In this document: positions 1-64,000 of the stretch, one piece after another
Position numbering within the stretch: position 1 is the first letter of the stretch
Layout: every line of letters begins with the position of its first letter
Assembly (NCBI GenBank): GCA_903821365.1
Contig: CAIJKY010000005.1
Span: forward strand, 1-64,000
Length of the DNA stretch: 64,000 bases
Direction of reading: 5' to 3'
Source: an uncultured bacterium
Lineage (GTDB): Bacteria; Patescibacteriota; Saccharimonadia; Saccharimonadales; Saccharimonadaceae
The notes under the pieces: model-generated
Database searches by the model: none
The model's input: the letters and a program-made list of their open reading frames with translations, nothing else
Told to the model about the DNA's origin: nothing
Made by a program: the position numbers and the translations under genes

Positions 1-350
<350 letters not shown>

Positions 351-584
351 TGATCCATGATTTGTTCGTTGCGAAATAGTGTAGCAATATGCTATGAAAC
401 GCGAACGAGTCATGGGGTCCAGAGGCCTGTTATTGCTACTTGTAGTGATAACAAAACCTGGTAGGTCGACTAGTAGTTAGTGTAGTATAAACTCACTAAC
501 CCGATCGTTCTTTCATTATATACAATTCAGTAACCGTATGGACATCGAGTCAGTCTCGTTTAGCGCGTGCTAAATATCACTCAC

Positions 585-694
585 TCGGTGCCCATGGCGC
601 TAGGGAAACACCTGTTCTCATGCCGAACACAGAAGTTAAGCCTAGCAGCGGCGATTATACTGCTCATTAGAGTGGGAAACTAGCACGGTGCCGA
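585..694 (+). rRNA. rrf: 5S ribosomal RNA
   Basis: The core string CCGAACACAGAAGTTAAG is the loop B/C region of bacterial 5S rRNA. The ends pair as helix I (585-592 with 687-694, including two G-U pairs), giving a length of 110 nt, slightly shorter than the usual 115-120. It lies downstream of 23S on the same strand and is followed at once by a U-tract terminator, so it closes the rrn operon. Confidence 0.93.
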
Positions 695-698
695 ATTA

Positions 699-735
699 TA
701 AAATAGCCATCCTAATCGGGTGGCTATTTTCTTTT
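699..735 (+). terminator. rrn operon intrinsic terminator
   Basis: The 13-bp stem AAAATAGCCATCC with GGGTGGCTATTTT (one G-U pair), a short loop and a T-rich run (TTTTCTTTTT) follow directly on 5S rRNA. Confidence 0.9.
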
Positions 736-818
736 TAGGCTTTTTTGACGGGTCTTTTAAACATAAGCGTAGTGCGGTATACTACATGAAACGACTACAT
801 ATAAAAAGGGTGTTATTC

Positions 819-1406
819 ATGAGTGTCACAATCAATAGTACTTCTCTAAAGAAACTTCAAAATTCGCTAAGAGGAAGTAGTATTACAGGATTTGCATGTA
901 ACACGGCAACAAAACATAATCGTTCGGGGTTTACGATCGTTGAGCTACTGATTGTTATCGTCGTCATCGGTATTCTTGCAGCGATAGTATTAAATACGTT
1001 CTCTGGAGTCCAGGCACGCGCACGCAACACTGAACGCCAAACCGACATGAAAAGCCTCGCAAGCCAAATGGAAATTTATTATAGCAGCAATGCTGGCTAT
1101 CCACTTGCCTCAGCGCTAGACTATAACGGCACGCCAGCCCGCACAGGAAGCGATATTGCAGCGCTACTGCCTGGTATCGATCGTAACGCAGTAATTGCAC
1201 CTGGCGCTGCGGGCGGTGTTACCAATTCAATCGATAATATTGTGCCAGGTATAACCGTCACAAATATTTACGGCTATATCGCCTACGATTCAAACGGCAC
1301 AACCCTTTGTACTGTTGCTCCTTGCTCGAAGTACAAGATCTATTGGACCGAAGAAACCGCTGGAAGTACTGCAGCCATTCAAAGGTCTCGTGATAGCCTT
1401 AACTAG
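819..1406 (+). CDS. Type IV pilin-like prepilin
   Basis: This is a prepilin of about 195 residues. After a 40-residue basic leader comes the class III signal GFTIVELLIVIVVIGILAAI, with the cleavage G, F+1 and E+5 in place, continuing into the hydrophobic N-terminal helix and a globular domain. The C-terminal half has two cysteines seven residues apart that could form the D-region disulfide. The start at 819 is chosen because AAGGGTG lies 8 nt upstream; an in-frame ATG at 786 is possible, and anything earlier would overlap the rRNA terminator. No other pilus genes are nearby, so it is an orphan here. In Saccharibacteria type IV pili serve twitching and host attachment; a role in this strain is inferred. 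Confidence 0.88.
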   Translation: MSVTINSTSLKKLQNSLRGSSITGFACNTATKHNRSGFTIVELLIVIVVIGILAAIVLNTFSGVQARARNTERQTDMKSLASQMEIYYSSNAGYPLASALDYNGTPARTGSDIAALLPGIDRNAVIAPGAAGGVTNSIDNIVPGITVTNIYGYIAYDSNGTTLCTVAPCSKYKIYWTEETAGSTAAIQRSRDSLN

Positions 1407-1443
1407 TTAAGAGCTAACTGTGTATTCTTAGTTGATGTATAAG

Positions 1444-1467
1444 AAGCGCCGTAATGGCGCTTTTTAT
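1444..1467 (+). terminator. Terminator of the pilin gene
   Basis: The 7-bp stem AAGCGCC/GGCGCTT with a 5-nt loop is followed by TTTTTATATT, about 40 bases after the pilin stop. Confidence 0.85.
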
Positions 1468-1521
1468 ATTACTTAACTAAATCTACTCACAATACCGTCA
1501 TCAGATCAGCACTATCAAGAC

Positions 1522-1562
1522 ACTAAAAAACGACCTAACTCGCACAGAGGTCGTTTTTTAGT
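1522..1562. terminator. Second, bidirectional-looking terminator hairpin
   Basis: A perfect 15-bp inverted repeat (ACTAAAAAACGACCT and its complement) has an 11-nt loop. It has A-runs on one arm and T-runs on the other, so it could end transcription from either side. It insulates the pilin from the promoter at 1656. Confidence 0.75.
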
Positions 1563-1655
1563 ATAGCTGCGTAAGCAACTAATCGTTAGTAATAATATAT
1601 CACCAAGCGAAAAAGCACAAGACATTAACTAAACATTAAATCGGTTATGTAAATA

Positions 1656-1684
1656 TTGACAAAATCAATAAACATTGTTAATAT
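1656..1684 (+). promoter_or_regulatory. Sigma70-type promoter of the KGG-protein gene
   Basis: TTGACA (1656-1661), a 17-bp spacer and TAATAT (1679-1684) form a near-consensus promoter. It leaves a leader of about 107 nt that holds the palindrome TCACATGTGA near 1701-1710. The leader contrasts with the many leaderless genes in this window. Confidence 0.75.
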
Positions 1685-1797
1685 GCTTATGTACACATAT
1701 CACATGTGAGGTAAATAACAGAAAACGCTAAAACTACCTCTGTAGAATATACGCAGGGACTGGTTTTTCGTTTGCCAATTGAATAAGGGAGTAAGAC

Positions 1798-2061
1798 ATG
1801 GCAGGAACCAAAGAAGGCGGCCGCAAAGCCGCTGAAGCAAACCGCGCTCGCCACGGTAAAGATTTTTACGCACGTATCGGTGCAAAGGGCGGTAAATTAG
1901 GCCACACTGGTGGTTTTGCTGCAAACCGCGACCTTGCACGTGTTGCAGGCAGTAAGGGCGGCCGCATTAGCCGTCGTCGCAAAGCAGGCGAGGGTGAGAC
2001 TCCAGTAGCACAAGCTACTCCAGTCGTTGCTCCAATCGACACAACAAACACTGCTCAGTAA
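1798..2061 (+). CDS. KGG-motif general stress protein
   Basis: This 87-residue, very hydrophilic, basic protein carries the repeated Lys-Gly-Gly motif (GAKGGKLG, GSKGGRIS) and an opening GTKEGGRKAAE typical of the KGG / GsiB-YciG family of small stress-induced proteins. The family is thought to be intrinsically disordered and linked to desiccation or general stress; its molecular role is unknown. The C-terminal tail is Ala/Pro/Thr-rich. AGGGAG lies 8 nt before the ATG. The strong promoter and long leader suggest high or regulated expression. Confidence 0.85.
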   Translation: MAGTKEGGRKAAEANRARHGKDFYARIGAKGGKLGHTGGFAANRDLARVAGSKGGRISRRRKAGEGETPVAQATPVVAPIDTTNTAQ

Positions 2062-2088
2062 GTCTTGGCAGTCATCGGCGCTCGATGT

Positions 2089-2550
2089 TCATACATTCGA
2101 GCGAGTACGCTTCAAACGGCGCCTTCGGGCGTCGTTTGCGTGCCAAGAGCTCGAGCAATTAAAGCACTGATAGCTCAGGTTAGCCTTTTGTATCCCTGCA
2201 TGCTGACAATTTGGGCAGAGACTACGCGCATATAGCCAGTCGCGGTAGGTATCGAGCTGGGCTTCTTTGTAATTAGGATCAATTACTATCTTAAAACGTG
2301 GCGCGAGCACCATCATGGCATGCTCCCAGGCTGCTACTTCGTTGCGTAGCAGGCTAACATCAAGATCGTAGCTCCGGTGTCCAAGTTGGGCATGGCCAAT
2401 CTCGTGCAGTACGTCCCAAACATCCTGTTCACTCATTTGTTTGCAGTAATGGATGGTCGCCGTCTCTGGAGACCAAAAACAATCACTATCGGATGCAAAC
2501 GTGTAGGCTGGGAACGCAGCGATAATCGAAGCAAGAACGGTGTTAGCCAT
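2089..2550 (-). CDS. HExxH metallopeptidase-like protein with C-terminal zinc ribbon
   Basis: The 153-residue protein has HEIGHAQLGH near residue 49, the zinc-binding helix of ImmA/IrrE-like and related metallopeptidases, and a later glutamate (EVAAWEHA) at the place of the third ligand. Around residues 111-132 are two CxxC pairs (CPNC and CFNC), a zinc ribbon. It starts inside the end of the upstream ROK gene (8-nt overlap), so the two are translationally coupled. No helix-turn-helix domain is seen, unlike many ImmA partners, and I cannot name a substrate. Confidence 0.7.
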   Translation of the reverse strand: MANTVLASIIAAFPAYTFASDSDCFWSPETATIHYCKQMSEQDVWDVLHEIGHAQLGHRSYDLDVSLLRNEVAAWEHAMMVLAPRFKIVIDPNYKEAQLDTYRDWLYARSLCPNCQHAGIQKANLSYQCFNCSSSWHANDARRRRLKRTRSNV

Positions 2551-3373
2551 GAAGCTTATCTTCGGCGTAGTAACAGCATCCGTAGAGCACGGCTTCTTCG
2601 GCGTGCTGAGCCTGTTCGATAGGCGGCAAATCGATGTAAGCAGGGAGGCGCTCTTTCATGATATCCGTCAGTGCGTCTCGCCAATGCTCAGTAAAGTGTG
2701 TTCCAACGCCACCGCCAATAATGATCACATCTGGCTGCAGTGCGGGGATAAGTGCCAGCAAGCCATCAGATACACGCTCGGCAATATCGCGCCAAACCTT
2801 TTGATCGGTGATATCCGAAGCTAACTGATCGGTTCGAGCATGCAGCGCCTTGCCTGATGCGTAGCTTTGCCATGCGGCAAAACCATTATCACTACCAGCA
2901 TCAGGTCGTCGCAAGGTCATCCAACCGGCTTCGGAGCCACTGAGCGCCGAAATAATCTTTCCCTTAACGATAATGCCGCTGCCGATGCCAGTACTAACGG
3001 TCAGGTAAAGGCACAGACGTGGTACGGGTGACAAGGCACGTGCCTCTGATAAACCAGCTAAATTAGCATCATTTTCAAGATAGATCGGACACGTAAAATG
3101 TTGAGCTAGTGCACTGCGAAGTCCAAAGTTTTCCCATGGCAGATTGCCGCAACGAACCACCGTGCCACTTCTTAGGTTAAGTATTCCTGGCACGGCAAGA
3201 CAAATTGCCGCTGGCATCTGACTCTCGGTGTGTTCACGTAGCACGGGGAGCAAATCTGCCAAAAACGCTTCAGTATCACTATTCGTGACAAAGCGCGTCT
3301 CCTTAAGCAATGTAAGGCCGTCAAAGCTGGCCACTAGGGTTTTTGTTCCTCCGATGTCGACAGCTATAATCAT
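2543..3373 (-). CDS. ROK-family sugar kinase-like protein
   Basis: This is an actin-like ATPase-fold sugar kinase. It opens with the phosphate-1 motif AVDIGGTKT, has the LENDANLAGL segment with the catalytic Asp of ROK kinases, STGIGSGI (phosphate-2) and IIGGGVG (adenosine motif). The usual zinc-binding CxCGxxGC cluster is absent: the region after GSEAGW has no cysteines. The start at 3373 is chosen because a TATACT box sits 7 nt upstream, which would make the transcript leaderless; an upstream in-frame ATG at 3403 lacks a ribosome site. Its sugar cannot be told from the sequence. It overlaps the metallopeptidase gene downstream. Confidence 0.82.
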   Translation of the reverse strand: MIIAVDIGGTKTLVASFDGLTLLKETRFVTNSDTEAFLADLLPVLREHTESQMPAAICLAVPGILNLRSGTVVRCGNLPWENFGLRSALAQHFTCPIYLENDANLAGLSEARALSPVPRLCLYLTVSTGIGSGIIVKGKIISALSGSEAGWMTLRRPDAGSDNGFAAWQSYASGKALHARTDQLASDITDQKVWRDIAERVSDGLLALIPALQPDVIIIGGGVGTHFTEHWRDALTDIMKERLPAYIDLPPIEQAQHAEEAVLYGCCYYAEDKLHG

Positions 3374-3456
3374 GCGATCAGTATATACGATCGGTATAGA
3401 CATGCGCCACTGGAAATTTCTTTGCTTTATTGTGAATTCAGTTGTATGATAGGTAT

Positions 3457-4011
3457 ATGGAAGAGCAGAGTACTACTTGGCAAGCTTTTGCAGGCTATGC
3501 AGTCGCAGGCTTAGTGTTTGTTGGCTTGTTGTTTGGCGGTATCGCCTTTTTCAAGCAGCGCGACAATCAGATCGCTCAAGCACAGTCGCCAGTTGTGGCA
3601 AGTGCGCCAGCGGAGACGACGAAGCCGCAGCAAGACTCTGAACAACAAAAACAGCAAGTAAAAGACCAAGCCGATCAAAAAGCCGCCGCCGATAAAGCCG
3701 CTAAAGAAAAAGCCGATAAAGCTGCTCGCGATAAAGCCGCTGCTGACGCACGCAGCAAACAGGCAGCTGATCAGGCTGCGGCCGCTCAGGCAAAAGCCGA
3801 AGCCGACCGCAAAGCTGCTGCAAACAAACCAGCCGCTACACCAACGCCAGCCGCGAATGTCCCGACAACCGGCCCTACTGAAGTACCTGCAACAGGTCTC
3901 GCAACCGATTACTCGCTGCCAGCTATGGCGGTTGTCCTTGCTGGGTTTAGCGTCTACCGTTGGCTTGCAAGTCGTAAGAGCCTCCGCTATTCATTGCTGT
4001 CGCGTACCTAA
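3457..4011 (+). CDS. Bitopic surface protein with charged Ala/Lys/Asp helix and VPATG sorting-like signal
   Basis: The protein of about 184 residues has an N-terminal membrane segment (residues ~10-30), a long stretch of Ala/Lys/Asp/Gln (DKAAKEKADKAARDKAAADA and similar) predicted as a continuous helix or coiled coil, a Pro/Thr/Ala hinge, then VPATG, a second hydrophobic segment and a basic tail. The last three elements have the order of an LPXTG cell-wall sorting signal. TATGAT ends 6 nt before the ATG, so the mRNA should be leaderless. It is divergent from the ROK gene; both promoters lie in the same short gap. A spacer or stalk role at the cell surface is an inference. Confidence 0.65.
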   Translation: MEEQSTTWQAFAGYAVAGLVFVGLLFGGIAFFKQRDNQIAQAQSPVVASAPAETTKPQQDSEQQKQQVKDQADQKAAADKAAKEKADKAARDKAAADARSKQAADQAAAAQAKAEADRKAAANKPAATPTPAANVPTTGPTEVPATGLATDYSLPAMAVVLAGFSVYRWLASRKSLRYSLLSRT

Positions 4012-4181
4012 AACCTCGTAACAGAGAGCCCGTAATGCGCTTTAGCTTTACTTATATCTGTTTTTGATGCATAATGAGAAGTAATCTCCAGGGACTCGTG
4101 TTTTAGGTTGCACGCGCCCAGCGCTTATTCTTATAACCGTGCCCTGAAGAAAATACTTTTGGAAGGAGTCATTTTTACGAA

Positions 4182-5243
4182 ATGACAAAGCAGAATATAA
4201 CAATGGATGAACTGCTTGAACAAGCAGAGTCATCCCAACTCACCCCCGGTGAGGTGATGGAAGCCACTGTGCTTTCTGTCAAAAAGAACGAGATCTGGCT
4301 CGATCTTGGCGGTTTTGGTATCGGTTTGGTACCACGACGCGAGATCGGCTTCGGTAAGGCAATAGAGGTCGGCCAATCGGTGGTCGCCAGTATTGTTGAT
4401 GCCGATATGGAAGACGGCTACGCCTTGCTTTCACTACGCAAGGCCGCAAAGGACCGTGGCTGGGACGAAGTTAAACGTCAGTTTGACGCCAGCGAAACAA
4501 TTGAGGTGACTGCCTACGATGCAAACCGTGGTGGTCTACTTATCGAACTTGAAGGCATTCGTGGCTTCATGCCGGTAAGTCAGTTGTCAGCCGAGCACTA
4601 TCCACGTGTTGGTGGTGCCGACAAAGACGAGATCCTCCAGCGTCTTAACGCTATCGTTAGCAAGCCGCTTCGTGTTCGCATCCTTGATGCCGACCGCAAA
4701 GCTAACAAGCTAATCTTCAGCGAAAAAGAGGCAATCAAAGAAGGGCTCGCTGAGCGCTTTGAAAAGCTCAAACCAGGTGATGTCGTACGTGGCGTGGTGA
4801 CTGGTGTAGTTGACTTTGGCGCCTTCGTCAATGTTGATGGCATCGAAGGTCTCATCCACATTAGCGAAATCAGCTGGGAACGTGTTAACAACCCAAGCGA
4901 TTACGTTAAGGTTGGCGACACGGTTGAAGCTAAGATTATCTCAATCGACAAAGAGCGTTTGAGCCTCAGCATCAAGCAGTTGACTGAAGACCCATGGGCC
5001 AAAGAAGTTGAACAGTTTAAAAAAGGTGACGCTGCCGAAGGCACTGTAACCCGTATTACACCGTTTGGCGCTTTCGTTCAGTTGAGTCCAGCTGTTGAAG
5101 CATTAGTCCACGTGACTGAGCTCAGCGAAGGTGGTGCAAGTGTTGATCCCGAAAAGCTGTTCAAGCTTGGCGAGAAAAAGACTTTCACTATTCTCGATAT
5201 CGACCGCGACAATCGCAAAATCTCCCTCAGCTTGAAAAAGTAG
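4182..5243 (+). CDS. rpsA: 30S ribosomal protein bS1
   Basis: The protein of 353 residues has four consecutive S1 OB-fold repeats (about 20-85, 105-180, 195-265, 280-353), seen as the repeated GxVxxxxxFGAFVxxxGxEGLIHISE pattern. It binds mRNA on the 30S subunit and helps initiation. Four repeats is the short form seen in Gram-positive and Patescibacteria lineages, against six in E. coli. AAGGAG lies 13 nt upstream, a long spacing. It precedes infB, forming a translation pair. Confidence 0.92.
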   Translation: MTKQNITMDELLEQAESSQLTPGEVMEATVLSVKKNEIWLDLGGFGIGLVPRREIGFGKAIEVGQSVVASIVDADMEDGYALLSLRKAAKDRGWDEVKRQFDASETIEVTAYDANRGGLLIELEGIRGFMPVSQLSAEHYPRVGGADKDEILQRLNAIVSKPLRVRILDADRKANKLIFSEKEAIKEGLAERFEKLKPGDVVRGVVTGVVDFGAFVNVDGIEGLIHISEISWERVNNPSDYVKVGDTVEAKIISIDKERLSLSIKQLTEDPWAKEVEQFKKGDAAEGTVTRITPFGAFVQLSPAVEALVHVTELSEGGASVDPEKLFKLGEKKTFTILDIDRDNRKISLSLKK

Positions 5244-5268
5244 GGAAGTCGCTAAGGAGTAGTGCGTC

Positions 5269-5310
5269 CGGGTCAGGCTACGCATCGTTACGATGATGCC
5301 GCCAGACCCG
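5269..5310 (+). other. Stable hairpin in the rpsA-infB spacer
   Basis: CGGGTC/GACCCG closes a stem that continues through GGC/GCC to a perfect CATCG-TTA-CGATG tip. There is no T-run after it, so it looks more like an mRNA structure or processing site than a terminator. It lies about 65 nt upstream of the infB start. Confidence 0.5.
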
Positions 5311-5373
5311 CTCGCAGTGCTTCGACAGTGAGAGTGGACACACTATCTGATTAATACATAAAGGAGCAGCCGC

Positions 5374-7149
5374 ATGGCAGACGGAAACAAGACCCTTGTT
5401 GTCCCAGAAATGATTACTGTTGGCGAGCTCGCGACCCAGCTTGATTTGCCGGTCACAAAATTGATCGGTGAGTTGTTCAAAAACGGCATTATGGCTACGG
5501 TGAATCAGCGTATCGACTTTGAGACGGCGCAAATTATCGTTGAAGAACTCAAGCTCGATGTCAGCTTGCAAAAAAAAGAAACCGAAAACGTCATTGCCGA
5601 TCGTAAAGCCGATGTTCGCGCTCATAGTGAACAAGCGAGCGAGCGCCCGCCAATCGTCGCCGTCATGGGCCACGTCGACCACGGCAAGACCAGCCTACTC
5701 GACGCCATTCTCGACCTCAAAGTCGTTAGCGGAGAAGCCGGTGGCATCACTCAGCACATCAGCGCTTACCAGGCGACGCGCAAAGGCAAAGTCATCACTT
5801 TACTTGATACGCCTGGCCACGAGGCCTTCTCGGCCTTAAGGCAGCACGGAGCAGCCCTTACCGACGTTGTTATCATCGTTGTTGCAGCTGATGACGGCGT
5901 CAAACCGCAAACCATCGAAGCCATCAAGTTTGCCCAAGCCGCTCACGCCAAAATGGTCGTCGCCATCACTAAGATGGATAAAGACACCGCTGACGTGCCG
6001 CGCGTCAAAGCCCAGCTTATCGAATTCGGCCTCCAAACCGAAGAGTGGGGTGGTGACACGGTTATGGTTGAAGTCAGTGCTAAAACTGGTGCTGGCATCG
6101 ATAAACTACTCGATCTCGTTCTGTTAGTAGCTGATCTTGAGGAGCTCAAAGCCGAAATCGACGGCCCTGCCGAAGGTCTAGTCATCGAATCCAACACCGT
6201 TCACGGTCGTGGCTCAGTTGTTCGCTTGCTTGTCGAACATGGTGTCTTAAAACCCGGCAGCTTCTTGGTTGCTGGTAAAGCTTTCGGTAAAATCCGCACC
6301 TTAGAAGACTACGCTGGCCGCCCGCTCAAAGAAGCTGGACCATCGACCCCTGCGATCGTCACCGGTTTTAAAGAATTACCACAGTTTGGTGACCGTTTCG
6401 ACGTCGTGAAAAACGAAAAAGAAGCCCGCCTCCGCGCCGCCGCTCGTGTTGCCAGTAACCTTGAGTCATCATCAGCCAGCATGAGCACTACCGATGTGCT
6501 CGGCATGATGAACCGCCAAGCCGAAACCGTCGTGCTAAACACCATCGTCAAAGCCGATGTTCAGGGTTCGCTAACGTCACTCCTCGACAGTCTCCGTTTA
6601 ATTGAAACCAAAGAAGCTGTTGTCCGCATCGTCGCCAGTGGCGTTGGTCACATCTCAGAGACCGACGTTCGTCGCGCAGCCGGTAGTGGCGCTATCATCT
6701 ACGGCTTCAACGTTCAACTCAGCCCAGCCGTCAAACGCGTTGCCGCCCGCGAAAAAGTCGAAATCCGCCTCTATAAAGTCATTTACGAACTGTTAGACAA
6801 TGCCCATACTGCCTTAGAAGACCTGCTCGCTCCAGAAGTTGTCGAAACCGAAGTCGGTAAGCTGACCATCAAAGGCGTCTTCAAGATCACCAAAGAAGAA
6901 GCCGTCGTTGGTGGGGAAGTCACTACTGGCAAGGCTGTGCCAAAAACCTTGGTGCGCATTATGCACGGTACAGAGCAGCTCGGCGAAGCCACGGTCACCA
7001 ACCTCCAGCGCAACAAGCAAGATGCTAAAGAAGTATTCGAAGGCGACCTCTGTGGCTTGAGTCTCAAAACCCATGGCAAATCGACCATCGAAATCGGCGA
7101 CAAGCTCGAATTCTTCACCCGCGAACTTAAAAAGCGTACCCTCAAGTAG
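5374..7149 (+). CDS. infB: Translation initiation factor IF-2
   Basis: The 591-residue protein lacks the long N-terminal extension of E. coli IF-2; only about 90 residues with an IF2_N domain come before the G domain. GTPase motifs are GHVDHGKT (near 99), DTPGHE and TKMD, followed by the beta-barrel domains II and III and the fMet-tRNA-binding C2 domain. It places initiator tRNA on the 30S subunit. AAAGGAG lies 7 nt before the ATG. A strong terminator follows. Confidence 0.96.
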
Positions 7150-7192
7150 CCTCAAGCATCCATCTGCGCAGGGAATAATACTCGCGAAAAGC

Positions 7193-7225
7193 AAAACACC
7201 CCGGTTTAGCCGGGGTGTTTTCATG
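7193..7225 (+). terminator. infB terminator
   Basis: The perfect 12-bp stem AAAACACCCCGG/CCGGGGTGTTTT has a 5-nt loop. The same stem sequence recurs after rplU (42027-42060). Confidence 0.9.
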
Positions 7226-7305
7226 TTCCTCCGAGAGGAACCGATCAACTGCGGGTAGCAGGATGGCTCCTCTCGGGCCAGTAGTGGGTGAATGAATGTG
7301 GCCGA

Positions 7306-7337
7306 GGAGCGGCACCCCGTGGTGGGGGTGCCGCTCC
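7306..7337 (-). terminator. GC hairpin downstream of the 7355 gene
   Basis: A perfect 13-bp stem (GGAGCGGCACCCC) with a 6-nt loop begins 18 bases past the stop of the leftward GC-rich gene. It has no U-tract; it may stabilise the 3' end or act as a terminator. Confidence 0.6.
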
Positions 7338-7354
7338 AGTTGGTCAGCCGCTGG

Positions 7355-8011
7355 TCAGCGGTTGTCCATTGGGTTCCGCTTGCGCGGTTGCTCGGAGCGG
7401 TCGCTCGGCGGACGCACGGTCGTGCGCGTGGTGGCCGGGCTGGCCATCGGGTTCCGCTTGGCCGGCCGCGGGAAGGCCGCGGACGGCGTCTCGAGCGGCG
7501 CCTGGTCGATGACCGCGCCGACCCAGGTGCGGTCGGCCGACACGTACCTCGTGTCTTCGGCCTTGGGCGGCACCGGCGGGGTGTACGACGGCGCCCGGAA
7601 GGAGGTCTGCGGCTGCGTGCACTCGTTCGTGTGGCCAGCGTTGCGCCACTGCTGGTGCGCCTCGCTCGACCCCTCTCGGTTGCCGAACTCGCGCCCCTGC
7701 GCGTAGGCGTTTGCCGCGGCGTCGTTCAGCTGCCCGTTGTGCTCCGACATGATCTCTCTCCAGGCCAGCAAGCCCAGAACGTAGATGATGATGGCGCACA
7801 GCAGCGCGTACAGTCCCATGGCGAGCCATGGCCACATGAAGTTCACGAAGAGATCGGTGGCGGGAGTGTATCCCACGCCGATCAACGCCAACACTCCCGT
7901 GATGGCGAAGATGAACAGGGCTGCGTAGCCCCGTGCCTTCGTGAAGATGGGCTTCCTCTGCTTGCGCGGCGTGACAACCTTGGGGCTGTCAACGCTCGTC
8001 GATTCGGTCAT
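7355..8011 (-). CDS. Unrecognised two-TM membrane protein, GC-rich cassette 1
   Basis: I do not recognise this 218-residue protein. It has a basic N-terminus, two adjacent membrane segments (about 31-50 and 58-82, with a short loop), then a hydrophilic, Pro/Arg/Thr-rich cytoplasmic or external tail with the repeated string KRNPM. The start at 8011 is preceded by GGAGAGGAG. Upstream is the inverted repeat TCCGCAC/GTGCGGA and, near 8117-8122, a TATAAA box with a poor -35. Third positions are overwhelmingly G/C, unlike infB next door, which suggests transfer from a GC-rich genome. Antisense open frames exist only because of this GC bias. Confidence 0.65.
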   Translation of the reverse strand: MTESTSVDSPKVVTPRKQRKPIFTKARGYAALFIFAITGVLALIGVGYTPATDLFVNFMWPWLAMGLYALLCAIIIYVLGLLAWREIMSEHNGQLNDAAANAYAQGREFGNREGSSEAHQQWRNAGHTNECTQPQTSFRAPSYTPPVPPKAEDTRYVSADRTWVGAVIDQAPLETPSAAFPRPAKRNPMASPATTRTTVRPPSDRSEQPRKRNPMDNR

Positions 8012-8334
8012 GACACTCCTCTCCAAAAGCTCCGCACGGTGCGGACGCTCGGAAAAAGGTCGAAACCTGCCCATTCGGTGGACAGAATACAAGCCACAAT
8101 GAATTACATTGCAGCCTTTATACCGTCCACCAAATAAACAAAAAACACATTCATTACTCAAAACTGGTAAATTACATGCACCAAGCGAGCGATAACGCTC
8201 ATCTGTAGTGCAGTGGGTGATATACAGTAAAACTCTATATGTGACACTACATTACAAATGGTAAAAGGGGTGTACCGCCGGGGTACGAGTGCGTCACTGG
8301 TATGTGACACGTCTCGTACCCCTGGCGGGTCCCA
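8012..8334. other. Intergenic AT-rich region between two GC-rich cassettes
   Basis: This stretch has no gene. It carries the likely leader and promoter of the 7355 gene (TATAAA at 8117-8122 on the minus strand; palindrome near 8033-8047 just before its ribosome site) and the 3' hairpin of the 8335 gene at 8280-8322. The rest is AT-rich and I see nothing else in it. Confidence 0.5.
8280..8322 (-). terminator. GC hairpin downstream of the 8335 gene
   Basis: The outer 10-bp stem GGGGTACGAG/CTCGTACCCC encloses GTCAC/GTGAC, and the flanks CCGCC/GGCGG can extend it. It starts 12 bases after the stop. On the minus strand a weak TTTT follows. Confidence 0.6.
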
Positions 8335-9069
8335 TCAGTTGGTGGCGGTGCCACCGCTCGCGCTCTTGTTGGCCAGGCCGGCCTCCAACGAGGTGACCTG
8401 CACGTTCAGGTCGTCCAGCAGAGCGGTCGTCAGCACGAAGCCGTCGTCGATCTGCGCCGGGGAAGCCGACTTGGCGTCGACGACCTTGGTGGCGAGCAGC
8501 TCGCGGATCTTCTTCGCGGCCTTCTCGTTGCTATTGCGCTTTCCCTCGCCGGAGCGAATGAGGTTCTGGAGCTTCAGCAGCTCCCTGGGGTAGCCCGACT
8601 CGTCCAGCTCGACGTACGACCGGTTGGCCGGGCCGTCGAGGTTGCGGCGCACCAGCATCTGGAGCGCGACGATGTGCGGCGGGTAGTCCTGCTCTCCGTC
8701 GCCGGGGGCCGAGAACGCCACGAGCATCAGCGCCTCCTGGAGGGTGACGTCGTCGCGCAACATCTTGCCGTTCACCTCGTGCGTACGCGGGGTGGGGGTC
8801 GACGAGGACAGCGCCGCCGGGGCGTGGCCGTTGGTGCTAGCGCTGCTGCTGTTGGTGACGGCCAGTTCGGCCGCCCGCGGGTGGCAGGCGGCGATCAGGC
8901 GGTCGAGCGCGGCGGCGGTCTCGTCGGGGTCGGCGGTCTCGTCGTTGGTGCGCTCGAGGAGCTTCTGGACGGCGAGGGCTGCCTTGCGCTGGTGCGCGCG
9001 GAGAACCTCAGCCGCCTCGTCGGCGCCTTCGTTGGCGAGGGTGTCGATGGAGAACTTGGGGCTGGTCAT
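8335..9069 (-). CDS. Unrecognised soluble protein, GC-rich cassette 2
   Basis: I do not recognise this protein of about 244 residues. It is acidic and soluble, with no signal peptide or membrane segment, and looks mostly helical (for example HQRKAALAVQKLLER), with a Ser/Thr/Ala/Pro linker around residues 70-95. ATG at 9069 is chosen because AGAGGAG lies 7 nt upstream; longer frames run into the AT-rich leader. Codon use is strongly G/C-ending. A perfect 18-bp palindrome (9089-9106) and a GCGTTGGCG hairpin (9117-9147) sit in the leader, and a TTGACT/TACAAT promoter lies at 9365-9393. Confidence 0.65.
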   Translation of the reverse strand: MTSPKFSIDTLANEGADEAAEVLRAHQRKAALAVQKLLERTNDETADPDETAAALDRLIAACHPRAAELAVTNSSSASTNGHAPAALSSSTPTPRTHEVNGKMLRDDVTLQEALMLVAFSAPGDGEQDYPPHIVALQMLVRRNLDGPANRSYVELDESGYPRELLKLQNLIRSGEGKRNSNEKAAKKIRELLATKVVDAKSASPAQIDDGFVLTTALLDDLNVQVTSLEAGLANKSASGGTATN

Positions 9070-9088
9070 GTCGGACTCCTCTATATAA

Positions 9089-9106
9089 TGTCGTGCAAGC
9101 ACGACA
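9089..9106. promoter_or_regulatory. Perfect 18-bp palindrome upstream of cassette 2
   Basis: TGTCGTGC-AA-GCACGACA (with its complement symmetric) lies 20 bases before the start codon of the 8335 gene. It could be a protein-binding operator or an RNA hairpin beside the ribosome site. Confidence 0.5.
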
Positions 9107-9116
9107 GTGGGGTAGA

Positions 9117-9147
9117 GCGTTGGCGTCATGCGCATGGGCGCCAACGC
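9117..9147 (-). other. Leader hairpin of cassette 2
   Basis: A perfect 9-bp stem, GCGTTGGCG/CGCCAACGC, has a 13-nt loop in the 5' leader of the 8335 gene. Similar leader hairpins are found before other GC-rich cassettes in the window. Confidence 0.5.
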
Positions 9148-9364
9148 CCCAAAGATGTATATGACATCTCCAGGACAAAAGCGCACATGCGTTAACCAGT
9201 CCAAGTTCAAAAAACTGATGGGTACTACGCTGAGGATAACTCAAGCGCAGCCACAGTTCAACACCTATATGTGTGTATTAAACCATGGCTACGCTTTGTT
9301 GCTTCCTCCTCGCGTAGCATAAGATGCTAACGTGCACGGCTGTCTCTCAACAGCGAATGGACAT

Positions 9365-9393
9365 ATTGTAGTATAAAAACGTATAAAAGTCAA
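9365..9393 (-). promoter_or_regulatory. Leftward promoter, probably of cassette 2
   Basis: On the minus strand TTGACT (9388-9393), a 17-bp spacer and TACAAT (9365-9370) form a good sigma70-type promoter. The 13 bases 9382-9394 (minus ATTGACTTTTATA) recur exactly at 39529-39541. The leader would be about 290 nt; nothing coding is seen in it. Confidence 0.65.
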
Positions 9394-9430
9394 TACCTTT
9401 ATGCTTTGTAAGCTGTAAAATCATATATAC

Positions 9431-9459
9431 TTGACGTAAAGTAAACAATGTGCTAATGT
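9431..9459 (+). promoter_or_regulatory. Rightward promoter of the 9499 gene
   Basis: TTGACG (9431-9436), 17 bp and TAATGT (9454-9459) lie about 40 nt upstream of the start codon, divergent from the 9365-9393 promoter. No clear Shine-Dalgarno precedes the ATG at 9499. Confidence 0.65.
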
Positions 9460-9498
9460 CTATCTATACACAAAGTATAAAAACTAAAAAATATCTAT

Positions 9499-11493
9499 AT
9501 GACTACTTCACCAGAATCACACCGCAGCCCCGAACCATTCTCGCCAAGTGCCGAGCAGCTTGCTGCTGCAAACGTTGATTCAATTGATGAATTTCGTGAC
9601 TACCAGCATGACGCCGAGGCGCATGAGATCATTAGTGCCACAAGTCCATCAAACCAAGCTGAGCGTCTCCGTGCGCTACAAACTAGCGAGAAGAAGACCA
9701 TCGACGCCTACCTAGAAGCCAAAGGCATCCCCGCCGGCGACTTCCGTGACGCCCTCGCTGCCCGTTACGCTGAAAACTCATACTACGCCATCTCGAACGC
9801 CGACTGGCACTTGGGTAATTTTGAAGTAATTGGCCAAGACGAAGAGGGGAATGACATCCACGAAGAGACTACCCAAAGCGGTCGCGATGCCGCTCAAGAC
9901 TCGTACGAAACTTTCGCCCGAGGCTACACTGTCGCCACGCCAAACGCCGCCGACGCCCCAACCGGCTACATCGACCCGCCAACCCTGACCAACCTCGACC
10001 CGACCACTGTTCTTAACTTCAAGCCAAATCTCGACCCACCAACGGTCAATATCAACCCGAACAACGGCAACACTTTAGATCCACCAACCATCCCAGATCT
10101 ACAACCAGTAAAGTCGCAAGGTGAAATTTACCGTGAAGGCTTGGACACTGATCCAAGATTCATAAAAGCGCAAGAAAACTTCGAAAATGCTCGCGATGAG
10201 CTGGCTAAACTAGCGGCTCGCCGTTCTGGTAAGCTAATGTCGCCGAAACTCCGTGAACTTCAGGTGGCCTTACGCGCTAATTACAACCACTCTTTAGTCG
10301 AACTAAAAGCCTTTGAATTCCGTGCCTACGAGCTCGACAACCCAGTTAATCCAAGCGACCCAGATGCAAGCGCCGAACAGGCTCAACGATTTGCAGTAGA
10401 GCTTGCATTGCAGGCCGAATTTGAGCTCACCAACGCAACCAACGAAGCAATCAAAGAAACACCGCTCGGCAAGCTCTGTAATTCAGCCGCTGTCCAATGG
10501 ATGATTACTGGTAACACCACAACACGTATCGCTAAAGGTGTCGCTGTCGGTGCTTTGATAGGTGGTGCCGGTGCGCTTATCGCTGGTGCCGGTGCAGGTG
10601 CCGGCGTTGTCGCTGGAATTGGTATGGGCGCAAAACTAGTCAAAAACTTCGCAGTCCGTGACGCTAAAAAAGGTCAAGCCTTAGATACATCGGATATCAA
10701 CGACCAGGCAGCGCACACCCATGCTCTTAATGACCACGCAGACTATGCCAACACCCAAGCCGAGACCATGAAAAGCGTTCTTAGGGAAAAAGCCACCACC
10801 TATGAAGCCGCCGTTCGCAAAGAGCAAAGCAAGCGCCGTCGATCTGCAGCCTTCGCTATGGGTACCATCGCGATTGGTGCTGCTGCAGCTGACGCGATTG
10901 GCCATCTCAGCGGTGTATTTGGCAGTGCCGACACCCCGAACTACGAAGACGACCCAAGCCTAGCGCCTCCCGGCTCGCTTGAGACGAACGGTCCAGCACC
11001 AGTGACAAATGTCCCACTTGAAACTGACCGTGGTGGCACTATCTATGACGTACCAAAAACACCCGAGACTGGCCTAGGGAGTGGTGCTAATTCAGGCGCA
11101 AGCATAGGCACAACAGAGACGAGTACTGGTGCTGGTGTCGACTCTAGCACAGATACGGGCGTAGACTCTTCTGGTGCCAGTGATGTAGTAGGGAACAGTG
11201 CCCACTCGGGTATTGGCGAAATAGCGAGCAACAGCGGCGTGGCCTCTGGTGTCAGCCCTGAAGTTGGCGCAAACGGTCTCCACATCGAAAAAGGTGATGG
11301 TTGGTTTAAAGTCATGAAAGACATCGTGCCTGTTAACCAGCGCGCAGATGTATTGCAAGCCTCTGGCCGCGAATTGACGCGTGCTGGCTATGCATACTTT
11401 GACCAAGCTCGTGGCGAGTACGGCCTCAAAATGCCAAGCAGTGGCGTATTGTCACAACGTGCCATCGATATTCTGACAAGCCACGTTAAATAG
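9499..11493 (+). CDS. Large putative membrane/surface protein of unknown function
   Basis: The 664-residue protein is not recognised. It has a hydrophilic N-terminal half, a Pro/Asn/Thr segment near 152-204 with repeated DPPT units (DPPTLTNLDP, LDPPTVNINP, LDPPTIPDLQ), a helical region to about 330, a Gly/Ala-rich hydrophobic stretch near 345-385 that could insert in the membrane, a second weak hydrophobic segment near 450-475, a Ser/Gly/Thr low-complexity linker (480-585) and a compact C-terminal domain (about 588-664) beginning HIEKGDGWFKV, which resembles a small peptidoglycan- or repeat-type domain without a clear match. No signal peptide is visible. Codon use matches native genes. Downstream is a small DUF5663 gene. 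Confidence 0.7.
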   Translation: MTTSPESHRSPEPFSPSAEQLAAANVDSIDEFRDYQHDAEAHEIISATSPSNQAERLRALQTSEKKTIDAYLEAKGIPAGDFRDALAARYAENSYYAISNADWHLGNFEVIGQDEEGNDIHEETTQSGRDAAQDSYETFARGYTVATPNAADAPTGYIDPPTLTNLDPTTVLNFKPNLDPPTVNINPNNGNTLDPPTIPDLQPVKSQGEIYREGLDTDPRFIKAQENFENARDELAKLAARRSGKLMSPKLRELQVALRANYNHSLVELKAFEFRAYELDNPVNPSDPDASAEQAQRFAVELALQAEFELTNATNEAIKETPLGKLCNSAAVQWMITGNTTTRIAKGVAVGALIGGAGALIAGAGAGAGVVAGIGMGAKLVKNFAVRDAKKGQALDTSDINDQAAHTHALNDHADYANTQAETMKSVLREKATTYEAAVRKEQSKRRRSAAFAMGTIAIGAAAADAIGHLSGVFGSADTPNYEDDPSLAPPGSLETNGPAPVTNVPLETDRGGTIYDVPKTPETGLGSGANSGASIGTTETSTGAGVDSSTDTGVDSSGASDVVGNSAHSGIGEIASNSGVASGVSPEVGANGLHIEKGDGWFKVMKDIVPVNQRADVLQASGRELTRAGYAYFDQARGEYGLKMPSSGVLSQRAIDILTSHVK

Positions 11494-11559
11494 TTTTCGC
11501 GCCACAGTACGGCATCTGACAACTGTTATGGTAAAATAAACACATAAACGAGGGTTCCT

Positions 11560-11904
11560 ATGCAACCATTTCAACTAGACGATACCTTTTTACAAGAACT
11601 TGGACTTGGCACACTGCCTGAAGATCAGAAGCGTGAATTTTTGGCGCATACGCTCGAAACACTTGAAGTGCGCGTTGGTACGAAATTATCACAAGGCATG
11701 AGTGAGCAGCAACTAGCTGAGTTTGAACGCCTGACTCCAACTCCTGAAGATAGCACCGAAGACGCACAAAAGAAGCAACAACAAGCGCTCGAATGGCTCC
11801 AAACCAATCGACCAGATTATAAGGATGTTGTTGCCGGTGAGCTTGAATCACTAAAAACTGAGATTAAGAACAATAGTAATGCAATTTTGGAGCAGGCCGC
11901 GTAA
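11560..11904 (+). CDS. DUF5663 domain protein
   Basis: The 114-residue acidic, helical protein opens with LDDTFLQELGLGTLPEDQK and continues FLAHTLETLEVRVGTKL, the signature of the DUF5663 family, which I associate with Saccharibacteria and related Patescibacteria. Function unknown. GAGGGTTCCT precedes the ATG and a TAAAAT box lies about 27 nt upstream. Confidence 0.75.
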   Translation: MQPFQLDDTFLQELGLGTLPEDQKREFLAHTLETLEVRVGTKLSQGMSEQQLAEFERLTPTPEDSTEDAQKKQQQALEWLQTNRPDYKDVVAGELESLKTEIKNNSNAILEQAA

Positions 11905-11922
11905 AACCTTGCTGCAGATGCT

Positions 11923-12852
11923 TTATATGATCTGGACGCCTCGCAGAAATGCGGCGGCGTCCATTTCTTTTTTGCCGGCTGGTTTGAGGCGATTAACGAC
12001 AAGTTGACCGTCGATGGTGTGAACAATGAGTTGGCGTTTGTCGTTCGAAGCGGTGATGGTGCCCGGCTGCACTGTACTGGCATCAAACTGAGCAGTGGCT
12101 TCGGTAACGAGAATATCGCGATCAAAGGCGCGGATTTTGCTGCCAGGCCAGCCAAGGAAAGCTCGGACTTCGCGGGCGAGGACGCTGGCAGACTTTTCGG
12201 CGGGAAGTAATAAGCCGTCGGCTTTAGTAAGTTTGCGTGAATAGCTTGTGCCTGTGGTTGGTTGCGGTTGTGGCGTGATGCTGCCATCAAGGTAGCCGGG
12301 AATGGTACGCGCAAGGAGTGCGGCACTTAGCTGTATGAGGGCATCGGTCAGAACGGGGGTAGTGATGGTATCGTCGAGCGGATAAGTGGCTTGGGCGAGC
12401 AGTGGGCCTTGGTCCATTTTTTCAACTAAGAGCATTAAGCTGACGCCCGACTGAGCTTGGCCGGACAGTACGGCGAAAGTGATTGGGTCGGCGCCGCGCC
12501 ACTCGGGAAGAAGTGAGAAATGACTGTTCACGATGCCAAGCGGGAAGCTGTCGATGATGGCGCGACTGACGATGATGCCGTAGTCAATCAAGATGGCGAG
12601 GCGGCTGGCAAATTGCTGCCTAGCGATCAGCTGGTCAAGCTCATGGCGATCGGCGGCGAATAACAGCGGCAGGTTGTGTAAATGCGCGACGCTTATGACG
12701 GGCGCATCGGCTTTGTGGTGTTCGGGGTTGGGCTTGGTAACGACAGCTTCGATGGTGAACGACTCCAGGAGAAGCGTTAATGATGCCGCGGCAACGGGGC
12801 CGGTGCCAAAAAACACCACTGATGGCTTGTCGAGAGGTGCGACGGTGGTCAT
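11923..12852 (-). CDS. fmt: Methionyl-tRNA formyltransferase
   Basis: The 309-residue enzyme formylates Met-tRNAi with 10-formyl-THF. The N-terminal formyltransferase domain has VVFFGTGPVAA and the SLLPEWRGADPI stretch that holds the folate-binding region; catalytic Asn and His are in NSHFSLLP. The C-terminal OB-like domain follows from about residue 205. It starts 2 nt after the def stop, so def and fmt are coupled, the classical arrangement: formyl is added by one and removed by the other. Confidence 0.93.
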   Translation of the reverse strand: MTTVAPLDKPSVVFFGTGPVAAASLTLLLESFTIEAVVTKPNPEHHKADAPVISVAHLHNLPLLFAADRHELDQLIARQQFASRLAILIDYGIIVSRAIIDSFPLGIVNSHFSLLPEWRGADPITFAVLSGQAQSGVSLMLLVEKMDQGPLLAQATYPLDDTITTPVLTDALIQLSAALLARTIPGYLDGSITPQPQPTTGTSYSRKLTKADGLLLPAEKSASVLAREVRAFLGWPGSKIRAFDRDILVTEATAQFDASTVQPGTITASNDKRQLIVHTIDGQLVVNRLKPAGKKEMDAAAFLRGVQII

Positions 12853-12854
12853 TG

Positions 12855-13433
12855 TTAGAGGCTTTCGCTCAGGATGCCTGAGGCTTCGACGGATGAATAG
12901 GGGATGGCCTGCAAATGACCGTCTTCGTTGAGATGGAAGAAACCGTTTTTATCGGTGACGTGGTCGACGAAGAGCAAGCCGTTTGTGTGGTCGATTTCGT
13001 GCTGGAGGACGCGAGCAAGAAAGCCTTCGGCTTTGACGCGAATCTCTTGGCCATTCAGGTTGAGAGCTTTGATTTTGACGGCGGGGTAGCGAGGGACGAG
13101 ACCATAGATGTCGAGGACGCTGAGACAGCCTTCATGGTCGTATTCGGGTTTGCCACTGGTTTGGATGACTTCGGGGTTAATGAGTGCGAGGAAACTGCGG
13201 TCTTCTTTGTCTTCAAAATCATTGCGGATAACGACGACTCGCTCCAAGCGGTTGATCTGGACAGCAGCGAGCGCAACGCCGAGTTCGTGGTGGCGACTGG
13301 CCTCCCAATCGAGCGTGGCTGATTCCATATCATGGACGAGCTGGCGCGTAGCATCAGTCACCTCGCGCACTTTATGTGAGCGTTCGCGCAGGGTTGGATT
13401 GGGCAGGGTGATGATTGATGCTTTTGTTGCCAT
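12855..13433 (-). CDS. def: Peptide deformylase
   Basis: The protein of 192 residues carries the three deformylase motifs: GVALAAVQI (motif 1, usually GxGLAAxQ, here a Val in place of the second Gly), EGCLSV (metal Cys) and QHEIDH (metal His pair and catalytic Glu). It removes the formyl group from nascent chains. The ATG at 13433 is chosen because TATAAT (minus strand, 13442-13447) ends 8 nt before it, implying a leaderless start within the priA-def gap. It forms an operon with fmt. Confidence 0.93.
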   Translation of the reverse strand: MATKASIITLPNPTLRERSHKVREVTDATRQLVHDMESATLDWEASRHHELGVALAAVQINRLERVVVIRNDFEDKEDRSFLALINPEVIQTSGKPEYDHEGCLSVLDIYGLVPRYPAVKIKALNLNGQEIRVKAEGFLARVLQHEIDHTNGLLFVDHVTDKNGFFHLNEDGHLQAIPYSSVEASGILSESL

Positions 13434-13461
13434 AGATTGCAATTATACCAGATGTGGCGGC

Positions 13462-15393
13462 TTAACTTAAGAGGCTATGAGGATCAAGCTCAACGTGCCA
13501 GTTTGTTGGAATTTCACGGGCGATCGTTTGCAGTAGTTGGCGGCGTGGGCTGCGTACGGTGACCTGCCAGCGATAGACGCCGCGCAGACGCTCATAAAAG
13601 GCTGGTGTTGGACCGATGACGATTGCATCAGGGTGGTCAGCTTTGATTTTTGCGGCGACCATGCGGCTCCCTCGTACGGCGGCGGCTTCGGTTTTGTAGC
13701 TACAGATAGCTTTGAGCAAATAGCTGAACGGAGGGTAATGGCCGCGTTGGCGTTGGATAATCTCATCCGCATAAAACGCCTGATATGACTCGTGTGTTCC
13801 GCAGATAATCGCTGCTTCATCTGGGCGATAGGTTTGAACAAAAACTTCGGTCGCATGGTCTTGGCGGCCAACGCGTCCAGCGGCTTGAGCGATGAGCTGG
13901 AAGGTACGTTCACGGGCGCTGTAGTCGGGCATTAGTAGGCCAGTATCAGCTTGGACGATGCCGACAATACCTAGCTTGGGGAGGTCGAGGCCTTTTGCGA
14001 GCAATTGAGTGCCAATGATGATGTCAACATCGCCATCGTAAAGGGCTTGATACTGGTCGTGGAGTTGCTGTCCTTTTTCGGCATCGGCGTCAAAGCGGCC
14101 AACGCGTGCGCGTGGAAATAGTTTTGCGACCTCATTTTCAATTCGTTTGGTGCCAATACCACGAAAAACAACATCAGCTTTGTGGCAGATGGGGCAGTTG
14201 GGCGGGATGGGCCCAGTGAAGCCACAAAGATGGCAGCGGAGCTGGCCGCTATCGGCGTGAAGTGTAAGGGTGAGGTGACAGGTGTCACATTCAGCATGCC
14301 AACCGCATTGCTGACAGAGTGTTGAGCCTGCAGTGCCACGTCGATTGTGAAATAAAAGCGCTTGGCGACCCTGACTGAGATGTGACTGCATTGCTTCAAT
14401 GAGCGGTGTTGCTAGAATCGGGTTACGGCTAAAATACGGCCGTTTGGTGGCGTCAATAATAGTGACAGTGGGCACATGGAGTGCTTTGGCGCGCTTGGTG
14501 AGCCCAACGACGAGACCGGACTGCTGGGCGATATAAAAATCACTGATATTTGGCGTTGCGCTGCCGAGTACTAAATGGGCACCGGCTGCCGTGGCGATAA
14601 TTCGGGCCGCGCGGGCGGCTTGATAGCGCGGCTGCTGTTCTTGTTTGTAGGATGGCTCATGGCATTCGTCGATAATGATGGCGCCAAGATTCTGTACTGG
14701 CATAAATAAGGCCGAACGAGGGCCAATGATAATATGCGGCTCGTCGGCATGGAGAATAGTCTGCCATGCTTGGTGTCGCGCCGATTCGGTCATTTGCGAG
14801 TGCGTGGCGATAACGTTTGTGAAGTGGCTCGTGAACTCGGCAACCAGCTGTGGTGTCAATGATATTTCGGGTGTTAAAACGATGACTGATTTGCCGGCTG
14901 TGAGGAGGCTGCGAGCGAGTTCAATATAGACGGCCGTCTTGCCGCTACCCGTGATGCCATGCAACAGAACGGTCTCTTTTTGTGCGCGCTGTATCGCCTC
15001 TAATGCTTGCTGCTGTTCTGTATTGAGTACATAATTTGTTCTTTCTCTAACAGGGTTAGATGCACTAGTTTTAGACAGTCGGCGCTGTTTTTCGAGTCCA
15101 CTGGGTAACATGGTTTGCAGCACAGTTGCTAAATGAACACTATAATAATCAGCCATCCATATGGCCGTTTGCAGCAGCGCTTTTGGCAGAGGGATTGGAT
15201 CGATAATGGCAGCAATTGGTTTCGTTTCGTAGTGGGGCTTGGCAACCTTTTTCCAGACGACTGCGAGTGCGTGCGACTGCCCGATGCTCACGCGAATAAT
15301 AGTGCCGGGCGCTACGGCCTCGGCACTGGCATAAGTCAACATGGTTGAGCCGGTGCGAACAATTCGCAGCGGCGCTACTTCGTAATAAAACAT
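13462..15393 (-). CDS. priA: Primosomal protein N' (replication restart helicase PriA)
   Basis: The protein of about 643 residues has the N-terminal DNA 3'-end-binding region, Walker A GITGSGKTAVY, Walker B as DECHE, and the eight-cysteine zinc module (CQQCGWHAECDTC, then CHLC and CPIC) inserted between helicase motifs, followed by the helicase C domain and the PriA C-terminal domain. It reloads replication forks. The ATG at 15393 is chosen since TATAAT ends 10 nt upstream. It reads toward def-fmt. Confidence 0.94.
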   Translation of the reverse strand: MFYYEVAPLRIVRTGSTMLTYASAEAVAPGTIIRVSIGQSHALAVVWKKVAKPHYETKPIAAIIDPIPLPKALLQTAIWMADYYSVHLATVLQTMLPSGLEKQRRLSKTSASNPVRERTNYVLNTEQQQALEAIQRAQKETVLLHGITGSGKTAVYIELARSLLTAGKSVIVLTPEISLTPQLVAEFTSHFTNVIATHSQMTESARHQAWQTILHADEPHIIIGPRSALFMPVQNLGAIIIDECHEPSYKQEQQPRYQAARAARIIATAAGAHLVLGSATPNISDFYIAQQSGLVVGLTKRAKALHVPTVTIIDATKRPYFSRNPILATPLIEAMQSHLSQGRQALLFHNRRGTAGSTLCQQCGWHAECDTCHLTLTLHADSGQLRCHLCGFTGPIPPNCPICHKADVVFRGIGTKRIENEVAKLFPRARVGRFDADAEKGQQLHDQYQALYDGDVDIIIGTQLLAKGLDLPKLGIVGIVQADTGLLMPDYSARERTFQLIAQAAGRVGRQDHATEVFVQTYRPDEAAIICGTHESYQAFYADEIIQRQRGHYPPFSYLLKAICSYKTEAAAVRGSRMVAAKIKADHPDAIVIGPTPAFYERLRGVYRWQVTVRSPRRQLLQTIAREIPTNWHVELDPHSLLS

Positions 15394-15474
15394 AACATGA
15401 TTGATTATAGGCCATGCCTGACGAGCAGTAGTATGTTTGGCATGATTGGCGGTACTGTTTATACTTATAAGCAT

Positions 15475-15960
15475 ATGAACTTTATAAATCGAACTATGGC
15501 GGGGGAGCAGCTTGCCGAGACGCTTAGCCGCTACCGTTTTGTCAGCACTATGGCTATTGCCGTCGATGAGGCGTCACTGCTTGTAGCTCGTGAGGTTGCG
15601 GCAGTACTACATAGCGGGCTATTGCTGCTTGTTCAAAGCGGTGAGCAGCCGGCGTCGCTTGAAGAGGCTAGCGGCAGCGATAAAAAAAGAGTGTTTAGCG
15701 TCCAGAATGAGCAATATCTGCTCGGCGATAGTGGCAAGATTGATCAACGATTATTGCGTCACCAAACCGTTATGATCGTTGCGGACAGCGCGCGAAAGCA
15801 GACTGAAATCGAGAGAGTACGCCGTTTGCTAAAAGCACTGAAGTTGCAAGAAACTATGCTTGTGGCTCCGGCTGGCGATACATCGTATGATGACGATCGT
15901 CTTCCTGAGCAACGTGCACTTCGCGCTATGCTTCGCCAGAACTGTCTGTACTGGCGTTAG
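15475..15960 (+). CDS. Degenerate phosphoribosyltransferase-like protein
   Basis: The protein of about 161 residues begins FINRTMAGEQLAETLSRYRF, much like stand-alone PRTases (DRxxAGxxLAxxL), and its strand-helix pattern fits a PRTase fold. The PRPP-binding loop, normally VxVVDDGxATG, is replaced by VMIVADSARKQTEI, without the two Asp or the Gly-Thr. The active site is therefore probably lost. TATACT lies 9 nt upstream of ATG 15475; a second ATG at 15496 is possible. It is divergent from priA. Role unknown. Confidence 0.55.
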   Translation: MNFINRTMAGEQLAETLSRYRFVSTMAIAVDEASLLVAREVAAVLHSGLLLLVQSGEQPASLEEASGSDKKRVFSVQNEQYLLGDSGKIDQRLLRHQTVMIVADSARKQTEIERVRRLLKALKLQETMLVAPAGDTSYDDDRLPEQRALRAMLRQNCLYWR

Positions 15961-16177
15961 CTTTTGGTCTCTTCGAACCGTTAAGGCTCTGAAAAATGCC
16001 GCCGAAGCGGGTTGCGGACTAATCAAAATGAATGTAGAATAAATGGCAACGCCCCAGCGTGAACGATCGAGTGCCAAACACTTGCAAGTAACCTGCTGTG
16101 CGGCATCCTGACTAGTCCCATGTAGATTTAGACAGACGTGACATACTTTAAATACGTCAAGACGGGAGGCGACCATA

Positions 16178-16474
16178 ATGTTAGACGTTTTCATTACATC
16201 CCGTGTGCGCCGCAAAATTGTGGTTGTATACGCTAAATATCCTGATTTCAAAACGCATGTGCGTGGGCTGGCGAAGCTTATCAAAGAAGACCCAGGCAAT
16301 ATTCAACGCGAACTGAAGCGTCTCGAAAAAGCTGGTTTTTTGACGAGCGAGCGCCAGGCCAATACTAAGATTTACTCGACGAATCGTCACTTCGCTATTT
16401 TTAAAGAGCTACAAAGCATTGTTTTAAAGAGCCAGCAAATGTCTCAAAAGAAAACAAAACGCGCAGCTCCGTAA
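16178..16474 (+). CDS. Winged helix-turn-helix transcriptional regulator
   Basis: The 98-residue protein is one wHTH domain: FKTHVRGLAKLIKEDPGNIQ (helices 2-3), RELKRLEKAGFL (recognition helix end and wing) and a basic tail. It resembles ArsR/MarR-type DNA-binding domains without a sensor or metal site. GGGAGG lies 8 nt before the ATG. Upstream, GACGT-14 nt-ACGTC (about 16135-16158) could be its own operator. Confidence 0.75.
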   Translation: MLDVFITSRVRRKIVVVYAKYPDFKTHVRGLAKLIKEDPGNIQRELKRLEKAGFLTSERQANTKIYSTNRHFAIFKELQSIVLKSQQMSQKKTKRAAP

Positions 16475-16536
16475 GTAAGTACTCAGTAGTCTTTTTTACT
16501 GTATCCACTGAGGCCTAAGCAGGCTATAGTTACGAT

Positions 16537-18204
16537 ATGATACAGAGTAGTGGGGGTCAATCACAGGCGCGTCAGCGGCTATTCGAACAGTTGTTAACTG
16601 CGCGCGGTTTTGGTGAGCCTGCCGATCGGGTGGCATATCTTGAGCCTGACTATCAAGCGTTTCGCCACGACCCTTTTTTATTGCCTGACATGGAAGCTGC
16701 CGTAGCACGAATAATTGAAGCCCGTGACGCCCAGCAAAAAGTATTCATTTATGGTGACTACGACATCGATGGCCTCACGGCGACATCAGTATTGCTCGAT
16801 GCCTTGCCAAAATTTGGTATTACTCGATTGGAATCATTTATTCCGAATCGCTTTGTTGAAGGCTATGGACTCACGAAAGACGCCGTCCGACAACTGATTG
16901 ATCGTGGTGCTGAGCTTATTATCACGGTCGACTGTGGTAGCTTGTCGTATGCCGAGATCCAGTATGCGCATGACGCCGGTGTTGATGTTATCGTGACCGA
17001 TCATCACAATGTGGCGCCAAGCATGCCGGTTGCAGTGGCGACTATTAACCCGAAACGACCCGATCATGCCTATCCTTTTATCGATCTTGCAGGTGTTGGG
17101 GTAGCTTTTAAATTAGTGCAAGCGCTACAGAGCCGTATTGATGGAATACCTGCAGGACATGAGAAATGGCTGCTTGATTTAGTGGCACTTGGAACAGTAT
17201 GTGATGTGGTAACGCTCAAGGATGAAAATCGAGCGAATGTCTATTGGGGACTCAAAGTAATGCAAAAAACCCGTCGCCCGGGCATTAAGGCGCTTGCTGC
17301 TGTTACGGGCATCGATGTAGGCGCCATATACGCTCGCCAGTTGGGCTTTGTTTTAGGGCCGCATCTGAACGCTAGTGGACGCCTCGAAACAGCCCAGCGA
17401 AGCTTAGACGTGCTTGTAGCGCCAACAATTGACGCCGGTATGGACGCTGCGGCTATTCTGCGACAAATGAATCTCGATAGGCGAGCCCAACAGGACACCA
17501 TCTTTAAGGCCGCCCGCGAGCAAGCGACGTTGTACGATAAAGACCCGGTACTTGTGTTATCAGATCCTAACTGGTCACATGGCATCATCGGCATCGTTGC
17601 GGCAAAAATCCTTGAGTTATATAAAAAACCAACCTATGTTCTGCAAGAAATGGCCGACCAGACCAAAGGTTCGGCACGGAGTTACGGCGACTTTAGCGCC
17701 GCTGATGCTATTCGTGCTTCCGAAGCGCACATCATCAAAGGTGGTGGCCACAAGCTTGCCGCAGGCGTGACTATGAAAACCGATAAAATCGACGATTTTC
17801 GACGCGCGGTGAATGATTATTTCCGGAGTTTAAACTTGCCGCCACAAGCTCATCTGCTTGATCCAGCAGCTGATGTTTCGCTATCGTCGTTGGATGGCAT
17901 CGACGAGCATCTCGTAACGCTCCTTGAAACAATGGAGCCATTTGGCAACGGCAACCCACAACCAGTCTTTCATTTTAAAGACCTACGAATTTTAGCGCGC
18001 CGTGAACTTGGCGCCGAAAAGACGCACCTCAAGTTAACACTGGGCGATGAGCTTGATCGCGCAATCGACATCATGGCATTTGGAAAAGCCAAGGAAATCA
18101 CTGCACGCGTAGGCAATGTTGTGAGCGCTTGGTGTCATCTTGATATCAATGAATGGAATGGACGCCGCAGCGTGCAGGGCAAGTTACTGAAACTCGATAT
18201 TTAG
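16537..18204 (+). CDS. recJ: Single-stranded-DNA 5'-3' exonuclease RecJ
   Basis: The 555-residue protein has the DHH phosphoesterase motifs: YGDYDIDGLTAT (motif I), VDCGS, and TDHHN (the DHH motif), then DHHA1 with GGGHKLAAG near 405-415, and a C-terminal OB domain. It degrades ssDNA in mismatch repair and recombination. TATAGT ends 6 nt before ATG 16537, a leaderless arrangement. The 3' end overlaps the convergent NYN gene by 4 nt. Confidence 0.94.
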   Translation: MIQSSGGQSQARQRLFEQLLTARGFGEPADRVAYLEPDYQAFRHDPFLLPDMEAAVARIIEARDAQQKVFIYGDYDIDGLTATSVLLDALPKFGITRLESFIPNRFVEGYGLTKDAVRQLIDRGAELIITVDCGSLSYAEIQYAHDAGVDVIVTDHHNVAPSMPVAVATINPKRPDHAYPFIDLAGVGVAFKLVQALQSRIDGIPAGHEKWLLDLVALGTVCDVVTLKDENRANVYWGLKVMQKTRRPGIKALAAVTGIDVGAIYARQLGFVLGPHLNASGRLETAQRSLDVLVAPTIDAGMDAAAILRQMNLDRRAQQDTIFKAAREQATLYDKDPVLVLSDPNWSHGIIGIVAAKILELYKKPTYVLQEMADQTKGSARSYGDFSAADAIRASEAHIIKGGGHKLAAGVTMKTDKIDDFRRAVNDYFRSLNLPPQAHLLDPAADVSLSSLDGIDEHLVTLLETMEPFGNGNPQPVFHFKDLRILARRELGAEKTHLKLTLGDELDRAIDIMAFGKAKEITARVGNVVSAWCHLDINEWNGRRSVQGKLLKLDI

Positions 18205-18938
18205 TGGATAACAATGTCGAGGCCAGCATCCGACGCTTGGTCACGGCCGCGCGACGCACTGTCGGTTTTTGGTCGGCGAGCACGTGGCTTAGGCTTTGTG
18301 GCACTAGTGGCTGCTGGCTGGCTGCCTGTTTCGGTTGCTGCTGGTTGAGTATTCTGGGCAGGGTGAGTCGCAGTATGTGCTTGATCGTGCTGATTGTTTT
18401 GGCGCGGCTTTTTGTTATTAAAATCGCGGTAGGCAAGCTTGCCACGTAGGTCATTCATGAAAGTGAAGTAGACATCGCCATATTCATTAAGACGCTTAAA
18501 CAGGGAAGAGTAATTTGAGCGGTTAGGAATAATTACTTGCTTGAGTTTGCTGAGGCCGGCAAGGTGACGAATTAGGCCAGCAAAGTCGCCATCGCCACTG
18601 ATAATAACCGCTTGTTCGTAGCGCTCAATATCAACCATGGTTTGCAGCACCATGTCGGCATCAACGTTGCCTTTAATAGCTGATTCATCATGGCGAATCA
18701 GTGGTTTGAAGTGCAGGATAAAACCAGCTTCTTGGAGGGCGCTGTACAGGGGTTGGTGCTCTTCCATGAAACCAATAAATAGGTAGGCGCGTTTCACATC
18801 AAGTTCGGTCCGGAGGTATTCGCGGAATTTTTTATAATCGAGCTTCCAGCCGAGCGAGTCAACACCGGCATGAAGGTTTTGAGCATCAATAAAAGCATAG
18901 TTATTTTGGGTTGCTTCAGAGTGTTTTTCATGTGTCAT
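18201..18938 (-). CDS. NYN domain (LabA/DUF88-type) putative ribonuclease
   Basis: The protein has 245 residues. A PIN-like NYN domain fills residues ~10-160: FIDAQNLHAG (first Asp and the following Asn), GNVDADMVLQ and ISGDGDFAGLI carry the conserved acidic metal-binding residues. The C-terminal 75 residues are Gln/Thr/Pro/Arg-rich and probably disordered and RNA-binding. TATCAT ends 6 nt before ATG 18938, so the message is likely leaderless. It converges on recJ with a 4-nt overlap. Confidence 0.82.
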   Translation of the reverse strand: MTHEKHSEATQNNYAFIDAQNLHAGVDSLGWKLDYKKFREYLRTELDVKRAYLFIGFMEEHQPLYSALQEAGFILHFKPLIRHDESAIKGNVDADMVLQTMVDIERYEQAVIISGDGDFAGLIRHLAGLSKLKQVIIPNRSNYSSLFKRLNEYGDVYFTFMNDLRGKLAYRDFNNKKPRQNNQHDQAHTATHPAQNTQPAATETGSQPAATSATKPKPRARRPKTDSASRGRDQASDAGLDIVIH

Positions 18939-19009
18939 GGATTTATGATAGCAGATTATGACTAAGGAGTCTTGCACCTCCACATCTGTTCTGTTACAAT
19001 ATGCTCGAT

Positions 19010-19225
19010 ATGATTACAGTGACTAGAAAAGACAGCAACGAAGCCAACGAGAACCTGATTCGCCGTTTCAGCCGTAAGGTGCAGCAATCTGGTGTCGTCG
19101 CAACCGTGAAAAGCCTACAATATTTTGAAAAGCCGATTAGCAAGACTGAACGCCGTAAAAAAGCGATTGTCCGCCGTGCCCGTAAAGCCGAGAAGACAAA
19201 GCGTATTCGTTTAGGACTTCGCTAA
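19010..19225 (+). CDS. rpsU: 30S ribosomal protein bS21
   Basis: The 71-residue basic protein starts MITVTRKDSNEANENLIRRF, typical for bS21, and ends in an Arg/Lys-rich helix. An in-frame ATG at 19001 overlaps the -10 region (TACAAT, 18995-19000), so 19010, nine nt downstream, is preferred and leaderless. It is followed by yqeY, the common rpsU-yqeY pairing. Confidence 0.9.
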   Translation: MITVTRKDSNEANENLIRRFSRKVQQSGVVATVKSLQYFEKPISKTERRKKAIVRRARKAEKTKRIRLGLR

Positions 19226-19284
19226 GCCGCCTTGGTTGCACACACTGCTCCGTTACAAAGACTAACTGCCGAAAGGGTGAACTG

Positions 19285-19752
19285 ATGAGCGCCAATGACA
19301 ATCTTAAAGATCGCCTGGCTGCCGACATCAAGACAGCCCTACTTGCTGGCGAACGTGAAAAAGCCGACGTACTGCGTGGGCTTAAAAGTGCTATTCTCTA
19401 CGAAGAAGTCGCTCAGAAAAAGCGTGACGAAGGTCTTGATGATGCTTCGATAGAGCAAATTATTGCTCGCGAATCAAAAAAGCGCGACGAAGCAGCTGTT
19501 CTGTACGAAAAAGGCGGCAGTCAAGAGCGTGCCGATAAAGAACGTTGGGAAAAAACAGTCATTGCGGTCTACCTTCCGGAGCAATTAACAAACGAAGAGC
19601 TTAATGCAATCGTCGCTGAAGTACTTGCCGTGGAAGGTAGCGATGCTCATGTTGGTAAAGTTATTGGTGCGGTGAAAGTCCGTGTTGGTAACAGCGCCGA
19701 TGGTGCTCGCGTAGCCAGCGCCGTGCAGCAGGCGGTGAAAGGGCGCACGTAG
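19285..19752 (+). CDS. yqeY: GatB/YqeY domain protein
   Basis: The 155-residue helical protein matches the YqeY family (LKDRLAADIKTALLAGEREK, then VLRGLKSAI and a C-terminal GKVIGAVKVRVG). The domain is shared with the tail of the amidotransferase subunit GatB and is thought to bind tRNA; stand-alone function is unclear. GAAAGGGTG lies before the ATG. It stands between rpsU and adk. Confidence 0.9.
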   Translation: MSANDNLKDRLAADIKTALLAGEREKADVLRGLKSAILYEEVAQKKRDEGLDDASIEQIIARESKKRDEAAVLYEKGGSQERADKERWEKTVIAVYLPEQLTNEELNAIVAEVLAVEGSDAHVGKVIGAVKVRVGNSADGARVASAVQQAVKGRT

Positions 19753-19757
19753 CCCGC

Positions 19758-20312
19758 ATGATTTTGTTCTTTGGGCCTCCGGGCGCTGGGAAAAGTGTGC
19801 AAGGTCAATTATTGGCAGCGCGTCACAGCTGGCGGTGGCTTAGTTCTGGCCAGCTGCTTCGTGACAAACATGACCCAAAGCTTGCCGCTCAGCTTTCGAC
19901 TGGCCAGCTAACCGATTCACACCTCGTGAACGATGTGATGGGCGCGGCGATTAAACGTTCACGTGACATTGAGCATCTTATTATTGATGGCTTTCCGCGC
20001 CAACTTGAGCAGGCAAAATGGTTGGTTGATTCGCAAATAGAGCACAACCGCTCCATTAGCTTGGTGATTGTCCTTGAGGTACCAAAAGATGAGCTTGTAC
20101 GCCGGCTAAAACTGCGTGGCCGTACTGATGACACTGAAGCAACTATTGAGCGACGACTGCACATTTTCCGCACCGAAATTTACCCGATTCTAACGTACCT
20201 TACTGAGCAAAAAGTCCACATTGCCCATATTGATGGCAATGATTCGGTTGGTCAGGTACACGATAAAATTGAAACCGAAGTCCAAGCGGCGCTTGGCAAG
20301 AACAAAGCATAG
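19758..20312 (+). CDS. adk: Adenylate kinase (short form)
   Basis: The 184-residue P-loop kinase has GPPGAGKS at the N-terminus, IIDGFPRQ (NMP-binding region) and the LRGRTDD segment followed by RLHIF at the LID position. The LID is the short kind without zinc ligands. It interconverts ATP+AMP and 2 ADP. It starts 6 nt after yqeY and map follows 2 nt after its stop, the adk-map order typical of ribosomal neighbourhoods. Confidence 0.9.
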   Translation: MILFFGPPGAGKSVQGQLLAARHSWRWLSSGQLLRDKHDPKLAAQLSTGQLTDSHLVNDVMGAAIKRSRDIEHLIIDGFPRQLEQAKWLVDSQIEHNRSISLVIVLEVPKDELVRRLKLRGRTDDTEATIERRLHIFRTEIYPILTYLTEQKVHIAHIDGNDSVGQVHDKIETEVQAALGKNKA

Positions 20313-20314
20313 CT

Positions 20315-21088
20315 ATGAAAACACGAATTAAAACCGGCGACGAACTAAACGCCATGCGCGAGAGCGGCCGCATGCTTGGCTACGTCCTTGCAGAAATTAA
20401 AAAGTTTGCTCGACCGGGCTGCAGCGGTCTTGATGTCGCTGAACTTGCCAAAAAAGAGTTGCGCGGTATGGGTGTTGTATCGCCATTTCTTAATTATGAA
20501 GGCTTTCCTGACGTTATTTGTATCTCTGTTAACGACGAAGTTGTGCACGGAATTCCAAACGCTATCTCATTTAAAGAAAACGACTTAATCAGCTTTGATT
20601 TTGGTGTGACATATAATGGCATGATCACTGATTCTGCCTTCAGTATGGTGATTGGCAAAAAAGCCATGAGCAACCCGAACAACAAAAAAATCATTCAGCT
20701 GATGGAGACTACCGAGGCTTCTATGGAAGCGGGTATTGCAGTTGTTCGTGCTGGTGCGCGCATTGGCGATATTGGTGCGGCAGTTCAAGCAGTGCTTGAT
20801 GAACAAAAGTACGGCATTGTTCGTGAACTCGTTGGCCATGGAGTAGGGCATGCACTTCACGAAGACCCTGACATTCCTAATTATGGCCGTGTTGGTACGG
20901 GCATGGAATTAAAAGCCGGTATGACTATTTGCATTGAGCCGATGGCGACACTTGGCGGTCGACAGGTCATGGTTGACGCCGATGACTGGACTATTCGCAC
21001 GCGTGATGGCAGCTTGGCTGCACACTTTGAGCACACCATTCTGGTGACCGATACTGGTTCGGAAGTGCTGACGCGCCGCCCAGTCTAA
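20315..21088 (+). CDS. map: Methionine aminopeptidase, type I
   Basis: The 257-residue enzyme removes the initiator Met. Metal ligands are visible: the DFGVTYNGMITDSA pair of Asp, GHGVGHALHEDP (His), CIEPMATLG (Glu) and the late HFEHTILVT (Glu). Length and lack of extension fit MetAP-Ia. It is coupled to adk. Confidence 0.94.
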   Translation: MKTRIKTGDELNAMRESGRMLGYVLAEIKKFARPGCSGLDVAELAKKELRGMGVVSPFLNYEGFPDVICISVNDEVVHGIPNAISFKENDLISFDFGVTYNGMITDSAFSMVIGKKAMSNPNNKKIIQLMETTEASMEAGIAVVRAGARIGDIGAAVQAVLDEQKYGIVRELVGHGVGHALHEDPDIPNYGRVGTGMELKAGMTICIEPMATLGGRQVMVDADDWTIRTRDGSLAAHFEHTILVTDTGSEVLTRRPV

Positions 21089-21146
21089 AGAACTGAACCA
21101 TCAGCGCTTATTCACTTTTCTGGTCATAAGCGTTATACTGAAATCT

Positions 21147-22409
21147 ATGCAAGAAAACGGCCACTACATTGTCGGCCTCGACGTTGGTACAACAAAAGTA
21201 CGCTGCGTTGTTGGTTATGAAGACCCGGGTAATCCCGGCATTAATGTTATTGGGAGCGGTGAAGCAAAAAATAGCGGCGGCATGCGTAAAGGTGTCGTCG
21301 TTAATATTGTGAACACCGCCCACGCCATCGACAAGGCGCTCGAAAGTGCTGAGCGCATGAGCGGCCACGAAATACACGCCGCAACTGTAAACATTAATGG
21401 CGCACACGTAACAGGGATGAGCAGCAGGGGTGTCGTCGCTGTTGGTGCCCAGGGGCACGAGATCACTGAAGACGACCTAGCGCGCGTCATCGATGCCGCA
21501 ACAATTGTTCAGCTACCAGCAAATCGCGAAATCCTCCAAACAACACCGCGTAGTTTTCAGCTTGATGGCCAAGATAACATCAAAGACCCTGTTGGTATGC
21601 AGGGTATTCGCCTTGAAGTCGATGCCCATGTTATTACTGCACTCGCACCACACACCCACAACCTTGATAAAGCTGTCGAAATGACAAAGACGATACCGAA
21701 CAGTTTTGCCGTCTCGAGTCTTGCTGCTGCCCGCGCCGTACTGAATGAACAACACATCGAAAACGGTGTTATATTGATTGACTTTGGCGGCACGACAACG
21801 AATATTGCAGTGTTTGAAGATGGCGATTTACAGCATGTTGCAGTCCTGCCTGTAGGAAGTGTCAACATTACGAACGACTTAGCAATCGGCCTACGGACAG
21901 ATCTTGATGTCGCCGAACAAATTAAATTGGAACATGCACTCGGTGGCCCGCGACCCGAAAAAGATCGAGCCAAAAGTGTGCACATTACCCATGAAAACAA
22001 GAAGTTAGAATTCGATATTGATGAAATCGACATGATTGTTAGCGCTCGGCTCGACGAAATTTTTGAAATGATTGATGGCGAGCTGGCTGGTATCCAACGT
22101 TCTGGTAAATTGCCAGGTGGGGCAGTACTGACCGGCGGCGGGGCATTGCTGAAGGGTATTGAACAAACAGCCAAAGATCGTCTGCGCATGTCGGCTCGCG
22201 TCGCGACTATTCAAGATGGCCTGACTGATGTAAGTGGTACCGCGCATAACCCTGATTACGCGGTTGCAGTTGGCTTAATGCTACTTGATGCTGAAGCTGC
22301 GCCTGTGCAAGCTAACGGTAAATCTGGCGGCAAGCGTAAGCTCGCATCGCCCGATACCGGCAAACTCTTTAAGGGTGTTGGTGGCTTCTTGAAGAAGCTC
22401 AAGCCGTAA
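21147..22409 (+). CDS. ftsA: Cell division protein FtsA
   Basis: The 420-residue actin-like protein has VGLDVGTTKVRCVVG (phosphate 1), the 1C domain near 85-165, IDFGGTTTNIAVF (phosphate 2) and LTGGGALLKGI (adenosine). The C-terminus ends FKGVGGFLKKLKP, an amphipathic membrane-targeting helix. It anchors FtsZ to the membrane. TATACT ends 7 nt before the ATG (leaderless). ftsZ follows after a 295-base gap that holds a large inverted repeat. Confidence 0.95.
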   Translation: MQENGHYIVGLDVGTTKVRCVVGYEDPGNPGINVIGSGEAKNSGGMRKGVVVNIVNTAHAIDKALESAERMSGHEIHAATVNINGAHVTGMSSRGVVAVGAQGHEITEDDLARVIDAATIVQLPANREILQTTPRSFQLDGQDNIKDPVGMQGIRLEVDAHVITALAPHTHNLDKAVEMTKTIPNSFAVSSLAAARAVLNEQHIENGVILIDFGGTTTNIAVFEDGDLQHVAVLPVGSVNITNDLAIGLRTDLDVAEQIKLEHALGGPRPEKDRAKSVHITHENKKLEFDIDEIDMIVSARLDEIFEMIDGELAGIQRSGKLPGGAVLTGGGALLKGIEQTAKDRLRMSARVATIQDGLTDVSGTAHNPDYAVAVGLMLLDAEAAPVQANGKSGGKRKLASPDTGKLFKGVGGFLKKLKP

Positions 22410-22416
22410 TTATTCA

Positions 22417-22537
22417 AAAACCCCTCATGTAGTATTTTTTTAGAACTCGTTCCGCGCAGAGATTTTTTCTAAGGCGAAAAAATCTCTGGCTGCACTGCGC
22501 ATCGTACGTTCTAAAAAAATACTACATGAGGGGTTTT
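22417..22537. repeat. Long perfect inverted repeat between ftsA and ftsZ
   Basis: Arms 22417-22446 and 22508-22537 are perfect 30-bp complements, starting AAAACCCCTCATG. The 61-nt interior holds a second perfect 12-bp hairpin (22458-22469 with 22476-22487). Each outer arm ends in a T-run in its own direction, so it could terminate from both sides; as RNA it would be a 30-bp duplex suited to RNase III. The first arm starts 7 bases after the ftsA stop. Confidence 0.85.
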
Positions 22538-22704
22538 CTACGCTTTGAGCTCCTTTAGTATGCATCTCCACCCCTGTAAATTTACATTATTCACAAGAGT
22601 GGTGGCGCGCACCCATAAAGCTAAAGCTTCTAGTTTTGCCCTGTATAAAAATAGTGTATACTAAAGACGTAAGAGCTATATAGCCTAAGGATTGAACACA
22701 CAAT

Positions 22705-23907
22705 ATGCCTGAAGTAACACCATCTGATATCCAAACCTTCGCCGCCATTAAAGTGGTTGGTGTTGGTGGCGCCGGTAGTTCAGCAATCAATCGTATGGTT
22801 GAGGCTGGGGTATTGGGCGTACAATTTATTGCTATTAATACTGATGCTCAGGCTTTGCATAATTCTAAAGCCGATGTAAAGCTGCACATTGGTCGCAGTA
22901 CGACTCGTGGCCTTGGTGCCGGTGCTGATCCAAGTGTTGGCCAAACTGCTGCTGAAGAATCTCGTGAAGAAATCAAAGCTGCTATCGACGGTGCCGACAT
23001 GCTATTTATTACGCTCGGTGCTGGCGGCGGCACAGGTTCGGGTGCTGGGCATGTCGTTGCTGATATTGCGCGCGAGCTTGGCATACTTGTTGTGGGCGTT
23101 GCGACCAAGCCATTCAGTTTTGAAGGTGACAAGCGCCGCACTAACGCCGACTGGGCGATTGCTCGTCTTGGCCAATCAGTCGACACGCTAATCACTATTC
23201 CAAATGACCGTTTACTGCAAACGATAGATCGCCGTACGCCATTGCTTGAAACATTCAAAATTGCTGACGACGTTTTGCGCCAGGGCGTGCAAGGCATCTC
23301 AGAACTTATTACCGAGCATGGGCTTATTAACTTAGACTTTGCTGACGTAAAAACCATTATGAGCCATGCTGGCTCTGCACTCATGGGTATTGGTCGCGCG
23401 ACTGGCGACAACCGTGCAGCGCTTGCAGCACAACAAGCTATCGAATCACCACTGCTTGAAGTTTCGATTGATGGTGCACGTGGTGTGCTTTTCAATATTA
23501 CCGGTGGCTACGATATGTCGATGCACGAAGTCAATGAAGCGGCCGAAGTGATTACCAGCGCCGTGGCGCCAGACGCCAATATTATTTTTGGTGCGACACT
23601 CAAGCCTGAGCTCGATGACGAAATTATCATTACCGTTATTGCAACTGGTTTTGACGCTGCCTACTTCCACCAACAAGCTGACACGCCTGCGCCAACTGCA
23701 CACTCTGTCGCTGCCAGCGAAGACCCAATCAACGATACGTCCCCATCAATTGTTCAAGAAGATGAGATTGATTCTATTGATATGGATATCGACGCCGAAG
23801 CGCCTGAGAAAAAGAAGATTACTGATGATGAAGACGAGCCAAAGAGTATTTGGAATTACGACGACGAAGCTGATACGCCAGCATTTTTGAGACGCAAGAA
23901 AAAATAG
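22705..23907 (+). CDS. ftsZ: Cell division protein FtsZ
   Basis: The 400-residue tubulin homologue has [13 protein letters not shown], the GTP signature [12 protein letters not shown] (about 105-116), [10 protein letters not shown] and the T7-loop [11 protein letters not shown]. The C-terminal tail is acidic and ends [18 protein letters not shown], a DxPxFLR peptide for FtsA binding. CTAAGGA precedes the ATG and a TATACT box lies near 22656. Unlike ftsA it has its own promoter and a ribosome-binding site. Confidence 0.96.
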
Positions 23908-24043
23908 CAGTCGGTTCACTATAATTTGATACATTGTTACGCAGCCACACAGCTCAAGTGGAATTGTTTGAGCAGTCTGGTTGCGTGAGACGAGGGTTGC
24001 TCGCGCACGCGGTTGTAGGGATGGGCACGTTCCGCCAGTTGTT

Positions 24044-24412
24044 TTAATCTGGCGCACCGCTGTCTTCGTTCTTCTCGACCAGTCCGTCCCGGCCGGGACC
24101 GAGGCCGTAGATTGTGATGAGTGCGCCGAGAATCAAGCTGACAATCGCCGTCCCCGTCTCGCCAGTGGCGAAGATGATGAGGCCGACGAGCATCGTGGCG
24201 CTGCCGAGCAGCAGCGCTGCCTTACGGAGCATGCTGCTCTCTTCGGCGAGGCGCGGACCTGACTCCGGCTTGCTGTACCGCGCACCTTGCTTGGTAGTGC
24301 GTGGCAGCACTGCGCCTTTCAGCGGGTCGGGCGCGGCGGGGTCAAAATCCCACCGCCGTATCCCACAGTAGATGCATCTCTTGCCTTCGCACGGATGATC
24401 GTCTTCGGTCAT
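24044..24412 (-). CDS. Unrecognised small membrane protein with zinc-type cysteines, GC-rich cassette 3
   Basis: The 122-residue protein is not recognised. Its N-terminus has CEGKRCIYCG, a compact Cys cluster of zinc type; residues ~62-102 form two hydrophobic segments with a short turn; the tail is charged. GC-rich codon use contrasts with ftsZ beside it. The leader carries GTTGCAGC-4 nt-GCTGCGAC as a hairpin and GAGGGAG before the ATG. A CGCCAG/CTGGCG hairpin overlaps the stop codon (24033-24054). Confidence 0.6.
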   Translation of the reverse strand: MTEDDHPCEGKRCIYCGIRRWDFDPAAPDPLKGAVLPRTTKQGARYSKPESGPRLAEESSMLRKAALLLGSATMLVGLIIFATGETGTAIVSLILGALITIYGLGPGRDGLVEKNEDSGAPD

Positions 24413-24493
24413 GATGCAGGCTCCCTCGTCTCAGTGTCGCAGCGGATGCTGCAACGGTACGGGAGCGCTCGGCAAGGGTGCCAAACGCTAAAC

Positions 24494-24522
24494 CATAAAT
24501 ATATTATAACATATTATGTCAA
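24494..24522 (-). promoter_or_regulatory. Promoter of cassette 3
   Basis: On the minus strand TTGACA (24517-24522) is followed after 16-17 bp by a weak ATTTAT/TTTATG -10 in a very AT-rich stretch; leader about 80 nt. Confidence 0.5.
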
Positions 24523-24524
24523 GT

Positions 24525-24578
24525 TGTCTCACGCGAACACTAAGCTTTTGCATAAAAGCGCACTGTTCGCGCGAGACA
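24525..24578 (-). terminator. Hairpin between cassettes 3 and 4
   Basis: Arms of 15 bp (24525-24539 with 24564-24578, one mismatch) enclose GCTTTT/AAAAGC. It lies 60 bases past the stop of the 24641 gene and just upstream of the cassette 3 promoter, so it separates the two transcripts. Confidence 0.6.
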
Positions 24579-24640
24579 GAAGAGAGATGAGTCTTCGGCT
24601 GCGCAGGGTCGGCGGGTGGGCCGAACCTTGTGAAGATGTG

Positions 24641-24829
24641 TCATCGGTTCTTGATGTACAACACCCCCAACCAAATGCAGATCACTCCGAACGGGTAGGC
24701 CAGGATGTGCGGCATTGGTCCGAGCTTGCTCGCGATGCCGCACAGCAGAGCGATTCCGAACAGGATGGCCAGGACACCTCTCCACAGAGGCGGGGTATTC
24801 AGGTCGGTCTGTGACGGGCGGTTGCTCAT
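24641..24829 (-). CDS. Unrecognised 62-residue membrane protein, GC-rich cassette 4
   Basis: The tiny protein has a short polar N-terminus and two membrane segments (about 17-36 and 40-58) ending in YIKNR, so both termini probably face the cytoplasm. AAAGGAG lies 9 nt before the ATG. The leader contains AGTGC-GAC-GCACT and an ACCGG hairpin, and a good promoter lies at 24966-24994. Not recognised; GC-rich like its neighbour cassette. Confidence 0.6.
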   Translation of the reverse strand: MSNRPSQTDLNTPPLWRGVLAILFGIALLCGIASKLGPMPHILAYPFGVICIWLGVLYIKNR

Positions 24830-24965
24830 GGCTGAGCACTCCTTTGTTCACGTTGGACTCTAGTGCGTCGCACTTTCTTCTGTCTCGTGGTGATCGCTAT
24901 GAGGCACGAATGCCAAGAAGCCACCACCGGGTGCACTCGCCACCGGTTGGTAGGAGCATGTTATA

Positions 24966-24994
24966 TTTATAATATACAATTTATAATAAGTCAA
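24966..24994 (-). promoter_or_regulatory. Promoter of cassette 4
   Basis: On the minus strand TTGACT (24989-24994), exactly 17 bp and TATAAA (24966-24971) lie about 140 nt upstream of the start codon of the 24641 gene. Confidence 0.7.
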
Positions 24995-25120
24995 ATTATA
25001 CTGACTAATTTTTACGGTAGCGTTGCTTAAAACACCACCAAATAGTCTTGCTTCAAACTACATATGGCGCTATGCTAGAAAGCAGCTACACTACGTGTGA
25101 GGTGTAGGGGGTTCTCTGGT

Positions 25121-25136
25121 ACGCTATATATAGTAT
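25121..25136 (+). promoter_or_regulatory. Candidate NrdR box
   Basis: ACGCTATATATAGTAT matches 14 of 16 positions of the remembered NrdR-box consensus ACACWATATATWGTGT and lies upstream of nrdR itself. A weaker related string, ACGCTATGATAGG, begins at 25180 and overlaps the -10. This suggests autoregulation by NrdR. Confidence 0.6.
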
Positions 25137-25236
25137 ATGTAGGCTAAATATGCAAAATCGGTCAAATTTTGCGATGACTACGCTATGATAGGTAACAAAG
25201 AAAGCTGTTAACGTAAATGGAAAGGACGCTAGCATT

Positions 25237-25698
25237 ATGAAGTGTCCAAAGTGTCAAACAATCACGTCAAAAGTTGTTGAGTCGCGCGACGTTGCTGATG
25301 GAGATTCTATCCGTAGGCGGCGTGAGTGCCTCAAGTGTGACTATCGCTATACGACATACGAGCGTATTGAGCGACCGAATCTTGCCGTCGTCAAAAAAGA
25401 TGGTAAACGTGAACTGTTTGACCGAGACAAATTGCTAGCAGCGATTCATCGATCGGTTGGAAAGTACTTCCAGTCCGAGTTGGAAATCGAAACTATCGTA
25501 GCGCGTGTTGAAGAAGAACTGTACGGCCGGTATAGCCAAGGCAGTCAAGAAGTTGTCTCATCAGAGATAGGTGACCTTGTGCTTGAGCAGCTTGCTGGGT
25601 GTAACAAGGTTGCGTATGTACGATTTGCAAGTGTCTACAAAGATTTCCGCAGCCTCGATGAGTTCGAAAATGTCCTGCGCCAGCTAAAAACTGGCTAG
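25237..25698 (+). CDS. nrdR: Transcriptional repressor NrdR
   Basis: The 153-residue protein has an N-terminal zinc ribbon (CPKC and CLKC, with RRRRECLKC between) and an ATP-cone domain from about residue 48 (VVKKDGKRELFDRDKLLAAI). It senses ATP/dATP and represses ribonucleotide reductase genes. GGAAAGGA precedes the ATG. The ribonucleotide reductase gene it should control is directly downstream. Confidence 0.95.
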   Translation: MKCPKCQTITSKVVESRDVADGDSIRRRRECLKCDYRYTTYERIERPNLAVVKKDGKRELFDRDKLLAAIHRSVGKYFQSELEIETIVARVEEELYGRYSQGSQEVVSSEIGDLVLEQLAGCNKVAYVRFASVYKDFRSLDEFENVLRQLKTG

Positions 25699-25743
25699 CC
25701 ATAGTCAATTTACGACAACATAAACATACGAATCCGCTGATAG

Positions 25744-25785
25744 CGCGCGAGGGATACTCATTTTGAACCCAGTATGAGTAGCGCG
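25744..25785 (+). other. Stem-loop in the nrdR-nrdJ spacer
   Basis: CGCGC/GCGCG (25744-25748 with 25781-25785) and TACTCAT/ATGAGTA (25755-25761 with 25774-25780) form a stem with a 6-nt left bulge. No U-tract follows. I looked for a cobalamin riboswitch B12-box here and did not see one. Confidence 0.5.
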
Positions 25786-25871
25786 TTAAAGCAAACAACA
25801 AACATATTATTGGCAGCAACCTTGGCGATGTAAGTCGTCAGGCTTGTTTGCCTATCACTAAGGAGGGGCAG

Positions 25872-28667
25872 ATGGCACAAAAAGCAGCAGCGACACTGGC
25901 GGTGGATAGGTTTTTTACTAAAAAAGGGACGCATCCGTATGACATGTTGACGTGGGTCAAGCGTGACTCTGCAATTGTTAATCCCGGTACGGGCAAGGCG
26001 GTTTTCTCACAAAAGGGTGTCGAGTTCCCTGATTTTTGGAGCATGAATGCCATCAATATCGTTGCGCAGAAGTATTTTTACGGAACCCCCGATACCAAAA
26101 GTCGTGAAACGTCACTACGCGAACTGATTGACCGCGTCGCCGACACAATTACAAAATATGGTTTTGAGCACGGCTATTTCATTGACGAAGACGAGGCTGA
26201 TGTTTTTAACGCCGAGCTGAAGTACATTCTTGTGACCCAGCGCGCAGCCTTTAATAGTCCAGTTTGGTTTAACATAGGGACGCCTGACCGAAGCCAGCAA
26301 GCGAGTGCTTGTTTTATTCTCAAGGTTGAAGATACGATGCCGTCGATTCTTAATTGGTACACCGAAGAGGGCATTATCTTCAAGGGTGGGTCGGGTGCTG
26401 GACTTAATATCAGCTCAATCCGCTCGTCACACGAACCACTAAGCACAAGCGGTGGCCGCGCTTCTGGGCCGCTGAGCTTTATGCGCGGTGCTGACTCAAG
26501 CGCCGGTGCTATTAAGAGCGGTGGCAAAACCCGCCGTGCTGCTAAGATGGTGATTCTCAACGTCAGCCACCCAGATATCGAAGAGTTTATTTGGTGCAAG
26601 GCCCGTGAAGAACGCAAAGCGCATGTTTTGACCGACGCTGGTTTTGATATGGGCTTGAACGGGAGTGATTCAATCTCAATTCAATATCAAAACGCTAATA
26701 ACTCGGTTCGTGTGACCGATGAGTTTATGCAAGCAGTTGAAAAAGATCGTGATTGGGATTTAGTCGGCGTCGTCGACGGTAAAGTCCATAAGACGGTTGG
26801 CGCGCGTAAACTCTTTCGCGAGATCGCTGAGGCAGCTTGGCAATGCGCCGACCCTGGCATGCAATTTGATACGGTTATTAATGACTGGCATACAACACCA
26901 AATGCAGGCCGTATTAATGGGAGCAATCCTTGCTCTGAATACATGCATCTCGATAACTCGGCGTGTAATCTCGCCAGTCTCAACTTGTTGAAATTCCTTC
27001 GCGACGATAACAGTTTTGATGTTGACGCATTCCGTCATACTACGGAGACGATTTTCCTTGCACAAGAAATCTTGGTTGGATACTCGGACTACCCAACAGC
27101 AGGTATTACCAAGAATGCCCGTGCCTACCGTGAACTTGGTATTGGCTATGCCAACCTCGGCGCATTGTTGATGGCGCAGGGCTTGCCATATGATAGTGCT
27201 GAAGGTCGTGCTCAGGCTGCGGCTATCACTGCATTGCTAACTGGCCACAGCTATGCAACGAGTGCTCGAGCGGCCAAGCGTGTCGAACCGTTTGAAGGTT
27301 ATGCGCGTGATCGTGATGGTATGCTGCGTGTTCTCCGTAAGCATCGCGAAGCCGTTGGCGACATCGATGCAGGCTTAGTGAGTGAAGAACTGCTACAAGC
27401 TGCCGCCGAAGCGTGGGACGAAGCCGTTGAGCTTGGCACAAAATTTGGCATTCGTAACTCGCAGGCCAGCGTGCTGGCGCCAACCGGTACGATCGGCTTT
27501 ATGATGGACTGCGACACAACGGGTATCGAGCCAGATTTCAGCTTGACTAAGTTTAAGAATCTCGTTGGCGGTGGCTCGATGGTCATTGTTAATCAGACGA
27601 TTCCTCGCGCGTTGAAGCAGCTTGGCTACGACAGCAAACAAATCGATGAAATTGTTGCCTACATCCATGACAAGGGCAATGTGATCGACGCGCCACATCT
27701 CACAAAAGACCACTATGATGTGTTTGCCTGTGCCGTAGGCGATAATGCGATTCACTACAATGGTCACATTAAAATGATGGGTGCCGTGCAGCCGTTCATA
27801 TCAGGTGCGATTAGTAAAACTGTTAATATGCCTGAAGACGCAACCGTTGAGCAAGTCGAGCAGCTGCACATGGATTCATGGAAGCTTGGTATTAAAGCGG
27901 TCGCTATTTACCGCGATAACTGTAAAGCTTGGCAGCCGATGAGTAGTAACAAAAACAAGAAAAGCGGCGAAGCAGTCGATAACCAGCCGATCAAAACAGA
28001 GGCTGGCGAAGTGGTGACGGTGCGTGCTAATCTGCGTCGCGAAATGCCACGGGTTCGTAGTAGTCGCACCTTTGGCTTTAGAGTTAGCGAGCTACACGGT
28101 TACTTTACGGTAGGTGAGTACGAAGACGGTACGCCGGGTGAGATATTTATCACCGTCGCCAAGATGGGCTCAACACTTGCGGGCTTGATGGATGCCTTTG
28201 GCCGCTCGATCAGTTACGGCTTGCAATATGGTGTGCCGCTGAAAGCCTACGTAAAAGGTATGAGTAACACCTCGTTTGCACCTGCTGGCATGACTGACGA
28301 CCCTGAGGTAAAGACGGCGAGCTCAATTGTCGACTACATCTTCCGCCGAATGGCGCTGCAGTACATGACGCTCGATGATCGACTCGAGCTTGGCCTTGCG
28401 AGCCTCGAAGAGCTTGAAGCTGAAATGGATCAACAGCAGACGAGTTTGTTAGAAGCAGCCCAGCAAAGTGCTCACGCCGAGACAGCTATTACGCCAACCG
28501 AATCAGTTAAATCGGAGGCTGTATATGCTAAAAGCGGCGCTAAAACGGCCACTGTTAGCGTTGCTGAGAGTTCTGCGCCAATGTGTAGTAACTGCGGCAA
28601 CCAGACACAGCGGGCAGGCAGCTGCTATGTCTGTACGTCGTGTGGTAGTACGAGTGGTTGTTCATAA
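25872..28667 (+). CDS. nrdJ: Adenosylcobalamin-dependent (class II) ribonucleoside-diphosphate reductase
   Basis: The protein of 931 residues reduces ribonucleotides with B12 as radical source. Visible: FNSPVWFNIG, the loop FKGGSGAGLN, NPCSEYMHLDNSACNLASLN with the active Cys and the Asn-x-Cys-x-Glu motif, and PTGTIGFMMDCDTTGIEPDF. Residues ~720-840 form the TSCPA-like domain (FGFRVSELHGYFTVGEYEDG), and the end carries CSNCG and CTSCG, a zinc or redox cysteine tail. ATG 25872 follows AAGGAGGGG. No class I or III reductase and no B12 synthesis genes are in the window, so cobalamin must come from elsewhere. Confidence 0.94.
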   Translation: MAQKAAATLAVDRFFTKKGTHPYDMLTWVKRDSAIVNPGTGKAVFSQKGVEFPDFWSMNAINIVAQKYFYGTPDTKSRETSLRELIDRVADTITKYGFEHGYFIDEDEADVFNAELKYILVTQRAAFNSPVWFNIGTPDRSQQASACFILKVEDTMPSILNWYTEEGIIFKGGSGAGLNISSIRSSHEPLSTSGGRASGPLSFMRGADSSAGAIKSGGKTRRAAKMVILNVSHPDIEEFIWCKAREERKAHVLTDAGFDMGLNGSDSISIQYQNANNSVRVTDEFMQAVEKDRDWDLVGVVDGKVHKTVGARKLFREIAEAAWQCADPGMQFDTVINDWHTTPNAGRINGSNPCSEYMHLDNSACNLASLNLLKFLRDDNSFDVDAFRHTTETIFLAQEILVGYSDYPTAGITKNARAYRELGIGYANLGALLMAQGLPYDSAEGRAQAAAITALLTGHSYATSARAAKRVEPFEGYARDRDGMLRVLRKHREAVGDIDAGLVSEELLQAAAEAWDEAVELGTKFGIRNSQASVLAPTGTIGFMMDCDTTGIEPDFSLTKFKNLVGGGSMVIVNQTIPRALKQLGYDSKQIDEIVAYIHDKGNVIDAPHLTKDHYDVFACAVGDNAIHYNGHIKMMGAVQPFISGAISKTVNMPEDATVEQVEQLHMDSWKLGIKAVAIYRDNCKAWQPMSSNKNKKSGEAVDNQPIKTEAGEVVTVRANLRREMPRVRSSRTFGFRVSELHGYFTVGEYEDGTPGEIFITVAKMGSTLAGLMDAFGRSISYGLQYGVPLKAYVKGMSNTSFAPAGMTDDPEVKTASSIVDYIFRRMALQYMTLDDRLELGLASLEELEAEMDQQQTSLLEAAQQSAHAETAITPTESVKSEAVYAKSGAKTATVSVAESSAPMCSNCGNQTQRAGSCYVCTSCGSTSGCS

Positions 28668-28702
28668 CGCAACGATGGAATAACTGCTACTGACCTCTGA
28701 GT

Positions 28703-28739
28703 AAGCGACCCGAGTATGCAAAATATCGGGTCGCTTTTG
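28703..28739 (+). terminator. nrdJ terminator
   Basis: The perfect 11-bp stem AAGCGACCCGA/TCGGGTCGCTT is followed by TTTT. A TATACT box starts at 28740 and may serve the next gene. Confidence 0.85.
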
Positions 28740-28807
28740 CTATACTTTAAGCACGAGCGGTGACGCTGCAGTGAGACAATACTATTTCAGAGTTGAGGAA
28801 CGCTTTT

Positions 28808-31030
28808 ATGAGAATACCAGTAGCAAATATAAACGTTTTTTCTAGGTGGGAAGCGAAAAGTGCCTTGGCGGCGATGATGCTATTATCCTTCGGGGTGATG
28901 GCATTTTTTAATTCACCAGCAGTGCAGGCGGCACCAACGTCAATGGGTGCATTCAACGCCGATAGCTTGTACACGAGCCAAGAGGGAAGTAACATCGCGG
29001 TAACTGCTAGCTCGTGTGATGTTTCGGCGAGTAACACGACGTATGTCAAAACATTTGTGAGTGGCAGTCTCAACAGCTCAATAACACGCAACGGCTCGGC
29101 TGACTGGTTTGCGCCAATCTGCAACCAGACTGGGTTTATGGTAACTCATGACAGTACTGCCTATGTCTATCAATTACAGAACAGCGGCAATAGCTTTAAC
29201 CGTCGCTTAGCAGCCTACAAGCACGGTACGTTGCAGGGGACTCCGCAGACAATTGATCTATGTGCTACAGAGCCGGTTAGCCCACAGTGGGCGGAGACGC
29301 TCTACCCAACTGAAGGTGCAGCTGGTGCCGTCTACTACCTCGCTGGCGGTGGCTCAAGCTGTACCGCGCCGCAGAAGAAGTTTGTTGCCATTGACGGCGC
29401 GACTGGGCAAACAAAGTTCACCGTACCACTTCTTGGCAGCGGCGGCGGACAAGGGGAGCAGTTCCCTCATATTTTTGCTTGGATAAACGGTGTCGCGGTG
29501 CTTGACGGTGGCTATGTCCGTTACTTTGATTTAGCTGGTAACGAAGATGTTGCGCGTCGTCAAACGGTTGATGCCAGCCGTGTCATAGAAGCACGCGGCA
29601 GCGACAATGGAAGGGTCTACGTGCGCTTATCGCCAGCCACAGCAACAGTGAATGGCTGTAACGCCGATTCACAGCTGCTGTATTTTAACGCGGATGGCAC
29701 AAAAGGCTCAGTCACGACAGATAACTGCAGCTTTCAAACAGGAGTGATGGCAAGTGCGCCAAACAACAGCCTTGTGTTACTTGGGGGTGTGGGTGGTAGT
29801 AGTAACGGCTATGATGATCGCCTAATCAAATACGATGCGAGTGGTGCTGTCGTCTACGATAAAGACATAAGTCAGTTAAATGATTACACGAATATCATCA
29901 ACAGTGCGCCAAAGATTGACGCCAACGGCAATGCCATCATTATCACAACTGCAAAGTCGGTGACTACGGGTGACAATGACGTCGTAACCAGCCTGTACGA
30001 CCCAGCCGGCGTGCGTACTCAGTTAGCAACAACTGCAACTGACGGTACACCAGACGTGTACGATAATTTTCGTACTAGCCAGAACGCTTCGATCGCTCTC
30101 GCGCCAAAGCATGCATACGTGACAACCTGCCATTTCGATGCGCCTTACTTTAACAACTGCTCAACTGCAAATGATGTATCCTTGGTTGATGTACTAGCAA
30201 ATGTTAGTTACGAATTCCCAGCATCATCAATCTTGGCACCACCAACACCGAAGTTGAAGTACGTCGCGCTGGGCGATGGTTATGCATCGGGCGAGGGGCT
30301 TGCGCCATACACAACGCCGAGTGATGTTAACGGCTGTCACCGTAGTGCTCAAGCCTATCCACAGCTACTTACAGCAGTAAGCACGCTCGGACTAGGCGCA
30401 CCAACTAATGTCGCTTGTTCGGGAGCAACGACGACGACTGCGCTTAACGGCGGCAAAGAGCCAAGTCAATTGAGCGCACTGCAAGCACCCGCAAATCTTG
30501 TTACGCTTACCATTGGCGCTGACGATGTTAATTTCCTTGGTCTTGCGCGCAGCTGTATGACCGGCGCAAACTGCCTTTTGAACGGTCAGAGTGGCATGAC
30601 GGCGCTGAATATAGGGTTCGATTTGCCAAATAAGCTTGGGCGGTTATTCCAAGCAATTAAAGCAAAGCCGGGCGTCACTGCCACGACTCGTGTGCTTGTT
30701 GTTGGCTATCCTGCACTTGTTGGCAATCCAGATAGTGCAACGCCTGATTGTGGAAAATTCTCAATTGCTGAACGATACGCGCTCTTGCTTGTCGGTGCGC
30801 AACTCAATCAAGTAATGCGTAACGAGACTAATCGAGCAGGCTTTGAATACGTCGATGCGACAGCAACCGGCTCGCCACTTCGTGGCCACGAACCATGTAC
30901 GAGTGGCAGCTATTTCAACAGTCCCGTAACTGCACCCGCCGCGACGGCACTGTATCCGAACGAGCAAGGTCAAGCAGCCTACGCGCAGCTTGTTAAGAAC
31001 TACCTTATTGCACGCCCCCTCGCGCAGTAA
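28808..31030 (+). CDS. Secreted SGNH-hydrolase-like protein with altered catalytic residues
   Basis: The protein has about 740 residues. A signal peptide (hydrophobic core LAAMMLLSFGVMAFF, cleavage after PAVQA) leads to a ~440-residue beta-rich region with propeller-like repeats, then a C-terminal SGNH/GDSL domain from about residue 478. The block I motif, normally GDSYSSGEG, reads GDGYASGEG (nucleophile Ser to Gly near 488); block III GGND reads GADD; and the terminal HPN reads YPN. Other domain features (TLTIG, paired Cys, NEQGQAAYA) remain. It is therefore probably a binding protein, not an esterase. GAGGAA precedes ATG 28808. Confidence 0.75.
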   Translation: MRIPVANINVFSRWEAKSALAAMMLLSFGVMAFFNSPAVQAAPTSMGAFNADSLYTSQEGSNIAVTASSCDVSASNTTYVKTFVSGSLNSSITRNGSADWFAPICNQTGFMVTHDSTAYVYQLQNSGNSFNRRLAAYKHGTLQGTPQTIDLCATEPVSPQWAETLYPTEGAAGAVYYLAGGGSSCTAPQKKFVAIDGATGQTKFTVPLLGSGGGQGEQFPHIFAWINGVAVLDGGYVRYFDLAGNEDVARRQTVDASRVIEARGSDNGRVYVRLSPATATVNGCNADSQLLYFNADGTKGSVTTDNCSFQTGVMASAPNNSLVLLGGVGGSSNGYDDRLIKYDASGAVVYDKDISQLNDYTNIINSAPKIDANGNAIIITTAKSVTTGDNDVVTSLYDPAGVRTQLATTATDGTPDVYDNFRTSQNASIALAPKHAYVTTCHFDAPYFNNCSTANDVSLVDVLANVSYEFPASSILAPPTPKLKYVALGDGYASGEGLAPYTTPSDVNGCHRSAQAYPQLLTAVSTLGLGAPTNVACSGATTTTALNGGKEPSQLSALQAPANLVTLTIGADDVNFLGLARSCMTGANCLLNGQSGMTALNIGFDLPNKLGRLFQAIKAKPGVTATTRVLVVGYPALVGNPDSATPDCGKFSIAERYALLLVGAQLNQVMRNETNRAGFEYVDATATGSPLRGHEPCTSGSYFNSPVTAPAATALYPNEQGQAAYAQLVKNYLIARPLAQ

Positions 31031-31084
31031 CCATAAGTGATATTGGCCGCTCCATTAAAGTTGTTTTATGTGTATACTAGAACT

Positions 31085-31345
31085 ATGAGAACCATAGTTG
31101 TATACCGACCAAACACTGAGGTGGAGCGGCCAGTAATTGAGTTTATGCGCGAGTTTGAACACCGCACTGGTAAAACGCTCGAAACACTTGATCCTGACAC
31201 GCGCGATGGTGCGGGTTTTATCGAAATATACGATATTGTCGAGTACCCAACGCTTGTTGCGCTCGACGACAGCGGGCATGTTCAGCAGGTTTGGCGTGGC
31301 TTGCCGCTGCCTACTATGAGCGAGGTATCATACTATGCCCAATAG
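31085..31345 (+). CDS. Thioredoxin-fold protein lacking CxxC
   Basis: The 86-residue protein has the order IVVYRP, a helix, and YDIVEYPTLVALDDSG (the cis-Pro loop) of a minimal thioredoxin fold, but no cysteine at all. Its stop overlaps the VKOR start by 11 nt, so it probably works with that protein's redox pathway as a scaffold or partner. TATACT ends 6 nt before ATG 31085 (leaderless). Confidence 0.7.
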   Translation: MRTIVVYRPNTEVERPVIEFMREFEHRTGKTLETLDPDTRDGAGFIEIYDIVEYPTLVALDDSGHVQQVWRGLPLPTMSEVSYYAQ

Positions 31346-31976
31346 CTTGTTGCGCAAACTGATGCCGTGGAAACAAGAGAAAGAAGATACCCGCCGTGCC
31401 GACGCCTGGATTTTTGGCACCATGCTGCTGTTCGGACTTGCTGGGCTGACGGCTGCATTTGTACTGAGTGTTGAGAAAATCCATTTACTCGAAAACCCCA
31501 ACGCGACCTTGAGCTGTAATTTCAACTTGATATTGAACTGCGCTACTGTCATGAAAACGGCACAATCACATATTTTCGGCTTTCCCAACTCTTTTATAGG
31601 TATGATGGGCTACCCAGTCGTTATCGCAGTGGCCGTTGCGGGTCTTGCCGGAGTTCGCTTTCCTCGTAGATTTTTGCAAGCCGCTCAGATCGGCTTTGGC
31701 TTGGGACTCATCTTTGCTTATTGGCTGTTCTTCCAGAGCGTGTACGAAATTGGCGTGCTTTGTCCGTGGTGTTTAGTGGTGACAGTCTCGACGACTTTGA
31801 TCTTTGAATCGTTGCTTCGCTACAATCTCCGAGAGAATACCTTTGGTTTTTCAACGACCTTGCATCGACGTGTTAAGGAATTTTTAGCGAAAGATTATGA
31901 CAAGTTGATAGTCGCTGGTTGGCTACTGCTCATGTTGTTGTTGGTGATATTAAAATTTAGAGAAGGGTTATTCTAA
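31335..31976 (+). CDS. Vitamin K epoxide reductase (VKOR) family membrane protein
   Basis: The 213-residue protein has five hydrophobic segments, a Cys pair in the first loop (CNFNLILNC) and the quinone-reducing CPWC in segment 4. Bacterial VKOR re-oxidises the Trx-like oxidase that forms disulfides outside the membrane. It overlaps the cysteine-free Trx-fold gene upstream and abuts the DUF2177 gene, whose ATG follows its stop directly. Confidence 0.88.
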   Translation: MPNSLLRKLMPWKQEKEDTRRADAWIFGTMLLFGLAGLTAAFVLSVEKIHLLENPNATLSCNFNLILNCATVMKTAQSHIFGFPNSFIGMMGYPVVIAVAVAGLAGVRFPRRFLQAAQIGFGLGLIFAYWLFFQSVYEIGVLCPWCLVVTVSTTLIFESLLRYNLRENTFGFSTTLHRRVKEFLAKDYDKLIVAGWLLLMLLLVILKFREGLF

Positions 31977-32375
31977 ATGGAATTTATTCTCAGTTATGCC
32001 GTGTTCGCAGTCGTCTTTGGGTTGGTTGACGCAATCTGGCTTGTCAAAGTGTCAAAGCAGTTTTATCAAAAAGAAATCGGAAGCTTGCTCGCCAAAAAGC
32101 CTGATATGACTGCGGCGGTCGTATTCTATGCGCTATACGTACTGGGCGTTACGGTGTTTGTACTGCAGCCTGCAATGACTGATGAATATTGGCCTGTTCT
32201 TGCCATGGGTGCCTTGTTTGGTGCCGTTGCCTATGCGACGTACGATTTAACAAATCAAGCAACGCTGAAGCACTGGTCGAAAAAGGTGACGGTTGTTGAT
32301 ATCGCTTGGGGTGCATTTGCGACAGGGCTTGCCGCAGTCATTACTGCACTCTTGACCAACTGGATACTAGGCTAA
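31977..32375 (+). CDS. DUF2177 family membrane protein
   Basis: The 132-residue protein has four membrane segments and family strings GLVDAIWLVKVSKQFYQKEI and ATYDLTNQATLKHW, typical of DUF2177. Function unknown. It starts immediately after the VKOR stop and precedes a DUF1295 gene, a pairing that suggests a joint lipid or membrane role. Confidence 0.8.
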   Translation: MEFILSYAVFAVVFGLVDAIWLVKVSKQFYQKEIGSLLAKKPDMTAAVVFYALYVLGVTVFVLQPAMTDEYWPVLAMGALFGAVAYATYDLTNQATLKHWSKKVTVVDIAWGAFATGLAAVITALLTNWILG

Positions 32376-32382
32376 TCCTATT

Positions 32383-33183
32383 ATGCTCGATGCATTAACA
32401 TATGGCTGGTGCATTATTGCGGTCATGTTGTTTATTAGCTTTGCCTTTGTTGTTGCTCAGGTAAAGCATCGGCTCGATGTCGTCGATGTTGCTTGGGGTG
32501 GTAATTTTATTGTCGCAGCCGTAGTGAGCTTTTTGCTGCAGCCCGAAGCAGATAGCCTGACAATCGGCGTTCGGACACTTGTGACGGCGCTGGTGATTAT
32601 TTGGGGTATGCGGTTGAGCCACCATATTTTGCAACGCCTCAGGCGCACAAGTGAAGACCATCGCTATGTCGCGATGCGCAAACAGTGGAAGGGCAATCTC
32701 GCGATCAACGCCTACTTCAAGATATTCTTTACGCAAGGATTACTCGCATTGGTTATTGTGACGCCAGTGTTGCTGATCAATCTTACAAGTGGTAGTTTTA
32801 TGCATCCGCTCGGTTGGGCTGGAGTGCTCACCGGACTGGCTGTATGGCTTATCGGTTTTTATTTTGAAAGTACTGGCGACCGTCAGCTACGTGACTTTAT
32901 TGCTGACCCAAAGAACAAAGGCAAGTTAATGACGAAAGGCCTGTGGCGCTATAGTCGTCACCCTAACTATTTCGGCGAAGTGACGCAGTGGTGGGGGCTT
33001 GCGGTTATGGGTGTTGGTCTTAGTTTTGGTTTTGTTGGATTTGTCGGTGCGCTGGCCATTACCTATTTGATTGTCTTTGTCAGCGGCGTACCACTACTTG
33101 AAAAAAAGTATGCTGATCGTGCTGACTGGAAGGCATATAAACAGCGTACGAGTATGCTTATTCCGTTGCCGCGCCGTAAGTAG
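32383..33183 (+). CDS. DUF1295 (steroid 5-alpha-reductase/isoprenylcysteine methyltransferase-like) membrane protein
   Basis: The 266-residue protein has about six to seven membrane segments and the C-terminal signature LWRYSRHPNYFGEVTQWWG, with GVPLLEKKYADR near the end. The family reduces or methylates lipid-like substrates using NADPH or SAM; the substrate is unknown here. Its last codons contain the -35 box of the T-box transcript that follows. Confidence 0.82.
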   Translation: MLDALTYGWCIIAVMLFISFAFVVAQVKHRLDVVDVAWGGNFIVAAVVSFLLQPEADSLTIGVRTLVTALVIIWGMRLSHHILQRLRRTSEDHRYVAMRKQWKGNLAINAYFKIFFTQGLLALVIVTPVLLINLTSGSFMHPLGWAGVLTGLAVWLIGFYFESTGDRQLRDFIADPKNKGKLMTKGLWRYSRHPNYFGEVTQWWGLAVMGVGLSFGFVGFVGALAITYLIVFVSGVPLLEKKYADRADWKAYKQRTSMLIPLPRRK

Positions 33184-33194
33184 GGTGGTATAGT
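33166..33194 (+). promoter_or_regulatory. Promoter of the CYTH-ileS transcript
   Basis: TTGCCG (33166-33171), 17 bp and TATAGT (33189-33194) straddle the end of the DUF1295 gene. Transcription from about 33201 gives the 290-nt T-box leader. Confidence 0.65.
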
Positions 33195-33200
33195 AGCTAG

Positions 33201-33440
33201 TAGAAAAGCGTATTCAAGCAAGCAAACTTACTTGAATGAAGTGGTTATCAGCCATAAGCAGCGGGAAGAAACAATCAGTAATGATTGCAGTAGAACCCGA
33301 CGGAGCGTCCGTTATAACGTTAACTAAGTGCTAAAAGATTGTCGCTACACTAAAAGTGGAGCCAAGCATCTCTTTTGGAAGTTGGATGGTACCGTCCTGA
33401 ATGCAGGATTCCAACATATTCCATATACGAGGTGCTTTTT
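33201..33440 (+). promoter_or_regulatory. T-box riboswitch leader (probably tRNA-Ile)
   Basis: The antiterminator is textbook: helix A1 GTTGGA/TCCAAC (33381-33386 with 33410-33415), the 7-nt bulge TGGTACC (33387-33393) that pairs with the tRNA acceptor end, and helix A2 GTCCT/AGGAT with a GAATGC loop. The T after TGG fits the A73 discriminator of tRNA-Ile. GCATCTC (33366-33372) pairs with GAGGTGC (33429-33435) followed by TTTTT, the termination signal. Upstream are ATTCAAG/CTTGAAT, CAATCA/TGATTG and ACGGA/TCCGT stems. I could not fix the specifier codon; ATC occurs in the CAATCA arm. Confidence 0.82.
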
Positions 33441-33490
33441 ATATGGCCGCAGTGCGCGTATAGCATCGATAATCAACAAGGAGCAATAGC

Positions 33491-34030
33491 ATGGGCATTG
33501 AGCAAACATTAGAGAGAACCTATTTAGTGCGCTACATACCAGCGCAAATTGAAGGCGCACAATCAGAGGTGATCGAAGACACTTACATTCCAGCCAATGC
33601 TCGCGAGGCCGGCTTACGCCTTCGGGAACGCAACGGCGTGTACGAACTGACAAAGAAATTTGTCCGCAAGCAAGGTGATCGCTCAATACTGAACGAATTC
33701 GTGCTTGACCTTTCGCAAGAAGAATACGAGGCCTTTAAAACGCTTGGAACACGTGTCACGCGCAAACGTCGTTTTTACTGCACGATTTACGGACATAAAA
33801 CAGAGGTTGATATTTTCTTAGGCGAACTTGATGGTTTAGCGCTCGTGGCATTTCCATTTACAACCGAAGCCGAGATGGCGGCATTTCAGCCACCCGAACT
33901 ATGTCTTGCTGAAGTAACAGGGCAGCGCGTCTCGAGCGGCGGCTATCTTGCTGGGAAGATCTATGCCGAAGTTCAGCCTGAGCTTGAACAATATCAGTAT
34001 GTGCCGCAATTTCTTGAGAAGGAGTATTAA
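33491..34030 (+). CDS. CYTH domain protein (triphosphatase/adenylate cyclase-like)
   Basis: The 179-residue protein starts IEQTLERTYLVR (a variant of the ExExK signature), followed by LRLRERNGVYELTKKF and late EVDIFLGELDGL, alternating charged strands of the CYTH tunnel fold. Family members hydrolyse inorganic triphosphate or thiamine triphosphate or make cAMP. Replacement of ExExK by ERTYLVR makes the exact activity uncertain. AAGGAG precedes the ATG. It lies with ileS in the T-box transcript. Confidence 0.78.
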   Translation: MGIEQTLERTYLVRYIPAQIEGAQSEVIEDTYIPANAREAGLRLRERNGVYELTKKFVRKQGDRSILNEFVLDLSQEEYEAFKTLGTRVTRKRRFYCTIYGHKTEVDIFLGELDGLALVAFPFTTEAEMAAFQPPELCLAEVTGQRVSSGGYLAGKIYAEVQPELEQYQYVPQFLEKEY

Positions 34031-34035
34031 AGGTA

Positions 34036-36972
34036 ATGAAGTTTCATAAAAATAGTCGCCGTCGTGCAATCGACTACGAAAAAGATTTGGTGGCGCAATG
34101 GAAAAAGAATAAAACTTTTGAAAAATCGATCGAGCAACGCCCGGTTGAAAACAGCTATGTTTTTTACGACGGACCACCGTTTATTACCGGTGTGCCGCAT
34201 CACGGCACACTGCTGAGTTCGATTGTCAAAGACGCTATTCCACGCTATCAAACTATGAAAGGCCACCGTGTCGAACGCGTTTGGGGCTGGGACTGTCACG
34301 GTTTGCCGGCTGAGAATTTTGTTGAGAAAAAACTCGGCATCACCAACCGTCAGGATATTGGCACCAAGATTAGTCTTGAGGATTACATCACTACCGCCCG
34401 CGAGAGCATGGTGCAAACTAGTGGGCTTTGGGAAGACACCGTTGACCGTATTGGTCGCTGGGTTGATTTTAAAGGCGCCTATAAAACCATGGACAAAGAT
34501 TACATGGAAAGCGTGTGGTGGGCCTTCAAGACACTTTATGAAAAGGGCAAGATTTACGAAGGTGAGCGCGTACTGATGTACGACACGAAATGGGCGACAC
34601 CGCTGAGCAAAGCTGAAGTTACCATGGACGCGGGCGCTTACCAAGACGTCACCGACCCAAGCGTGTACGTCAAGTTCCGCCTTGTGAAGCCAAAGACGCC
34701 CACCTACTTACTAGCTTGGACAACAACCCCATGGACGCTGCCAGGCAACACGGCAGTGGCGGTCAACCAAGACTTTACCTATGTCGAAGTTGTCTTAACA
34801 GGCGAGTCGGCCAACAAGGAAGAGCATTTTATCGTTGCTAAAGATTGTGCCGCTAAAGTCTTTACCGACGAGAAGCACAAGCCATTGAGCTATGAATTGG
34901 TACGCGAACTCAAGGGCAGCGAACTGATTGGCCAAGAGTACGCACCATTATTCAGTGACCGTGGCCGTAATGCCCATAAAGTCTGGCATGCTGACTATGT
35001 TTCGCTTGAAAGCGGTTCTGGTCTCGTACACCTTGCACCACCATACGGTGAAGAAGACTATGCGCTCGCTAAAGAAAAGGGTTTTCCATCGGTGCATGTG
35101 CTTGATGATTACGGTCGCTACACCGAAACCGAATGGGAAGGCCAAGACGTCTGGGAAAGCAATAAGCCAATCGCCAAAGCCCTCTATGAACGCGGTGTCG
35201 TCTGGAAGATTGAATATTACCGTCACCAGTATCCCCACAACCCACGCACCGGCAACCGTCTGATGTACCGGGCCCACCCAAGCTGGTTTATGGATATCGA
35301 TGGTCAACGCAAAGATATGCTGATTGAGAACACTGAGCATATCGAGTGGTTTCCAGCCCATGTAAAGCACGGTCGTTTCGAGAAAACCGTGCAGACTGCA
35401 CCAGACTGGAATTTAAGCCGTGACCGATTTTGGGCAACTGCCATGCCAGTTTGGAAGGGCACTGATAAAAACGGCAAAGAGCACGTCAAAGTGGTCGGCA
35501 GCTACGCCGAGCTGAAAGAGCTAAGCGGTGTCGAGCTTGAAGATTATCATCGCCCTTGGGTTGACGACATTATGTTCACCATCGATGGCATCGAATACAA
35601 ACGTATCGACAAAGTGCTCGACTGCTGGTTCGAGAGCGGCAGCATGCCTTTTGCGCAATTCCATTATCCTTTTGAGAATGTTAAAAAGTTTGAAGCCAAT
35701 TTCCCTGGTGATTTTATCGTCGAGTATATTGGTCAGGTTCGTGCCTGGTTCTATTATCTGCACGCCGTCAACGTTGGTCTATTTGGTCGAAACGCCTTTA
35801 AGCACGTCATCGTCACTGGCAATGTGGCGGGCAACGACGGCTACAAGATGAGCAAAAGCCGCGGTAACTTTACTGATCCGAACGAGCTGATGGATAAATA
35901 CTCGGCCGACAGCTGGCGCTTGCTGTTCTTGTCGAGTCCCGTGCTCAATGGTGAAGATTTTTCGCTGCAAGATAAAGATGTCAGCGATGTTGCTCGCAAG
36001 CTGGCGATGGTTTGGAACATGTATGATTTCTTCACGATGTATGCCGAAGTTGACGGCTGGGAATTTACAGGTGACAGCAAACATCAACAAGATCCACTAC
36101 CCAGCCTCGATAACCCGCTTGATCAGTGGGTCGTGAGCCGCGTTCACCAATTGGCGGCCGAAGTTGCTACGAATATGGATGCCTATAATATTCCTGACGC
36201 TGCGAAACCGATCCTGCCATTTATCGAAGACGCTTCAAATTGGTTTGTTCGCCGCAGCCGTCGCCGCTTCTGGAAAAGTGGTGACGATGCTGATAAGCAA
36301 AATGCATATCGTACGCTTCACTACGTGCTGGTACAGCTGAGTCTCATTATGGCGCCATTCACACCGTTCCTTGCCGAAGAACTTTACCAAAAATTGACCG
36401 GCGGCGAGAGTGTTCACTTGCTCGATTGGCCCGAAGGTGGCCAGATTAACCAGCTGTTAGTTGACGAAATGGAAGACGTGCGCGAGCTGATCAACCAAGG
36501 CTTGAGCCAGCGTGCCAAGGCCCAGATTAAAGTGCGCCAACCACTACAGCTTTTTGAAATTCACAGCAAAGACGCCGAGCGGTTTAAAGCCTACGAAGAT
36601 GTCTTTAAAGAAGAGCTAAATGTCAAAATGGTGGTACTCAGTAGCAAGCCGGCTGCGGGTGATTTGCCTGAGTTACGCGGTGAACTTGTACTTGAAATTA
36701 CGCCCGAGCTTCGCCGCGAAGGCTTGATGCGTGAGGTAATTCGACATATTCAAAATGCTCGTAAAGACGCTGGCTTAAATGTCGATGACCGCATTGCGCT
36801 CAGTCTTACGACTGAAGACAAAGAGCTGACACAAGCAATCGACGAGCATAGTGCTGAGATTGCCGCCGAGACGCTTGCGACCACAGTGACGACCGATGCG
36901 TATACCTATGAAGCAACGCTGAAAGTTGGAGCCGCACAGCTCCGTGTCTCACTTGAGAAAAGTGCCGAGTAG
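34036..36972 (+). CDS. ileS: Isoleucyl-tRNA synthetase (archaeal/eukaryal type)
   Basis: The 978-residue class I synthetase has the HIGH region as FYDGPPFITGVPHHGT, which matches the eukaryal/archaeal-like form (PHYGH) rather than bacterial HIGH, a CP1 editing domain with TPWTLPGNTAV, KMSKS in GYKMSKSRGNFTDP, and an anticodon-binding domain from about 690. This form is often mupirocin-resistant in other bacteria (family knowledge). It follows the CYTH gene by 5 nt and is under the T-box leader. Confidence 0.95.
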   Translation: MKFHKNSRRRAIDYEKDLVAQWKKNKTFEKSIEQRPVENSYVFYDGPPFITGVPHHGTLLSSIVKDAIPRYQTMKGHRVERVWGWDCHGLPAENFVEKKLGITNRQDIGTKISLEDYITTARESMVQTSGLWEDTVDRIGRWVDFKGAYKTMDKDYMESVWWAFKTLYEKGKIYEGERVLMYDTKWATPLSKAEVTMDAGAYQDVTDPSVYVKFRLVKPKTPTYLLAWTTTPWTLPGNTAVAVNQDFTYVEVVLTGESANKEEHFIVAKDCAAKVFTDEKHKPLSYELVRELKGSELIGQEYAPLFSDRGRNAHKVWHADYVSLESGSGLVHLAPPYGEEDYALAKEKGFPSVHVLDDYGRYTETEWEGQDVWESNKPIAKALYERGVVWKIEYYRHQYPHNPRTGNRLMYRAHPSWFMDIDGQRKDMLIENTEHIEWFPAHVKHGRFEKTVQTAPDWNLSRDRFWATAMPVWKGTDKNGKEHVKVVGSYAELKELSGVELEDYHRPWVDDIMFTIDGIEYKRIDKVLDCWFESGSMPFAQFHYPFENVKKFEANFPGDFIVEYIGQVRAWFYYLHAVNVGLFGRNAFKHVIVTGNVAGNDGYKMSKSRGNFTDPNELMDKYSADSWRLLFLSSPVLNGEDFSLQDKDVSDVARKLAMVWNMYDFFTMYAEVDGWEFTGDSKHQQDPLPSLDNPLDQWVVSRVHQLAAEVATNMDAYNIPDAAKPILPFIEDASNWFVRRSRRRFWKSGDDADKQNAYRTLHYVLVQLSLIMAPFTPFLAEELYQKLTGGESVHLLDWPEGGQINQLLVDEMEDVRELINQGLSQRAKAQIKVRQPLQLFEIHSKDAERFKAYEDVFKEELNVKMVVLSSKPAAGDLPELRGELVLEITPELRREGLMREVIRHIQNARKDAGLNVDDRIALSLTTEDKELTQAIDEHSAEIAAETLATTVTTDAYTYEATLKVGAAQLRVSLEKSAE

Positions 36973-37066
36973 CCGCTCGGCCTGCATTTACGAAGTGCAA
37001 GAAAAGTGGTATAGTCACTGACGACTTCACTGTGGAGTCGAAAGTGACGCTAGGGAAAGGACGTAT

Positions 37067-37453
37067 GTGACACGCCAAGTTTCATCGATTGAGGTGACGC
37101 CGGCCGCTATCTACATCAAGAATACGGCAGCCATGGCGAGGTTGCTTGGTGAGCTTCGTGCCAGTAACCTGAGTCATCCTGGCGATGCCAGCCCAATATT
37201 CATGATTGGAGGCACGCGATGCCGCGACTTCGAACTACTGTCCGTTCAATACGATTCGACGATCGATCGATTCGATCTGATCTTCGCCGAACCCTTTCAC
37301 GGCCGGGAAGTCGCTGTGGCGCGTGCGATTCTGGTGGTGGCATACCAGGGTCGACAGGTGGTGGCGAAAGCTTACGCGACCGCGCAGCAGACCGACACGA
37401 TGACGGCATTGCACGAGGCGCTCAGCAGCCACCTCGCGCCTAATCGCTCTTGA
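37067..37453 (+). CDS. Unrecognised soluble protein, GC-rich cassette 5
   Basis: The 128-residue protein, starting with GTG after AGGGAAAGGA, is not recognised. It appears as an alpha/beta fold: FMIGGTRCRDFELLSVQYDS and FDLIFAEPF strands followed by a helix ending HEALSSHLAP. No signal or membrane segment. The leader has the hairpin CGACT/AGTCG and TATAGT near 37010. Codon use is GC-rich relative to ileS. A hairpin follows at 37489. Confidence 0.6.
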   Translation: MTRQVSSIEVTPAAIYIKNTAAMARLLGELRASNLSHPGDASPIFMIGGTRCRDFELLSVQYDSTIDRFDLIFAEPFHGREVAVARAILVVAYQGRQVVAKAYATAQQTDTMTALHEALSSHLAPNRS

Positions 37454-37488
37454 GTGATGGGGCGGTGCAGTGCAACTCGAAGCCCCGC

Positions 37489-37516
37489 GACCACGGATGC
37501 CCTCGCATTCGTGGTC
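37489..37516 (+). terminator. Hairpin downstream of cassette 5
   Basis: GACCACGGATG (37489-37499) pairs with CATTCGTGGTC (37506-37516) around a 6-nt loop, 35 bases after the stop; no U-run. Confidence 0.55.
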
Positions 37517-37622
37517 CAGCGTCACATGTGTCAATAACCGGCCAGTTATTCTGATGAGTCTTACGGCAAGACGAAACACATGATAAGCTAAAGGCAACAT
37601 AGTAACGTAGAAACGAAAAATA

Positions 37623-38966
37623 ATGGACTTCAATCTTCTTGAACTAATTGCGCGTGCGGGTGGGGGAGGCTCAAGTAGTTCGAGTGGCGGCTCGGGCGGT
37701 GATTTTATCGGACTTATTGGCTATGCCGCTGGACATTACCCGGCTGCTTTTGTTAAAAAACGCTTTAAACACACGATTCCGGCAATTGCCGCAGGTGGCG
37801 TTGGCACGGTTGCCGCAACAGGTCTGTTTGTTGCTGGAAGGCTCTATTTTACAGCAGTCATTATCTTTATCGCTGGCTGTATCGGTGCCTATGGTGGTGC
37901 GACGGGCTTGCTTGGCAAGTTTGCAAAACGCTCGAAAGAAGCCCAAGCGCGACTGCAAAAAGCTGCCGCTAGCGACCCTATGTGGAACGAAGATACAATC
38001 AAAAAGACCGCCAGCGACACCTTCGTCCGTTTTCAATACGACTGGGCAAATTTCAATGGGCAAGGCATGGCGCAGTATTTAGCGCCGCGTTATCTTGCTC
38101 ATGTCCAGTTGATGCTTTATGCGCTCGCCCAAATGGGGCGGCGTAATGTTTTGTGGCCGTATAAAATTACTGCTATGGAACTGATTGATGTCTCCGACAA
38201 AGATAATAACACCGAAGACCGCATGACTGTTGCTATCGCAGCAAGTGGCACCGATAAACTTGTCGATACTACTACTAACACCGATCTGGCCACCGACAAT
38301 AGTGATTTCGCTGAAGTCTGGCAATTCGTCCGTCACGAACGTACCTGGCTGCTCGAATCAATCACACCATCTACCACGAGTGATATCGGTCGCAACTCCA
38401 CGCTTGAGCAGTTTGCTGCAGCTAACAGCATGTACTATAGCCCCGACTGGGGTCGGTTATTGTTGCCACGTCGTGGACGGATATTTAGTACGGTAGCGAT
38501 GAGCGTGGCCGATGTCAACGACCATGTTATCGGTTACTGGCAGGGTAACTTGTTGGTGCAAATGTACTCGTACTCACCGGGCCAGGGTAAGCCGTATTAT
38601 ATGGTTGGTCAGTTAACTTTGCCGAAGACATATACCGGTATCATGATCCTTCGGAAGGACGATTTTGGCTCAAAGCTCGGCAATATTTTCAACTCGGCAC
38701 CAAGCGGCTATCAGAAAATGAGCTACGAATGGGTTGATTTCAACCGTAACTATGTTGTCTATGCGGCGGAGCCTGATCGTGTTGCATCGTTTGAACTACT
38801 GAACCCAGGCTTCATGGCCTATCTATACGATCAGAAGTTAAAAATTGATATTGAAGTCGTTGATAATGTTGTCTACCTGTATTCGAGCAATTCAGCTCGT
38901 ACAATGGCAGAATATGGCGGCATGCTTGAGGTGCTCAAGCGCGCTTACAAAGAGTTAAAACTGTAA
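37623..38966 (+). CDS. Tim44-like domain membrane protein
   Basis: The 447-residue protein has a Gly/Ser-rich N-terminus (GGGGSSSSSGGSGG), two hydrophobic segments (about 50-72 and 76-100), and a Tim44/MRPL45-like domain (about 120-245: WNEDTIKKTASDTFVRFQYD, LAPRYLAHVQLML, then FAEVWQFVRHERTWLLESI). The C-terminal 200 residues are a separate beta-rich domain (YDQKLKIDIEVVDNVVYLY) with a DUF3137-like feel. Function unknown. It is native in composition and flanked by GC-rich cassettes on both sides. Confidence 0.7.
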   Translation: MDFNLLELIARAGGGGSSSSSGGSGGDFIGLIGYAAGHYPAAFVKKRFKHTIPAIAAGGVGTVAATGLFVAGRLYFTAVIIFIAGCIGAYGGATGLLGKFAKRSKEAQARLQKAAASDPMWNEDTIKKTASDTFVRFQYDWANFNGQGMAQYLAPRYLAHVQLMLYALAQMGRRNVLWPYKITAMELIDVSDKDNNTEDRMTVAIAASGTDKLVDTTTNTDLATDNSDFAEVWQFVRHERTWLLESITPSTTSDIGRNSTLEQFAAANSMYYSPDWGRLLLPRRGRIFSTVAMSVADVNDHVIGYWQGNLLVQMYSYSPGQGKPYYMVGQLTLPKTYTGIMILRKDDFGSKLGNIFNSAPSGYQKMSYEWVDFNRNYVVYAAEPDRVASFELLNPGFMAYLYDQKLKIDIEVVDNVVYLYSSNSARTMAEYGGMLEVLKRAYKELKL

Positions 38967-38981
38967 TAAACATTGAAGGGT

Positions 38982-39070
38982 CGTGAGACCCCAGGCGACG
39001 ACCGGGGAAGGTGGTCGTGTGTTCGGCGCTCGCTGCTGAAGCCGAACTAGTGCAGGCCTGGGGTCTCACG
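38982..39070. ncRNA. Multibranched structured element downstream of the micro-ORF cassette
   Basis: A perfect 15-bp outer stem (38982-38996 with 39056-39070; CGTGAGACCCCAGGC and complement) closes a 59-nt interior with two further stems: ACGACC/GGTCGT (38998-39003 with 39013-39018) and GTTCGGC/GCCGAAC (39021-39027 with 39041-39047). As RNA this is a three-way junction. It lies 68 bases past the last leftward micro-ORF and 16 bases past the rightward Tim44-like gene, so it may be a shared 3' element or a separate RNA. No known RNA family recognised. Confidence 0.6.
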
Positions 39071-39138
39071 GAGTTGTCACCACCTACCTCTCTGCGTTGT
39101 GCTTGGACGCGGCCCCCAGGCTGGAGGCTGTGCTGATG

Positions 39139-39231
39139 CTAGCTCACGCCAGCAGTCGGGTCGGGCGGGTACTCGGGCGGCGCCGTCTCGGCGCGGTCGC
39201 TCTCGTACCAGGGTCCCGGGTCGCCGTCCAT
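39139..39231 (-). CDS. Micro-ORF C of GC-rich cassette 6 (30 aa)
   Basis: This third small frame starts MDGDPGPWYESDRAE and is acidic and Pro-rich, with a TAG stop. Its ATG overlaps the stop of micro-ORF B as TGATG (coupled translation). Too short for homology; the coupled chain is the main support. Confidence 0.45.
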   Translation of the reverse strand: MDGDPGPWYESDRAETAPPEYPPDPTAGVS

Positions 39232-39338
39232 CAGTGGCACCGCGGCGTGTTGCCGTCGAGGTCACCGGTGGGCGGGTCGGGCTGCAGGCGTGGCGGCTTG
39301 CCCGGCCGCCTTGGCCCTGGCTGCAGGTGGTCGCTCAT
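39231..39338 (-). CDS. Micro-ORF B of GC-rich cassette 6 (35 aa)
   Basis: The 35-residue frame starts MSDHLQPGPRRPGKPPRLQP and is basic and Pro-rich. Its ATG overlaps the stop of micro-ORF A as ATGA, and its own stop overlaps the start of C. Function unknown. Confidence 0.45.
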   Translation of the reverse strand: MSDHLQPGPRRPGKPPRLQPDPPTGDLDGNTPRCH

Positions 39339-39448
39339 CGACGACCTCCGGGCAGTCGCCTGGCGTCGCCGACGTGCCGAACGCTGCCGCCACTGCCATC
39401 GTCGGTGAGGACGATTCCGTTCTCGTCGCCCGTGCAGTACTTGAACAT
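39335..39448 (-). CDS. Micro-ORF A of GC-rich cassette 6 (37 aa)
   Basis: The 37-residue frame starts MFKYCTGDENGIVLTDDGSG, with a weak GAGAGAAG ribosome site. It reads as a small beta hairpin with one Cys. It heads three frames joined by ATGA and TGATG overlaps. A TTGACT promoter lies about 65-90 nt upstream. A single frameshifted ancestral gene is an alternative. Confidence 0.45.
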   Translation of the reverse strand: MFKYCTGDENGIVLTDDGSGGSVRHVGDARRLPGGRR

Positions 39449-39509
39449 CGTTGCTTCTCTCGCTCAAGCGCCAGCATTTTTTGATGTTGACGCGTGTGTA
39501 GTGACCTTT

Positions 39510-39540
39510 GTATTACGGTACAACGCCTTATAAAAGTCAA
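39510..39540 (-). promoter_or_regulatory. Promoter of cassette 6
   Basis: On the minus strand TTGACT (39535-39540) lies 17-19 bp from CGTAAT/TAATAC. The 13-nt string 39529-39541 is identical to that at the 9365-9393 promoter. Confidence 0.55.
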
Positions 39541-39616
39541 TCCATGCGTCTGGCAACTGTTCTATAGCCCGTATTAGTCGTTGCTATTATTTTGCCCTCT
39601 ACCCTATAATGTAGTC

Positions 39617-40213
39617 ATGGACGAAGAACATGGAGAGTGGACTGGGTTGAAGTCTCTAAGTAGCAAGACTTACTCCTGTGGTCATTGCGGCAATCTTATA
39701 AGTTCGGAAAAAGGTTATGCGACTAGAATCTCGCAGCATATGCCCACTATTCTGGGCACAATTTACATATGCCACGTCTGTAATTGCCCTAGCTATTTTG
39801 CTGGTGGGTCTGCGCAAGTTCCAGGCGCTCGCTTGGGTGGAATTATCAATCACTTGCCGCCAGATATCGCAAGTTTATATAAGGAAATTCAAAACTCCAC
39901 TACAGTAGGCGGATATACATCTGCCGTTCTCGCTTCTAGAAAGCTTCTAATGCATGTCGCCGTTGAAAGTGGAGCGGAGCCAGGAAAGCAGTTTGTGGCG
40001 TATATTAACTATTTGGTAGAGAACGGCTATACGCCACCAAATAGCACTGCTTGGATAGACAAGATTCGAGTCGTAGGCAATGAGGCAAATCACGAAATTG
40101 TCATTATGCAAGAAATTGATGCGAGAAATATAATCAAGCTTATTGAAATGCTTTTAAAGTTTAACTACGAATTTCCCAAAGAAGCTGAATCTGAGACAGA
40201 GTCATCTGGCTAA
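39617..40213 (+). CDS. DUF4145-domain protein with N-terminal zinc ribbon
   Basis: The protein of 198 residues has an N-terminal zinc ribbon (CGHC and CHVC) followed by a helical DUF4145 domain (ASRKLLMHVAVESGAEPGKQ, IRVVGNEANHEI, ending in a LIEMLLKF helix). DUF4145 occurs in restriction, defence and toxin-related proteins, but its activity is unknown. TATAAT ends 6 nt before ATG 39617 (leaderless). It lies next to a toxin-antitoxin pair, so a small defence patch is possible. Confidence 0.72.
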   Translation: MDEEHGEWTGLKSLSSKTYSCGHCGNLISSEKGYATRISQHMPTILGTIYICHVCNCPSYFAGGSAQVPGARLGGIINHLPPDIASLYKEIQNSTTVGGYTSAVLASRKLLMHVAVESGAEPGKQFVAYINYLVENGYTPPNSTAWIDKIRVVGNEANHEIVIMQEIDARNIIKLIEMLLKFNYEFPKEAESETESSG

Positions 40214-40436
40214 TGCTATGGGGAGTGCTCTTCATTGCTATAGTCATTGACAGTATGGGACACCCCAGCACAAGCGTGCACCGCATCAAAGTTAGTCTTT
40301 CTTGAATTCTTAAAGTAAAACCTGATAATAAAGCTTAGCGGACTGCCTATCTCACGCAAGAAGTCTTCGATGGACGCTTATCTCAAGTTTCAAATAAATA
40401 ACAACCAACGATCTAGGGAGTAATGGTTGCGCAAGT
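40214..40436. other. Gene-free spacer between the DUF4145 gene and the Panacea pair
   Basis: I see no gene, tRNA or clear RNA here; the sequence is AT-rich. The region ends with the terminator at 40437 and is followed by the operator and promoter of the next pair. Confidence 0.5.
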
Positions 40437-40468
40437 AAAATAGCTTGCTAAAAGTGGGCTATTTTTTA
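40437..40468 (+). terminator. U-tract terminator
   Basis: The stem AAAATAGC/GCTATTTT (40437-40444 with 40458-40465) has a 13-nt loop and the run TTTTTT. It is about 220 bases past the DUF4145 stop. Confidence 0.75.
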
Positions 40469-40551
40469 TGTATTTCGTTGACCTTATGGTTAGCTTATAT
40501 GTGAGATATTGAAGTTAATTTTAGTTAATTAATTCTCAATATTTCAACAGG

Positions 40552-40566
40552 GGTCAAAAATTGACC
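40552..40566. promoter_or_regulatory. Palindromic operator candidate GGTCAA-AAA-TTGACC
   Basis: A perfect 6+3+6 palindrome abuts the -35 box of the Panacea operon promoter (next entry), the usual place for autoregulation of a toxin-antitoxin operon. Confidence 0.6.
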
Positions 40567-40567
40567 T

Positions 40568-40596
40568 TTGTTAAGATATTCAAAAAATTATATACT
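40568..40596 (+). promoter_or_regulatory. Promoter of the Panacea toxin-antitoxin operon
   Basis: TTGTTA (40568-40573), 17 bp and TATACT (40591-40596) lie 19 nt before ATG 40616, with AGAGGAAA as ribosome site. Confidence 0.65.
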
Positions 40597-40615
40597 GTAT
40601 GTAGAGGAAAAAACT

Positions 40616-41125
40616 ATGACTAAAACATCTCTAGCTGCTAATTCTAATTCGATCCTTAGCCCAAAGCTGCAAGCAGTTTCGGATTATTTTATCGCACTTT
40701 CAAATGAAACTCATAATGGCATCACAAACCTGAAGCTGCAAAAGCTAGTTTACTATGTTCAGGCTTGGCACCTGGCTGCGTTCGGAGACCCAGTATTCGA
40801 GGAAGATTTCCAGGCTTGGGTGCATGGGCCTGTAGTGCCTTCTTTGTATCATCGATATAAATCTGCTACATACAAGCCACTAATTGAAGATAAAGAAAAA
40901 TTTTCCGTTTTAGAAAGTCGACTGCCAGGTAATTTAAAACTGATATTGGATGATGTTGTTGAAGAGTATTTCGGCAAAACAGCTTACGAACTAGAGAGAT
41001 TAACGCATAGCGAGGATCCATGGATCAATGCAAGGGGCAATCTGTCCGAAGACTCGCCAAGTAGCAACATCATTGGCAAAGATGGGATGGGCGCGTACTA
41101 TCGACCCATGCTATTAGTGCAGTAA
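40616..41125 (+). CDS. Panacea (DUF4065) domain antitoxin
   Basis: The protein of 169 residues carries the DUF4065/Panacea signature: ITNLKLQKLVYYVQAWHLA, DFQAWVHGPVVPSLYHRYK, and the later YGKTAYELERLTH-like helix (here FGKTAYELERLTHSEDPW). Panacea proteins neutralise many unrelated toxins (PanA/PanT systems, family knowledge). Its short N-terminal extension is unrelated. It ends 2 nt before a small downstream gene, the expected toxin position. Confidence 0.85.
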   Translation: MTKTSLAANSNSILSPKLQAVSDYFIALSNETHNGITNLKLQKLVYYVQAWHLAAFGDPVFEEDFQAWVHGPVVPSLYHRYKSATYKPLIEDKEKFSVLESRLPGNLKLILDDVVEEYFGKTAYELERLTHSEDPWINARGNLSEDSPSSNIIGKDGMGAYYRPMLLVQ

Positions 41126-41127
41126 AT

Positions 41128-41571
41128 ATGGCGAGATTTGTACCACAGCAAAAAGCCAGATCCAGTGCCAAGCGGATTAGTAGCAATCAAAGGCCGTCGG
41201 GCGAAAAAGAGAACGTTACGTTCTCTTTCAAATACCTGCTAGAAGACGACGACTTCCATCTTAATCATGATCAAGTTGAGTACTTCCAAACAGTTATACG
41301 AAGACTAAAAGACATATGCTGCATGGCAAGGTTGGCTCTAATTACTAACAGAAGTAGCGCTTTGCGTGCTCATCCAGTAGATTTCAATGAGAAGCGTGTC
41401 TCGCGTAATTCATTTGGCATACCGAATGAAACTGATCTTTGCGACGAAGCCTTTCAGTTCAGTGTTTCCAGCAATGCACATGGTCGCATAGTAGGCTTCT
41501 TTACGGGATCAACTTTCAACATAGTGTGGTTTGATAGGAAGCACGCTTTGTATCCGGGCGACAATAACTAA
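41128..41571 (+). CDS. Putative toxin partner of the Panacea antitoxin
   Basis: The 147-residue basic protein follows the antitoxin after 2 bases. The N-terminus is Arg/Lys/Ser-rich; the middle has FSFKYLLEDDDFHLNHDQ; the C-terminus ends GFFTGSTFNIVWFDRKHALYP, a pattern I remember from toxin-like proteins encoded beside Panacea or other antitoxins (GFxxxxxFxIVWxDxxHxLYP). I cannot name its target. Toxicity is inferred from position and this C-terminal motif. Confidence 0.65.
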   Translation: MARFVPQQKARSSAKRISSNQRPSGEKENVTFSFKYLLEDDDFHLNHDQVEYFQTVIRRLKDICCMARLALITNRSSALRAHPVDFNEKRVSRNSFGIPNETDLCDEAFQFSVSSNAHGRIVGFFTGSTFNIVWFDRKHALYPGDNN

Positions 41572-41703
41572 TGTCTGTAGGATCAAAGGAAAAAGATTAG
41601 CCCCACTTGCACTTAATGCAATATACCAGCACTATGCATTTACAGAAGTGCCCATATCTGTTACAATCCCTTGAGTTATATCTAAAGCGAATAAAGGTTA
41701 GAC

Positions 41704-42009
41704 ATGAAAGCAATCGTCAGCATCGGTGGCAAGCAACATCTTGTTACCGAAAAAGAGACCCTCCTGGTGGACCGCCTCCCGGATGGCACAAAAGAGCTCT
41801 CGCTTGACGCTTTGATGACCCTCGACGGTGACAAAAGCACAATTGGTGCTCCATTCGTCAAAGGCGTAAAAGTGGCTGCGACGGTTCTTGAGCCGGAAGT
41901 AAAAGGCGACAAGATCCGCGTGATTCGTTACGAATCAAAAAAGCGCGTTAATAAGCAGAATGGCCACCGCCAGCAGTATTCTCGCATTCAGATCAGCTCA
42001 ATTAAATAA
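41704..42009 (+). CDS. rplU: 50S ribosomal protein bL21
   Basis: The 101-residue protein opens MKAIVSIGGKQHLVTEKETL and ends with KKRVNKQNGHRQQYSRIQIS, the conserved bL21 rRNA-binding tail. TAAAGGTTAGAC precedes the ATG; TACAAT lies near 41662. Unlike most bacteria, no rpmA (bL27) follows; a terminator comes directly after. Confidence 0.93.
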   Translation: MKAIVSIGGKQHLVTEKETLLVDRLPDGTKELSLDALMTLDGDKSTIGAPFVKGVKVAATVLEPEVKGDKIRVIRYESKKRVNKQNGHRQQYSRIQISSIK

Positions 42010-42026
42010 TTGACGGCTGAAGCAGC

Positions 42027-42063
42027 AAAACACCCCGGCCATGAACGACCGGGGTGTTTTGTA
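42027..42063 (+). terminator. rplU terminator
   Basis: The perfect 12-bp stem AAAACACCCCGG/CCGGGGTGTTTT has a 10-nt loop; both arms are identical to those of the infB terminator at 7193. Confidence 0.9.
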
Positions 42064-42150
42064 TGCATGAGCGTGAAAAGTTTTTTGTTTCACGCTGCAC
42101 CCCAAGTGGTATACTAGGATAAGACAAGGGGTAAAGGTTCAAACACAGAC

Positions 42151-42963
42151 ATGATTATTGCAGTCACCAATCAAAAAGGCGGAGTTGGTAAAACAACAAC
42201 GACCGTTAATCTAGCCTATTACTTCGCCAAGGCCGGCAAGCGCGTACTTTTAGTCGACGCTGACCCGCAAGGCAATGCCACGAGTGGGCTTGGCATTGAC
42301 AAGCGCGCGCTTAGCGCTTCGCTTGGCGATGTCTTGCTCGGCAGTGTAGCGGCGGCCCAAGCAATTATCGCAACCAATGTGCCCGAAGTCTGGCTGTTGC
42401 CGACAACGCCTCAGCTCGCTGATACCGAGGCTCAACTGGCGGCTGGCGACCAAAGGTTTTCACGCTTAAAAGACGCATTAAAAAGCTTACTCGCGCCAGG
42501 GGAGAGTACCGCACAGTCGTATGACATTATCTTAATTGATTGCCCACCGAGCCTCAGCTTGCTCACCGTCAATGCCTTTATCGCTGCCGACAAACTTATT
42601 ATGCCGGTACAAGCCGAATTTTATGCGCTTGAAGGGCTCGGCCAGTTACTTGAGACCATGAAGCTGGTTCGCCAGCGTCTTAATCCGGCGCTTGACGTGC
42701 TCGGGGTGGTGGTAACGATGTATGACAGCCGCACGACGTTATCTCAGCAAGTATTTGAGGAAGTGAAAAAACATTTCCCCGATAAGCTATGTGCGACAGT
42801 CATCCCACGCAATGTAAGGCTCGCTGAAGCACCGAGTCATGGCTTGCCCGTGGGTATGTACGATCGCTGGAGCAAGGGCGCGCGTGCCTACAAGGGCCTT
42901 GCAAAAGAACTGATGAAGCGCTTAGAACAAAATACGACAACGACTAATAGCACGAAAGCATAA
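42151..42963 (+). CDS. parA: Chromosome partitioning ATPase ParA
   Basis: The 270-residue protein starts IIAVTNQKGGVGKTTTTVNL with the deviant Walker A KGGVGKTT, then LLVDADPQGNATSG (Walker A') and IILIDCPPSLSLL (Walker B). It drives segregation of ParB-bound origins. parB follows 4 nt after the stop. TATACT lies near 42110 with a 35-nt leader. Confidence 0.94.
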   Translation: MIIAVTNQKGGVGKTTTTVNLAYYFAKAGKRVLLVDADPQGNATSGLGIDKRALSASLGDVLLGSVAAAQAIIATNVPEVWLLPTTPQLADTEAQLAAGDQRFSRLKDALKSLLAPGESTAQSYDIILIDCPPSLSLLTVNAFIAADKLIMPVQAEFYALEGLGQLLETMKLVRQRLNPALDVLGVVVTMYDSRTTLSQQVFEEVKKHFPDKLCATVIPRNVRLAEAPSHGLPVGMYDRWSKGARAYKGLAKELMKRLEQNTTTTNSTKA

Positions 42964-42967
42964 CGAT

Positions 42968-43852
42968 ATGGCGATAAAAAAAGGTTTAGGCCGTGGTTTT
43001 GATTCATTAATTCCGACTCAGCTTGTTGAAGAAGCGTTTGACCCAACGGCAAGTATTGATGAGGCGGCGCGTCAGCTGCTTGAGGTGCCCCGCGTGGACA
43101 TAATGCCTGATCCTGACCAGCCACGTCGGCATTTTGACGAAACGGCGCTTGCAGAGCTCGCAGGTTCAATTAAGACACACGGTATTATGCAGCCTCTTGT
43201 AGTGACAAAGCATGAGGGGGGCTATCGTCTGATTGCTGGCGAACGTCGTTGGCGAGCATCAGCGATTGCTGGCCTCGAAGTTCTCCCGGTTATCGTTCGT
43301 ACAGTTACGGCGCAGCAGCGACTTGAGCTTGCGCTTATCGAGAACATCCAGCGTGAGGACCTTAACCCGCTTGAAGAGGCGACGGCTTATCTGAAGCTTC
43401 ATCAGCAATTCAATATGAAGTATGACGAGATTGGCGCACGTGTTGGCAAAGCGCTGAGTACCGTTAGCAACATTCTTCGATTATTAAACCTTCCCGCAGC
43501 AGCTAAGCAAGCGCTACTCGAAGGTGCCATCAAAGAAGGCCATGCCCGCCAAATTTTGGCGCTCGACACCCTCGAATTACAAACGCAGCTATTGGAGCTC
43601 ATTATTGCTGGTGGTTGGTCGGTTCGCAAAGCCGAGCAGTTTGTGATTGGCTACCGTGAAAGTGGCAAAACACAGGTCGGCGGCGTCAAAAAGACACGCT
43701 CCGAAACTGACCAGACGAAACAACTTGCTGAACGACTTGGTGCGCCAGTGCAAGTTAAGTCTATGGCGAAGGGCGGCCAGTTGATTATTCGTTATGGATC
43801 GGACGAAGAGCTCGAACGTTTATACGCTCAGCTCCTCGAACGCCAGAAATAA
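42968..43852 (+). CDS. parB: Chromosome partitioning protein ParB
   Basis: The 294-residue protein has the ParB N-domain (QPRRHFDETALAELAGSI and the CTP-binding GYRLIAGERRWRAS), a helix-turn-helix region (TYDEIG-type IGARVGKALSTVSNILRLL) and a C-terminal basic dimer region. It loads onto parS. No parS site (TGTTNCACGTGAAACA) was noticed in the window. It converges on the signal peptidase genes, 7 nt apart. Confidence 0.94.
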   Translation: MAIKKGLGRGFDSLIPTQLVEEAFDPTASIDEAARQLLEVPRVDIMPDPDQPRRHFDETALAELAGSIKTHGIMQPLVVTKHEGGYRLIAGERRWRASAIAGLEVLPVIVRTVTAQQRLELALIENIQREDLNPLEEATAYLKLHQQFNMKYDEIGARVGKALSTVSNILRLLNLPAAAKQALLEGAIKEGHARQILALDTLELQTQLLELIIAGGWSVRKAEQFVIGYRESGKTQVGGVKKTRSETDQTKQLAERLGAPVQVKSMAKGGQLIIRYGSDEELERLYAQLLERQK

Positions 43853-43859
43853 GTACAAC

Positions 43860-44495
43860 TTAGAAGCTACGGAACTTTGATAATGGGAAGATGCGTAGTC
43901 CAACTGGTCCTTGAATAAGATCAAGAGGGACGGTACCAAGGCCATTACGTGAGTCGAATGAGTACTCACCAACACGATTATCGCCAGAGACAAACACTTC
44001 GCCTTCAGGAACAGTTAGGTCGACTTCGCCTTTGGTTGGACTCTTTGGTCCGGTGTAAAGCTTGTCAGGATCGAAACCACTGCTGTTTTCTTTATTATAA
44101 ATAGTATAGACGCCATCTTTAAGCACAACACGTTCACCGGGGAGGCCGATCACTCGTTTGACTAAAAATTCTTCACTCTGCTGTACGTGGTAGAGCGGAT
44201 TTTCGAAGACAATCACTTGGCCGCGATTTGGCAAGTATTTTTTGCCTTCGATATGGCTGACAGTGACGGCAAGCTTATTCACCAGTAGACGGTCGCCAGT
44301 GTGAAGCGTATTCTCCATGCTTGGCCCAAGCACTGAGTAAGTTTGGAATACAAAATTATTTAATAGAAAAGCGCCAACAATGACGGAAACCACGAAAATG
44401 GCTATGCCAATCACGTCGCGCAGGGCGTTATGTCGGTGTTTTGGTTCGTTCGGAACAATTATTTGGTTTGAAGTGTCTGGTTGCATCTGAATCAT
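43860..44495 (-). CDS. lepB: Signal peptidase I, copy 1
   Basis: The protein of about 211 residues has one N-terminal membrane segment, VLGPSMENTLHTGDRLLVNK (catalytic Ser before Met), VKRVIGLPGE with the catalytic Lys, and SGDNRVGEYSFDSR (box E). It cleaves secretory signal peptides outside the membrane. ATG 44495 follows AAGG; 44486 is a possible start. It is the second of two tandem signal peptidase genes. Confidence 0.9.
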   Translation of the reverse strand: MIQMQPDTSNQIIVPNEPKHRHNALRDVIGIAIFVVSVIVGAFLLNNFVFQTYSVLGPSMENTLHTGDRLLVNKLAVTVSHIEGKKYLPNRGQVIVFENPLYHVQQSEEFLVKRVIGLPGERVVLKDGVYTIYNKENSSGFDPDKLYTGPKSPTKGEVDLTVPEGEVFVSGDNRVGEYSFDSRNGLGTVPLDLIQGPVGLRIFPLSKFRSF

Positions 44496-44549
44496 TTTAC
44501 CTTGCGGCTGCTTGAAAAGCCATGATGATACGTTCAATTGAGGCTTGGC

Positions 44550-45203
44550 TTAGAATATCATCTGGCCACCGACGGGCAAGATGCGCGCCCATAAGCGGCC
44601 TTCGAGGGCTGAAAGCTTTACTGGACCAAACGCACGAGAATCGAGCGAACCACCGGGCGCACGGTTATCGCCCATGATAAAGACTTCGTCTTTGGCAATC
44701 TGAACGTCAATGGTCGATTGGCTGTAGGTCGGGGCAAGGGTCAATTTGAGTAACTTGTCAGGATCAAAACCGTTGTTATTTTGCTGGTTATACACGGTAA
44801 CGCTGCCATCTTTAACGATGATGTGCTCGCCAGGGAGACCGATCACTCGTTTAATAAGTTGTTCGTAACTACCGCTGGCATCTCGCAATTGGCTGTCAAC
44901 GATTACGATGTCGCCACGCTTCGGCTGTTGCACAGTGCCTGTAAGGTGCGAGAACGAGGCACCGGCTTTATCGATCACTAGGCGATCATGGTTGCGTAGC
45001 GTTGGCGTCATGCTTGTTCCTTCGACATAGTACGATTGCAGCCAAAACGAGTTAATCAGGAAGGCGATAGCAATTACCCCCGCGAGTAGGCCAACGGTCG
45101 ATAGCGATGTACGCAACAAACTAGGACGAGTTACCTCGCCGTGTCGGCCCAAGCGCATCGGCGGCGGTGTCTGGCTCAGAGGTTGGGGGCGAATCGCTGT
45201 CAT
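44550..45203 (-). CDS. lepB: Signal peptidase I, copy 2
   Basis: The 217-residue paralogue has VEGTSMTPTLRNHDRLVIDK (Ser nucleophile), IKRVIGLPGE (Lys) and MGDNRAPGGSLDSR (box E). Both copies share an insertion before box E (NGFDPDKLL here, SGFDPDKLY in the other), so they arose by duplication within this lineage. AAAAGGATACC precedes the ATG with TATACT 11 nt upstream. Confidence 0.9.
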   Translation of the reverse strand: MTAIRPQPLSQTPPPMRLGRHGEVTRPSLLRTSLSTVGLLAGVIAIAFLINSFWLQSYYVEGTSMTPTLRNHDRLVIDKAGASFSHLTGTVQQPKRGDIVIVDSQLRDASGSYEQLIKRVIGLPGEHIIVKDGSVTVYNQQNNNGFDPDKLLKLTLAPTYSQSTIDVQIAKDEVFIMGDNRAPGGSLDSRAFGPVKLSALEGRLWARILPVGGQMIF

Positions 45204-45418
45204 GGTATCCTTTTAGTATATCGTGTCTAGTGCCAAATCTAACCACCATAACCACGATATTAGTTGTTGTTACTATGGCTTTACGCTCAAGCTTAAAAGC
45301 GATATAGTGGTGCAAGAACAAGACAGTAGTATAATTTCAACAGATATGTCCGCACGGTTTACCAAGAGCACATGTGCTTCCGCGTGCCCCAACTAGAAAA
45401 CAGAAGGAGTAGATTTTA

Positions 45419-47050
45419 GTGAGCAATTCGAGCAGTTCTGTTGATGGCTTTTTTATACCACGCCGCGAACGACGTCCAATTGTCGGTAAGGCGCCTGAGC
45501 CGAAACGTCAAGCGGTGCCAGTAAAAGCTGCCGAGCCCGCTAGTGGCGCGCGTTTGCAACCTCGTGGCGATGACCAAACTCGCAATTTTTTCGGCACCTC
45601 CGGCGCACATGCGCTCCCACCGATTGAACTGCCCGACGATGCCCCAAAACGAGCTCGTCGAGGTAAAGACGGCAATAAGAAGAAGTTTTCACTCAAGCCG
45701 ACTAAAAAAGGTGTTCGACGGTTCATTCTTATCTTGATTATCTTGCTTGTTATCGTTGGCGGCTACTTTACGTACCGCTTCTTTAATGCCACTGGCAAAC
45801 TGTTTAAGGGCAATGTACTGAGCGCTATTCTTTCACAGGGCAAAGAACTCAAAGTCGATGCCCAAGGCCGCTCTAACATCTTGCTATTTGGTACTTCAGA
45901 AGATGATCCTCAGCATGATGGTGCGAATCTCACTGACTCAATTATGGTTGCGAGTGTTGATCAGAAGAAAAAGAACGTTTATCTCATCAGCATCCCTCGT
46001 GATTTGTGGGTGAAATATGGTAAAGCTTGTTTATCTGGGTACGAAGGCAAGATCAACGAAGTCTACACTTGTGGTGGTGGCGAGACTGCGAACCCTGATG
46101 ACCAAGCTGGCCAAACTGCTTTCAGAACAAAAATTAGTGAAGTAACAGGACTCGATGTGCAGTACAGCGTGCATGTTAACTACACCGTACTTCGAGAAGC
46201 AGTCAATGCCGTCGGCGGTATTACCGTCAATATTGATAGCGGCGACCCGCGTGGTATTCTCGACCGCAACTTCGACTGGCGCTGCAACTACAAGTGTTAC
46301 TATGTCAAATATCCAAACGGCCCAGTTAATCTCGATGGCGACCATGCCTTGGCACTTGCACGTGCTCGTGGTGCTGCAGGCGAGGGAACAACCTATGGAC
46401 TACCAAATGCTAACTTTGACCGTGAAAAGTATCAACAAAAGATCCTGATCGCCTTAAAAGACAAAGCAACGAGTGCTGGAACGCTTGCAAACCCAGTTGC
46501 AATCGACAAACTACTGTCGGCGCTTGGCAACAATGTCCGCACCAACTTCGATGCCGAAGAAATCAAGACACTCATTGGCACGGCAAAAGATATCAAGACG
46601 AATGACATTGTCAGCATTCCGCTCGATGATAAGGATGAGCCATTAGTGACAACAGGTAATGTTGGTGGCGCAAGTATTGTTCGCCCAGTTGATGGTCTGT
46701 TTGACTACGATGGCCTCCATAGCCACATCAAAGCGTTAGTCTCCGGCGATGCCGCACTTCTCGAAAAAGCGAAAGTTGATGTACTTAATGCGAGTGGCCA
46801 AGCTGGAGCAGCTCAAACCAAGGCCGATAAAGTTACGGCGACAGGTATTGTAGTTGAAGTTATTGGCAATGCACCAGAGTCGCTTAACACCGCGCCGATC
46901 CGTATCTACGATCTGTCAGAGGGTAAAAAGCCCGCCACATTAAAGAAATTAGAGATGCTATTTGGCACAAAAGCCGCCAAGACTGTGCCAGAGGGCGTGA
47001 CCAGCAACTCAGACTTTGTTATAATCGTCGGCAGTAATGGAACTCCTTAA
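45419..47050 (+). CDS. LytR-CpsA-Psr (LCP) family protein
   Basis: The 543-residue protein starts GTG after AGAAGGAG. A cytoplasmic N-terminus (~95 residues, Arg/Lys-rich) leads to a membrane segment (LILIILLVIVGGYFTYRFF), then an LCP domain (NILLFGTSEDDPQHDGANLT, SIPRDLWVKYG, LARARGAAG) and a C-terminal LytR_C domain (~440-543, VDVLNASGQAG). LCP enzymes attach wall polymers to peptidoglycan. The end overlaps the next gene by 14 nt. Confidence 0.9.
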   Translation: MSNSSSSVDGFFIPRRERRPIVGKAPEPKRQAVPVKAAEPASGARLQPRGDDQTRNFFGTSGAHALPPIELPDDAPKRARRGKDGNKKKFSLKPTKKGVRRFILILIILLVIVGGYFTYRFFNATGKLFKGNVLSAILSQGKELKVDAQGRSNILLFGTSEDDPQHDGANLTDSIMVASVDQKKKNVYLISIPRDLWVKYGKACLSGYEGKINEVYTCGGGETANPDDQAGQTAFRTKISEVTGLDVQYSVHVNYTVLREAVNAVGGITVNIDSGDPRGILDRNFDWRCNYKCYYVKYPNGPVNLDGDHALALARARGAAGEGTTYGLPNANFDREKYQQKILIALKDKATSAGTLANPVAIDKLLSALGNNVRTNFDAEEIKTLIGTAKDIKTNDIVSIPLDDKDEPLVTTGNVGGASIVRPVDGLFDYDGLHSHIKALVSGDAALLEKAKVDVLNASGQAGAAQTKADKVTATGIVVEVIGNAPESLNTAPIRIYDLSEGKKPATLKKLEMLFGTKAAKTVPEGVTSNSDFVIIVGSNGTP

Positions 47051-47900
47051 AACCCAGCGTCGCCCGAATAATTTTGGCGACGTACTGCACATTGTTGCGC
47101 AAGTTGCGTTTGTTAGCTTAATTGGCGCATTAGTACTTGTTTTTCAGCTGCCTGCCGTAGCTTTCTTGTTGGCAGTCCTGAGCAAGTGGCGTATCTTTGC
47201 TGTTCGTCCACGCTATTGGCGAGCTAACCTCACGACAAATATGGTTGACCTGCTGTTCTTGGTTGGGGTAACGGCGTTGATTATCAAGCCACTTGTTATC
47301 CCAACAATTGGTACGGGCGATGCTGCCGGTAGTCTACATGTCGCAATCATTGTCTGGCTGCTCGTACTTGCGGTCTGGCAAATTTGGTTGAAACCACGCA
47401 CCTCACAACCAATGGTTTTGTTGCAGGCTGGTATTGCTCAGTTTGTTGCCTTGGTGGCGCTGTGTACATATCTTGGCACGACCCCCGTGTTAAGCGCTAT
47501 GAATCAGGTGGTATTATTGCTGCTTGTCGCGGGTGCTTGGATTATCGGCTACGCTTCGGCTCGGCATGTGGTGAGCAGTTATGATGGCGAACCAAAGATC
47601 CGTTTTTTCGCACAGCTATGGGGTTTGTGTCTTGCGGGTGCTGCCTGGGTGTACGGACATTGGATGCATGTCTATGTCATTTCTCCCGATCTCCAGATTC
47701 CACAGTTAGCACTTGTCGCACTCCTTATCTCATTCTGTGCGGTGCGAGCGTATGACTTCCAGCGCAATGTCTCAATTGACAAAGCTCAAGCGCGCGTTCG
47801 TACGCGACAAAGCCTACGTAATCTTTACATTGCAGCGCTATTCACGGGAGTATTGCTCACGCTTGTCGTGGCGTCAACTCGCTGGAGCGTCATTCTTTAA
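47037..47900 (+). CDS. Polytopic membrane protein of unknown function
   Basis: The 287-residue protein has about eight membrane segments. It resembles uncharacterised Patescibacteria membrane proteins; no motif is named. It overlaps the LCP gene by 14 nt, so the two are coupled and may share a role in envelope assembly. Confidence 0.7.
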   Translation: MELLKTQRRPNNFGDVLHIVAQVAFVSLIGALVLVFQLPAVAFLLAVLSKWRIFAVRPRYWRANLTTNMVDLLFLVGVTALIIKPLVIPTIGTGDAAGSLHVAIIVWLLVLAVWQIWLKPRTSQPMVLLQAGIAQFVALVALCTYLGTTPVLSAMNQVVLLLLVAGAWIIGYASARHVVSSYDGEPKIRFFAQLWGLCLAGAAWVYGHWMHVYVISPDLQIPQLALVALLISFCAVRAYDFQRNVSIDKAQARVRTRQSLRNLYIAALFTGVLLTLVVASTRWSVIL

Positions 47901-47984
47901 CAGTGGTGAAGCGTAATGCTGGCGTAGCGTAATGGATGCTATGGACTAAGGCAACGTTAAGCAATATTAGACTATACTACTGAT

Positions 47985-49241
47985 ATGGAAAAGCCGACAC
48001 ACACAGTAGCAGCAGAGGGTCCAGGAATCACTCCTGTACGACTCGCGAGTACAACTACAACGCCAGCGCCAAACGTGGCGCCGGCGCGTACTAGTAATAA
48101 AGCGCCAATAAAGGGACGAGCAGGTGGGAGTGATGAGCCACCGAAACCAATGTCGCCTGGATTACTAATTCTTGCCTGTTTTTTGGTCAGTCTCTTGGGT
48201 AGCGGTGTCGTAGTCGCCGTTAGCAAGGCGAGCGCCGACATAAAGACCGTAAACACCACGACAAAACAAGTTGTGTCGAGCGAGGGCGACCTTATCGCCA
48301 AGATCGCCAAAGATGTTGGCGCTAGTACAGTTTCTATCACTACCGAAGGGACAACGACGCAAGGCTTGTATGGCCAGCCATCGGGTACTGAGCAGGGCGC
48401 AGGAACGGGCATTATCATCAGTAAAGACGGCTATATTATGACCAATCGCCATGTTGTCCCCGATGGTACACAAACGGTTAATGTGACGCTTTCTGATGGC
48501 ACTAAATACAACAATGTTACTGTTATTGGGCGCGATAAGCTGAACGACATCGCCTTTATCAAAATTGATAAACCAAATAAGGCGTTGCCCGCCGCAACCA
48601 TTGCCGATTCTTCAAAAGTGCAAGTCGGTGAAAAAGTTGTTGCCGTAGGCAACGCGCTAGGTCAGTTTCAAAACACGGTCACAAGCGGTATTATCTCAGG
48701 CATTGGCCGACCGATTACCGCTGGCGGCAACGGCGAGGCAACTGAGCAGTTAACCAACCTCTTCCAGACAGATGCCGCCATTAATCCTGGTAACTCGGGC
48801 GGCCCGCTCGTTAATATGGCCGGTGAAGTGATTGGTATGAACACGGCGGTCGCCAGTGGCGCTCAGGGCATTGGCTTTGCTATCCCGGTCAATGACGCAA
48901 CTGGTCTTATCAAAAGTGTGACACAGCAGGGCAAACTCGTTCGACCATTCCTCGGCGTGCGTACTGTTAGCCTTACGCCTGCGATTGCGAAGCAATTAAA
49001 CGCCGCCGCCGATGCCGGTGCCTACATTTCGAACCAAGAAGGTGTTGTCGCTGGCAGTCCGGCCGAAAAGGCGGGTCTTCGTAGCGGCGATATCATCACA
49101 AAGGTGAATGATGATACGGTTACCGTTAATAGCCCAATCAGTAGTTTAATAGCTAAATATGCCGTTGGTGATGAAGTGACATTAACAGTGATTCGAGACG
49201 GCAAAACAACGACTATTAAAGCGACGCTGGCCGAAAGTTAA
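47985..49241 (+). CDS. htrA: HtrA/DegP-type trypsin-like serine protease with PDZ domain
   Basis: The 418-residue protein has a cytoplasmic Pro/Thr-rich N-terminus, one membrane segment (~53-77), a trypsin-like domain with the triad His (TNRHVV), Asp (NDIAFIKID) and Ser (GNSGGPL), then one PDZ domain (~320-415, AGLRSGDIITKVN). It degrades or folds envelope proteins under stress. TATACT ends 6 nt before the ATG (leaderless). Its end overlaps the convergent prmC by 4 nt. Confidence 0.93.
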   Translation: MEKPTHTVAAEGPGITPVRLASTTTTPAPNVAPARTSNKAPIKGRAGGSDEPPKPMSPGLLILACFLVSLLGSGVVVAVSKASADIKTVNTTTKQVVSSEGDLIAKIAKDVGASTVSITTEGTTTQGLYGQPSGTEQGAGTGIIISKDGYIMTNRHVVPDGTQTVNVTLSDGTKYNNVTVIGRDKLNDIAFIKIDKPNKALPAATIADSSKVQVGEKVVAVGNALGQFQNTVTSGIISGIGRPITAGGNGEATEQLTNLFQTDAAINPGNSGGPLVNMAGEVIGMNTAVASGAQGIGFAIPVNDATGLIKSVTQQGKLVRPFLGVRTVSLTPAIAKQLNAAADAGAYISNQEGVVAGSPAEKAGLRSGDIITKVNDDTVTVNSPISSLIAKYAVGDEVTLTVIRDGKTTTIKATLAES

Positions 49242-50059
49242 CGCTGCAGCGTGATAATCAAACCATCGCGTGCAGTCAATGTCCATCCGGCAGCCACGGC
49301 AAAATCAATGATTGTGTCGTGCTGCCGTTTGTCGGCTTCGAGTAGCAAGTGGCCGCTCGCACGTAGGAGCTGCGGTGCTTGGCGAAGCAATGTGAATATA
49401 AGCTCTAGGCCATCTTCGTCAGCAAATAAAGCCACGGCGGGCTCATAAGCGGTCTCTGGTGAGCGCTCCCATTGTTCATCGACGTAGGGAAGGTTAGCGA
49501 CGATCAGGCTGTAGGGCTCTGTGACATCTGCCATTTGCGTAAAATCTTGCTCAGTCAATGTAACTGTGGCTGCAAGCTGCTCGACATTACGCTGGGCAAC
49601 GTATAGCGCCGCTGCTGAAACGTCAATCGCGTCCACACGGGCTGTAGGGCATTCCAGTGCAATACTAATAGCAATACAACCAGAGCCGGTGCCGATGTCG
49701 AGCACCTTATCGCCAGGCAGTAATAAGCTTTTCGCTATGGTAATGAGCGTCTCAGTTTCGGGGCGTGGGATCAGGCAATCGGGAGTAACTAAAAAATCGC
49801 GACCATAAAACGCTTGGTGGCCACGGATATAAGCGATTGGCTCACGTGCCAGCCGACGTTCTAACCCCTTGACAACGGTGCTTATTACACCCTCTGTCAA
49901 GGGGTCGGTGGCATGGGCGACCAACCATGTGCGATCACGGCCAAGCGCGTCCGCGAGCAGCAATTCAGCATCAAGTTTGGCCGATGGAATGTCGGCTGCT
50001 GCAAGTTGATGAGTAGCGCCTGCGAGCCAGGCTTGTATTGTCAGGGGAACTTCGTTCAT
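49238..50059 (-). CDS. prmC: Release-factor glutamine methyltransferase PrmC
   Basis: The 273-residue protein has an N-terminal helical domain, PRPETETLI, VLDIGTGSGCIAISIA (SAM motif I) and the catalytic NLPYV, where NPPY is usual, so the second position is Leu. It methylates the GGQ glutamine of release factors; prfA lies directly upstream in the same operon. Confidence 0.9.
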   Translation of the reverse strand: MNEVPLTIQAWLAGATHQLAAADIPSAKLDAELLLADALGRDRTWLVAHATDPLTEGVISTVVKGLERRLAREPIAYIRGHQAFYGRDFLVTPDCLIPRPETETLITIAKSLLLPGDKVLDIGTGSGCIAISIALECPTARVDAIDVSAAALYVAQRNVEQLAATVTLTEQDFTQMADVTEPYSLIVANLPYVDEQWERSPETAYEPAVALFADEDGLELIFTLLRQAPQLLRASGHLLLEADKRQHDTIIDFAVAAGWTLTARDGLIITLQR

Positions 50060-50077
50060 GAACTGATCGGTGTTATT

Positions 50078-51151
50078 TTAGGCGTTGCTTGCGCCACTCG
50101 CTTGAAGTTCGCGTTCGTATGCTTGTAGTTGCTCGATAATATCGCCAATGTCACCACTCAGTGCCGCTGGTATATTACTGCGAGAGTAGCCAATGCGGTG
50201 ATCGGTGATGCGATCTTGCGGAAAGTTGTAGGTGCGTATTTTTTCGCTGCGATCGCCAGAACCGATAAGGCTGCGGCGCTGTTCGGTTTGCTTGGCTTGT
50301 TCTTCGGCCATTTTCATTTGCAGCAAACGACTACGGAGCACGCCCATAGCCTTATCTTTGTTCTTGATTTGTGATTTTTCGTCTTGGCAAGTCACCACAA
50401 TCCCAGTTGGAACGTGCGTGATACGAACAGCCGAGTCGGTCGTGTTAACGCTTTGGCCGCCATGGCCGCTTGAACGGTAGACATCGATACGGAGGTCGCT
50501 GGCATTAATTGTAACGTCGACTTCTTCGGCCTCGGGTAAAACAGCCACACTAACAGTACTCGTGTGGATACGACCCTGACTTTCGGTAGCAGGCACGCGC
50601 TGTACTCGGTGGACGCCACTCTCGAATTTTAGCTTGGCGTACGGTGCATCACCACGAATGCCAAAGATAACTTCTTTGTAGCCGCCAGCTTCGCTTGGAC
50701 TGTCACTGATAATTTCGGTTTTCAAGTCGTTTGTTTCGCAGTAACGAAGATACATGCGGAGAAGCTCGGCAGCGAACAAACTAGCTTCATCGCCACCGGC
50801 ACCGGCACGAATTTCAACGATGACGTTTTTCTCATCGTTGGGGTCTTTCGGTGCGAGCATAGTGAAAAGGTCGTTATCGAGCTGCTCAAGCTTTGTTTCA
50901 AGGTCGGGGATTTCGGCTTTTGCGAGCTCGGCTAGCTCATCGCCAGTACTCGCTAGCTCTTTGGCGTCAACAAGCTGGCTAGCCAAACGTTTTTGCTGTT
51001 CGGCAAAGCTAATAATGTCCGAGAGTTCACTGAGGCGTTTATTTTTTGACGTAAAAGAAGGATCGGCGTAGGCATTGGAGCCCGATAAAAAAGCTTGCAA
51101 CTCAGATTGCTCAGCGAGCAGGGCAGGGAGATCAACATTAATTAGGGCCAT
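50078..51151 (-). CDS. prfA: Peptide chain release factor 1
   Basis: The 357-residue protein has the PAT anticodon-like tripeptide ([14 protein letters not shown]), which marks RF1 (UAA/UAG), and GGQ in [18 protein letters not shown]. It ends translation at UAG, consistent with UAG being a normal stop in rpsA and infB. It sits in the operon rpmE-prfA-prmC. Confidence 0.94.
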
Positions 51152-51180
51152 AAGCGCTGCACTCCCTCTCGAATTCGAAC

Positions 51181-51507
51181 TTATTTGTCGTCAGTAGATT
51201 TTTTGGCAGCGCGGACAGAAGCTTTCTTGGCCTTGTTGGCAAGCGCTTCTTTTTTGTCGGCAGCGGCTTTCATGCGAGCAGCGAACTTATCGACACGACC
51301 TTCGATGTCGAGTACCTTTTGTTCACCAGTGTAAAAAGGGTGTGAGGCACTTGAAATGTGCACTTTGATCAGTGGGTATTCTTGGCCGTCTTCCCATTTG
51401 ACGGTTTCTTTAGTTGGAACAGTTGATTGCGTCAAAAAGCTAAATTTTGCGCTTTCATCCTGAAACACGACAGGGCGGTAAGTGGTGGGGTGCAGATCTT
51501 TTTTCAT
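51181..51507 (-). CDS. rpmE2: 50S ribosomal protein bL31, type B
   Basis: The protein of 108 residues starts [17 protein letters not shown], typical of the cysteine-free type B bL31, with [13 protein letters not shown] further on. The tail is extended, Lys/Ala-rich. ATG 51507 is preceded by TACAAT at 10 nt, so it is likely leaderless. Confidence 0.9.
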
Positions 51508-51580
51508 AATTGATGGTATTGTATCTATTTTTTGGGGATTTGTCAAAACAGATGTGGCTAACACATGAAAATAGCCCCGC

Positions 51581-51623
51581 CGTCCGCGTACGCACGCCCA
51601 GTGAAGGGCGCCGTACGCGGACG
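51581..51623 (-). terminator. Hairpin ending the CitE/TerC unit
   Basis: A perfect 12-bp stem (CGTCCGCGTACG and complement, 51581-51592 with 51612-51623) lies 7 bases past the CitE-like stop. On the minus strand it is followed after ten bases by TTTTC, a weak U-run. Confidence 0.65.
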
Positions 51624-51629
51624 ACAGAG

Positions 51630-52628
51630 CTAGACTGCGGTTGTCACCTTCGCCAGCGCTGCCTCGTAGGAGAGCACTCGCGTGGCACCGAAGCGCCACG
51701 GGCGGTAGGTGACCCCGCAGGATCGTGCACGTTGCTGCATCACGAGGGCATCACCCTCGTGAGTGGTCAGTTCGTGCATTTGCCCATCACCGCCGAAGAC
51801 GGCAGGAGTGGGCGCGCCGCTTGCCAGGCCGAGCAGTCGACATGAGTTCACGAACGCTTGCCAGCCCGGGCGGTAGGCATGAACCGCCAACCGCACCTGC
51901 GACGGGTGGATGCAGGTCTTGCCGTAGAGCCCGTTGGCCATGTCGCGCACCAGCTCGTGCCGGAAGTAGCGGCCGTGACCTCGGCCGAACTGATCGACCA
52001 CTGGGGCGCTGAAGCTGAAACTGAAGTCCGGCCCACCAGCCCGGAATTCCCACAGCAGGTTGTAGATCATGTGGCCGACGACGGTGTCGTAGATCGAAAC
52101 CTCCGGGTTGCGGCGCAGATCGAAGGCCTTGAACATGTCGTTGCCACCGAGACGGCAACAGAGCACGCGACTCCGCATCTCGGCCAGAACTTCACGCAGC
52201 TCCATGCGGTACGCGTGATCGGCCATGCGGCCGTCCTCGAGCACTGGCATGATGCCGAATTCATGAGGATGCTGTTCGAGCACCTCCATGTACTTCGGCA
52301 GTCCCTTGACGCTCGCCTTGGGAATGACGAAACCGCGCACCAGGTCGATGCCCTCGAACGTGAGGAGCACTGCGAGCTGGTGGTAGCTGCGCGGCCTGAT
52401 GTAGACATTGACACCAGGGTGGCGAATGGCCTGTGCCATCTTGCGCAGCACCTGCTGGAGGTTGCCCAGCGCCAGTGCTTCGTCGCGCTCGGCCACTGAG
52501 TCTTCGAGGTCGAGCACGACGTTGGCGACGCCGGGCAAGTAGCCAGCCGCCGCCCTATCGGCCTGCCGCAGATTGGCGCAGGGTACGTAGAGGAACGGCA
52601 TGATCAGATCGTCTGAGGTGTCCAACAT
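51630..52628 (-). CDS. CitE-like (HpcH/HpaI family) aldolase of the Ter module, GC-rich cassette 7
   Basis: The protein of 332 residues has the HpcH/HpaI-CitE fold: [34 protein letters not shown] (the metal-binding LEDSV), [25 protein letters not shown] and KTCIHPSQV. Stand-alone members occur in Ter gene clusters as part of a predicted biosynthetic module (family knowledge, Anantharaman et al. Ter survey); citrate lyase itself is not expected, as alpha and gamma subunits are absent. ATG 52628 follows AAGGAG by 9 nt. GC-rich codons throughout. It lies downstream of terC on the same strand. Confidence 0.8.
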
Positions 52629-52667
52629 TGAGCATCGTCTCCTTGAATACATGTCGGGACAGGGAAT

Positions 52668-52706
52668 GCGCCCCGCCTCCACGTCCGAAGACGGGAGACG
52701 GGGCGC
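52668..52706 (-). other. Intercistronic hairpin between terC and the CitE-like gene
   Basis: GCGCCCCG (52668-52675) pairs with CGGGGCGC (52699-52706), with CCTCC/GGGAG inside; a second hairpin TGGCAC/GTGCCA (about 52708-52725) follows. It may separate transcripts or process the mRNA. Confidence 0.55.
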
Positions 52707-52740
52707 GTGGCACATCGTTGTGCCATGGATCAGGAGCGAC

Positions 52741-53622
52741 TCAGGCGAGGCCGAGTCGCTCGTTCTGCTTGGCGCGGCGGACGCTGTGTGCGAACGCTGC
52801 ACCGATGATGACGATGCCGATCAGTCCTGTTGCCACCTCGTTGAGCTCCAGGTGGAACAGCTTGGCGGCCATCACGGCCGCCAGAGCCAGGATCGCCCAG
52901 TGGGCGCCGTGGTCCAGGAAGGGCAGGCTCTTCAGCGCGCCCTTCCGCACGATCAGCACCGTCAGCGACCGCACGAACATCGCCCCGTTGCCGAGGCCCA
53001 CCACGATCGGCACCAGAAGCACCGTGATCGCGAAGGCACCGATGACACCGTCCAGTGAGAAGCTGGCATCGAGGAACTCCAGGTAGATGAACTGACCCAG
53101 GGCGGCGAGCCCCGAAAGCCCAGCCACCTTGTTCTTGATGCCGTCGGTTGCCTCGGGCTCCGTCAGGATTGTGCCCAGGATGCTCAGGCCGAGATGAACG
53201 GCGACGGCGACGATCGACGCCGCCAACACTTGAATCGCCTCGGACGACTCGACCGTCACCGCGAGGATCAGGCTGAGCACGATCATGATGAAGTACGGCA
53301 CGTGCTCTGAGCGACCGGCGGCGTGCAGTGGCCTCTCGAGCCACTTCAGCCAGTAGATCACCGGCATGTCGTTGCCGTCGTCATCCTGCTCGATCTCGAC
53401 GTTCATGAACCGATTCAGGCCGATCAGGCCCAAGAAGGTGAAGCCGAACGTGTAGATCAGCGGTCCGGCGGACGTCAGGATCGCGGCGTACTGGTTGGGG
53501 TCGTTCAGCGCCAGGCTGCCGGTCTGGATGTAGGTCAGGCCGGCCACGTAGGCCACGATGATCAACGGCAGCGCGAAACGCATACCGAAGACCGCGATGA
53601 ACACGCCGATGGTCAGAAACAA
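52741..53622 (-). CDS. terC: TerC/DUF475-family membrane protein, C-terminal part after an in-frame TAG
   Basis: The part of 292 residues has about eight membrane segments and the TerC/DUF475 pattern, with ESSEAIQVLAAS and the acidic FLDASFSLDGVIGAFA, in which membrane-buried Asp/Glu recur as expected for a metal-ion transport or membrane-complex protein. It could begin at TTG 53622, which has AGGAGAGA directly before it, or be read through from the upstream fragment. In frame it continues the 53629 fragment; only TAG-GAG-AGA separates the two. Confidence 0.7.
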   Translation of the reverse strand: MFLTIGVFIAVFGMRFALPLIIVAYVAGLTYIQTGSLALNDPNQYAAILTSAGPLIYTFGFTFLGLIGLNRFMNVEIEQDDDGNDMPVIYWLKWLERPLHAAGRSEHVPYFIMIVLSLILAVTVESSEAIQVLAASIVAVAVHLGLSILGTILTEPEATDGIKNKVAGLSGLAALGQFIYLEFLDASFSLDGVIGAFAITVLLVPIVVGLGNGAMFVRSLTVLIVRKGALKSLPFLDHGAHWAILALAAVMAAKLFHLELNEVATGLIGIVIIGAAFAHSVRRAKQNERLGLA

Positions 53623-53628
53623 TCTCTC

Positions 53629-53853
53629 CTAGGTCTTGTTCAGCTTGTCGACGATCAACGCATTGACCGTCGCGTTGTCGAAGCTGACGCTGATTTCCAG
53701 CAACGTCAGCAACAGGGCTGTGATGGCCACGTTGATGCCGCTGAGATAGCCCGTCAGTACCAGCGTTGCGGCTGAGATGTACATCGGCCAGCGGATGGCG
53801 TGCAGGATGTCTCCGACCGTGATCCGCGTTTGCGCTGTCGTTCCAGATGACAA
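53629..53853 (-). CDS. terC: TerC/DUF475-family protein, N-terminal part, ending in an in-frame TAG
   Basis: The 74-residue part, with TTG start at 53853 after GGAGG, holds one and a half membrane segments and the motif LEISVSFDNATVNALIV, with the conserved FDNA of TerC. It stops at TAG 53629-53631, where the family from memory has a Trp or similar residue before the next helix. A single base change from TGG would explain it. With 53622 the two halves give one TerC of normal length. Confidence 0.65.
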   Translation of the reverse strand: MSSGTTAQTRITVGDILHAIRWPMYISAATLVLTGYLSGINVAITALLLTLLEISVSFDNATVNALIVDKLNKT

Positions 53854-53911
53854 GGTATAACACCTCCAGGATGTGCGAGATCGGGGCGGGATGCCCGCGA
53901 TCAACGTGCAA

Positions 53912-53940
53912 ACTTTACAACGAAAGTATAAAAAAAGCAA
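53912..53940 (-). promoter_or_regulatory. Promoter of the terC unit
   Basis: On the minus strand TTGCTT (53935-53940), 17 bp and TAAAGT (53912-53917) lie in an AT-rich stretch; the GC leader has a GATCG-GGGCAT-CCC hairpin before the ribosome site. Confidence 0.5.
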
Positions 53941-54030
53941 TACTTTCAAGCATTGTAAGAATTATAATTTTATTGTATGGTTCTGCAGTACGAAGTTGGC
54001 ACTATCCCATGAGTGAGGAGTGGCGCGTGG

Positions 54031-54482
54031 ATGATCTGGAAGGGTGTATTCCGGATGGTTGCGGTGACGGCTGTGCTGGTGGTTGCTTCGAGGGGTGCTT
54101 CGGCGCTGCTATTGATGCAGCGGGAGACTTGGCCGAAGGCTGTTTCAGTGTTGTTCGGCTGCCAAGCTTGAACAAGCGGCGCTCACGCGGCAAGTCGTCA
54201 AAACGTCCGAAGCCCGGGCGTGTCTGGCTGCGGTTGAAGTTGCTGAACCAGACTGAAGGTGCCGAAGACGCGGTCAAGCAGCTGATGACGTACGGCCGCA
54301 CTGACCTGTGCGTGTTGAAGATCACCGACTACGCGAGTTGGCGTTGGCCGCTGAGCCGCTGGCGAACGCGAGTCGTACTAGCGGTGTGTTACGGTGGTGA
54401 CGCTGCGCTGTTGCGTGGTAGGGCGCTGGATATTCAGTGCAACCACCCGGCGGCGAAGCGGCCGAAGAACATCGCAATGTAG
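54031..54482 (+). CDS. Cysteine-array protein of unknown function, GC-rich cassette 8
   Basis: The protein of about 150 residues is not recognised. Near the start is the string GCIPDGCGDGCAGGCFEGCF with five cysteines spaced by five, four, four and four residues, set in glycines; then a hydrophobic-acidic stretch, a basic Arg/Lys patch (NKRRSRGKSSKRPKPGR) and a C-terminal domain with CVLKITDYASWRWPLSRW. ATG 54031 has GAGGAG 10 nt upstream; ATG 54009 is possible. A membrane-proximal, lipid-modified or metal-binding array are all conceivable. Confidence 0.6.
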
Positions 54483-54519
54483 GAGAGCGCGTGCATTCGC
54501 TTCAACAATACAACTTCAT

Positions 54520-54565
54520 AGCCCTACGGGCGCGGAAAATCCTAGTACCGCCGTGGGGCTTTTTC
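54520..54565 (+). terminator. Terminator of cassette 8
   Basis: AGCCC (54520-54524) with GGGCT (54556-54560), continuing through TACGG/CCGTG and CGG/CCG, is followed by TTTTT: an intrinsic terminator. Confidence 0.8.
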
Positions 54566-54605
54566 GTGCCTGAAAGAAGTTGATTTGAGAAAAAGAAAAA
54601 AAGTG

Positions 54606-54633
54606 TTGACAAAATTAAATAAAGTAGTAGAGT
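54606..54633 (+). promoter_or_regulatory. terD promoter
   Basis: TTGACA (54606-54611), 16 bp and TAGAGT (54628-54633) lie 57 nt before the GTG start. The spacer AAATTAAATAAAG is nearly the same as in the greA promoter at 63009. Confidence 0.65.
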
Positions 54634-54689
54634 TGGTCATTAAGTCCTGAGGCATTCCGCCAAAGGCACAACGAGAGGGTAATACAATC

Positions 54690-55274
54690 GTGTCCGACAT
54701 CCAGGTGTCCAGCAAGAAGCTTTCGCTCGACAAGCCGTCCGTCAGCCTGACCGAGGCCAACGCCGCGGCCGGCGCCAGTCCGGCCGCGCTCGACCAGGTC
54801 ACCCTGGCCGGTGGCTGGAAGGCCGGCACCATCGACGTGGACCTGTCCACCGCCACGGTCGACGCCAGCGGTCGCGTGCTCGAGCTGGTCTACTACGGCA
54901 AGAAGTCCGGTGCCAACGGTGCCATCACCCACGGAGGCGACAACCTCACGGGTGAGGGCGAGGGCGACGACGAGACCATCGGCATCCGCCTCTCCCGGCT
55001 GTCGCCGGAGGTCGCGGCCGTCATCGGTCTGATCAACGTCTACGCGGGCGAGAGCCGCCTGTCCAACGTGAAGGAGATCTTCTCCCGCGTGGTCAACGGT
55101 GACGGCACCGAGATCGCCCGCTACGAGCTCGGCCAGACCGCGGGCGACGCCAACGGTCTCGAGTTCTGCGAGTTCCGCCGCAACGGCACCGGCTGGGACT
55201 TCAACGTCCTGTCGTCGCCGTTCGCGGACGGGCTCCAGGCCTACGTGGCCGCGCGCAACGCCGCCGCCGGCTGA
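54690..55274 (+). CDS. terD: TerD family protein, GC-rich cassette 9
   Basis: The 194-residue protein is a TerD beta-sandwich: the Ca-binding-site region DVDLSTATVDASG and the signature THGGDNLTGEGEGDDETI, followed by SRLSPEVAAVIGLINVYAG and a C-terminal strand. TerD-type proteins bind calcium and occur in tellurite, phage and stress-response gene sets (family knowledge). GTG start after GAGAGGG. GC-rich codons; promoter and 3' hairpin of its own. It faces away from the leftward terC-CitE unit. Confidence 0.88.
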   Translation: MSDIQVSSKKLSLDKPSVSLTEANAAAGASPAALDQVTLAGGWKAGTIDVDLSTATVDASGRVLELVYYGKKSGANGAITHGGDNLTGEGEGDDETIGIRLSRLSPEVAAVIGLINVYAGESRLSNVKEIFSRVVNGDGTEIARYELGQTAGDANGLEFCEFRRNGTGWDFNVLSSPFADGLQAYVAARNAAAG

Positions 55275-55286
55275 CCGCCCCCTCCA

Positions 55287-55331
55287 GGGATACCCCGCAT
55301 CCAGGCTTCGGCCTCGGGTGCGGGGTATCCC
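55287..55331 (+). terminator. Hairpin downstream of terD
   Basis: A perfect 13-bp stem (GGGATACCCCGCA and complement) with inner AGGC-TTCG-GCCT is 12 bases past the stop; no U-tract. Confidence 0.6.
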
Positions 55332-55404
55332 GCAGCACAACTTATAGCAAATAGACACACGCAGCTTCACAGCTGTGTTTTTTATCTCATGCACAATATT
55401 TCAT

Positions 55405-55433
55405 TTGACAAAACCCCAAAAAAATACTAAAAT
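55405..55433 (+). promoter_or_regulatory. Promoter of cassette 10
   Basis: TTGACA (55405-55410), 17 bp and TAAAAT (55428-55433) precede a leader with two hairpins, TCGGCC-GGCCGA and GGGCAC-GGTGCCC. Confidence 0.7.
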
Positions 55434-55522
55434 CCGCAAGACTCGGCCTTCCTGGCCGATCATGCAGCAATGTTTACGTGGGCACAACCGGTGCCCGAAC
55501 GAAGCGAAGAAAGTGAGCAGTC

Positions 55523-55957
55523 ATGTCCGGAAGCAATGCTCGCGGCTCGGGTGATGATGTGGCGACGGGCCGCATCAGCGGGGCAGCCGCTGCGACACCG
55601 GCGCGCAGGCGCACCATGCCGACCTGGGTGCCGCTCGCCGCAATGGCGATCAACGGCCTGTCCATCCTGGATGCGTCGACCTTCATCGGTCGCTCGGTGC
55701 TCTACATCCTGCTGGGATTCAACATCGCCTACACCATTGCACTGATGCGTAACGGTCGCAGCTTCAGCCGCGTCGCCATCAGGCCGCTGTACCTGATCAC
55801 GTTGACGCTCGGCATGACGGCCGCGTTCGTCGCCGTCATCCTGTTCGGTATCAAGATCGCCTTTTGGATCCTGGCGATCATGGCGCTGCTCTTCGCGGTG
55901 ACGGTCGTCTACGGCGCCTACAAGCTCAAGCAACGTCTGGGCCGCCGCCGTCCCTAA
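55523..55957 (+). CDS. Unrecognised membrane protein, GC-rich cassette 10
   Basis: The 144-residue protein has a Gly/Ala/Ser N-terminus, three or four membrane segments (about 35-48, 58-78, 88-110, 114-134) and a basic tail ending LGRRRP. Not recognised. A weak GAAAGTGA-type site lies before the ATG. GC-rich. It sits after terD and may belong with the Ter set, although no motif shows this. Confidence 0.6.
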   Translation: MSGSNARGSGDDVATGRISGAAAATPARRRTMPTWVPLAAMAINGLSILDASTFIGRSVLYILLGFNIAYTIALMRNGRSFSRVAIRPLYLITLTLGMTAAFVAVILFGIKIAFWILAIMALLFAVTVVYGAYKLKQRLGRRRP

Positions 55958-55974
55958 TCGTTCAGCTGCATGAA

Positions 55975-56015
55975 GACAGCAGGGCAGTGCGCTGGTCGCG
56001 CGCCGCCCTGCTGTC
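55975..56015 (+). terminator. Hairpin downstream of cassette 10
   Basis: A perfect 11-bp stem (GACAGCAGGGC, 55975-55985 with 56005-56015) 17 bases past the stop, with no U-tract. Confidence 0.6.
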
Positions 56016-56163
56016 GCAACGCATTACATAAGATACTGCAAAACTTTACATAACCACCCAAAATCAGTATAATTATCATCGTATTCATATTTAATAACGC
56101 AACTCGTCGCACATAATCCTCCGTGAAAGCGGGCAGACGAGCGAGGCTAAAGGAGCAATCATC

Positions 56164-56916
56164 ATGGCAGTTACTGTCGATATCAAAGCACTATTAACTG
56201 CGGGCGCCCACTTCGGCCACAACACGAGCCGTTGGCACCCAAACATGGCGCCATACATTCACTCAAAGCGCCAGGGCATTCACATCATCGACCTTACAAA
56301 GACGGTTGATGCACTTGAAAAAGTATTGCCAATCATCACCGAAGTCGCTGGCAAGGGCAAGCAAATTCTTTTCGTTGGCACAAAGCGCCAAGCTAAAGAC
56401 ATTGTTCGTACGAGTGCCGAAAATGCTGGTCAGCCATACGTGACCGAGCGTTGGATGGGCGGTATGCTCACCAATGTCGCAACTGTTAATGCCCAGATCA
56501 AGCATCTTAAGCAGCTTGAGAGCCGTATGGACAGTGGCGATCTTGCAAAGCGTTACGCTAAGCTTGAAGTCCAGCGTTTCCAAGAAGAAATCGATGACCT
56601 TAACCTTAAATATAGCGGCATCAAAGAGCTAAACGGCCGTCCTGGCCTCGTCTTTGTTACTGATATTATCGAAGATAAGAACGCTGTCCGCGAAGCCAAA
56701 AAACTTGGCGTACCTGTTGTTGCTATCGTTGATACCAACGCCAATCCAAAAGATGTTGATTACGTTATTCCTGCCAACGACGACGCCATCAAAGGCTTAC
56801 AATTGATTATTGATTATGTTGTTGCTGCCATCGAAGAAGGCAAGAACGACAAAAAAGCTGCTGACGTAAAAGCCGCTGACATCCGCGCCGACAAAGCTGA
56901 AGCTGCAAAAAAGTAA
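56164..56916 (+). CDS. rpsB: 30S ribosomal protein uS2
   Basis: The 250-residue protein contains FGHNTSRWHPNMAPYIHSKR, the GTKRQAKDIV motif and NPKDVDYVIPANDDA near the end, all classic uS2 features; the tail is Lys/Ala-rich. TAAAGGAGC precedes the ATG by a standard spacing. tsf follows after 24 bases, the universal rpsB-tsf order. Confidence 0.96.
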   Translation: MAVTVDIKALLTAGAHFGHNTSRWHPNMAPYIHSKRQGIHIIDLTKTVDALEKVLPIITEVAGKGKQILFVGTKRQAKDIVRTSAENAGQPYVTERWMGGMLTNVATVNAQIKHLKQLESRMDSGDLAKRYAKLEVQRFQEEIDDLNLKYSGIKELNGRPGLVFVTDIIEDKNAVREAKKLGVPVVAIVDTNANPKDVDYVIPANDDAIKGLQLIIDYVVAAIEEGKNDKKAADVKAADIRADKAEAAKK

Positions 56917-56940
56917 TAGAACAATAGGAGTACCTCGATT

Positions 56941-57537
56941 ATGGCAATTTCCCTCGATGAAATTAAGAAACTCAAAGAACTAACCGGTGTCGGTCTTACT
57001 GATGCTAAAGCAGCGCTCACCGAAGCCGATGGTGACTTTGACAAAGCGCTTGAAGCAATGCGCAAAAAGGGCATGACCAAAGCTGAAAAGCGCGGCGAAC
57101 GTGAAGCTCGTGAAGGTCTTGTTGATAGCTACGTTCACAGTGGTCGCATCGGCGTTATTGTCGAAGTAAACTGCGAAACTGACTTCGTTGCTCGTACTGA
57201 AGACTTTAAAGGCTTGGTACACGACCTTGCACTGCACATTTCTGCAACCAACCCATTCTATATCAGCCTCGAAGATGTTCCAGCCGAAGAAAAAGCCCGC
57301 GCAACCGCCGAATTCAGCGAAAAAGCGATTGCCGAAGGCAAGCCTGAAGCCATGGTCGCCAAGATCGTTGAGGGCCAAGTTGCAAAATACTTTGCAGAAA
57401 AAACATTACTTGAGCAGCCATTCATTAAGAATCCTGATCAAACTGTTGATGCCTTGGTCAAAGAATACAATGCTAAGCTTGGCGAGAATATCGTTGTTCG
57501 TCAGTTTAAGCGTATCGAACTTGGCGTTAGCGAATAG
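56941..57537 (+). CDS. tsf: Elongation factor Ts
   Basis: The 198-residue protein has the UBA-like N-domain (LKELTGVGLTDAKAALTEAD), the KRGEREAREGLVDSYVH and VNCETDFVARTEDF motifs and one half of the dimerisation region, so it is the short form. It recharges EF-Tu with GTP. GAGTACCTCGATT precedes the ATG. Confidence 0.94.
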   Translation: MAISLDEIKKLKELTGVGLTDAKAALTEADGDFDKALEAMRKKGMTKAEKRGEREAREGLVDSYVHSGRIGVIVEVNCETDFVARTEDFKGLVHDLALHISATNPFYISLEDVPAEEKARATAEFSEKAIAEGKPEAMVAKIVEGQVAKYFAEKTLLEQPFIKNPDQTVDALVKEYNAKLGENIVVRQFKRIELGVSE

Positions 57538-57550
57538 AATAACGAAACGT

Positions 57551-57596
57551 TATATATTTAAAAGAAGCCTGATGGCTTCTTTTAAATATATAAGTT
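57551..57596. terminator. Terminator after rpsB-tsf
   Basis: A perfect 19-bp stem (57551-57569 with 57574-57592) with the tetraloop TGAT contains A/T runs on both arms, so it can act in both directions. Confidence 0.85.
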
Positions 57597-57632
57597 ATTT
57601 GGTCAGAATATCGCGAAGCGTATAATAAGGAT

Positions 57633-57830
57633 ATGTACAGAATGAAAAAAAATAATCCGACCGTTCATCAAAAAGCTGCTTTTTTCGCAGTTCTTACTGC
57701 TGTGTTATCTTTCATTAGTAACTTGGGCTGGCTGTTAACACTAAGCACCGGTAGATTACTATCCATTGTTTCAACAATCATCTTTGTTGCAGTGGCTGCA
57801 AGTGCATATACAATGCGGGGTAAACAATAA
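57633..57830 (+). CDS. Small two-TM membrane protein (65 aa)
   Basis: The 65-residue protein has two membrane segments (about 16-34 and 41-58) and a basic tail RGKQ. TATAAT ends 6 nt before the ATG (leaderless), which supports a real gene. Not recognised; AT-rich composition as in native genes. Confidence 0.65.
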   Translation: MYRMKKNNPTVHQKAAFFAVLTAVLSFISNLGWLLTLSTGRLLSIVSTIIFVAVAASAYTMRGKQ

Positions 57831-57844
57831 ATCTATGATTCTTG

Positions 57845-57880
57845 CCCCAGTTCAGCACGCACATGCGTACTGAACTGGGG
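57845..57880 (-). terminator. Hairpin downstream of cassette 11
   Basis: CCCCAGTTCAG (57845-57855) pairs with CTGAACTGGGG (57870-57880) around ACGC/GCGT, 18 bases past the stop of the secreted-protein gene. Confidence 0.6.
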
Positions 57881-57898
57881 CGCTGAACAGAAGACGGC

Positions 57899-58255
57899 CT
57901 AGCAGCTGTGGTATTCACCCCCTGTCACTGCGGTGACGTATGCCCGAGGAAGCCAGCTTCTGGCGTCGAACAAGGACAGTTGGCTGAGCCCGCAGATCGC
58001 GTTGATGTTGAGGCCGGCGATCCAAGAGCCACATGCCCAGCCGGGCACGAGGGCAGTGGCCGACGTGAGATTTGTCGTAGCTGCCGTTGCGCCAGTTGCC
58101 ACTCTTGTGGCAATACCACCTGCGACTGCTGCGCTTGCGACCAAGCAACCTTGCGGCCCGTCATACCAGCTGTCTGCCTGGGCAACTTCCGTTGTGCCCA
58201 TCATCGCCAGGCTGACAACAGCCAGCGTTGTCGCCATTCTTGCGGTACTTTTCAC
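57899..58255 (-). CDS. Small secreted Cys-containing protein, GC-rich cassette 11
   Basis: The 118-residue protein starts GTG (TGAGATGAGG upstream) and has a signal peptide: MKSTARMATTLAVVSLAMMG, with cleavage near AQA. The mature part of about 90 residues has four cysteines (GCLVAS, WACGSW, ICGLS, HSC at the end) and many Ala/Thr/Gly. It would be exported and could act at the cell-cell interface. Not recognised. Promoter at 58319-58347 and 3' hairpin at 57845 complete the cassette. Confidence 0.65.
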   Translation of the reverse strand: MKSTARMATTLAVVSLAMMGTTEVAQADSWYDGPQGCLVASAAVAGGIATRVATGATAATTNLTSATALVPGWACGSWIAGLNINAICGLSQLSLFDARSWLPRAYVTAVTGGEYHSC

Positions 58256-58318
58256 GCATCCTCATCTCAAATTGTGGACTGGTTCAACGCGCGCAGCTAG
58301 ACTTTGCTGCACTTTTGT

Positions 58319-58347
58319 AGTATAACTACTCCTTTAATTTAAATCAA
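58319..58347 (-). promoter_or_regulatory. Promoter of cassette 11
   Basis: On the minus strand TTGATT (58342-58347), exactly 17 bp and TATACT (58319-58324) lie about 60 nt before the GTG start; the leader has GCAGC/GCTGC. Confidence 0.7.
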
Positions 58348-58414
58348 AGCAATATCAAATATGTAAACTAAATATCGAGATGTTGCAATACGTCAGTAGT
58401 GTATAATTAGTAGT

Positions 58415-58969
58415 ATGTTCGACACAAAACCCTACGAAACCCGCATGCAGCAAGCCATTAGCCATACCGAAGAGGAGCTCAAAAAGCTTCGTACCGGCCG
58501 CGCACATCCAAGCATGCTCGATTCTGTCATCGTGACTGCTTATGGTGCATCGATGCCGCTTAATCAAGTTGGCAACGTCACTGTCGCGGACAGCCAAATG
58601 CTCCAGGTAACACCATTTGACCCTGGTACGCTACAGGCTATCAATACTGCTATCCGCGACAATCAAAGTCTCGGCCTTAACCCATCTGATGATGGCCATG
58701 TTGTTCGCGTGCCAATCCCAAGTCTTACAACTGAACGTCGTCAAGCAATGGTGAAACAGCTCGGCGAGAAGGTAGAAGATTGCCGTATTCAGCTTCGTAC
58801 AATTCGTCACGACGCCCTTAAGGACGCCAAAGCCAAGAAAGACGCCAAAGAAATCTCAGAAGATGACTACAAGCGCATTGATCGTGGTCTCACCGATTCT
58901 ATGGCGACAATGCAATCAACACTTGAGTCAGTTGCCAAGGCCAAAGAACAAGAAATCATGACGGTCTAG
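58415..58969 (+). CDS. frr: Ribosome recycling factor
   Basis: The 184-residue protein has KLRTGRAHPSMLDSVIVTAY, NAIRD-type INTAIRDNQSLGLNP and IPSLTTERRQAMVKQLGEK, then a C-terminal helix, all standard RRF features. It splits post-termination ribosomes with EF-G. TATAAT ends 7 nt before the ATG (leaderless). uppS follows. Confidence 0.96.
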   Translation: MFDTKPYETRMQQAISHTEEELKKLRTGRAHPSMLDSVIVTAYGASMPLNQVGNVTVADSQMLQVTPFDPGTLQAINTAIRDNQSLGLNPSDDGHVVRVPIPSLTTERRQAMVKQLGEKVEDCRIQLRTIRHDALKDAKAKKDAKEISEDDYKRIDRGLTDSMATMQSTLESVAKAKEQEIMTV

Positions 58970-58980
58970 GCGCAGTTTTG

Positions 58981-59703
58981 GTGCACCAAGATGACGCAAA
59001 TGCTCCGTTGATCGTACCAAAGCATATTGGAATTATTGCCGATGGCAATCGTCGCTGGGCAAGACAGCACGGCCTACCGGCCTACGAAGGTCATTTAGCG
59101 GGCTACAACGCGCTTAAAGAAGTTGTGTTTAAGGCTTTTGATGAAAAGATTGAGTATGTGTCGCTCTATCTTTTCTCAACCGAAAACTGGCAACGGTCAA
59201 GCCAAGAAGTTGGCAAAATCATGCAACTGCTTTTGAGCTTGTTCAAGTCTGACCTCAAAGAGTATATTCGTCGCGGTATTCGTCTGCGCGTGCTTGGTGT
59301 GCGCGATGGTTTAAGCGACAAAGTTGCCGCAGCGCTTGACGACGCCGAACGCCAGACAGCCCATCTGACAAATGGCACCATTGCCCTCTGTTTTAACTAC
59401 GGTGGCCGCCGTGAAGTGCTCGATGCCGCAAAAGCGATGTTTATTGAAGCTGAACAAAAGGGGATTGCCATTGATGCGCTTGATGAAGATGACCTTGCGC
59501 GCCATCTCTACGCGCCCGACATGCCGCCGCTCGACATGATTGTCCGCACCAGTGGGGAACAGCGCCTCAGTAACTTTATGTTGTGGCGTGGTGCTTATAG
59601 TGAGCTCCTATTTATTGATACACTGCTGCCAGATATACGTGTCGAGCACCTTGATCTTATTATTCACGAATTCAACTTACGTGGTCGCCGTTTTGGTAGC
59701 TAA
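58981..59703 (+). CDS. uppS: Isoprenyl diphosphate synthase (undecaprenyl-PP synthase family)
   Basis: The protein of about 240 residues has the cis-prenyltransferase motifs HIGIIADGNRRWARQHG, LYLFSTENWQR, CFNYGGRRE and IVRTSGEQRLSNFMLW. It makes the C55 carrier for cell wall. GTG 58981 and TTG 58978 are both possible starts; no ribosome site is clear. It is 11 nt after frr and is followed by rseP. Confidence 0.94.
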   Translation: MHQDDANAPLIVPKHIGIIADGNRRWARQHGLPAYEGHLAGYNALKEVVFKAFDEKIEYVSLYLFSTENWQRSSQEVGKIMQLLLSLFKSDLKEYIRRGIRLRVLGVRDGLSDKVAAALDDAERQTAHLTNGTIALCFNYGGRREVLDAAKAMFIEAEQKGIAIDALDEDDLARHLYAPDMPPLDMIVRTSGEQRLSNFMLWRGAYSELLFIDTLLPDIRVEHLDLIIHEFNLRGRRFGS

Positions 59704-59735
59704 GAGCCACAAAACCCGCTATACTAATAGCTAAT

Positions 59736-60884
59736 ATGACAACTTTCCTTTTTATTCTCGGCATTATTATGTTTGTGGCACTCGTGGTGATTCATGAGCT
59801 TGGTCACGCAATCGCAGCACGTCGTAACGGCGTTGTTGTTGAAGAATTCGGCATTGGCTTTCCGCCAACAGCCTGGGGCAAAAAGCTTAAAAATGGCGTA
59901 CTATTCACGATTAACTGGCTACCGCTTGGCGGTTTCGTCAAATTAAAAGGTGAGAGCGACGATGCACGTGGCAAAGGTGCCTATGGTGCTGCTTCAATGT
60001 GGGCCAAAAGCAAGATTCTACTTGCCGGTGTGGTGATGAACTGGGCGACTGCGATTGTTATCTTCACCATCCTCGCGTTGACCGGTATTCCAAAAATTCT
60101 CGATAATCAATTCACAATCGCTAGCGACACCATCGACATGCGTGACAAAGTGACCGCTCAGGCCATAGGCAAAGACAGCCCTGCTGAGCGCGCCGGCCTC
60201 AAAGAAAACGATGTCATCGTTAGTATTGCGGGTACTGCTATAGACTCGCCAGAGCAACTGCGCACACTGACTAAGCAGAATGCTGGCAAAACTGTACCGT
60301 TTGTTTATGTTCATGCGGGTGCAACCAAAGAGTCAAAAGTTACGCTCAACGCTGCAAATGACAAGAACGGCCAACTCGGCGTTGCGCCATTCGCACGTGA
60401 ATTTTATCGCTCAACCTGGTCGGCGCCGATCGTTGGTGTTGGCTTGACGGTGCAGCTGAGCGCGTTGACCGTCAATGGCTTAGGTACGGCATTGTACAAT
60501 CTCGGGAGTGGTCTCGTGCAAAAAATCAGTCCTCAGGCCGAAGTTCGCCAAGCAGGTGATGCCGCATTAACATCTGCAGGTAGTAGCGTTGCGGGCCCGG
60601 TTGGCATCGTTAACCTACTAATGCAAGTTGCAAACGCCATGGGGCTTGCCGGCGTACTGTTTATCATTGCTATCATTTCACTGACACTTGCTGTCATGAA
60701 TGTTTTGCCGATTCCAGCGCTCGATGGCGGCCGTTTGTTTGTCACATTATTGTTCAGAGCCATGAAAAAGCCGCTGCGTAAAGAAACCGAAGAGAAGATT
60801 CACGCCACCGGCTTTATGGTGCTCATGGCATTGTTCGTGCTGATTACCGTCCTCGACGTCACAAAGCTCACTGGAGCGAAGTAG
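59736..60884 (+). CDS. rseP: RseP/S2P-family site-2 protease
   Basis: The 382-residue protein has HELGHAIAARR in its first membrane helix (zinc site), a PDZ domain (~140-195, ERAGLKENDVIVSI) and NVLPIPALDGGRLF, the third zinc-ligand motif. It cleaves membrane proteins inside the bilayer. TATACT lies 10 nt before the ATG. It belongs to the frr-uppS-rseP run. Confidence 0.92.
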   Translation: MTTFLFILGIIMFVALVVIHELGHAIAARRNGVVVEEFGIGFPPTAWGKKLKNGVLFTINWLPLGGFVKLKGESDDARGKGAYGAASMWAKSKILLAGVVMNWATAIVIFTILALTGIPKILDNQFTIASDTIDMRDKVTAQAIGKDSPAERAGLKENDVIVSIAGTAIDSPEQLRTLTKQNAGKTVPFVYVHAGATKESKVTLNAANDKNGQLGVAPFAREFYRSTWSAPIVGVGLTVQLSALTVNGLGTALYNLGSGLVQKISPQAEVRQAGDAALTSAGSSVAGPVGIVNLLMQVANAMGLAGVLFIIAIISLTLAVMNVLPIPALDGGRLFVTLLFRAMKKPLRKETEEKIHATGFMVLMALFVLITVLDVTKLTGAK

Positions 60885-60890
60885 CGAATA

Positions 60891-61598
60891 ATGCCGTTAC
60901 TGGTTATCGTCAGTGTTATTGTGGCGTTTCTCGCAGGGAGTGCTGTTGGCCCTGTCGTGGCACATACGTTACTTGAAGTAATCAAGCTGCCGCTATCGCA
61001 GACGAGCATAGCACTTGTATACGGCGCTATCGTTTATCTAGTTACGATTGCGCTACTCTGGCTTTGTGTGCGCTACGTTTTTCGCGCCCCGTATGAGCGC
61101 CTTGGTATTGCTGCGCCCAAAAAATGGCTCTACATCGCACTGTTACCAGTGATTTTTGTCGGTTACTATGCTGTTTCAATCGGCTTTAGTGCCGTCTTGT
61201 CGTTATTGTTTCCAGCTTTGCATCAGTCAGCGGGTCAGCAGCTTGGCTTCACGCCCGAATCAACACTTGATCTTGTGCTTGGCGGGGTACTTTTAATTGT
61301 CGTTGCGCCACTAGCTGAAGAATTTATCTTTCGCGGCTACTTGTTTGGACTCTTGCGTGGCAAGGCATCGTTTGTCGGTAGTGCCATTGTTACGAGCTTG
61401 TTATTTGGTGCCGCCCATGTCTTTACGCTCAGTGGTAGCCAGCCGCTGTGGCTGCTTGGTGCCGATACGTTTATCTTAAGTCTTGTTCTGTGCTGGCTCC
61501 GTGAGCGCACGGGGAGTATATGGGCCGGCGTTGGTCTGCATGCATTAAAAAATTCCTTGGCATTTGTGTTATTGTTTATAGTGAAGGTTTCGATGTAG
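60891..61598 (+). CDS. CPBP family intramembrane metalloprotease (CAAX protease-like)
   Basis: The 235-residue protein has about seven membrane segments and the CPBP motifs EEFIFRGYLFG (double Glu plus Arg) and HALKNSLAF; a third HVF motif occurs in AAHVFTLSG. Family members cleave prenylated or bacteriocin-related proteins. It starts 6 nt after rseP and probably shares its transcript. Confidence 0.85.
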   Translation: MPLLVIVSVIVAFLAGSAVGPVVAHTLLEVIKLPLSQTSIALVYGAIVYLVTIALLWLCVRYVFRAPYERLGIAAPKKWLYIALLPVIFVGYYAVSIGFSAVLSLLFPALHQSAGQQLGFTPESTLDLVLGGVLLIVVAPLAEEFIFRGYLFGLLRGKASFVGSAIVTSLLFGAAHVFTLSGSQPLWLLGADTFILSLVLCWLRERTGSIWAGVGLHALKNSLAFVLLFIVKVSM

Positions 61599-61734
61599 TC
61601 ACTATCGAAACAGTAATAATCATATGACTCATACATTTCATACCATTCCACGCCTTTGCCACATGCCGCTGTAGCGGTAGAATTTTTTATTTTCACACAG
61701 CTTTTCACTATAGTATCGTAACGGAGTATGCATC

Positions 61735-62988
61735 ATGAGACTTTCCAAGCAATTCACTAAAACACGCAAAAACGCGCCTGCCGATGAAATCGCGCGCAAC
61801 GCCCAACTGCTTATTAAAGCTGGCTTCATTCACAAAGAAATGGCGGGTGTCTACGCTTACTTGCCACTTGGCCTAAGGGTGCTCGAAAACATCAAAACAA
61901 TTGTCCGTGAAGAAATGGACAACATCGGTGGGCAAGAGGTGATGATGACCACATTGCAACCTCGAGACATTTGGGAAAAAACCGATCGCTGGGATGATAA
62001 AAAAGTCGACAACTGGTTTAAAACAAAGCTAGTCAACGGCACCGAGCTCGGCGTCGGCCTTACACACGAGGAGCCAATCGTTGATGCGCTGAGCGACTAC
62101 GTCAACTCTTATAAAGACCTACCAATTTATATCTACCAAATTCAGAGCAAGTTCCGTAATGAACTGCGCGCCAAGAGTGGTCTACTGCGCGGCCGTGAGT
62201 TCACCATGAAAGATATGTACACGCTTGCTCGCACCCAAAAAGAGCATGAAGAGGTCTACGAAGTGGTTGCTGCAGCCTACCATCGTGTTTACGAGCGACT
62301 TGGTATCGGTGACGTTACCTATCGTACTGCTGCTGATGGCGGTATTTTTACCGAGCGTTTCAGTGACGAGTTCCAGACCGTGAGCGAAATTGGTGAAGAT
62401 ACAATTTATCTCCATGAAGCAAAACGTATCGCCGTCAACGAAGAAGTATACACCGACGAGAACCTTGCTCGCCTCGGGCTGAAAAAAGAAGAGCTAGTCG
62501 CCAAAAAGGCAGTCGAAGTAGGTAACATTTTCCCATTAGAATCAAAGTATACTGATGCGCTCGGTGTCTACTATATTGACGAAAATGGCGATAAGCAGTC
62601 GATCATTATGGGCTGTTACGGCATCGGTATTAGTCGTATTATGGGCGTCCTGGCTGAACTCTTCGCTGATGACAGGGGACTAGTGTGGCCTGAGAATATT
62701 GCGCCATACCGTGCTATCATCACGCGCCTTGGCGATAACGAATCGACAGTCAAAGTAGCCGACAAGCTTTATGAAGATCTGAAAAAAGCGGGCATTACGA
62801 CGCTCTATGATGATCGTGATGCTCGTGCAGGTGAAAAATTCGCTGATGCCGATTTGATAGGTATTCCACATCGAATTGTCGTGAGCGACAAACTTGTAGC
62901 CTCCGACATGTTTGAATATAAGCAGCGCACAGCCCAAGAATCTGAAAAATTAAGCTATGAAAATTTAATGAATCGTTTTAAGCTATAG
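61735..62988 (+). CDS. proS: Prolyl-tRNA synthetase without editing insertion
   Basis: The 417-residue class II synthetase has TLQPRDIWEKTDRW, THEEPIVDALSDYV (motif 2 region), KFRNELRAKSGLLRGREFTM, GCYGIGISRIMGVL (motif 3) and an anticodon domain from ~325. The bacterial INS editing domain of about 180 residues is missing between motifs 2 and 3. GGAG precedes the ATG at 10 nt. Confidence 0.93.
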   Translation: MRLSKQFTKTRKNAPADEIARNAQLLIKAGFIHKEMAGVYAYLPLGLRVLENIKTIVREEMDNIGGQEVMMTTLQPRDIWEKTDRWDDKKVDNWFKTKLVNGTELGVGLTHEEPIVDALSDYVNSYKDLPIYIYQIQSKFRNELRAKSGLLRGREFTMKDMYTLARTQKEHEEVYEVVAAAYHRVYERLGIGDVTYRTAADGGIFTERFSDEFQTVSEIGEDTIYLHEAKRIAVNEEVYTDENLARLGLKKEELVAKKAVEVGNIFPLESKYTDALGVYYIDENGDKQSIIMGCYGIGISRIMGVLAELFADDRGLVWPENIAPYRAIITRLGDNESTVKVADKLYEDLKKAGITTLYDDRDARAGEKFADADLIGIPHRIVVSDKLVASDMFEYKQRTAQESEKLSYENLMNRFKL

Positions 62989-63008
62989 AGAACAAAAACG
63001 ACAACTAC

Positions 63009-63037
63009 TTGCAAAAAATTAAATAAAGCGCTAATAT
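63009..63037 (+). promoter_or_regulatory. greA promoter
   Basis: TTGCAA (63009-63014), 17 bp and TAATAT (63032-63037) lie about 75 nt before greA. The spacer shares a near-identical A/T string with the terD promoter. A CCTGC/GCAGG hairpin is in the leader. Confidence 0.65.
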
Positions 63038-63112
63038 GAGCTCCCAGCCCATATCGACAAGCGTGACCGTAAAGCCTGCATACGCAGGAAGGGCATGGAG
63101 AAAGAGGAACAT

Positions 63113-63574
63113 ATGGTACGAAAAGACTATCAGCTGACAAAAGATGGTAAAAAAGAACTTGAGAACGAGCTCAATCAGCTCGTCGGCCAGCGTGGCGCTA
63201 TTGCCGACAAAATCGCGACTGCAAGGGATTTCGGCGACCTCAAAGAAAACGCCGAGTATAGCGCTGCCAAAGACGAACAGTCGCAGGTAGAAACCCGCAT
63301 CTCGGATATCGAAGCGATTCTAAAGCACGCCACCGTCATCCAGGCTGGCAAAAATACCACCAAAGTTACAGTTGGCTCGACAGTTGACCTAAAAGCCGAC
63401 GGCAAGCGAGTAAGCTACACTATTGTTGGCTCGGTTGAGGCAGACCCACTTGAGGGGAAGATCAGCAACGAGTCGCCAATTGGCAGTGCCTTGATTGGCA
63501 AGAAGGTTGGTGAAAAAATCACCATCACAACGCCAAAGGGCAAAATTGAGTACGAAATTACCAAGCTATCATAA
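63113..63574 (+). CDS. greA: Transcription elongation factor GreA
   Basis: The protein has 153 residues from ATG 63113 (AGAGGA upstream); ATG 63095 adds six residues. The coiled-coil has the basic GDLKENAEYSAAKDEQS motif with the catalytic acidic tip, and the C-terminal domain has GSVEADPLEGKISNESPIG. It rescues backtracked RNA polymerase. A terminator follows. Confidence 0.94.
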   Translation: MVRKDYQLTKDGKKELENELNQLVGQRGAIADKIATARDFGDLKENAEYSAAKDEQSQVETRISDIEAILKHATVIQAGKNTTKVTVGSTVDLKADGKRVSYTIVGSVEADPLEGKISNESPIGSALIGKKVGEKITITTPKGKIEYEITKLS

Positions 63575-63577
63575 GCG

Positions 63578-63602
63578 AACGGCCCTAACGGGCCGTTTTT
63601 CG
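63578..63602 (+). terminator. greA terminator
   Basis: AACGGCCC-TAAC-GGGCCGTT followed by TTT directly after the greA stop. The lysS -10 box lies 17 bases further. Confidence 0.85.
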
Positions 63603-63634
63603 TACAGACTACATCTGTTATAATAGCCTCTATT

Positions 63635-64000
63635 ATGGCTACACTCAAAGACTACCGCAACGAACGCTTACGCAAGCTTGACGAGCTAAAGGCGCTTGGT
63701 ATTAATCCTTACCCAGCGACGACTCATCGCAGTCACACGCTTGCTGAGGTTGTGGCGAACTTTGCCGAGCTAGAAACTAAGCAAGTACAGGTTGCGGGAC
63801 GTATTACAGCTATCCGCAAGTTTGGCAAAATTGCATTCATAGCCGTAAAAGATGCGAGTGGTAGCTTACAACTTTTCCTGAGCGCTGAGAATGTTGCATC
63901 GCTTGATGTTGCTCACGGCACAATCGGCTTTGCAGAACTGCCGCTCCTCGACACTGGCGATTTCATCGAGGCCAACGGCACGGTAATCAAAACCAAAACT
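63635..64000 (+). CDS. lysS: Lysyl-tRNA synthetase, class II (partial, N-terminus)
   Basis: The first 122 residues are in the window: RLRKLDELKALGINPYP, then the anticodon-binding OB-fold with VAGRITAIRKFGKIAFIAVK and GDFIEANGTV. This is class II LysRS; the catalytic domain is beyond the window. TATAAT (63619-63624) ends 10 nt before ATG 63635, leaderless. Confidence 0.93.
   Translation, partial: MATLKDYRNERLRKLDELKALGINPYPATTHRSHTLAEVVANFAELETKQVQVAGRITAIRKFGKIAFIAVKDASGSLQLFLSAENVASLDVAHGTIGFAELPLLDTGDFIEANGTVIKTKT

Follow-up and report, generated by a model that had tools for sequence, protein, structure and literature searches.

Chromosomal accessory-gene hotspots are fixed sites between core genes whose variable contents are probably exchanged through homologous recombination of the flanking sequences. 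As a rule, accessory genes have a higher AT content than the core. The genes described here, from a Saccharibacterium, a tiny parasitic bacterium, also occupy fixed sites (‘slots’) between core genes; unlike hotspot contents, however, they are mostly single autonomous units of one GC-rich composition, and one type of unit with one set of signals recurs at many slots. Integron gene cassettes are similar in that they are single small orphan genes with a 3′ hairpin and modular exchange, but the present units come with promoters of their own, lie scattered instead of forming arrays and share no recurrent end sequence, their 3′ hairpins appearing unrelated to one another in sequence. The Ter stress-response set is represented by adjacent genes for TerD, TerC/DUF475 and a C–C bond lyase in the slot between rpmE and rpsB; in contrast to the known set, the TerC copy is interrupted by a TAG, the remaining set was not seen adjacent, and the genes form a GC-rich island in a lower-GC genome.

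Two further comparisons concern hammerhead ribozymes. Bacterial hammerheads, often located in prophages, flank small ORFs that are not conserved (PMC3088659, PMC6155905). Those reported below share with them the type III fold, the conserved core, tandem gene–ribozyme arrays and small orphan genes, but are chromosomal, dispersed in Saccharibacteria and placed 3′ of a promoter–gene–hairpin unit, with no phage genes seen. One array (C13), in which type III hammerheads bracket units of ~600 nt, recalls retrozymes, although the units are protein-coding and have bacterial promoters; a retrozyme-like cycle driven by reverse transcriptase was rejected, as no PF00078 domain is encoded in the genome.

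Composition of the GC-rich gene set

The window is the whole 64,000-nt stretch of DNA analysed; the genome that holds it is referred to as G000 and a relative of the same genus as G001. GC3 is bimodal genome-wide in G000. Native genes average 0.473 (sd 0.046, n=783), and 62 dispersed genes lie at 0.70–0.95, with the gap to the native mode almost empty. Window genes (Table 1) were scored as z against the 783 native genes. The dispersed GC-rich genes of the preliminary description are thus borne out, with z=5.8–10.2 for the main loci, as is the proposal of an accessory set distinct from native genes, whose members have their composition and their expression signals in common. Most of the at least 11 loci listed there are strong outliers; those at 37067, 57899 and 54031 are only moderate ones (z=3.6–4.6), and the locus at 39139–39448 is three tiny coupled ORFs rather than a single gene.

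The 62 genes are short, mostly orphan, self-contained units, with canonical promoter, leader and GC hairpin, that sit singly within contigs, flanked by native genes, on 13 of the 17 contigs of G000; their neighbours in the window belong to the core, rpmE, rpsB and tsf among them. The products had been described as mostly small membrane, secreted or unrecognised proteins. Membrane or secreted products show only a mild enrichment (TM-like segments in 47 % of GC-rich and 37 % of native products), and the real hallmark of the set is that its members are short and unrecognised. Genes for a P450, a fatty acid desaturase, TetR, NlpC/P60 and Ter proteins are found among the units. The family of the P450 is recognisable, but its ExxR motif, as read from the sequence, appears lost, which makes its function doubtful. 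Two tyrosine recombinases are also encoded in G000.

Table 1. Positions of the GC-rich units, their signals and the predicted ribozyme within the window
Feature	Position	Strand	Evidence
GC-rich orphan gene, 219 codons, one predicted membrane region	7355..8011	-	GC3 0.90, z 9.4; sub-cutoff Holin-X match only
3′ GC hairpin, 7355 unit	7306..7337	-	perfect 13-bp stem
GC-rich orphan gene, 245 codons	8335..9069	-	GC3 0.94, z 10.2; no Pfam/PHROGs match
GC-rich small membrane-type orphan gene	24044..24412	-	GC3 0.74, z 5.8; no Pfam match
GC-rich small membrane-type orphan gene	24641..24829	-	GC3 0.79, z 7.0; no Pfam match
Long hairpin 3′ of 24641 gene	24525..24578	-	25-bp imperfect stem
Promoter-like TTTACG-17-TATAGT, 37067 unit	36987..37015	+	consensus match
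Moderately GC-rich orphan gene	37067..37453	+	GC3 0.64, z 3.7
3′ hairpin of 37067 unit, directly ahead of ribozyme	37489..37516	+	
Type III hammerhead ribozyme (predicted), 3′ of 37067 unit	37524..37584	+	Rfam Hammerhead_3, covarying family, model R1
GC-rich unit, three tiny coupled ORFs	39139..39449	-	sequence reading; GC3 ~0.9 in 2/3
CitE-like C–C bond lyase, Ter group	51630..52628	-	PF15617 E 8.6e-55; GC3 0.80, z 7.0
DUF475/TerC-like gene with in-frame TAG 53629-53631	52741..53853	-	PF04332 E 4.9e-72; TerC pair z 9.1, 7.7
Cys/Gly-rich orphan gene (earlier ‘54031’)	54009..54482	+	GC3 0.68, z 4.6; no Pfam match
Promoter-like TTGACA-16-TAGAGT, TerD unit	54606..54633	+	
TerD gene	54690..55274	+	PF02342 E 1.9e-30; GC3 0.94, z 10.2
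3′ hairpin, TerD unit	55287..55331	+	19-bp stem
Promoter-like TTGACA-17-TAAAAT, 55523 unit	55405..55433	+	
GC-rich membrane-type orphan gene	55523..55957	+	GC3 0.84, z 8.0
3′ hairpin, 55523 unit	55975..56015	+	18-bp stem
Moderately GC-rich gene, signal-peptide-like start	57899..58255	-	GC3 0.64, z 3.6
3′ hairpin, 57899 unit	57844..57881	-	hairpin score 44
rpmE–rpsB slot	51508..56163	.	comparison with G001, G014

Expression signals

A strong TTGACA-17-TATAAT promoter precedes 42 % of GC-rich genes, compared with 15 % of native and 2 % of shuffled sequences, while a leaderless −10 box is present in 2 % of GC-rich versus 36 % of native genes. Strong 3′ hairpins follow 43 % of GC-rich genes, 10 % of native genes and 0 % of shuffled controls, with a hairpin GC content of 0.69 for the units and 0.39 for native genes. 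These values agree with what had been noted in the window, namely TTGACW–about 17–TANNNT promoters belonging to the units, leaderless native genes and long GC hairpins 3′ of the stop. The missing U-tract, which had been offered as a distinguishing mark, is not one: at least five T in the 10 nt after a strong hairpin occur in 13 % of both classes. Around the GC-rich genes the GC content is raised between roughly −50 and +75, and upstream it dips in an AT-rich stretch at the promoter; the elevation spans leader, gene and terminator and excludes the promoter. In G001 the accessory genes are likewise high in GC3 and carry promoters and hairpins of the same kind. For the coordinated regulon that the preliminary description offered as an alternative, uniform sigma-70-type promoters are not a demonstration of co-regulation.

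Slots shared with a congener

Slots were compared with one congener (G001, two contigs, 83 % of it read), and beyond the genus the evidence for generality comes from the rpsB region and the ribozyme loci. All 22 comparable GC-rich slots of G000 are filled by >500 bp in G001, as against 87 of 347 gaps without a called gene in G000 (p=4e-13). Likewise, a high-GC3 accessory gene is present in G001 at 18 of the 22 slots but at only 9 of 123 gaps of 50–400 bp (p=6e-13). Gaps of at least 400 bp that seem empty in G000 are mostly filled in G001 too; slots are therefore not unique to GC-rich units. The contents in G001 are usually GC-rich genes unrelated to those in G000, so that the flanks are conserved and the contents variable, as in a hotspot. 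Matches in G001 were found for 565 of 780 native genes (median identity 69 %) versus 12 of 63 GC-rich genes (34 %; the 63 include one borderline gene, later excluded), and GC-rich homologues lie in the syntenic slot in four of eight checkable cases. Vertical inheritance of homologues at the same loci throughout Saccharibacteria had been named in the preliminary description as grounds for doubting acquisition; part of this is seen, in that the congener has its slots, and members of some of the families, in the same places. The rpmE–rpsB slot of G001 spans 12.1 kb of GC-rich genes with no homologues detectable in G000, whereas the rpsB side of the slot in G014 holds a GC-rich Ter cluster; such clusters occur in two genera other than that of G000 and G001, with a native GC3 of ~0.45. 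Direct signs of exchange, in the form of an empty site, a direct repeat or a recombination breakpoint, were not found.

The G000 genome, split over 17 contigs, is possibly a metagenome assembly, and foreign contigs could in principle have been stitched in. An assembly or binning artefact can nonetheless be given almost no weight, because the same slots are filled in an independent genome; the single placement of the genes inside contigs, between native genes, points the same way.

The genomes of G000 and G001 differ by 10 points in GC content, and core GC3 is 0.755 in G001 against ~0.47 in native genes of G000. Between homologous pairs, GC3 shifts by 0.280 for core genes but by 0.036 for GC-rich genes (p=6e-9), same-slot homologues remaining near 0.7–0.9 in both species. 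The GC3 of these genes is thus not tied to the genome in which they reside; on the reading preferred below, the GC-rich composition is a property of the pool. A whole accessory class, strongly GC-richer than the core in G000, keeps its composition in both congeners. Such constancy would also be expected of vertically inherited, fast-evolving loci with little exchange, whose GC is held in place by selection acting on the transcript or, at slots prone to recombination, by GC-biased gene conversion. The restriction of the GC rise to leader, gene and terminator is consistent with this, as is the long branch of the slot TerC described below. We regard it as quite unlikely all the same: most slots hold genes without detectable kinship between the two species, conversion bias would have to be very strong to lift GC3 from 0.47 to 0.9, other Saccharibacterial DUF475 genes have a GC3 of only 0.52–0.57, and presence is patchy, TerD being found in just 5 of 295 genomes of the class.

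Ter genes and the search for a donor

Pfam confirmed the TerC, TerD and CitE-like families named previously, but the TerC-like gene is interrupted, its TAG coinciding with the tryptophan of relatives’ SPFWQK motif. Nothing found exceeds 44 % identity to this TerC, whose best match is in a Saccharibacterium; in a one-gene tree this TerC groups with Saccharibacteria (support 98/91), outside Actinomycetota; the placement may be false, since its branch is very long (3.84).

The origin first inferred for the window was recent uptake of individual, still un-ameliorated genes from an actinobacterial host rich in GC. A GC3 of 0.70–0.95 would fit Actinobacteria, and P450, fatty acid desaturase, TetR and Ter genes look unusual for Patescibacteria. 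The choice of C- or G-ending codons is nearest to other Saccharibacterial Ter genes and next to Nocardia/Rhodococcus, the TerC of G030 groups with Actinomycetota (85/73), and ComEC is present in G000. Against this, none of the families tested gave a close donor homologue, and the recent donor was rejected for these families. A1, the one orphan family for which all 84,980 species were scanned, has no relative there and is nearly confined to the genus (matches in 3 of 295 class genomes). Among plasmids, identity reaches 23–26 % for the P450 and ~35 % for TerD. AT-rich promoters of the TTGACA/TATAAT type are not typical of Actinobacteria. Since G001 shares slots, signals and high-GC3 accessory genes, partly of the same families, the set is not a simple recent import, and this origin is judged unlikely; an older actinobacterial origin of the pool may apply.

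A proposed pool of exchangeable units

The reading preferred here, to which we give a probability of roughly 60 %, is a Saccharibacterial accessory pool of exchangeable, self-sufficient transcription units in conserved slots. Each unit would consist of an AT-rich sigma-70-type promoter, a leader with a ribosome site, a GC-rich CDS, a strong 3′ hairpin and sometimes a hammerhead. Gaps between core genes would be kept as slots across the genus while their contents are replaced or diverge very fast. Related Saccharibacteria most likely swap these contents through natural transformation, with homologous recombination at the conserved flanks. A unit should work at once after arrival, because its own start and stop signals come along. 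The cargo may function in interactions with hosts or competitors; GC-richness offers a simple compositional marker for variable, possibly interaction-related Saccharibacterial genes, most of them without a known family. The presence of ComEC in G000 fits uptake by natural transformation. Transformation with homologous recombination has been demonstrated in a Saccharibacterium, and Saccharibacteria can be transformed and mutated (PMC10633639); slots, units and ribozymes are therefore directly testable in a laboratory strain. Speculatively, and with rather little confidence, Patescibacteria might possess a dedicated system of swappable single-gene units, with own promoter, leader and hairpin and in many genomes a ribozyme, in which a GC-rich pool distinct from the core circulates among fixed slots of related species and ribozyme-defined RNA ends aid expression or even movement.

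Hammerhead ribozymes behind the units

Eight type III hammerhead sites are present in G000, mostly directly behind GC-rich units, of which there are ~65; one lies in the window. Its predicted cut falls between the GTC ending at 37532 and the A at 37533. It scores 41.1 bits with Rfam Hammerhead_3 (E 2.9e-7), under the gathering score of 48.5, and none of seven other loci reaches that score; with model R1, which the window copy helped build, it scores 66.9 bits. The conserved core CUGAUGA ... GAAA and the NUH triplet, which were also the selection criterion of the scan, occur at all eight sites. The three helices, open at stem III, are paired in 97 % of cells, a percentage raised by the choice of sites for pairing. 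Double changes occur at 12 of 15 pairs, a result matched in 0 of 500 shuffles, and sliding controls were far lower. Covariation thus shows the hammerhead structure, and self-cleavage is predicted from sequence, although in single-sequence folding of the window copy the full hammerhead is not the minimum. Type I hammerheads were not found in G000 or G001, nor other self-cleaving ribozymes in the window by a permissive Rfam scan.

Hammerheads beside small non-conserved prophage ORFs are documented (PMC3088659, PMC6155905), and TerD has relatives on viral contigs (24–43 % identity), as might be expected if the units were remnants of phage or satellite cargo. This seems highly improbable: 10 proteins tested had no PHROGs match, three window orphans had no phage or plasmid match, families A1 and A2 have no relative in IMG/VR, and no structural phage genes were seen next to the units, which lie scattered one at a time.

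Within the exchangeable pool proposed above, the hammerhead, where present, most likely cleaves the transcript downstream of the 3′ hairpin, which would leave a defined, protected mRNA end, a concrete and testable RNA-processing step. No report joining ‘hammerhead ribozyme’ and ‘Saccharibacteria’ was found in the literature searched, and type III hammerheads behind these units are a new observation. The same ribozyme occurs downstream of GC-raised DNA in 94 of 393 Saccharimonadia genomes, about a quarter of those sampled. A hairpin competing with hammerhead stem III, absent from G000, is present in some relatives.

Composition and expression signals

The Saccharibacterium genome (G000; 1,025,469 bases in 17 contigs, overall GC about 0.485), read whole in stretches and with 23S/5S RNA at the window start, contains two compositional classes of genes. 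The window covers the opening 64 kb of its contig 5; the assignment to Saccharibacteria follows the preliminary description and the closest named relatives of its slot TerC. Among 846 genes called with a home-made, simple two-model caller, GC3 is bimodal, with the main mode at about 0.48 (native mean 0.473, SD 0.046) and a second set of 62 genes at 0.70 to 0.95, spread over 13 of the 17 contigs. One borderline gene (GC3 0.68) is excluded from most later counts of the GC-rich set, and the caller missed a few units of intermediate GC3, e.g. 37067 and 57899 (window genes are named by start). The dispersed GC-rich genes of the preliminary description are therefore borne out by GC3, and the set extends genome-wide. 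The clear members among the genes of that description lie 5.8 to 10 SD from the native mean; the weaker 37067, 54009 and 57899 lie 3.6 to 4.6 SD away.

The proposal that these genes have their own expression signals also holds. Among genes with at least 120 bp of upstream sequence, 42 % of the GC-rich and 15 % of the native ones have a strong TTGACA-16/18-TATAAT match, compared with 2 % of shuffles. About one-third of native genes whose upstream region is free (36 %) have a -10 box positioned for a leaderless start, against 2 % of GC-rich genes. Strong 3′ hairpins follow 43 % of GC-rich versus 10 % of native genes and none of the shuffles, and are themselves GC-rich in the GC-rich class only. 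A missing U-tract, previously offered as a further mark, does not distinguish the classes. The averaged GC profile dips around the promoter, rises in the leader and is back at background about 75 bases past the stop; the GC-rich part of each unit (leader, gene and 3′ hairpin, behind an AT-rich promoter) is thus the transcript.

Slots shared with a congener

The sole congener compared, G001 (1.2 of 1.44 Mb read), has a GC of 0.586 and a core GC3 of 0.755. Homologues are present there for 565 of 780 native genes (median identity 69 %) and for 12 of 63 GC-rich genes, borderline gene included (34 % identity). Of the slots, i.e. gaps between collinear conserved genes, 22 contain a GC-rich gene in G000, and all 22 are filled by >500 bp in G001, compared with 87 of 347 gaps without any called gene. 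A G001 gene with GC3 >0.8 occupies 18 of the 22 slots versus 9 of 123 ordinary gaps of 50–400 bp. Seemingly empty G000 gaps of at least 400 bp are mostly filled in G001 as well, so some may contain uncalled units. Additionally, G001 accessory genes have the same promoters (38 %), few leaderless starts (3 %) and frequent hairpins (55 %).

Between homologous pairs of the two genomes GC3 shifts by 0.280 in core genes, 0.273 in fast-evolving native genes and 0.036 in GC-rich genes (p=6e-9); high GC3 is a property of the pool, not of the resident genome. For four of the eight GC-rich genes with both a G001 homologue and a comparable slot, the homologue lies in the same slot, although the comparable slots together cover just 92 kb out of 1.2 Mb of G001 sequence. 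Slot contents are thus subject to both turnover and same-place persistence.

Each unit would be transcribed from its own promoter and terminated at its own hairpin, which would let it work in any slot independently of its neighbours' signals. We infer that slot contents are probably swapped through the conserved flanking genes; such exchange would account for why the slots stay fixed while their contents change, and why the composition does not follow the resident genome. ComEC is found in G000, and a cultivated Saccharibacterium has been shown to take up DNA by transformation and to recombine it homologously (PMC10633639). Neither a recombination breakpoint nor an empty site was observed. E-values are rough, from a short calibration.

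Origin of the GC-rich genes

An actinobacterial donor, as suggested previously, is not supported as a recent source of the families tested, given the TerC tree and identities and the orphan searches. In a DUF475 tree of 79 sequences from public genomes, TerC of the G000 rpmE-rpsB slot (window 51508..56163) has a very long branch and is placed with Saccharibacteria (98/91); its closest named relatives are Saccharibacteria and its top identity is 44 %. The G030 copy groups with Actinomycetota (85/73). A short-peptide-pattern scan of 84,980 species, which distant relatives can escape, gave no relatives of the orphan family A1, present in 3 of 295 class genomes, and three window orphans had no match in phages or plasmids. 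An old actinobacterial donor may nevertheless have supplied the GC-rich genes. TerD is rare (5 of 295 class genomes), and the G014 and G030 Ter clusters belong to two other genera than G000.

Hammerhead ribozymes

A type III hammerhead scan gave eight matches in G000 and one in G001; a covariance model placed three in G001, one in a further genome (G017) and one in G030, inside its GC-rich Ter cluster. The base pairing is backed by covariation. On G000 contig 13 (6.1–8.4 kb), three tandem GC-rich genes resemble one another in their leaders and 3′ ends but have diverged in the coding part; a hammerhead is contained in the 3′ ends. Beyond the window copy, G000 hammerheads lie 3′ of GC-rich genes or inside this array, except one on contig 8 behind an ORF of GC3 0.58.

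Within Saccharimonadia, 94 of the 393 genomes carry at least one hammerhead, as do 61 of the 153 genera; in a phylum sample, so do 12 genomes outside the class. At 29 loci taken together, GC climbs to 0.57 some 250 bases upstream of the ribozyme and drops at it (p=3e-4), so the association with GC-raised units is general. Because hammerheads beside small orphan ORFs have already been described in bacteria and prophages, the novelty does not lie in the ribozyme as such; what appears unreported in the literature searched is its spread and placement in Saccharimonadia. Outside the class, contig 16 of G527 has six hammerheads at 13.6–30.3 kb, five inside 3.3 kb, likely a tandem gene-ribozyme array.

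In some relatives (L276, L278, L280, L283, L286, L288 and L292, locus centre) the hammerhead is immediately preceded by a conserved stem that has about 24 pairs and includes the motif CTGCTTGTCATATTCGC. The 3′ strand of this stem also serves as 5′ strand for stem III of the ribozyme, making the two folds mutually exclusive. As a lead for these relatives rather than for G000, the cleaved RNA would then end in a long 3′ hairpin.

Coordinates of features (L numbers denote stretches of genomes; G014 and G030 are genomes of two other genera)
Feature	Location	Remarks
GC-rich Ter cluster, G014	L155, rpsB side	GC3 of Ter clusters 0.69-0.96; native GC3 ~0.45
GC-rich Ter cluster, G030	L174 7040-14763, not beside rpsB	GC3 of Ter clusters 0.69-0.96; native GC3 ~0.45
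Type III hammerhead	window 37524-37584	3′ of 37067 unit (GC3 0.64) and its hairpin
Type III hammerheads	L015 5949-6027, 6598-6665, 7231-7300, 7833-7890	
Type III hammerhead	L002 19795-19852	
Type III hammerhead	L049 16468-16526	
Type III hammerhead	L010 4343-4400	
Second GC-rich TerD-like gene, G000	L049 2792-3532	Distant from first TerD
P450-like gene	L053 2431-3669	Haem cysteine region present, ExxR motif apparently absent
Weak T-box-like match	window 33245-33416	33.9 bits, gathering 93; upstream of 33491 gene

Protein contents

The description of the products as mostly small membrane, secreted or unrecognised proteins reduces, for membrane or secreted products, to a mild enrichment over native genes. 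Nine of the GC-rich proteins scanned pass the Pfam cut-off: two TerD, DUF475/TerC, Ter C-C bond lyase, fatty acid desaturase, TetR, DUF3182, P450 and NlpC/P60. Ten unrecognised ones have no match in PHROGs. The lyase, TerC and TerD genes are grouped together in the rpmE-rpsB slot, where the TerC/DUF475 gene has an in-frame TAG (window 53629-53631) at the tryptophan of the relatives' SPFWQK motif, which may reflect a pseudogene, readthrough or a sequencing error. The P450-like gene shares 23-26 % identity with plasmid P450s.

Follow-up and report, generated by a model that had tools for sequence, protein, structure and literature searches.

Introduction

Metal transport or metalation activity has been reported for the TerC proteins MeeF and MeeY (PMC10550928). 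A gene of the DUF475/TerC family (PF04332, related to PF03741) is expected to have one uninterrupted frame, and in ter stress clusters, of the tellurium-resistance type, TerC is found with TerD and a PF15617 lyase, the three lying within about 6 kb in a relative of the bacterium studied here (genome G014). It is already known that a prokaryotic gene can carry a lone in-frame stop and be intact otherwise. Belinky et al. 2021 (PMC7918605) argued that such a stop is a poor pseudogene marker, and a proposal has been made that prokaryotes commonly read through in-frame stops (PMC7918605).

Here we describe a terC gene from an uncultured bacterium of the Saccharimonadaceae, located in a window of 64,000 nucleotides that comprises positions 1 to 64,000 of contig CAIJKY010000005.1 (assembly GCA_903821365.1). 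The gene covers nearly the whole family profile and carries the conserved motifs on both sides of an in-frame TAG, which takes the place of an otherwise invariant Trp75. Like the genes described by Belinky et al., it has one stop in a frame that is otherwise undamaged; unlike them, it has no orthologous stop in the relatives examined. TerC, TerD and the PF15617 lyase lie here within 4.4 kb as in ter clusters, yet the set is reduced, it is transcribed outward in both directions and its TerC is broken.

Results

The terC frame lies on the minus strand and starts at TTG 53853, preceded by a good Shine-Dalgarno sequence (GGAGGTG). Its N-terminal part (53632..53853, 74 codons) contains the conserved E53, S57, N60 motif and ends at the TAG of codon 75 (53629..53631), after which GAG, AGA and TTG (53622-53620) follow in the same frame. 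The C-terminal part (52741..53622) holds 293 codons from this TTG and is closed by TGA at 52743-52741. Coordinates and sequence thus bear out the earlier note, according to which the two parts share one frame and are separated by TAG-GAG-AGA. Read with X at the stop, terC matches DUF475 (PF04332) over residues 58-363 with an E-value of 7.9e-79 and 266 bits against a gathering cutoff of 27, covering profile positions 1-292 of 293, and the C part by itself matches PF04332 at 4.9e-72. As a single stop breaks 370 codons of homology, the shared frame of the two parts is not a matter of chance. Within these 370 codons we found no second stop or frameshift. No NCBIfam equivalog cutoff is reached by terC, indicating a divergent DUF475 member, and a search of genome contigs, of genome samples from the family, class and phylum, and of plasmids and phages returned no close donor or ortholog, the best match having 47% identity.

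To see which residue stands opposite the stop, as the earlier note had proposed, we aligned the terC frame by tblastn with homologues that include Actinomycetota and Deinococcota plasmids, among them Embleya, Rhodococcus and Deinococcus plasmid genes. The column holds Trp in 58 of 58 close DUF475-type homologues (49/49 aligned and nine further loci), and Trp is missing there solely in a more distant group of about 30% identity. Since all close homologues have Trp, a single-base change of TGG to TAG fits, and of the options considered in the earlier note the inactivation of terC by one such change is the best supported. None of the homologues examined has a stop at the column of codon 75, some stop-flagged matches lying outside that set. 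Apart from codon 75 the gene is well kept: it retains 59 of the 64 columns that are at least 95% conserved in the alignment, and its five departures (L68V, S72N, the stop at W75, I84V and E314D) compare with 0-6 in intact relatives. The clustering of departures near the stop, at positions 68-84, was considered as a signal and dropped, as N72 or V84 also occurs in Embleya and in one other relative.

The standing of UAG as a stop codon bears on every reading of the gene. Of 499 long ORFs in the genome 261 end in TAA, 173 (about 35%) in TAG and 65 in TGA, and both release factors are encoded, RF2 with its SPF motif and RF1 with its PAT motif, the latter by prfA within the window (50078..51151, minus strand). 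No tRNA with a CUA anticodon is present among the 40 tRNAs on which ARAGORN and the Rfam tRNA model agree; a hidden one is conceivable in an assembly of 95% completeness in which the 3' end of the 16S rRNA was not found. The anticodon stem of tRNA-Trp is a normal one of 5 bp, and in-frame back-up stops are not commoner behind TAG than behind TAA. Reassignment of UAG, for which none of these five surveys speaks, was therefore rejected, in agreement with the earlier note, which had taken UAG for a normal stop and recoding for unlikely.

We then asked how often genes of this genome are interrupted in the same manner. ORFs of a congener (G001) were aligned to the genome, giving 752 best non-overlapping alignments over about 228,000 codons; antisense shadow ORFs of the GC-rich G001 were filtered, partly by eye, and three residual lines were judged to be shadows. 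Two clean single internal stops emerged, both TAG, one of them that of terC. The other, at C3:137970, lies in an unrelated gene of 558 codons, whose polytopic membrane protein product has no match in Pfam. Its context is W-TAG-G; G001 has Glu at the position and more distant relatives vary, and the first in-frame start comes 15 codons after the stop. Both stops are consistent with a single-base difference from a sense codon in genes otherwise undamaged. Of the stop mutations reachable in one step, about 39% yield TAG, so that two ambers out of two are expected about 15% of the time and are unremarkable. The same comparison listed 23 frameshift candidates, and in the reverse comparison no listed stop in G001 was judged convincing. 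A scan of codon usage for split genes, which the comparison with G001 replaced, had yielded mostly ORF pairs with a start just past the stop; it missed terC because the codon usage of terC is foreign.

The foreign composition extends to the surroundings of the gene. The host genome (1.03 Mb, in a draft of 17 contigs) has 48.4% GC and a GC3 of 0.48, whereas terC has 62% and 0.88. The gene belongs to a GC-rich ter-type island of ~4.4 kb (51600..56000) with ordinary flanks, rpmE and prfA on one side and rpsB on the other. Downstream of terC on the minus strand lies an intact gene for a C-C bond lyase of the ter-cluster type (PF15617, 51630..52628). Three ORFs are found on the plus strand: one of 157 aa (54009..54482), Cys-rich and without a Pfam match; an intact TerD-domain protein of 194 aa (54690..55274; PF02342, E 1.9e-30); and a small hydrophobic protein of 144 aa (55523..55957) without a significant Pfam match. 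The Cys and Gly residues of the 157-aa ORF are concentrated at its N-terminus (CIPDGCGDGCAGGCFEGCFG). All island ORFs other than terC are open, and AT-rich gaps that resemble promoters lie between the genes. PF15617 occurs in 2 of 61 genomes searched and TerD in 4 of 61, both counts including the genome of the window, so that the gene set is sporadic.

G001 has no PF15617 match and no TerD above threshold. Its rpsB and rpmE are likewise arranged head to head, about 12 kb apart (C2:814664-826814), and the interval encodes other ter-like proteins, mostly GC3-rich, namely one vWA-TerF-like protein, a second weaker one and one weak TerD-like protein, none of which gave a sequence match to the island described here. 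The space from rpsB to rpmE/prfA is a variable locus, occupied by ter-type genes in this genome and by different ter-like genes in G001. Elsewhere in the genome an intact DUF475 paralog, 39% identical to terC and probably native, is found at C3:133132-134091.

Discussion

Based on these data we propose that terC is probably a redundant gene of horizontal origin that was recently struck by a nonsense mutation. A terC of the DUF475 branch would have arrived within a GC-rich stress or metal island of the ter type that entered between rpmE and rpsB; recently, one substitution would have turned the codon of the invariant Trp75 into amber. Translation from TTG 53853 would then stop after 74 residues, leaving full-length TerC absent or present in traces, a loss that is probably tolerated thanks to the other DUF475 gene, which is intact. 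The stop, the homology, the conserved Trp, the foreign composition, the paralog and the standard use of UAG were observed directly; the horizontal origin, the recency and the loss of function we infer.

The mark of a nonsense pseudogene is an early stop at a position where its relatives encode an amino acid, and terC has one. The absence of any further stop or frameshift over 370 codons speaks for recency; more generally, a gene undamaged but for its stop suggests that the change is recent, that it is an error or that the gene is still in use. Of the two features that the earlier note had paired, relatives with an uninterrupted gene and further decay in this strain, the first was found and the second was not. 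As terC shows no other decay and the remaining ORFs of the island are open, the stop would be the one sign of disuse, and as lone stops have been questioned as pseudogene markers (PMC7918605) our confidence in the pseudogene reading is not higher.

The next most likely reading, which we nevertheless regard as unlikely, is a base error in the draft assembly, the true codon being a sense codon and terC intact. The assembly is indeed fragmented and incomplete, and the two internal stops, each consistent with a one-base difference from a sense codon in an undamaged gene, would fit such errors. Against this, only two such stops in all the codons aligned with G001 do not indicate a high rate of base errors.

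We consider it very doubtful that terC is expressed by stop-restart coupling, in which termination at TAG would be followed by a restart at the TTG 6 nt downstream and the products, of 74 and 293 aa, would cooperate as TerC subunits. The idea, one of the options in the earlier note, draws on the sequence AGGAG-AGA-TTG (53620..53630, minus strand), a weak putative restart site whose AGGAG takes in part of the stop and is followed at once by a TTG in the same frame, and on the undamaged state of the C part. The earlier note had placed the Shine-Dalgarno sequence 4 nt before the TTG; the spacing measured from AGGAG is 3 nt, which is short. Moreover, the purine run consists of the Glu-Arg codons beside the Trp position, and the only new base is the A of TAG. 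When in-frame TGG codons of the genome's long ORFs are changed to TAG, a Shine-Dalgarno sequence with an in-frame start arises in 0.6% (5-base motif) to 2.1% (4-base motif) of cases, so that the coincidence at terC is unusual, not extraordinary. None of the homologues examined shows a split at this position. The conserved motifs are divided, with E53/S57/N60 in the N part and D262-D268 in the C part, and neither product alone holds both.

Partial readthrough of the UAG, giving low levels of full-length TerC, is the least probable of these readings, as the proposed commonness of readthrough in prokaryotes and the amber identity of both internal stops stand against the presence of RF1, the ordinary use of UAG with no excess of back-up stops, the 40 tRNAs without a CUA anticodon, the normal tRNA-Trp stem and the expected frequency of two ambers in two. 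Restart or readthrough of terC is thus possible but unsupported, and it would be a long shot to suppose that this lineage tolerates amber codons in membrane-protein genes, with TerC made either as a pair of subunits, co-translated through stop-restart at TAGGAGAGATTG, or through regulated readthrough of the amber codon.

Taken at face value, a nonsense mutation in terC would be a routine case of a small genome losing a gene that was acquired and redundant. The locus also carries a caution, as what resembles a Shine-Dalgarno sequence at a stop can be plain Glu-Arg codons. Should both halves nevertheless be made and cooperate, terC would represent a TerC split in nature, on which stop-restart coupling could be tested cleanly.

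The composition of the island, its sporadic gene set and the different content of the same interval in G001 are most naturally explained by horizontal acquisition at a variable locus. GC-rich sequence is also found elsewhere in this genome. About 23 patches exceed 57.5% GC against 48% overall, for example positions 6751-9250 of the window, C1:19001-23750 and C13:102001-105750, and the high-GC3 ORFs listed in ten of the patches have GC3 values of about 0.8-0.9. A second gene for a TerD-domain protein lies in another GC-rich patch, at C13:22909-23304.
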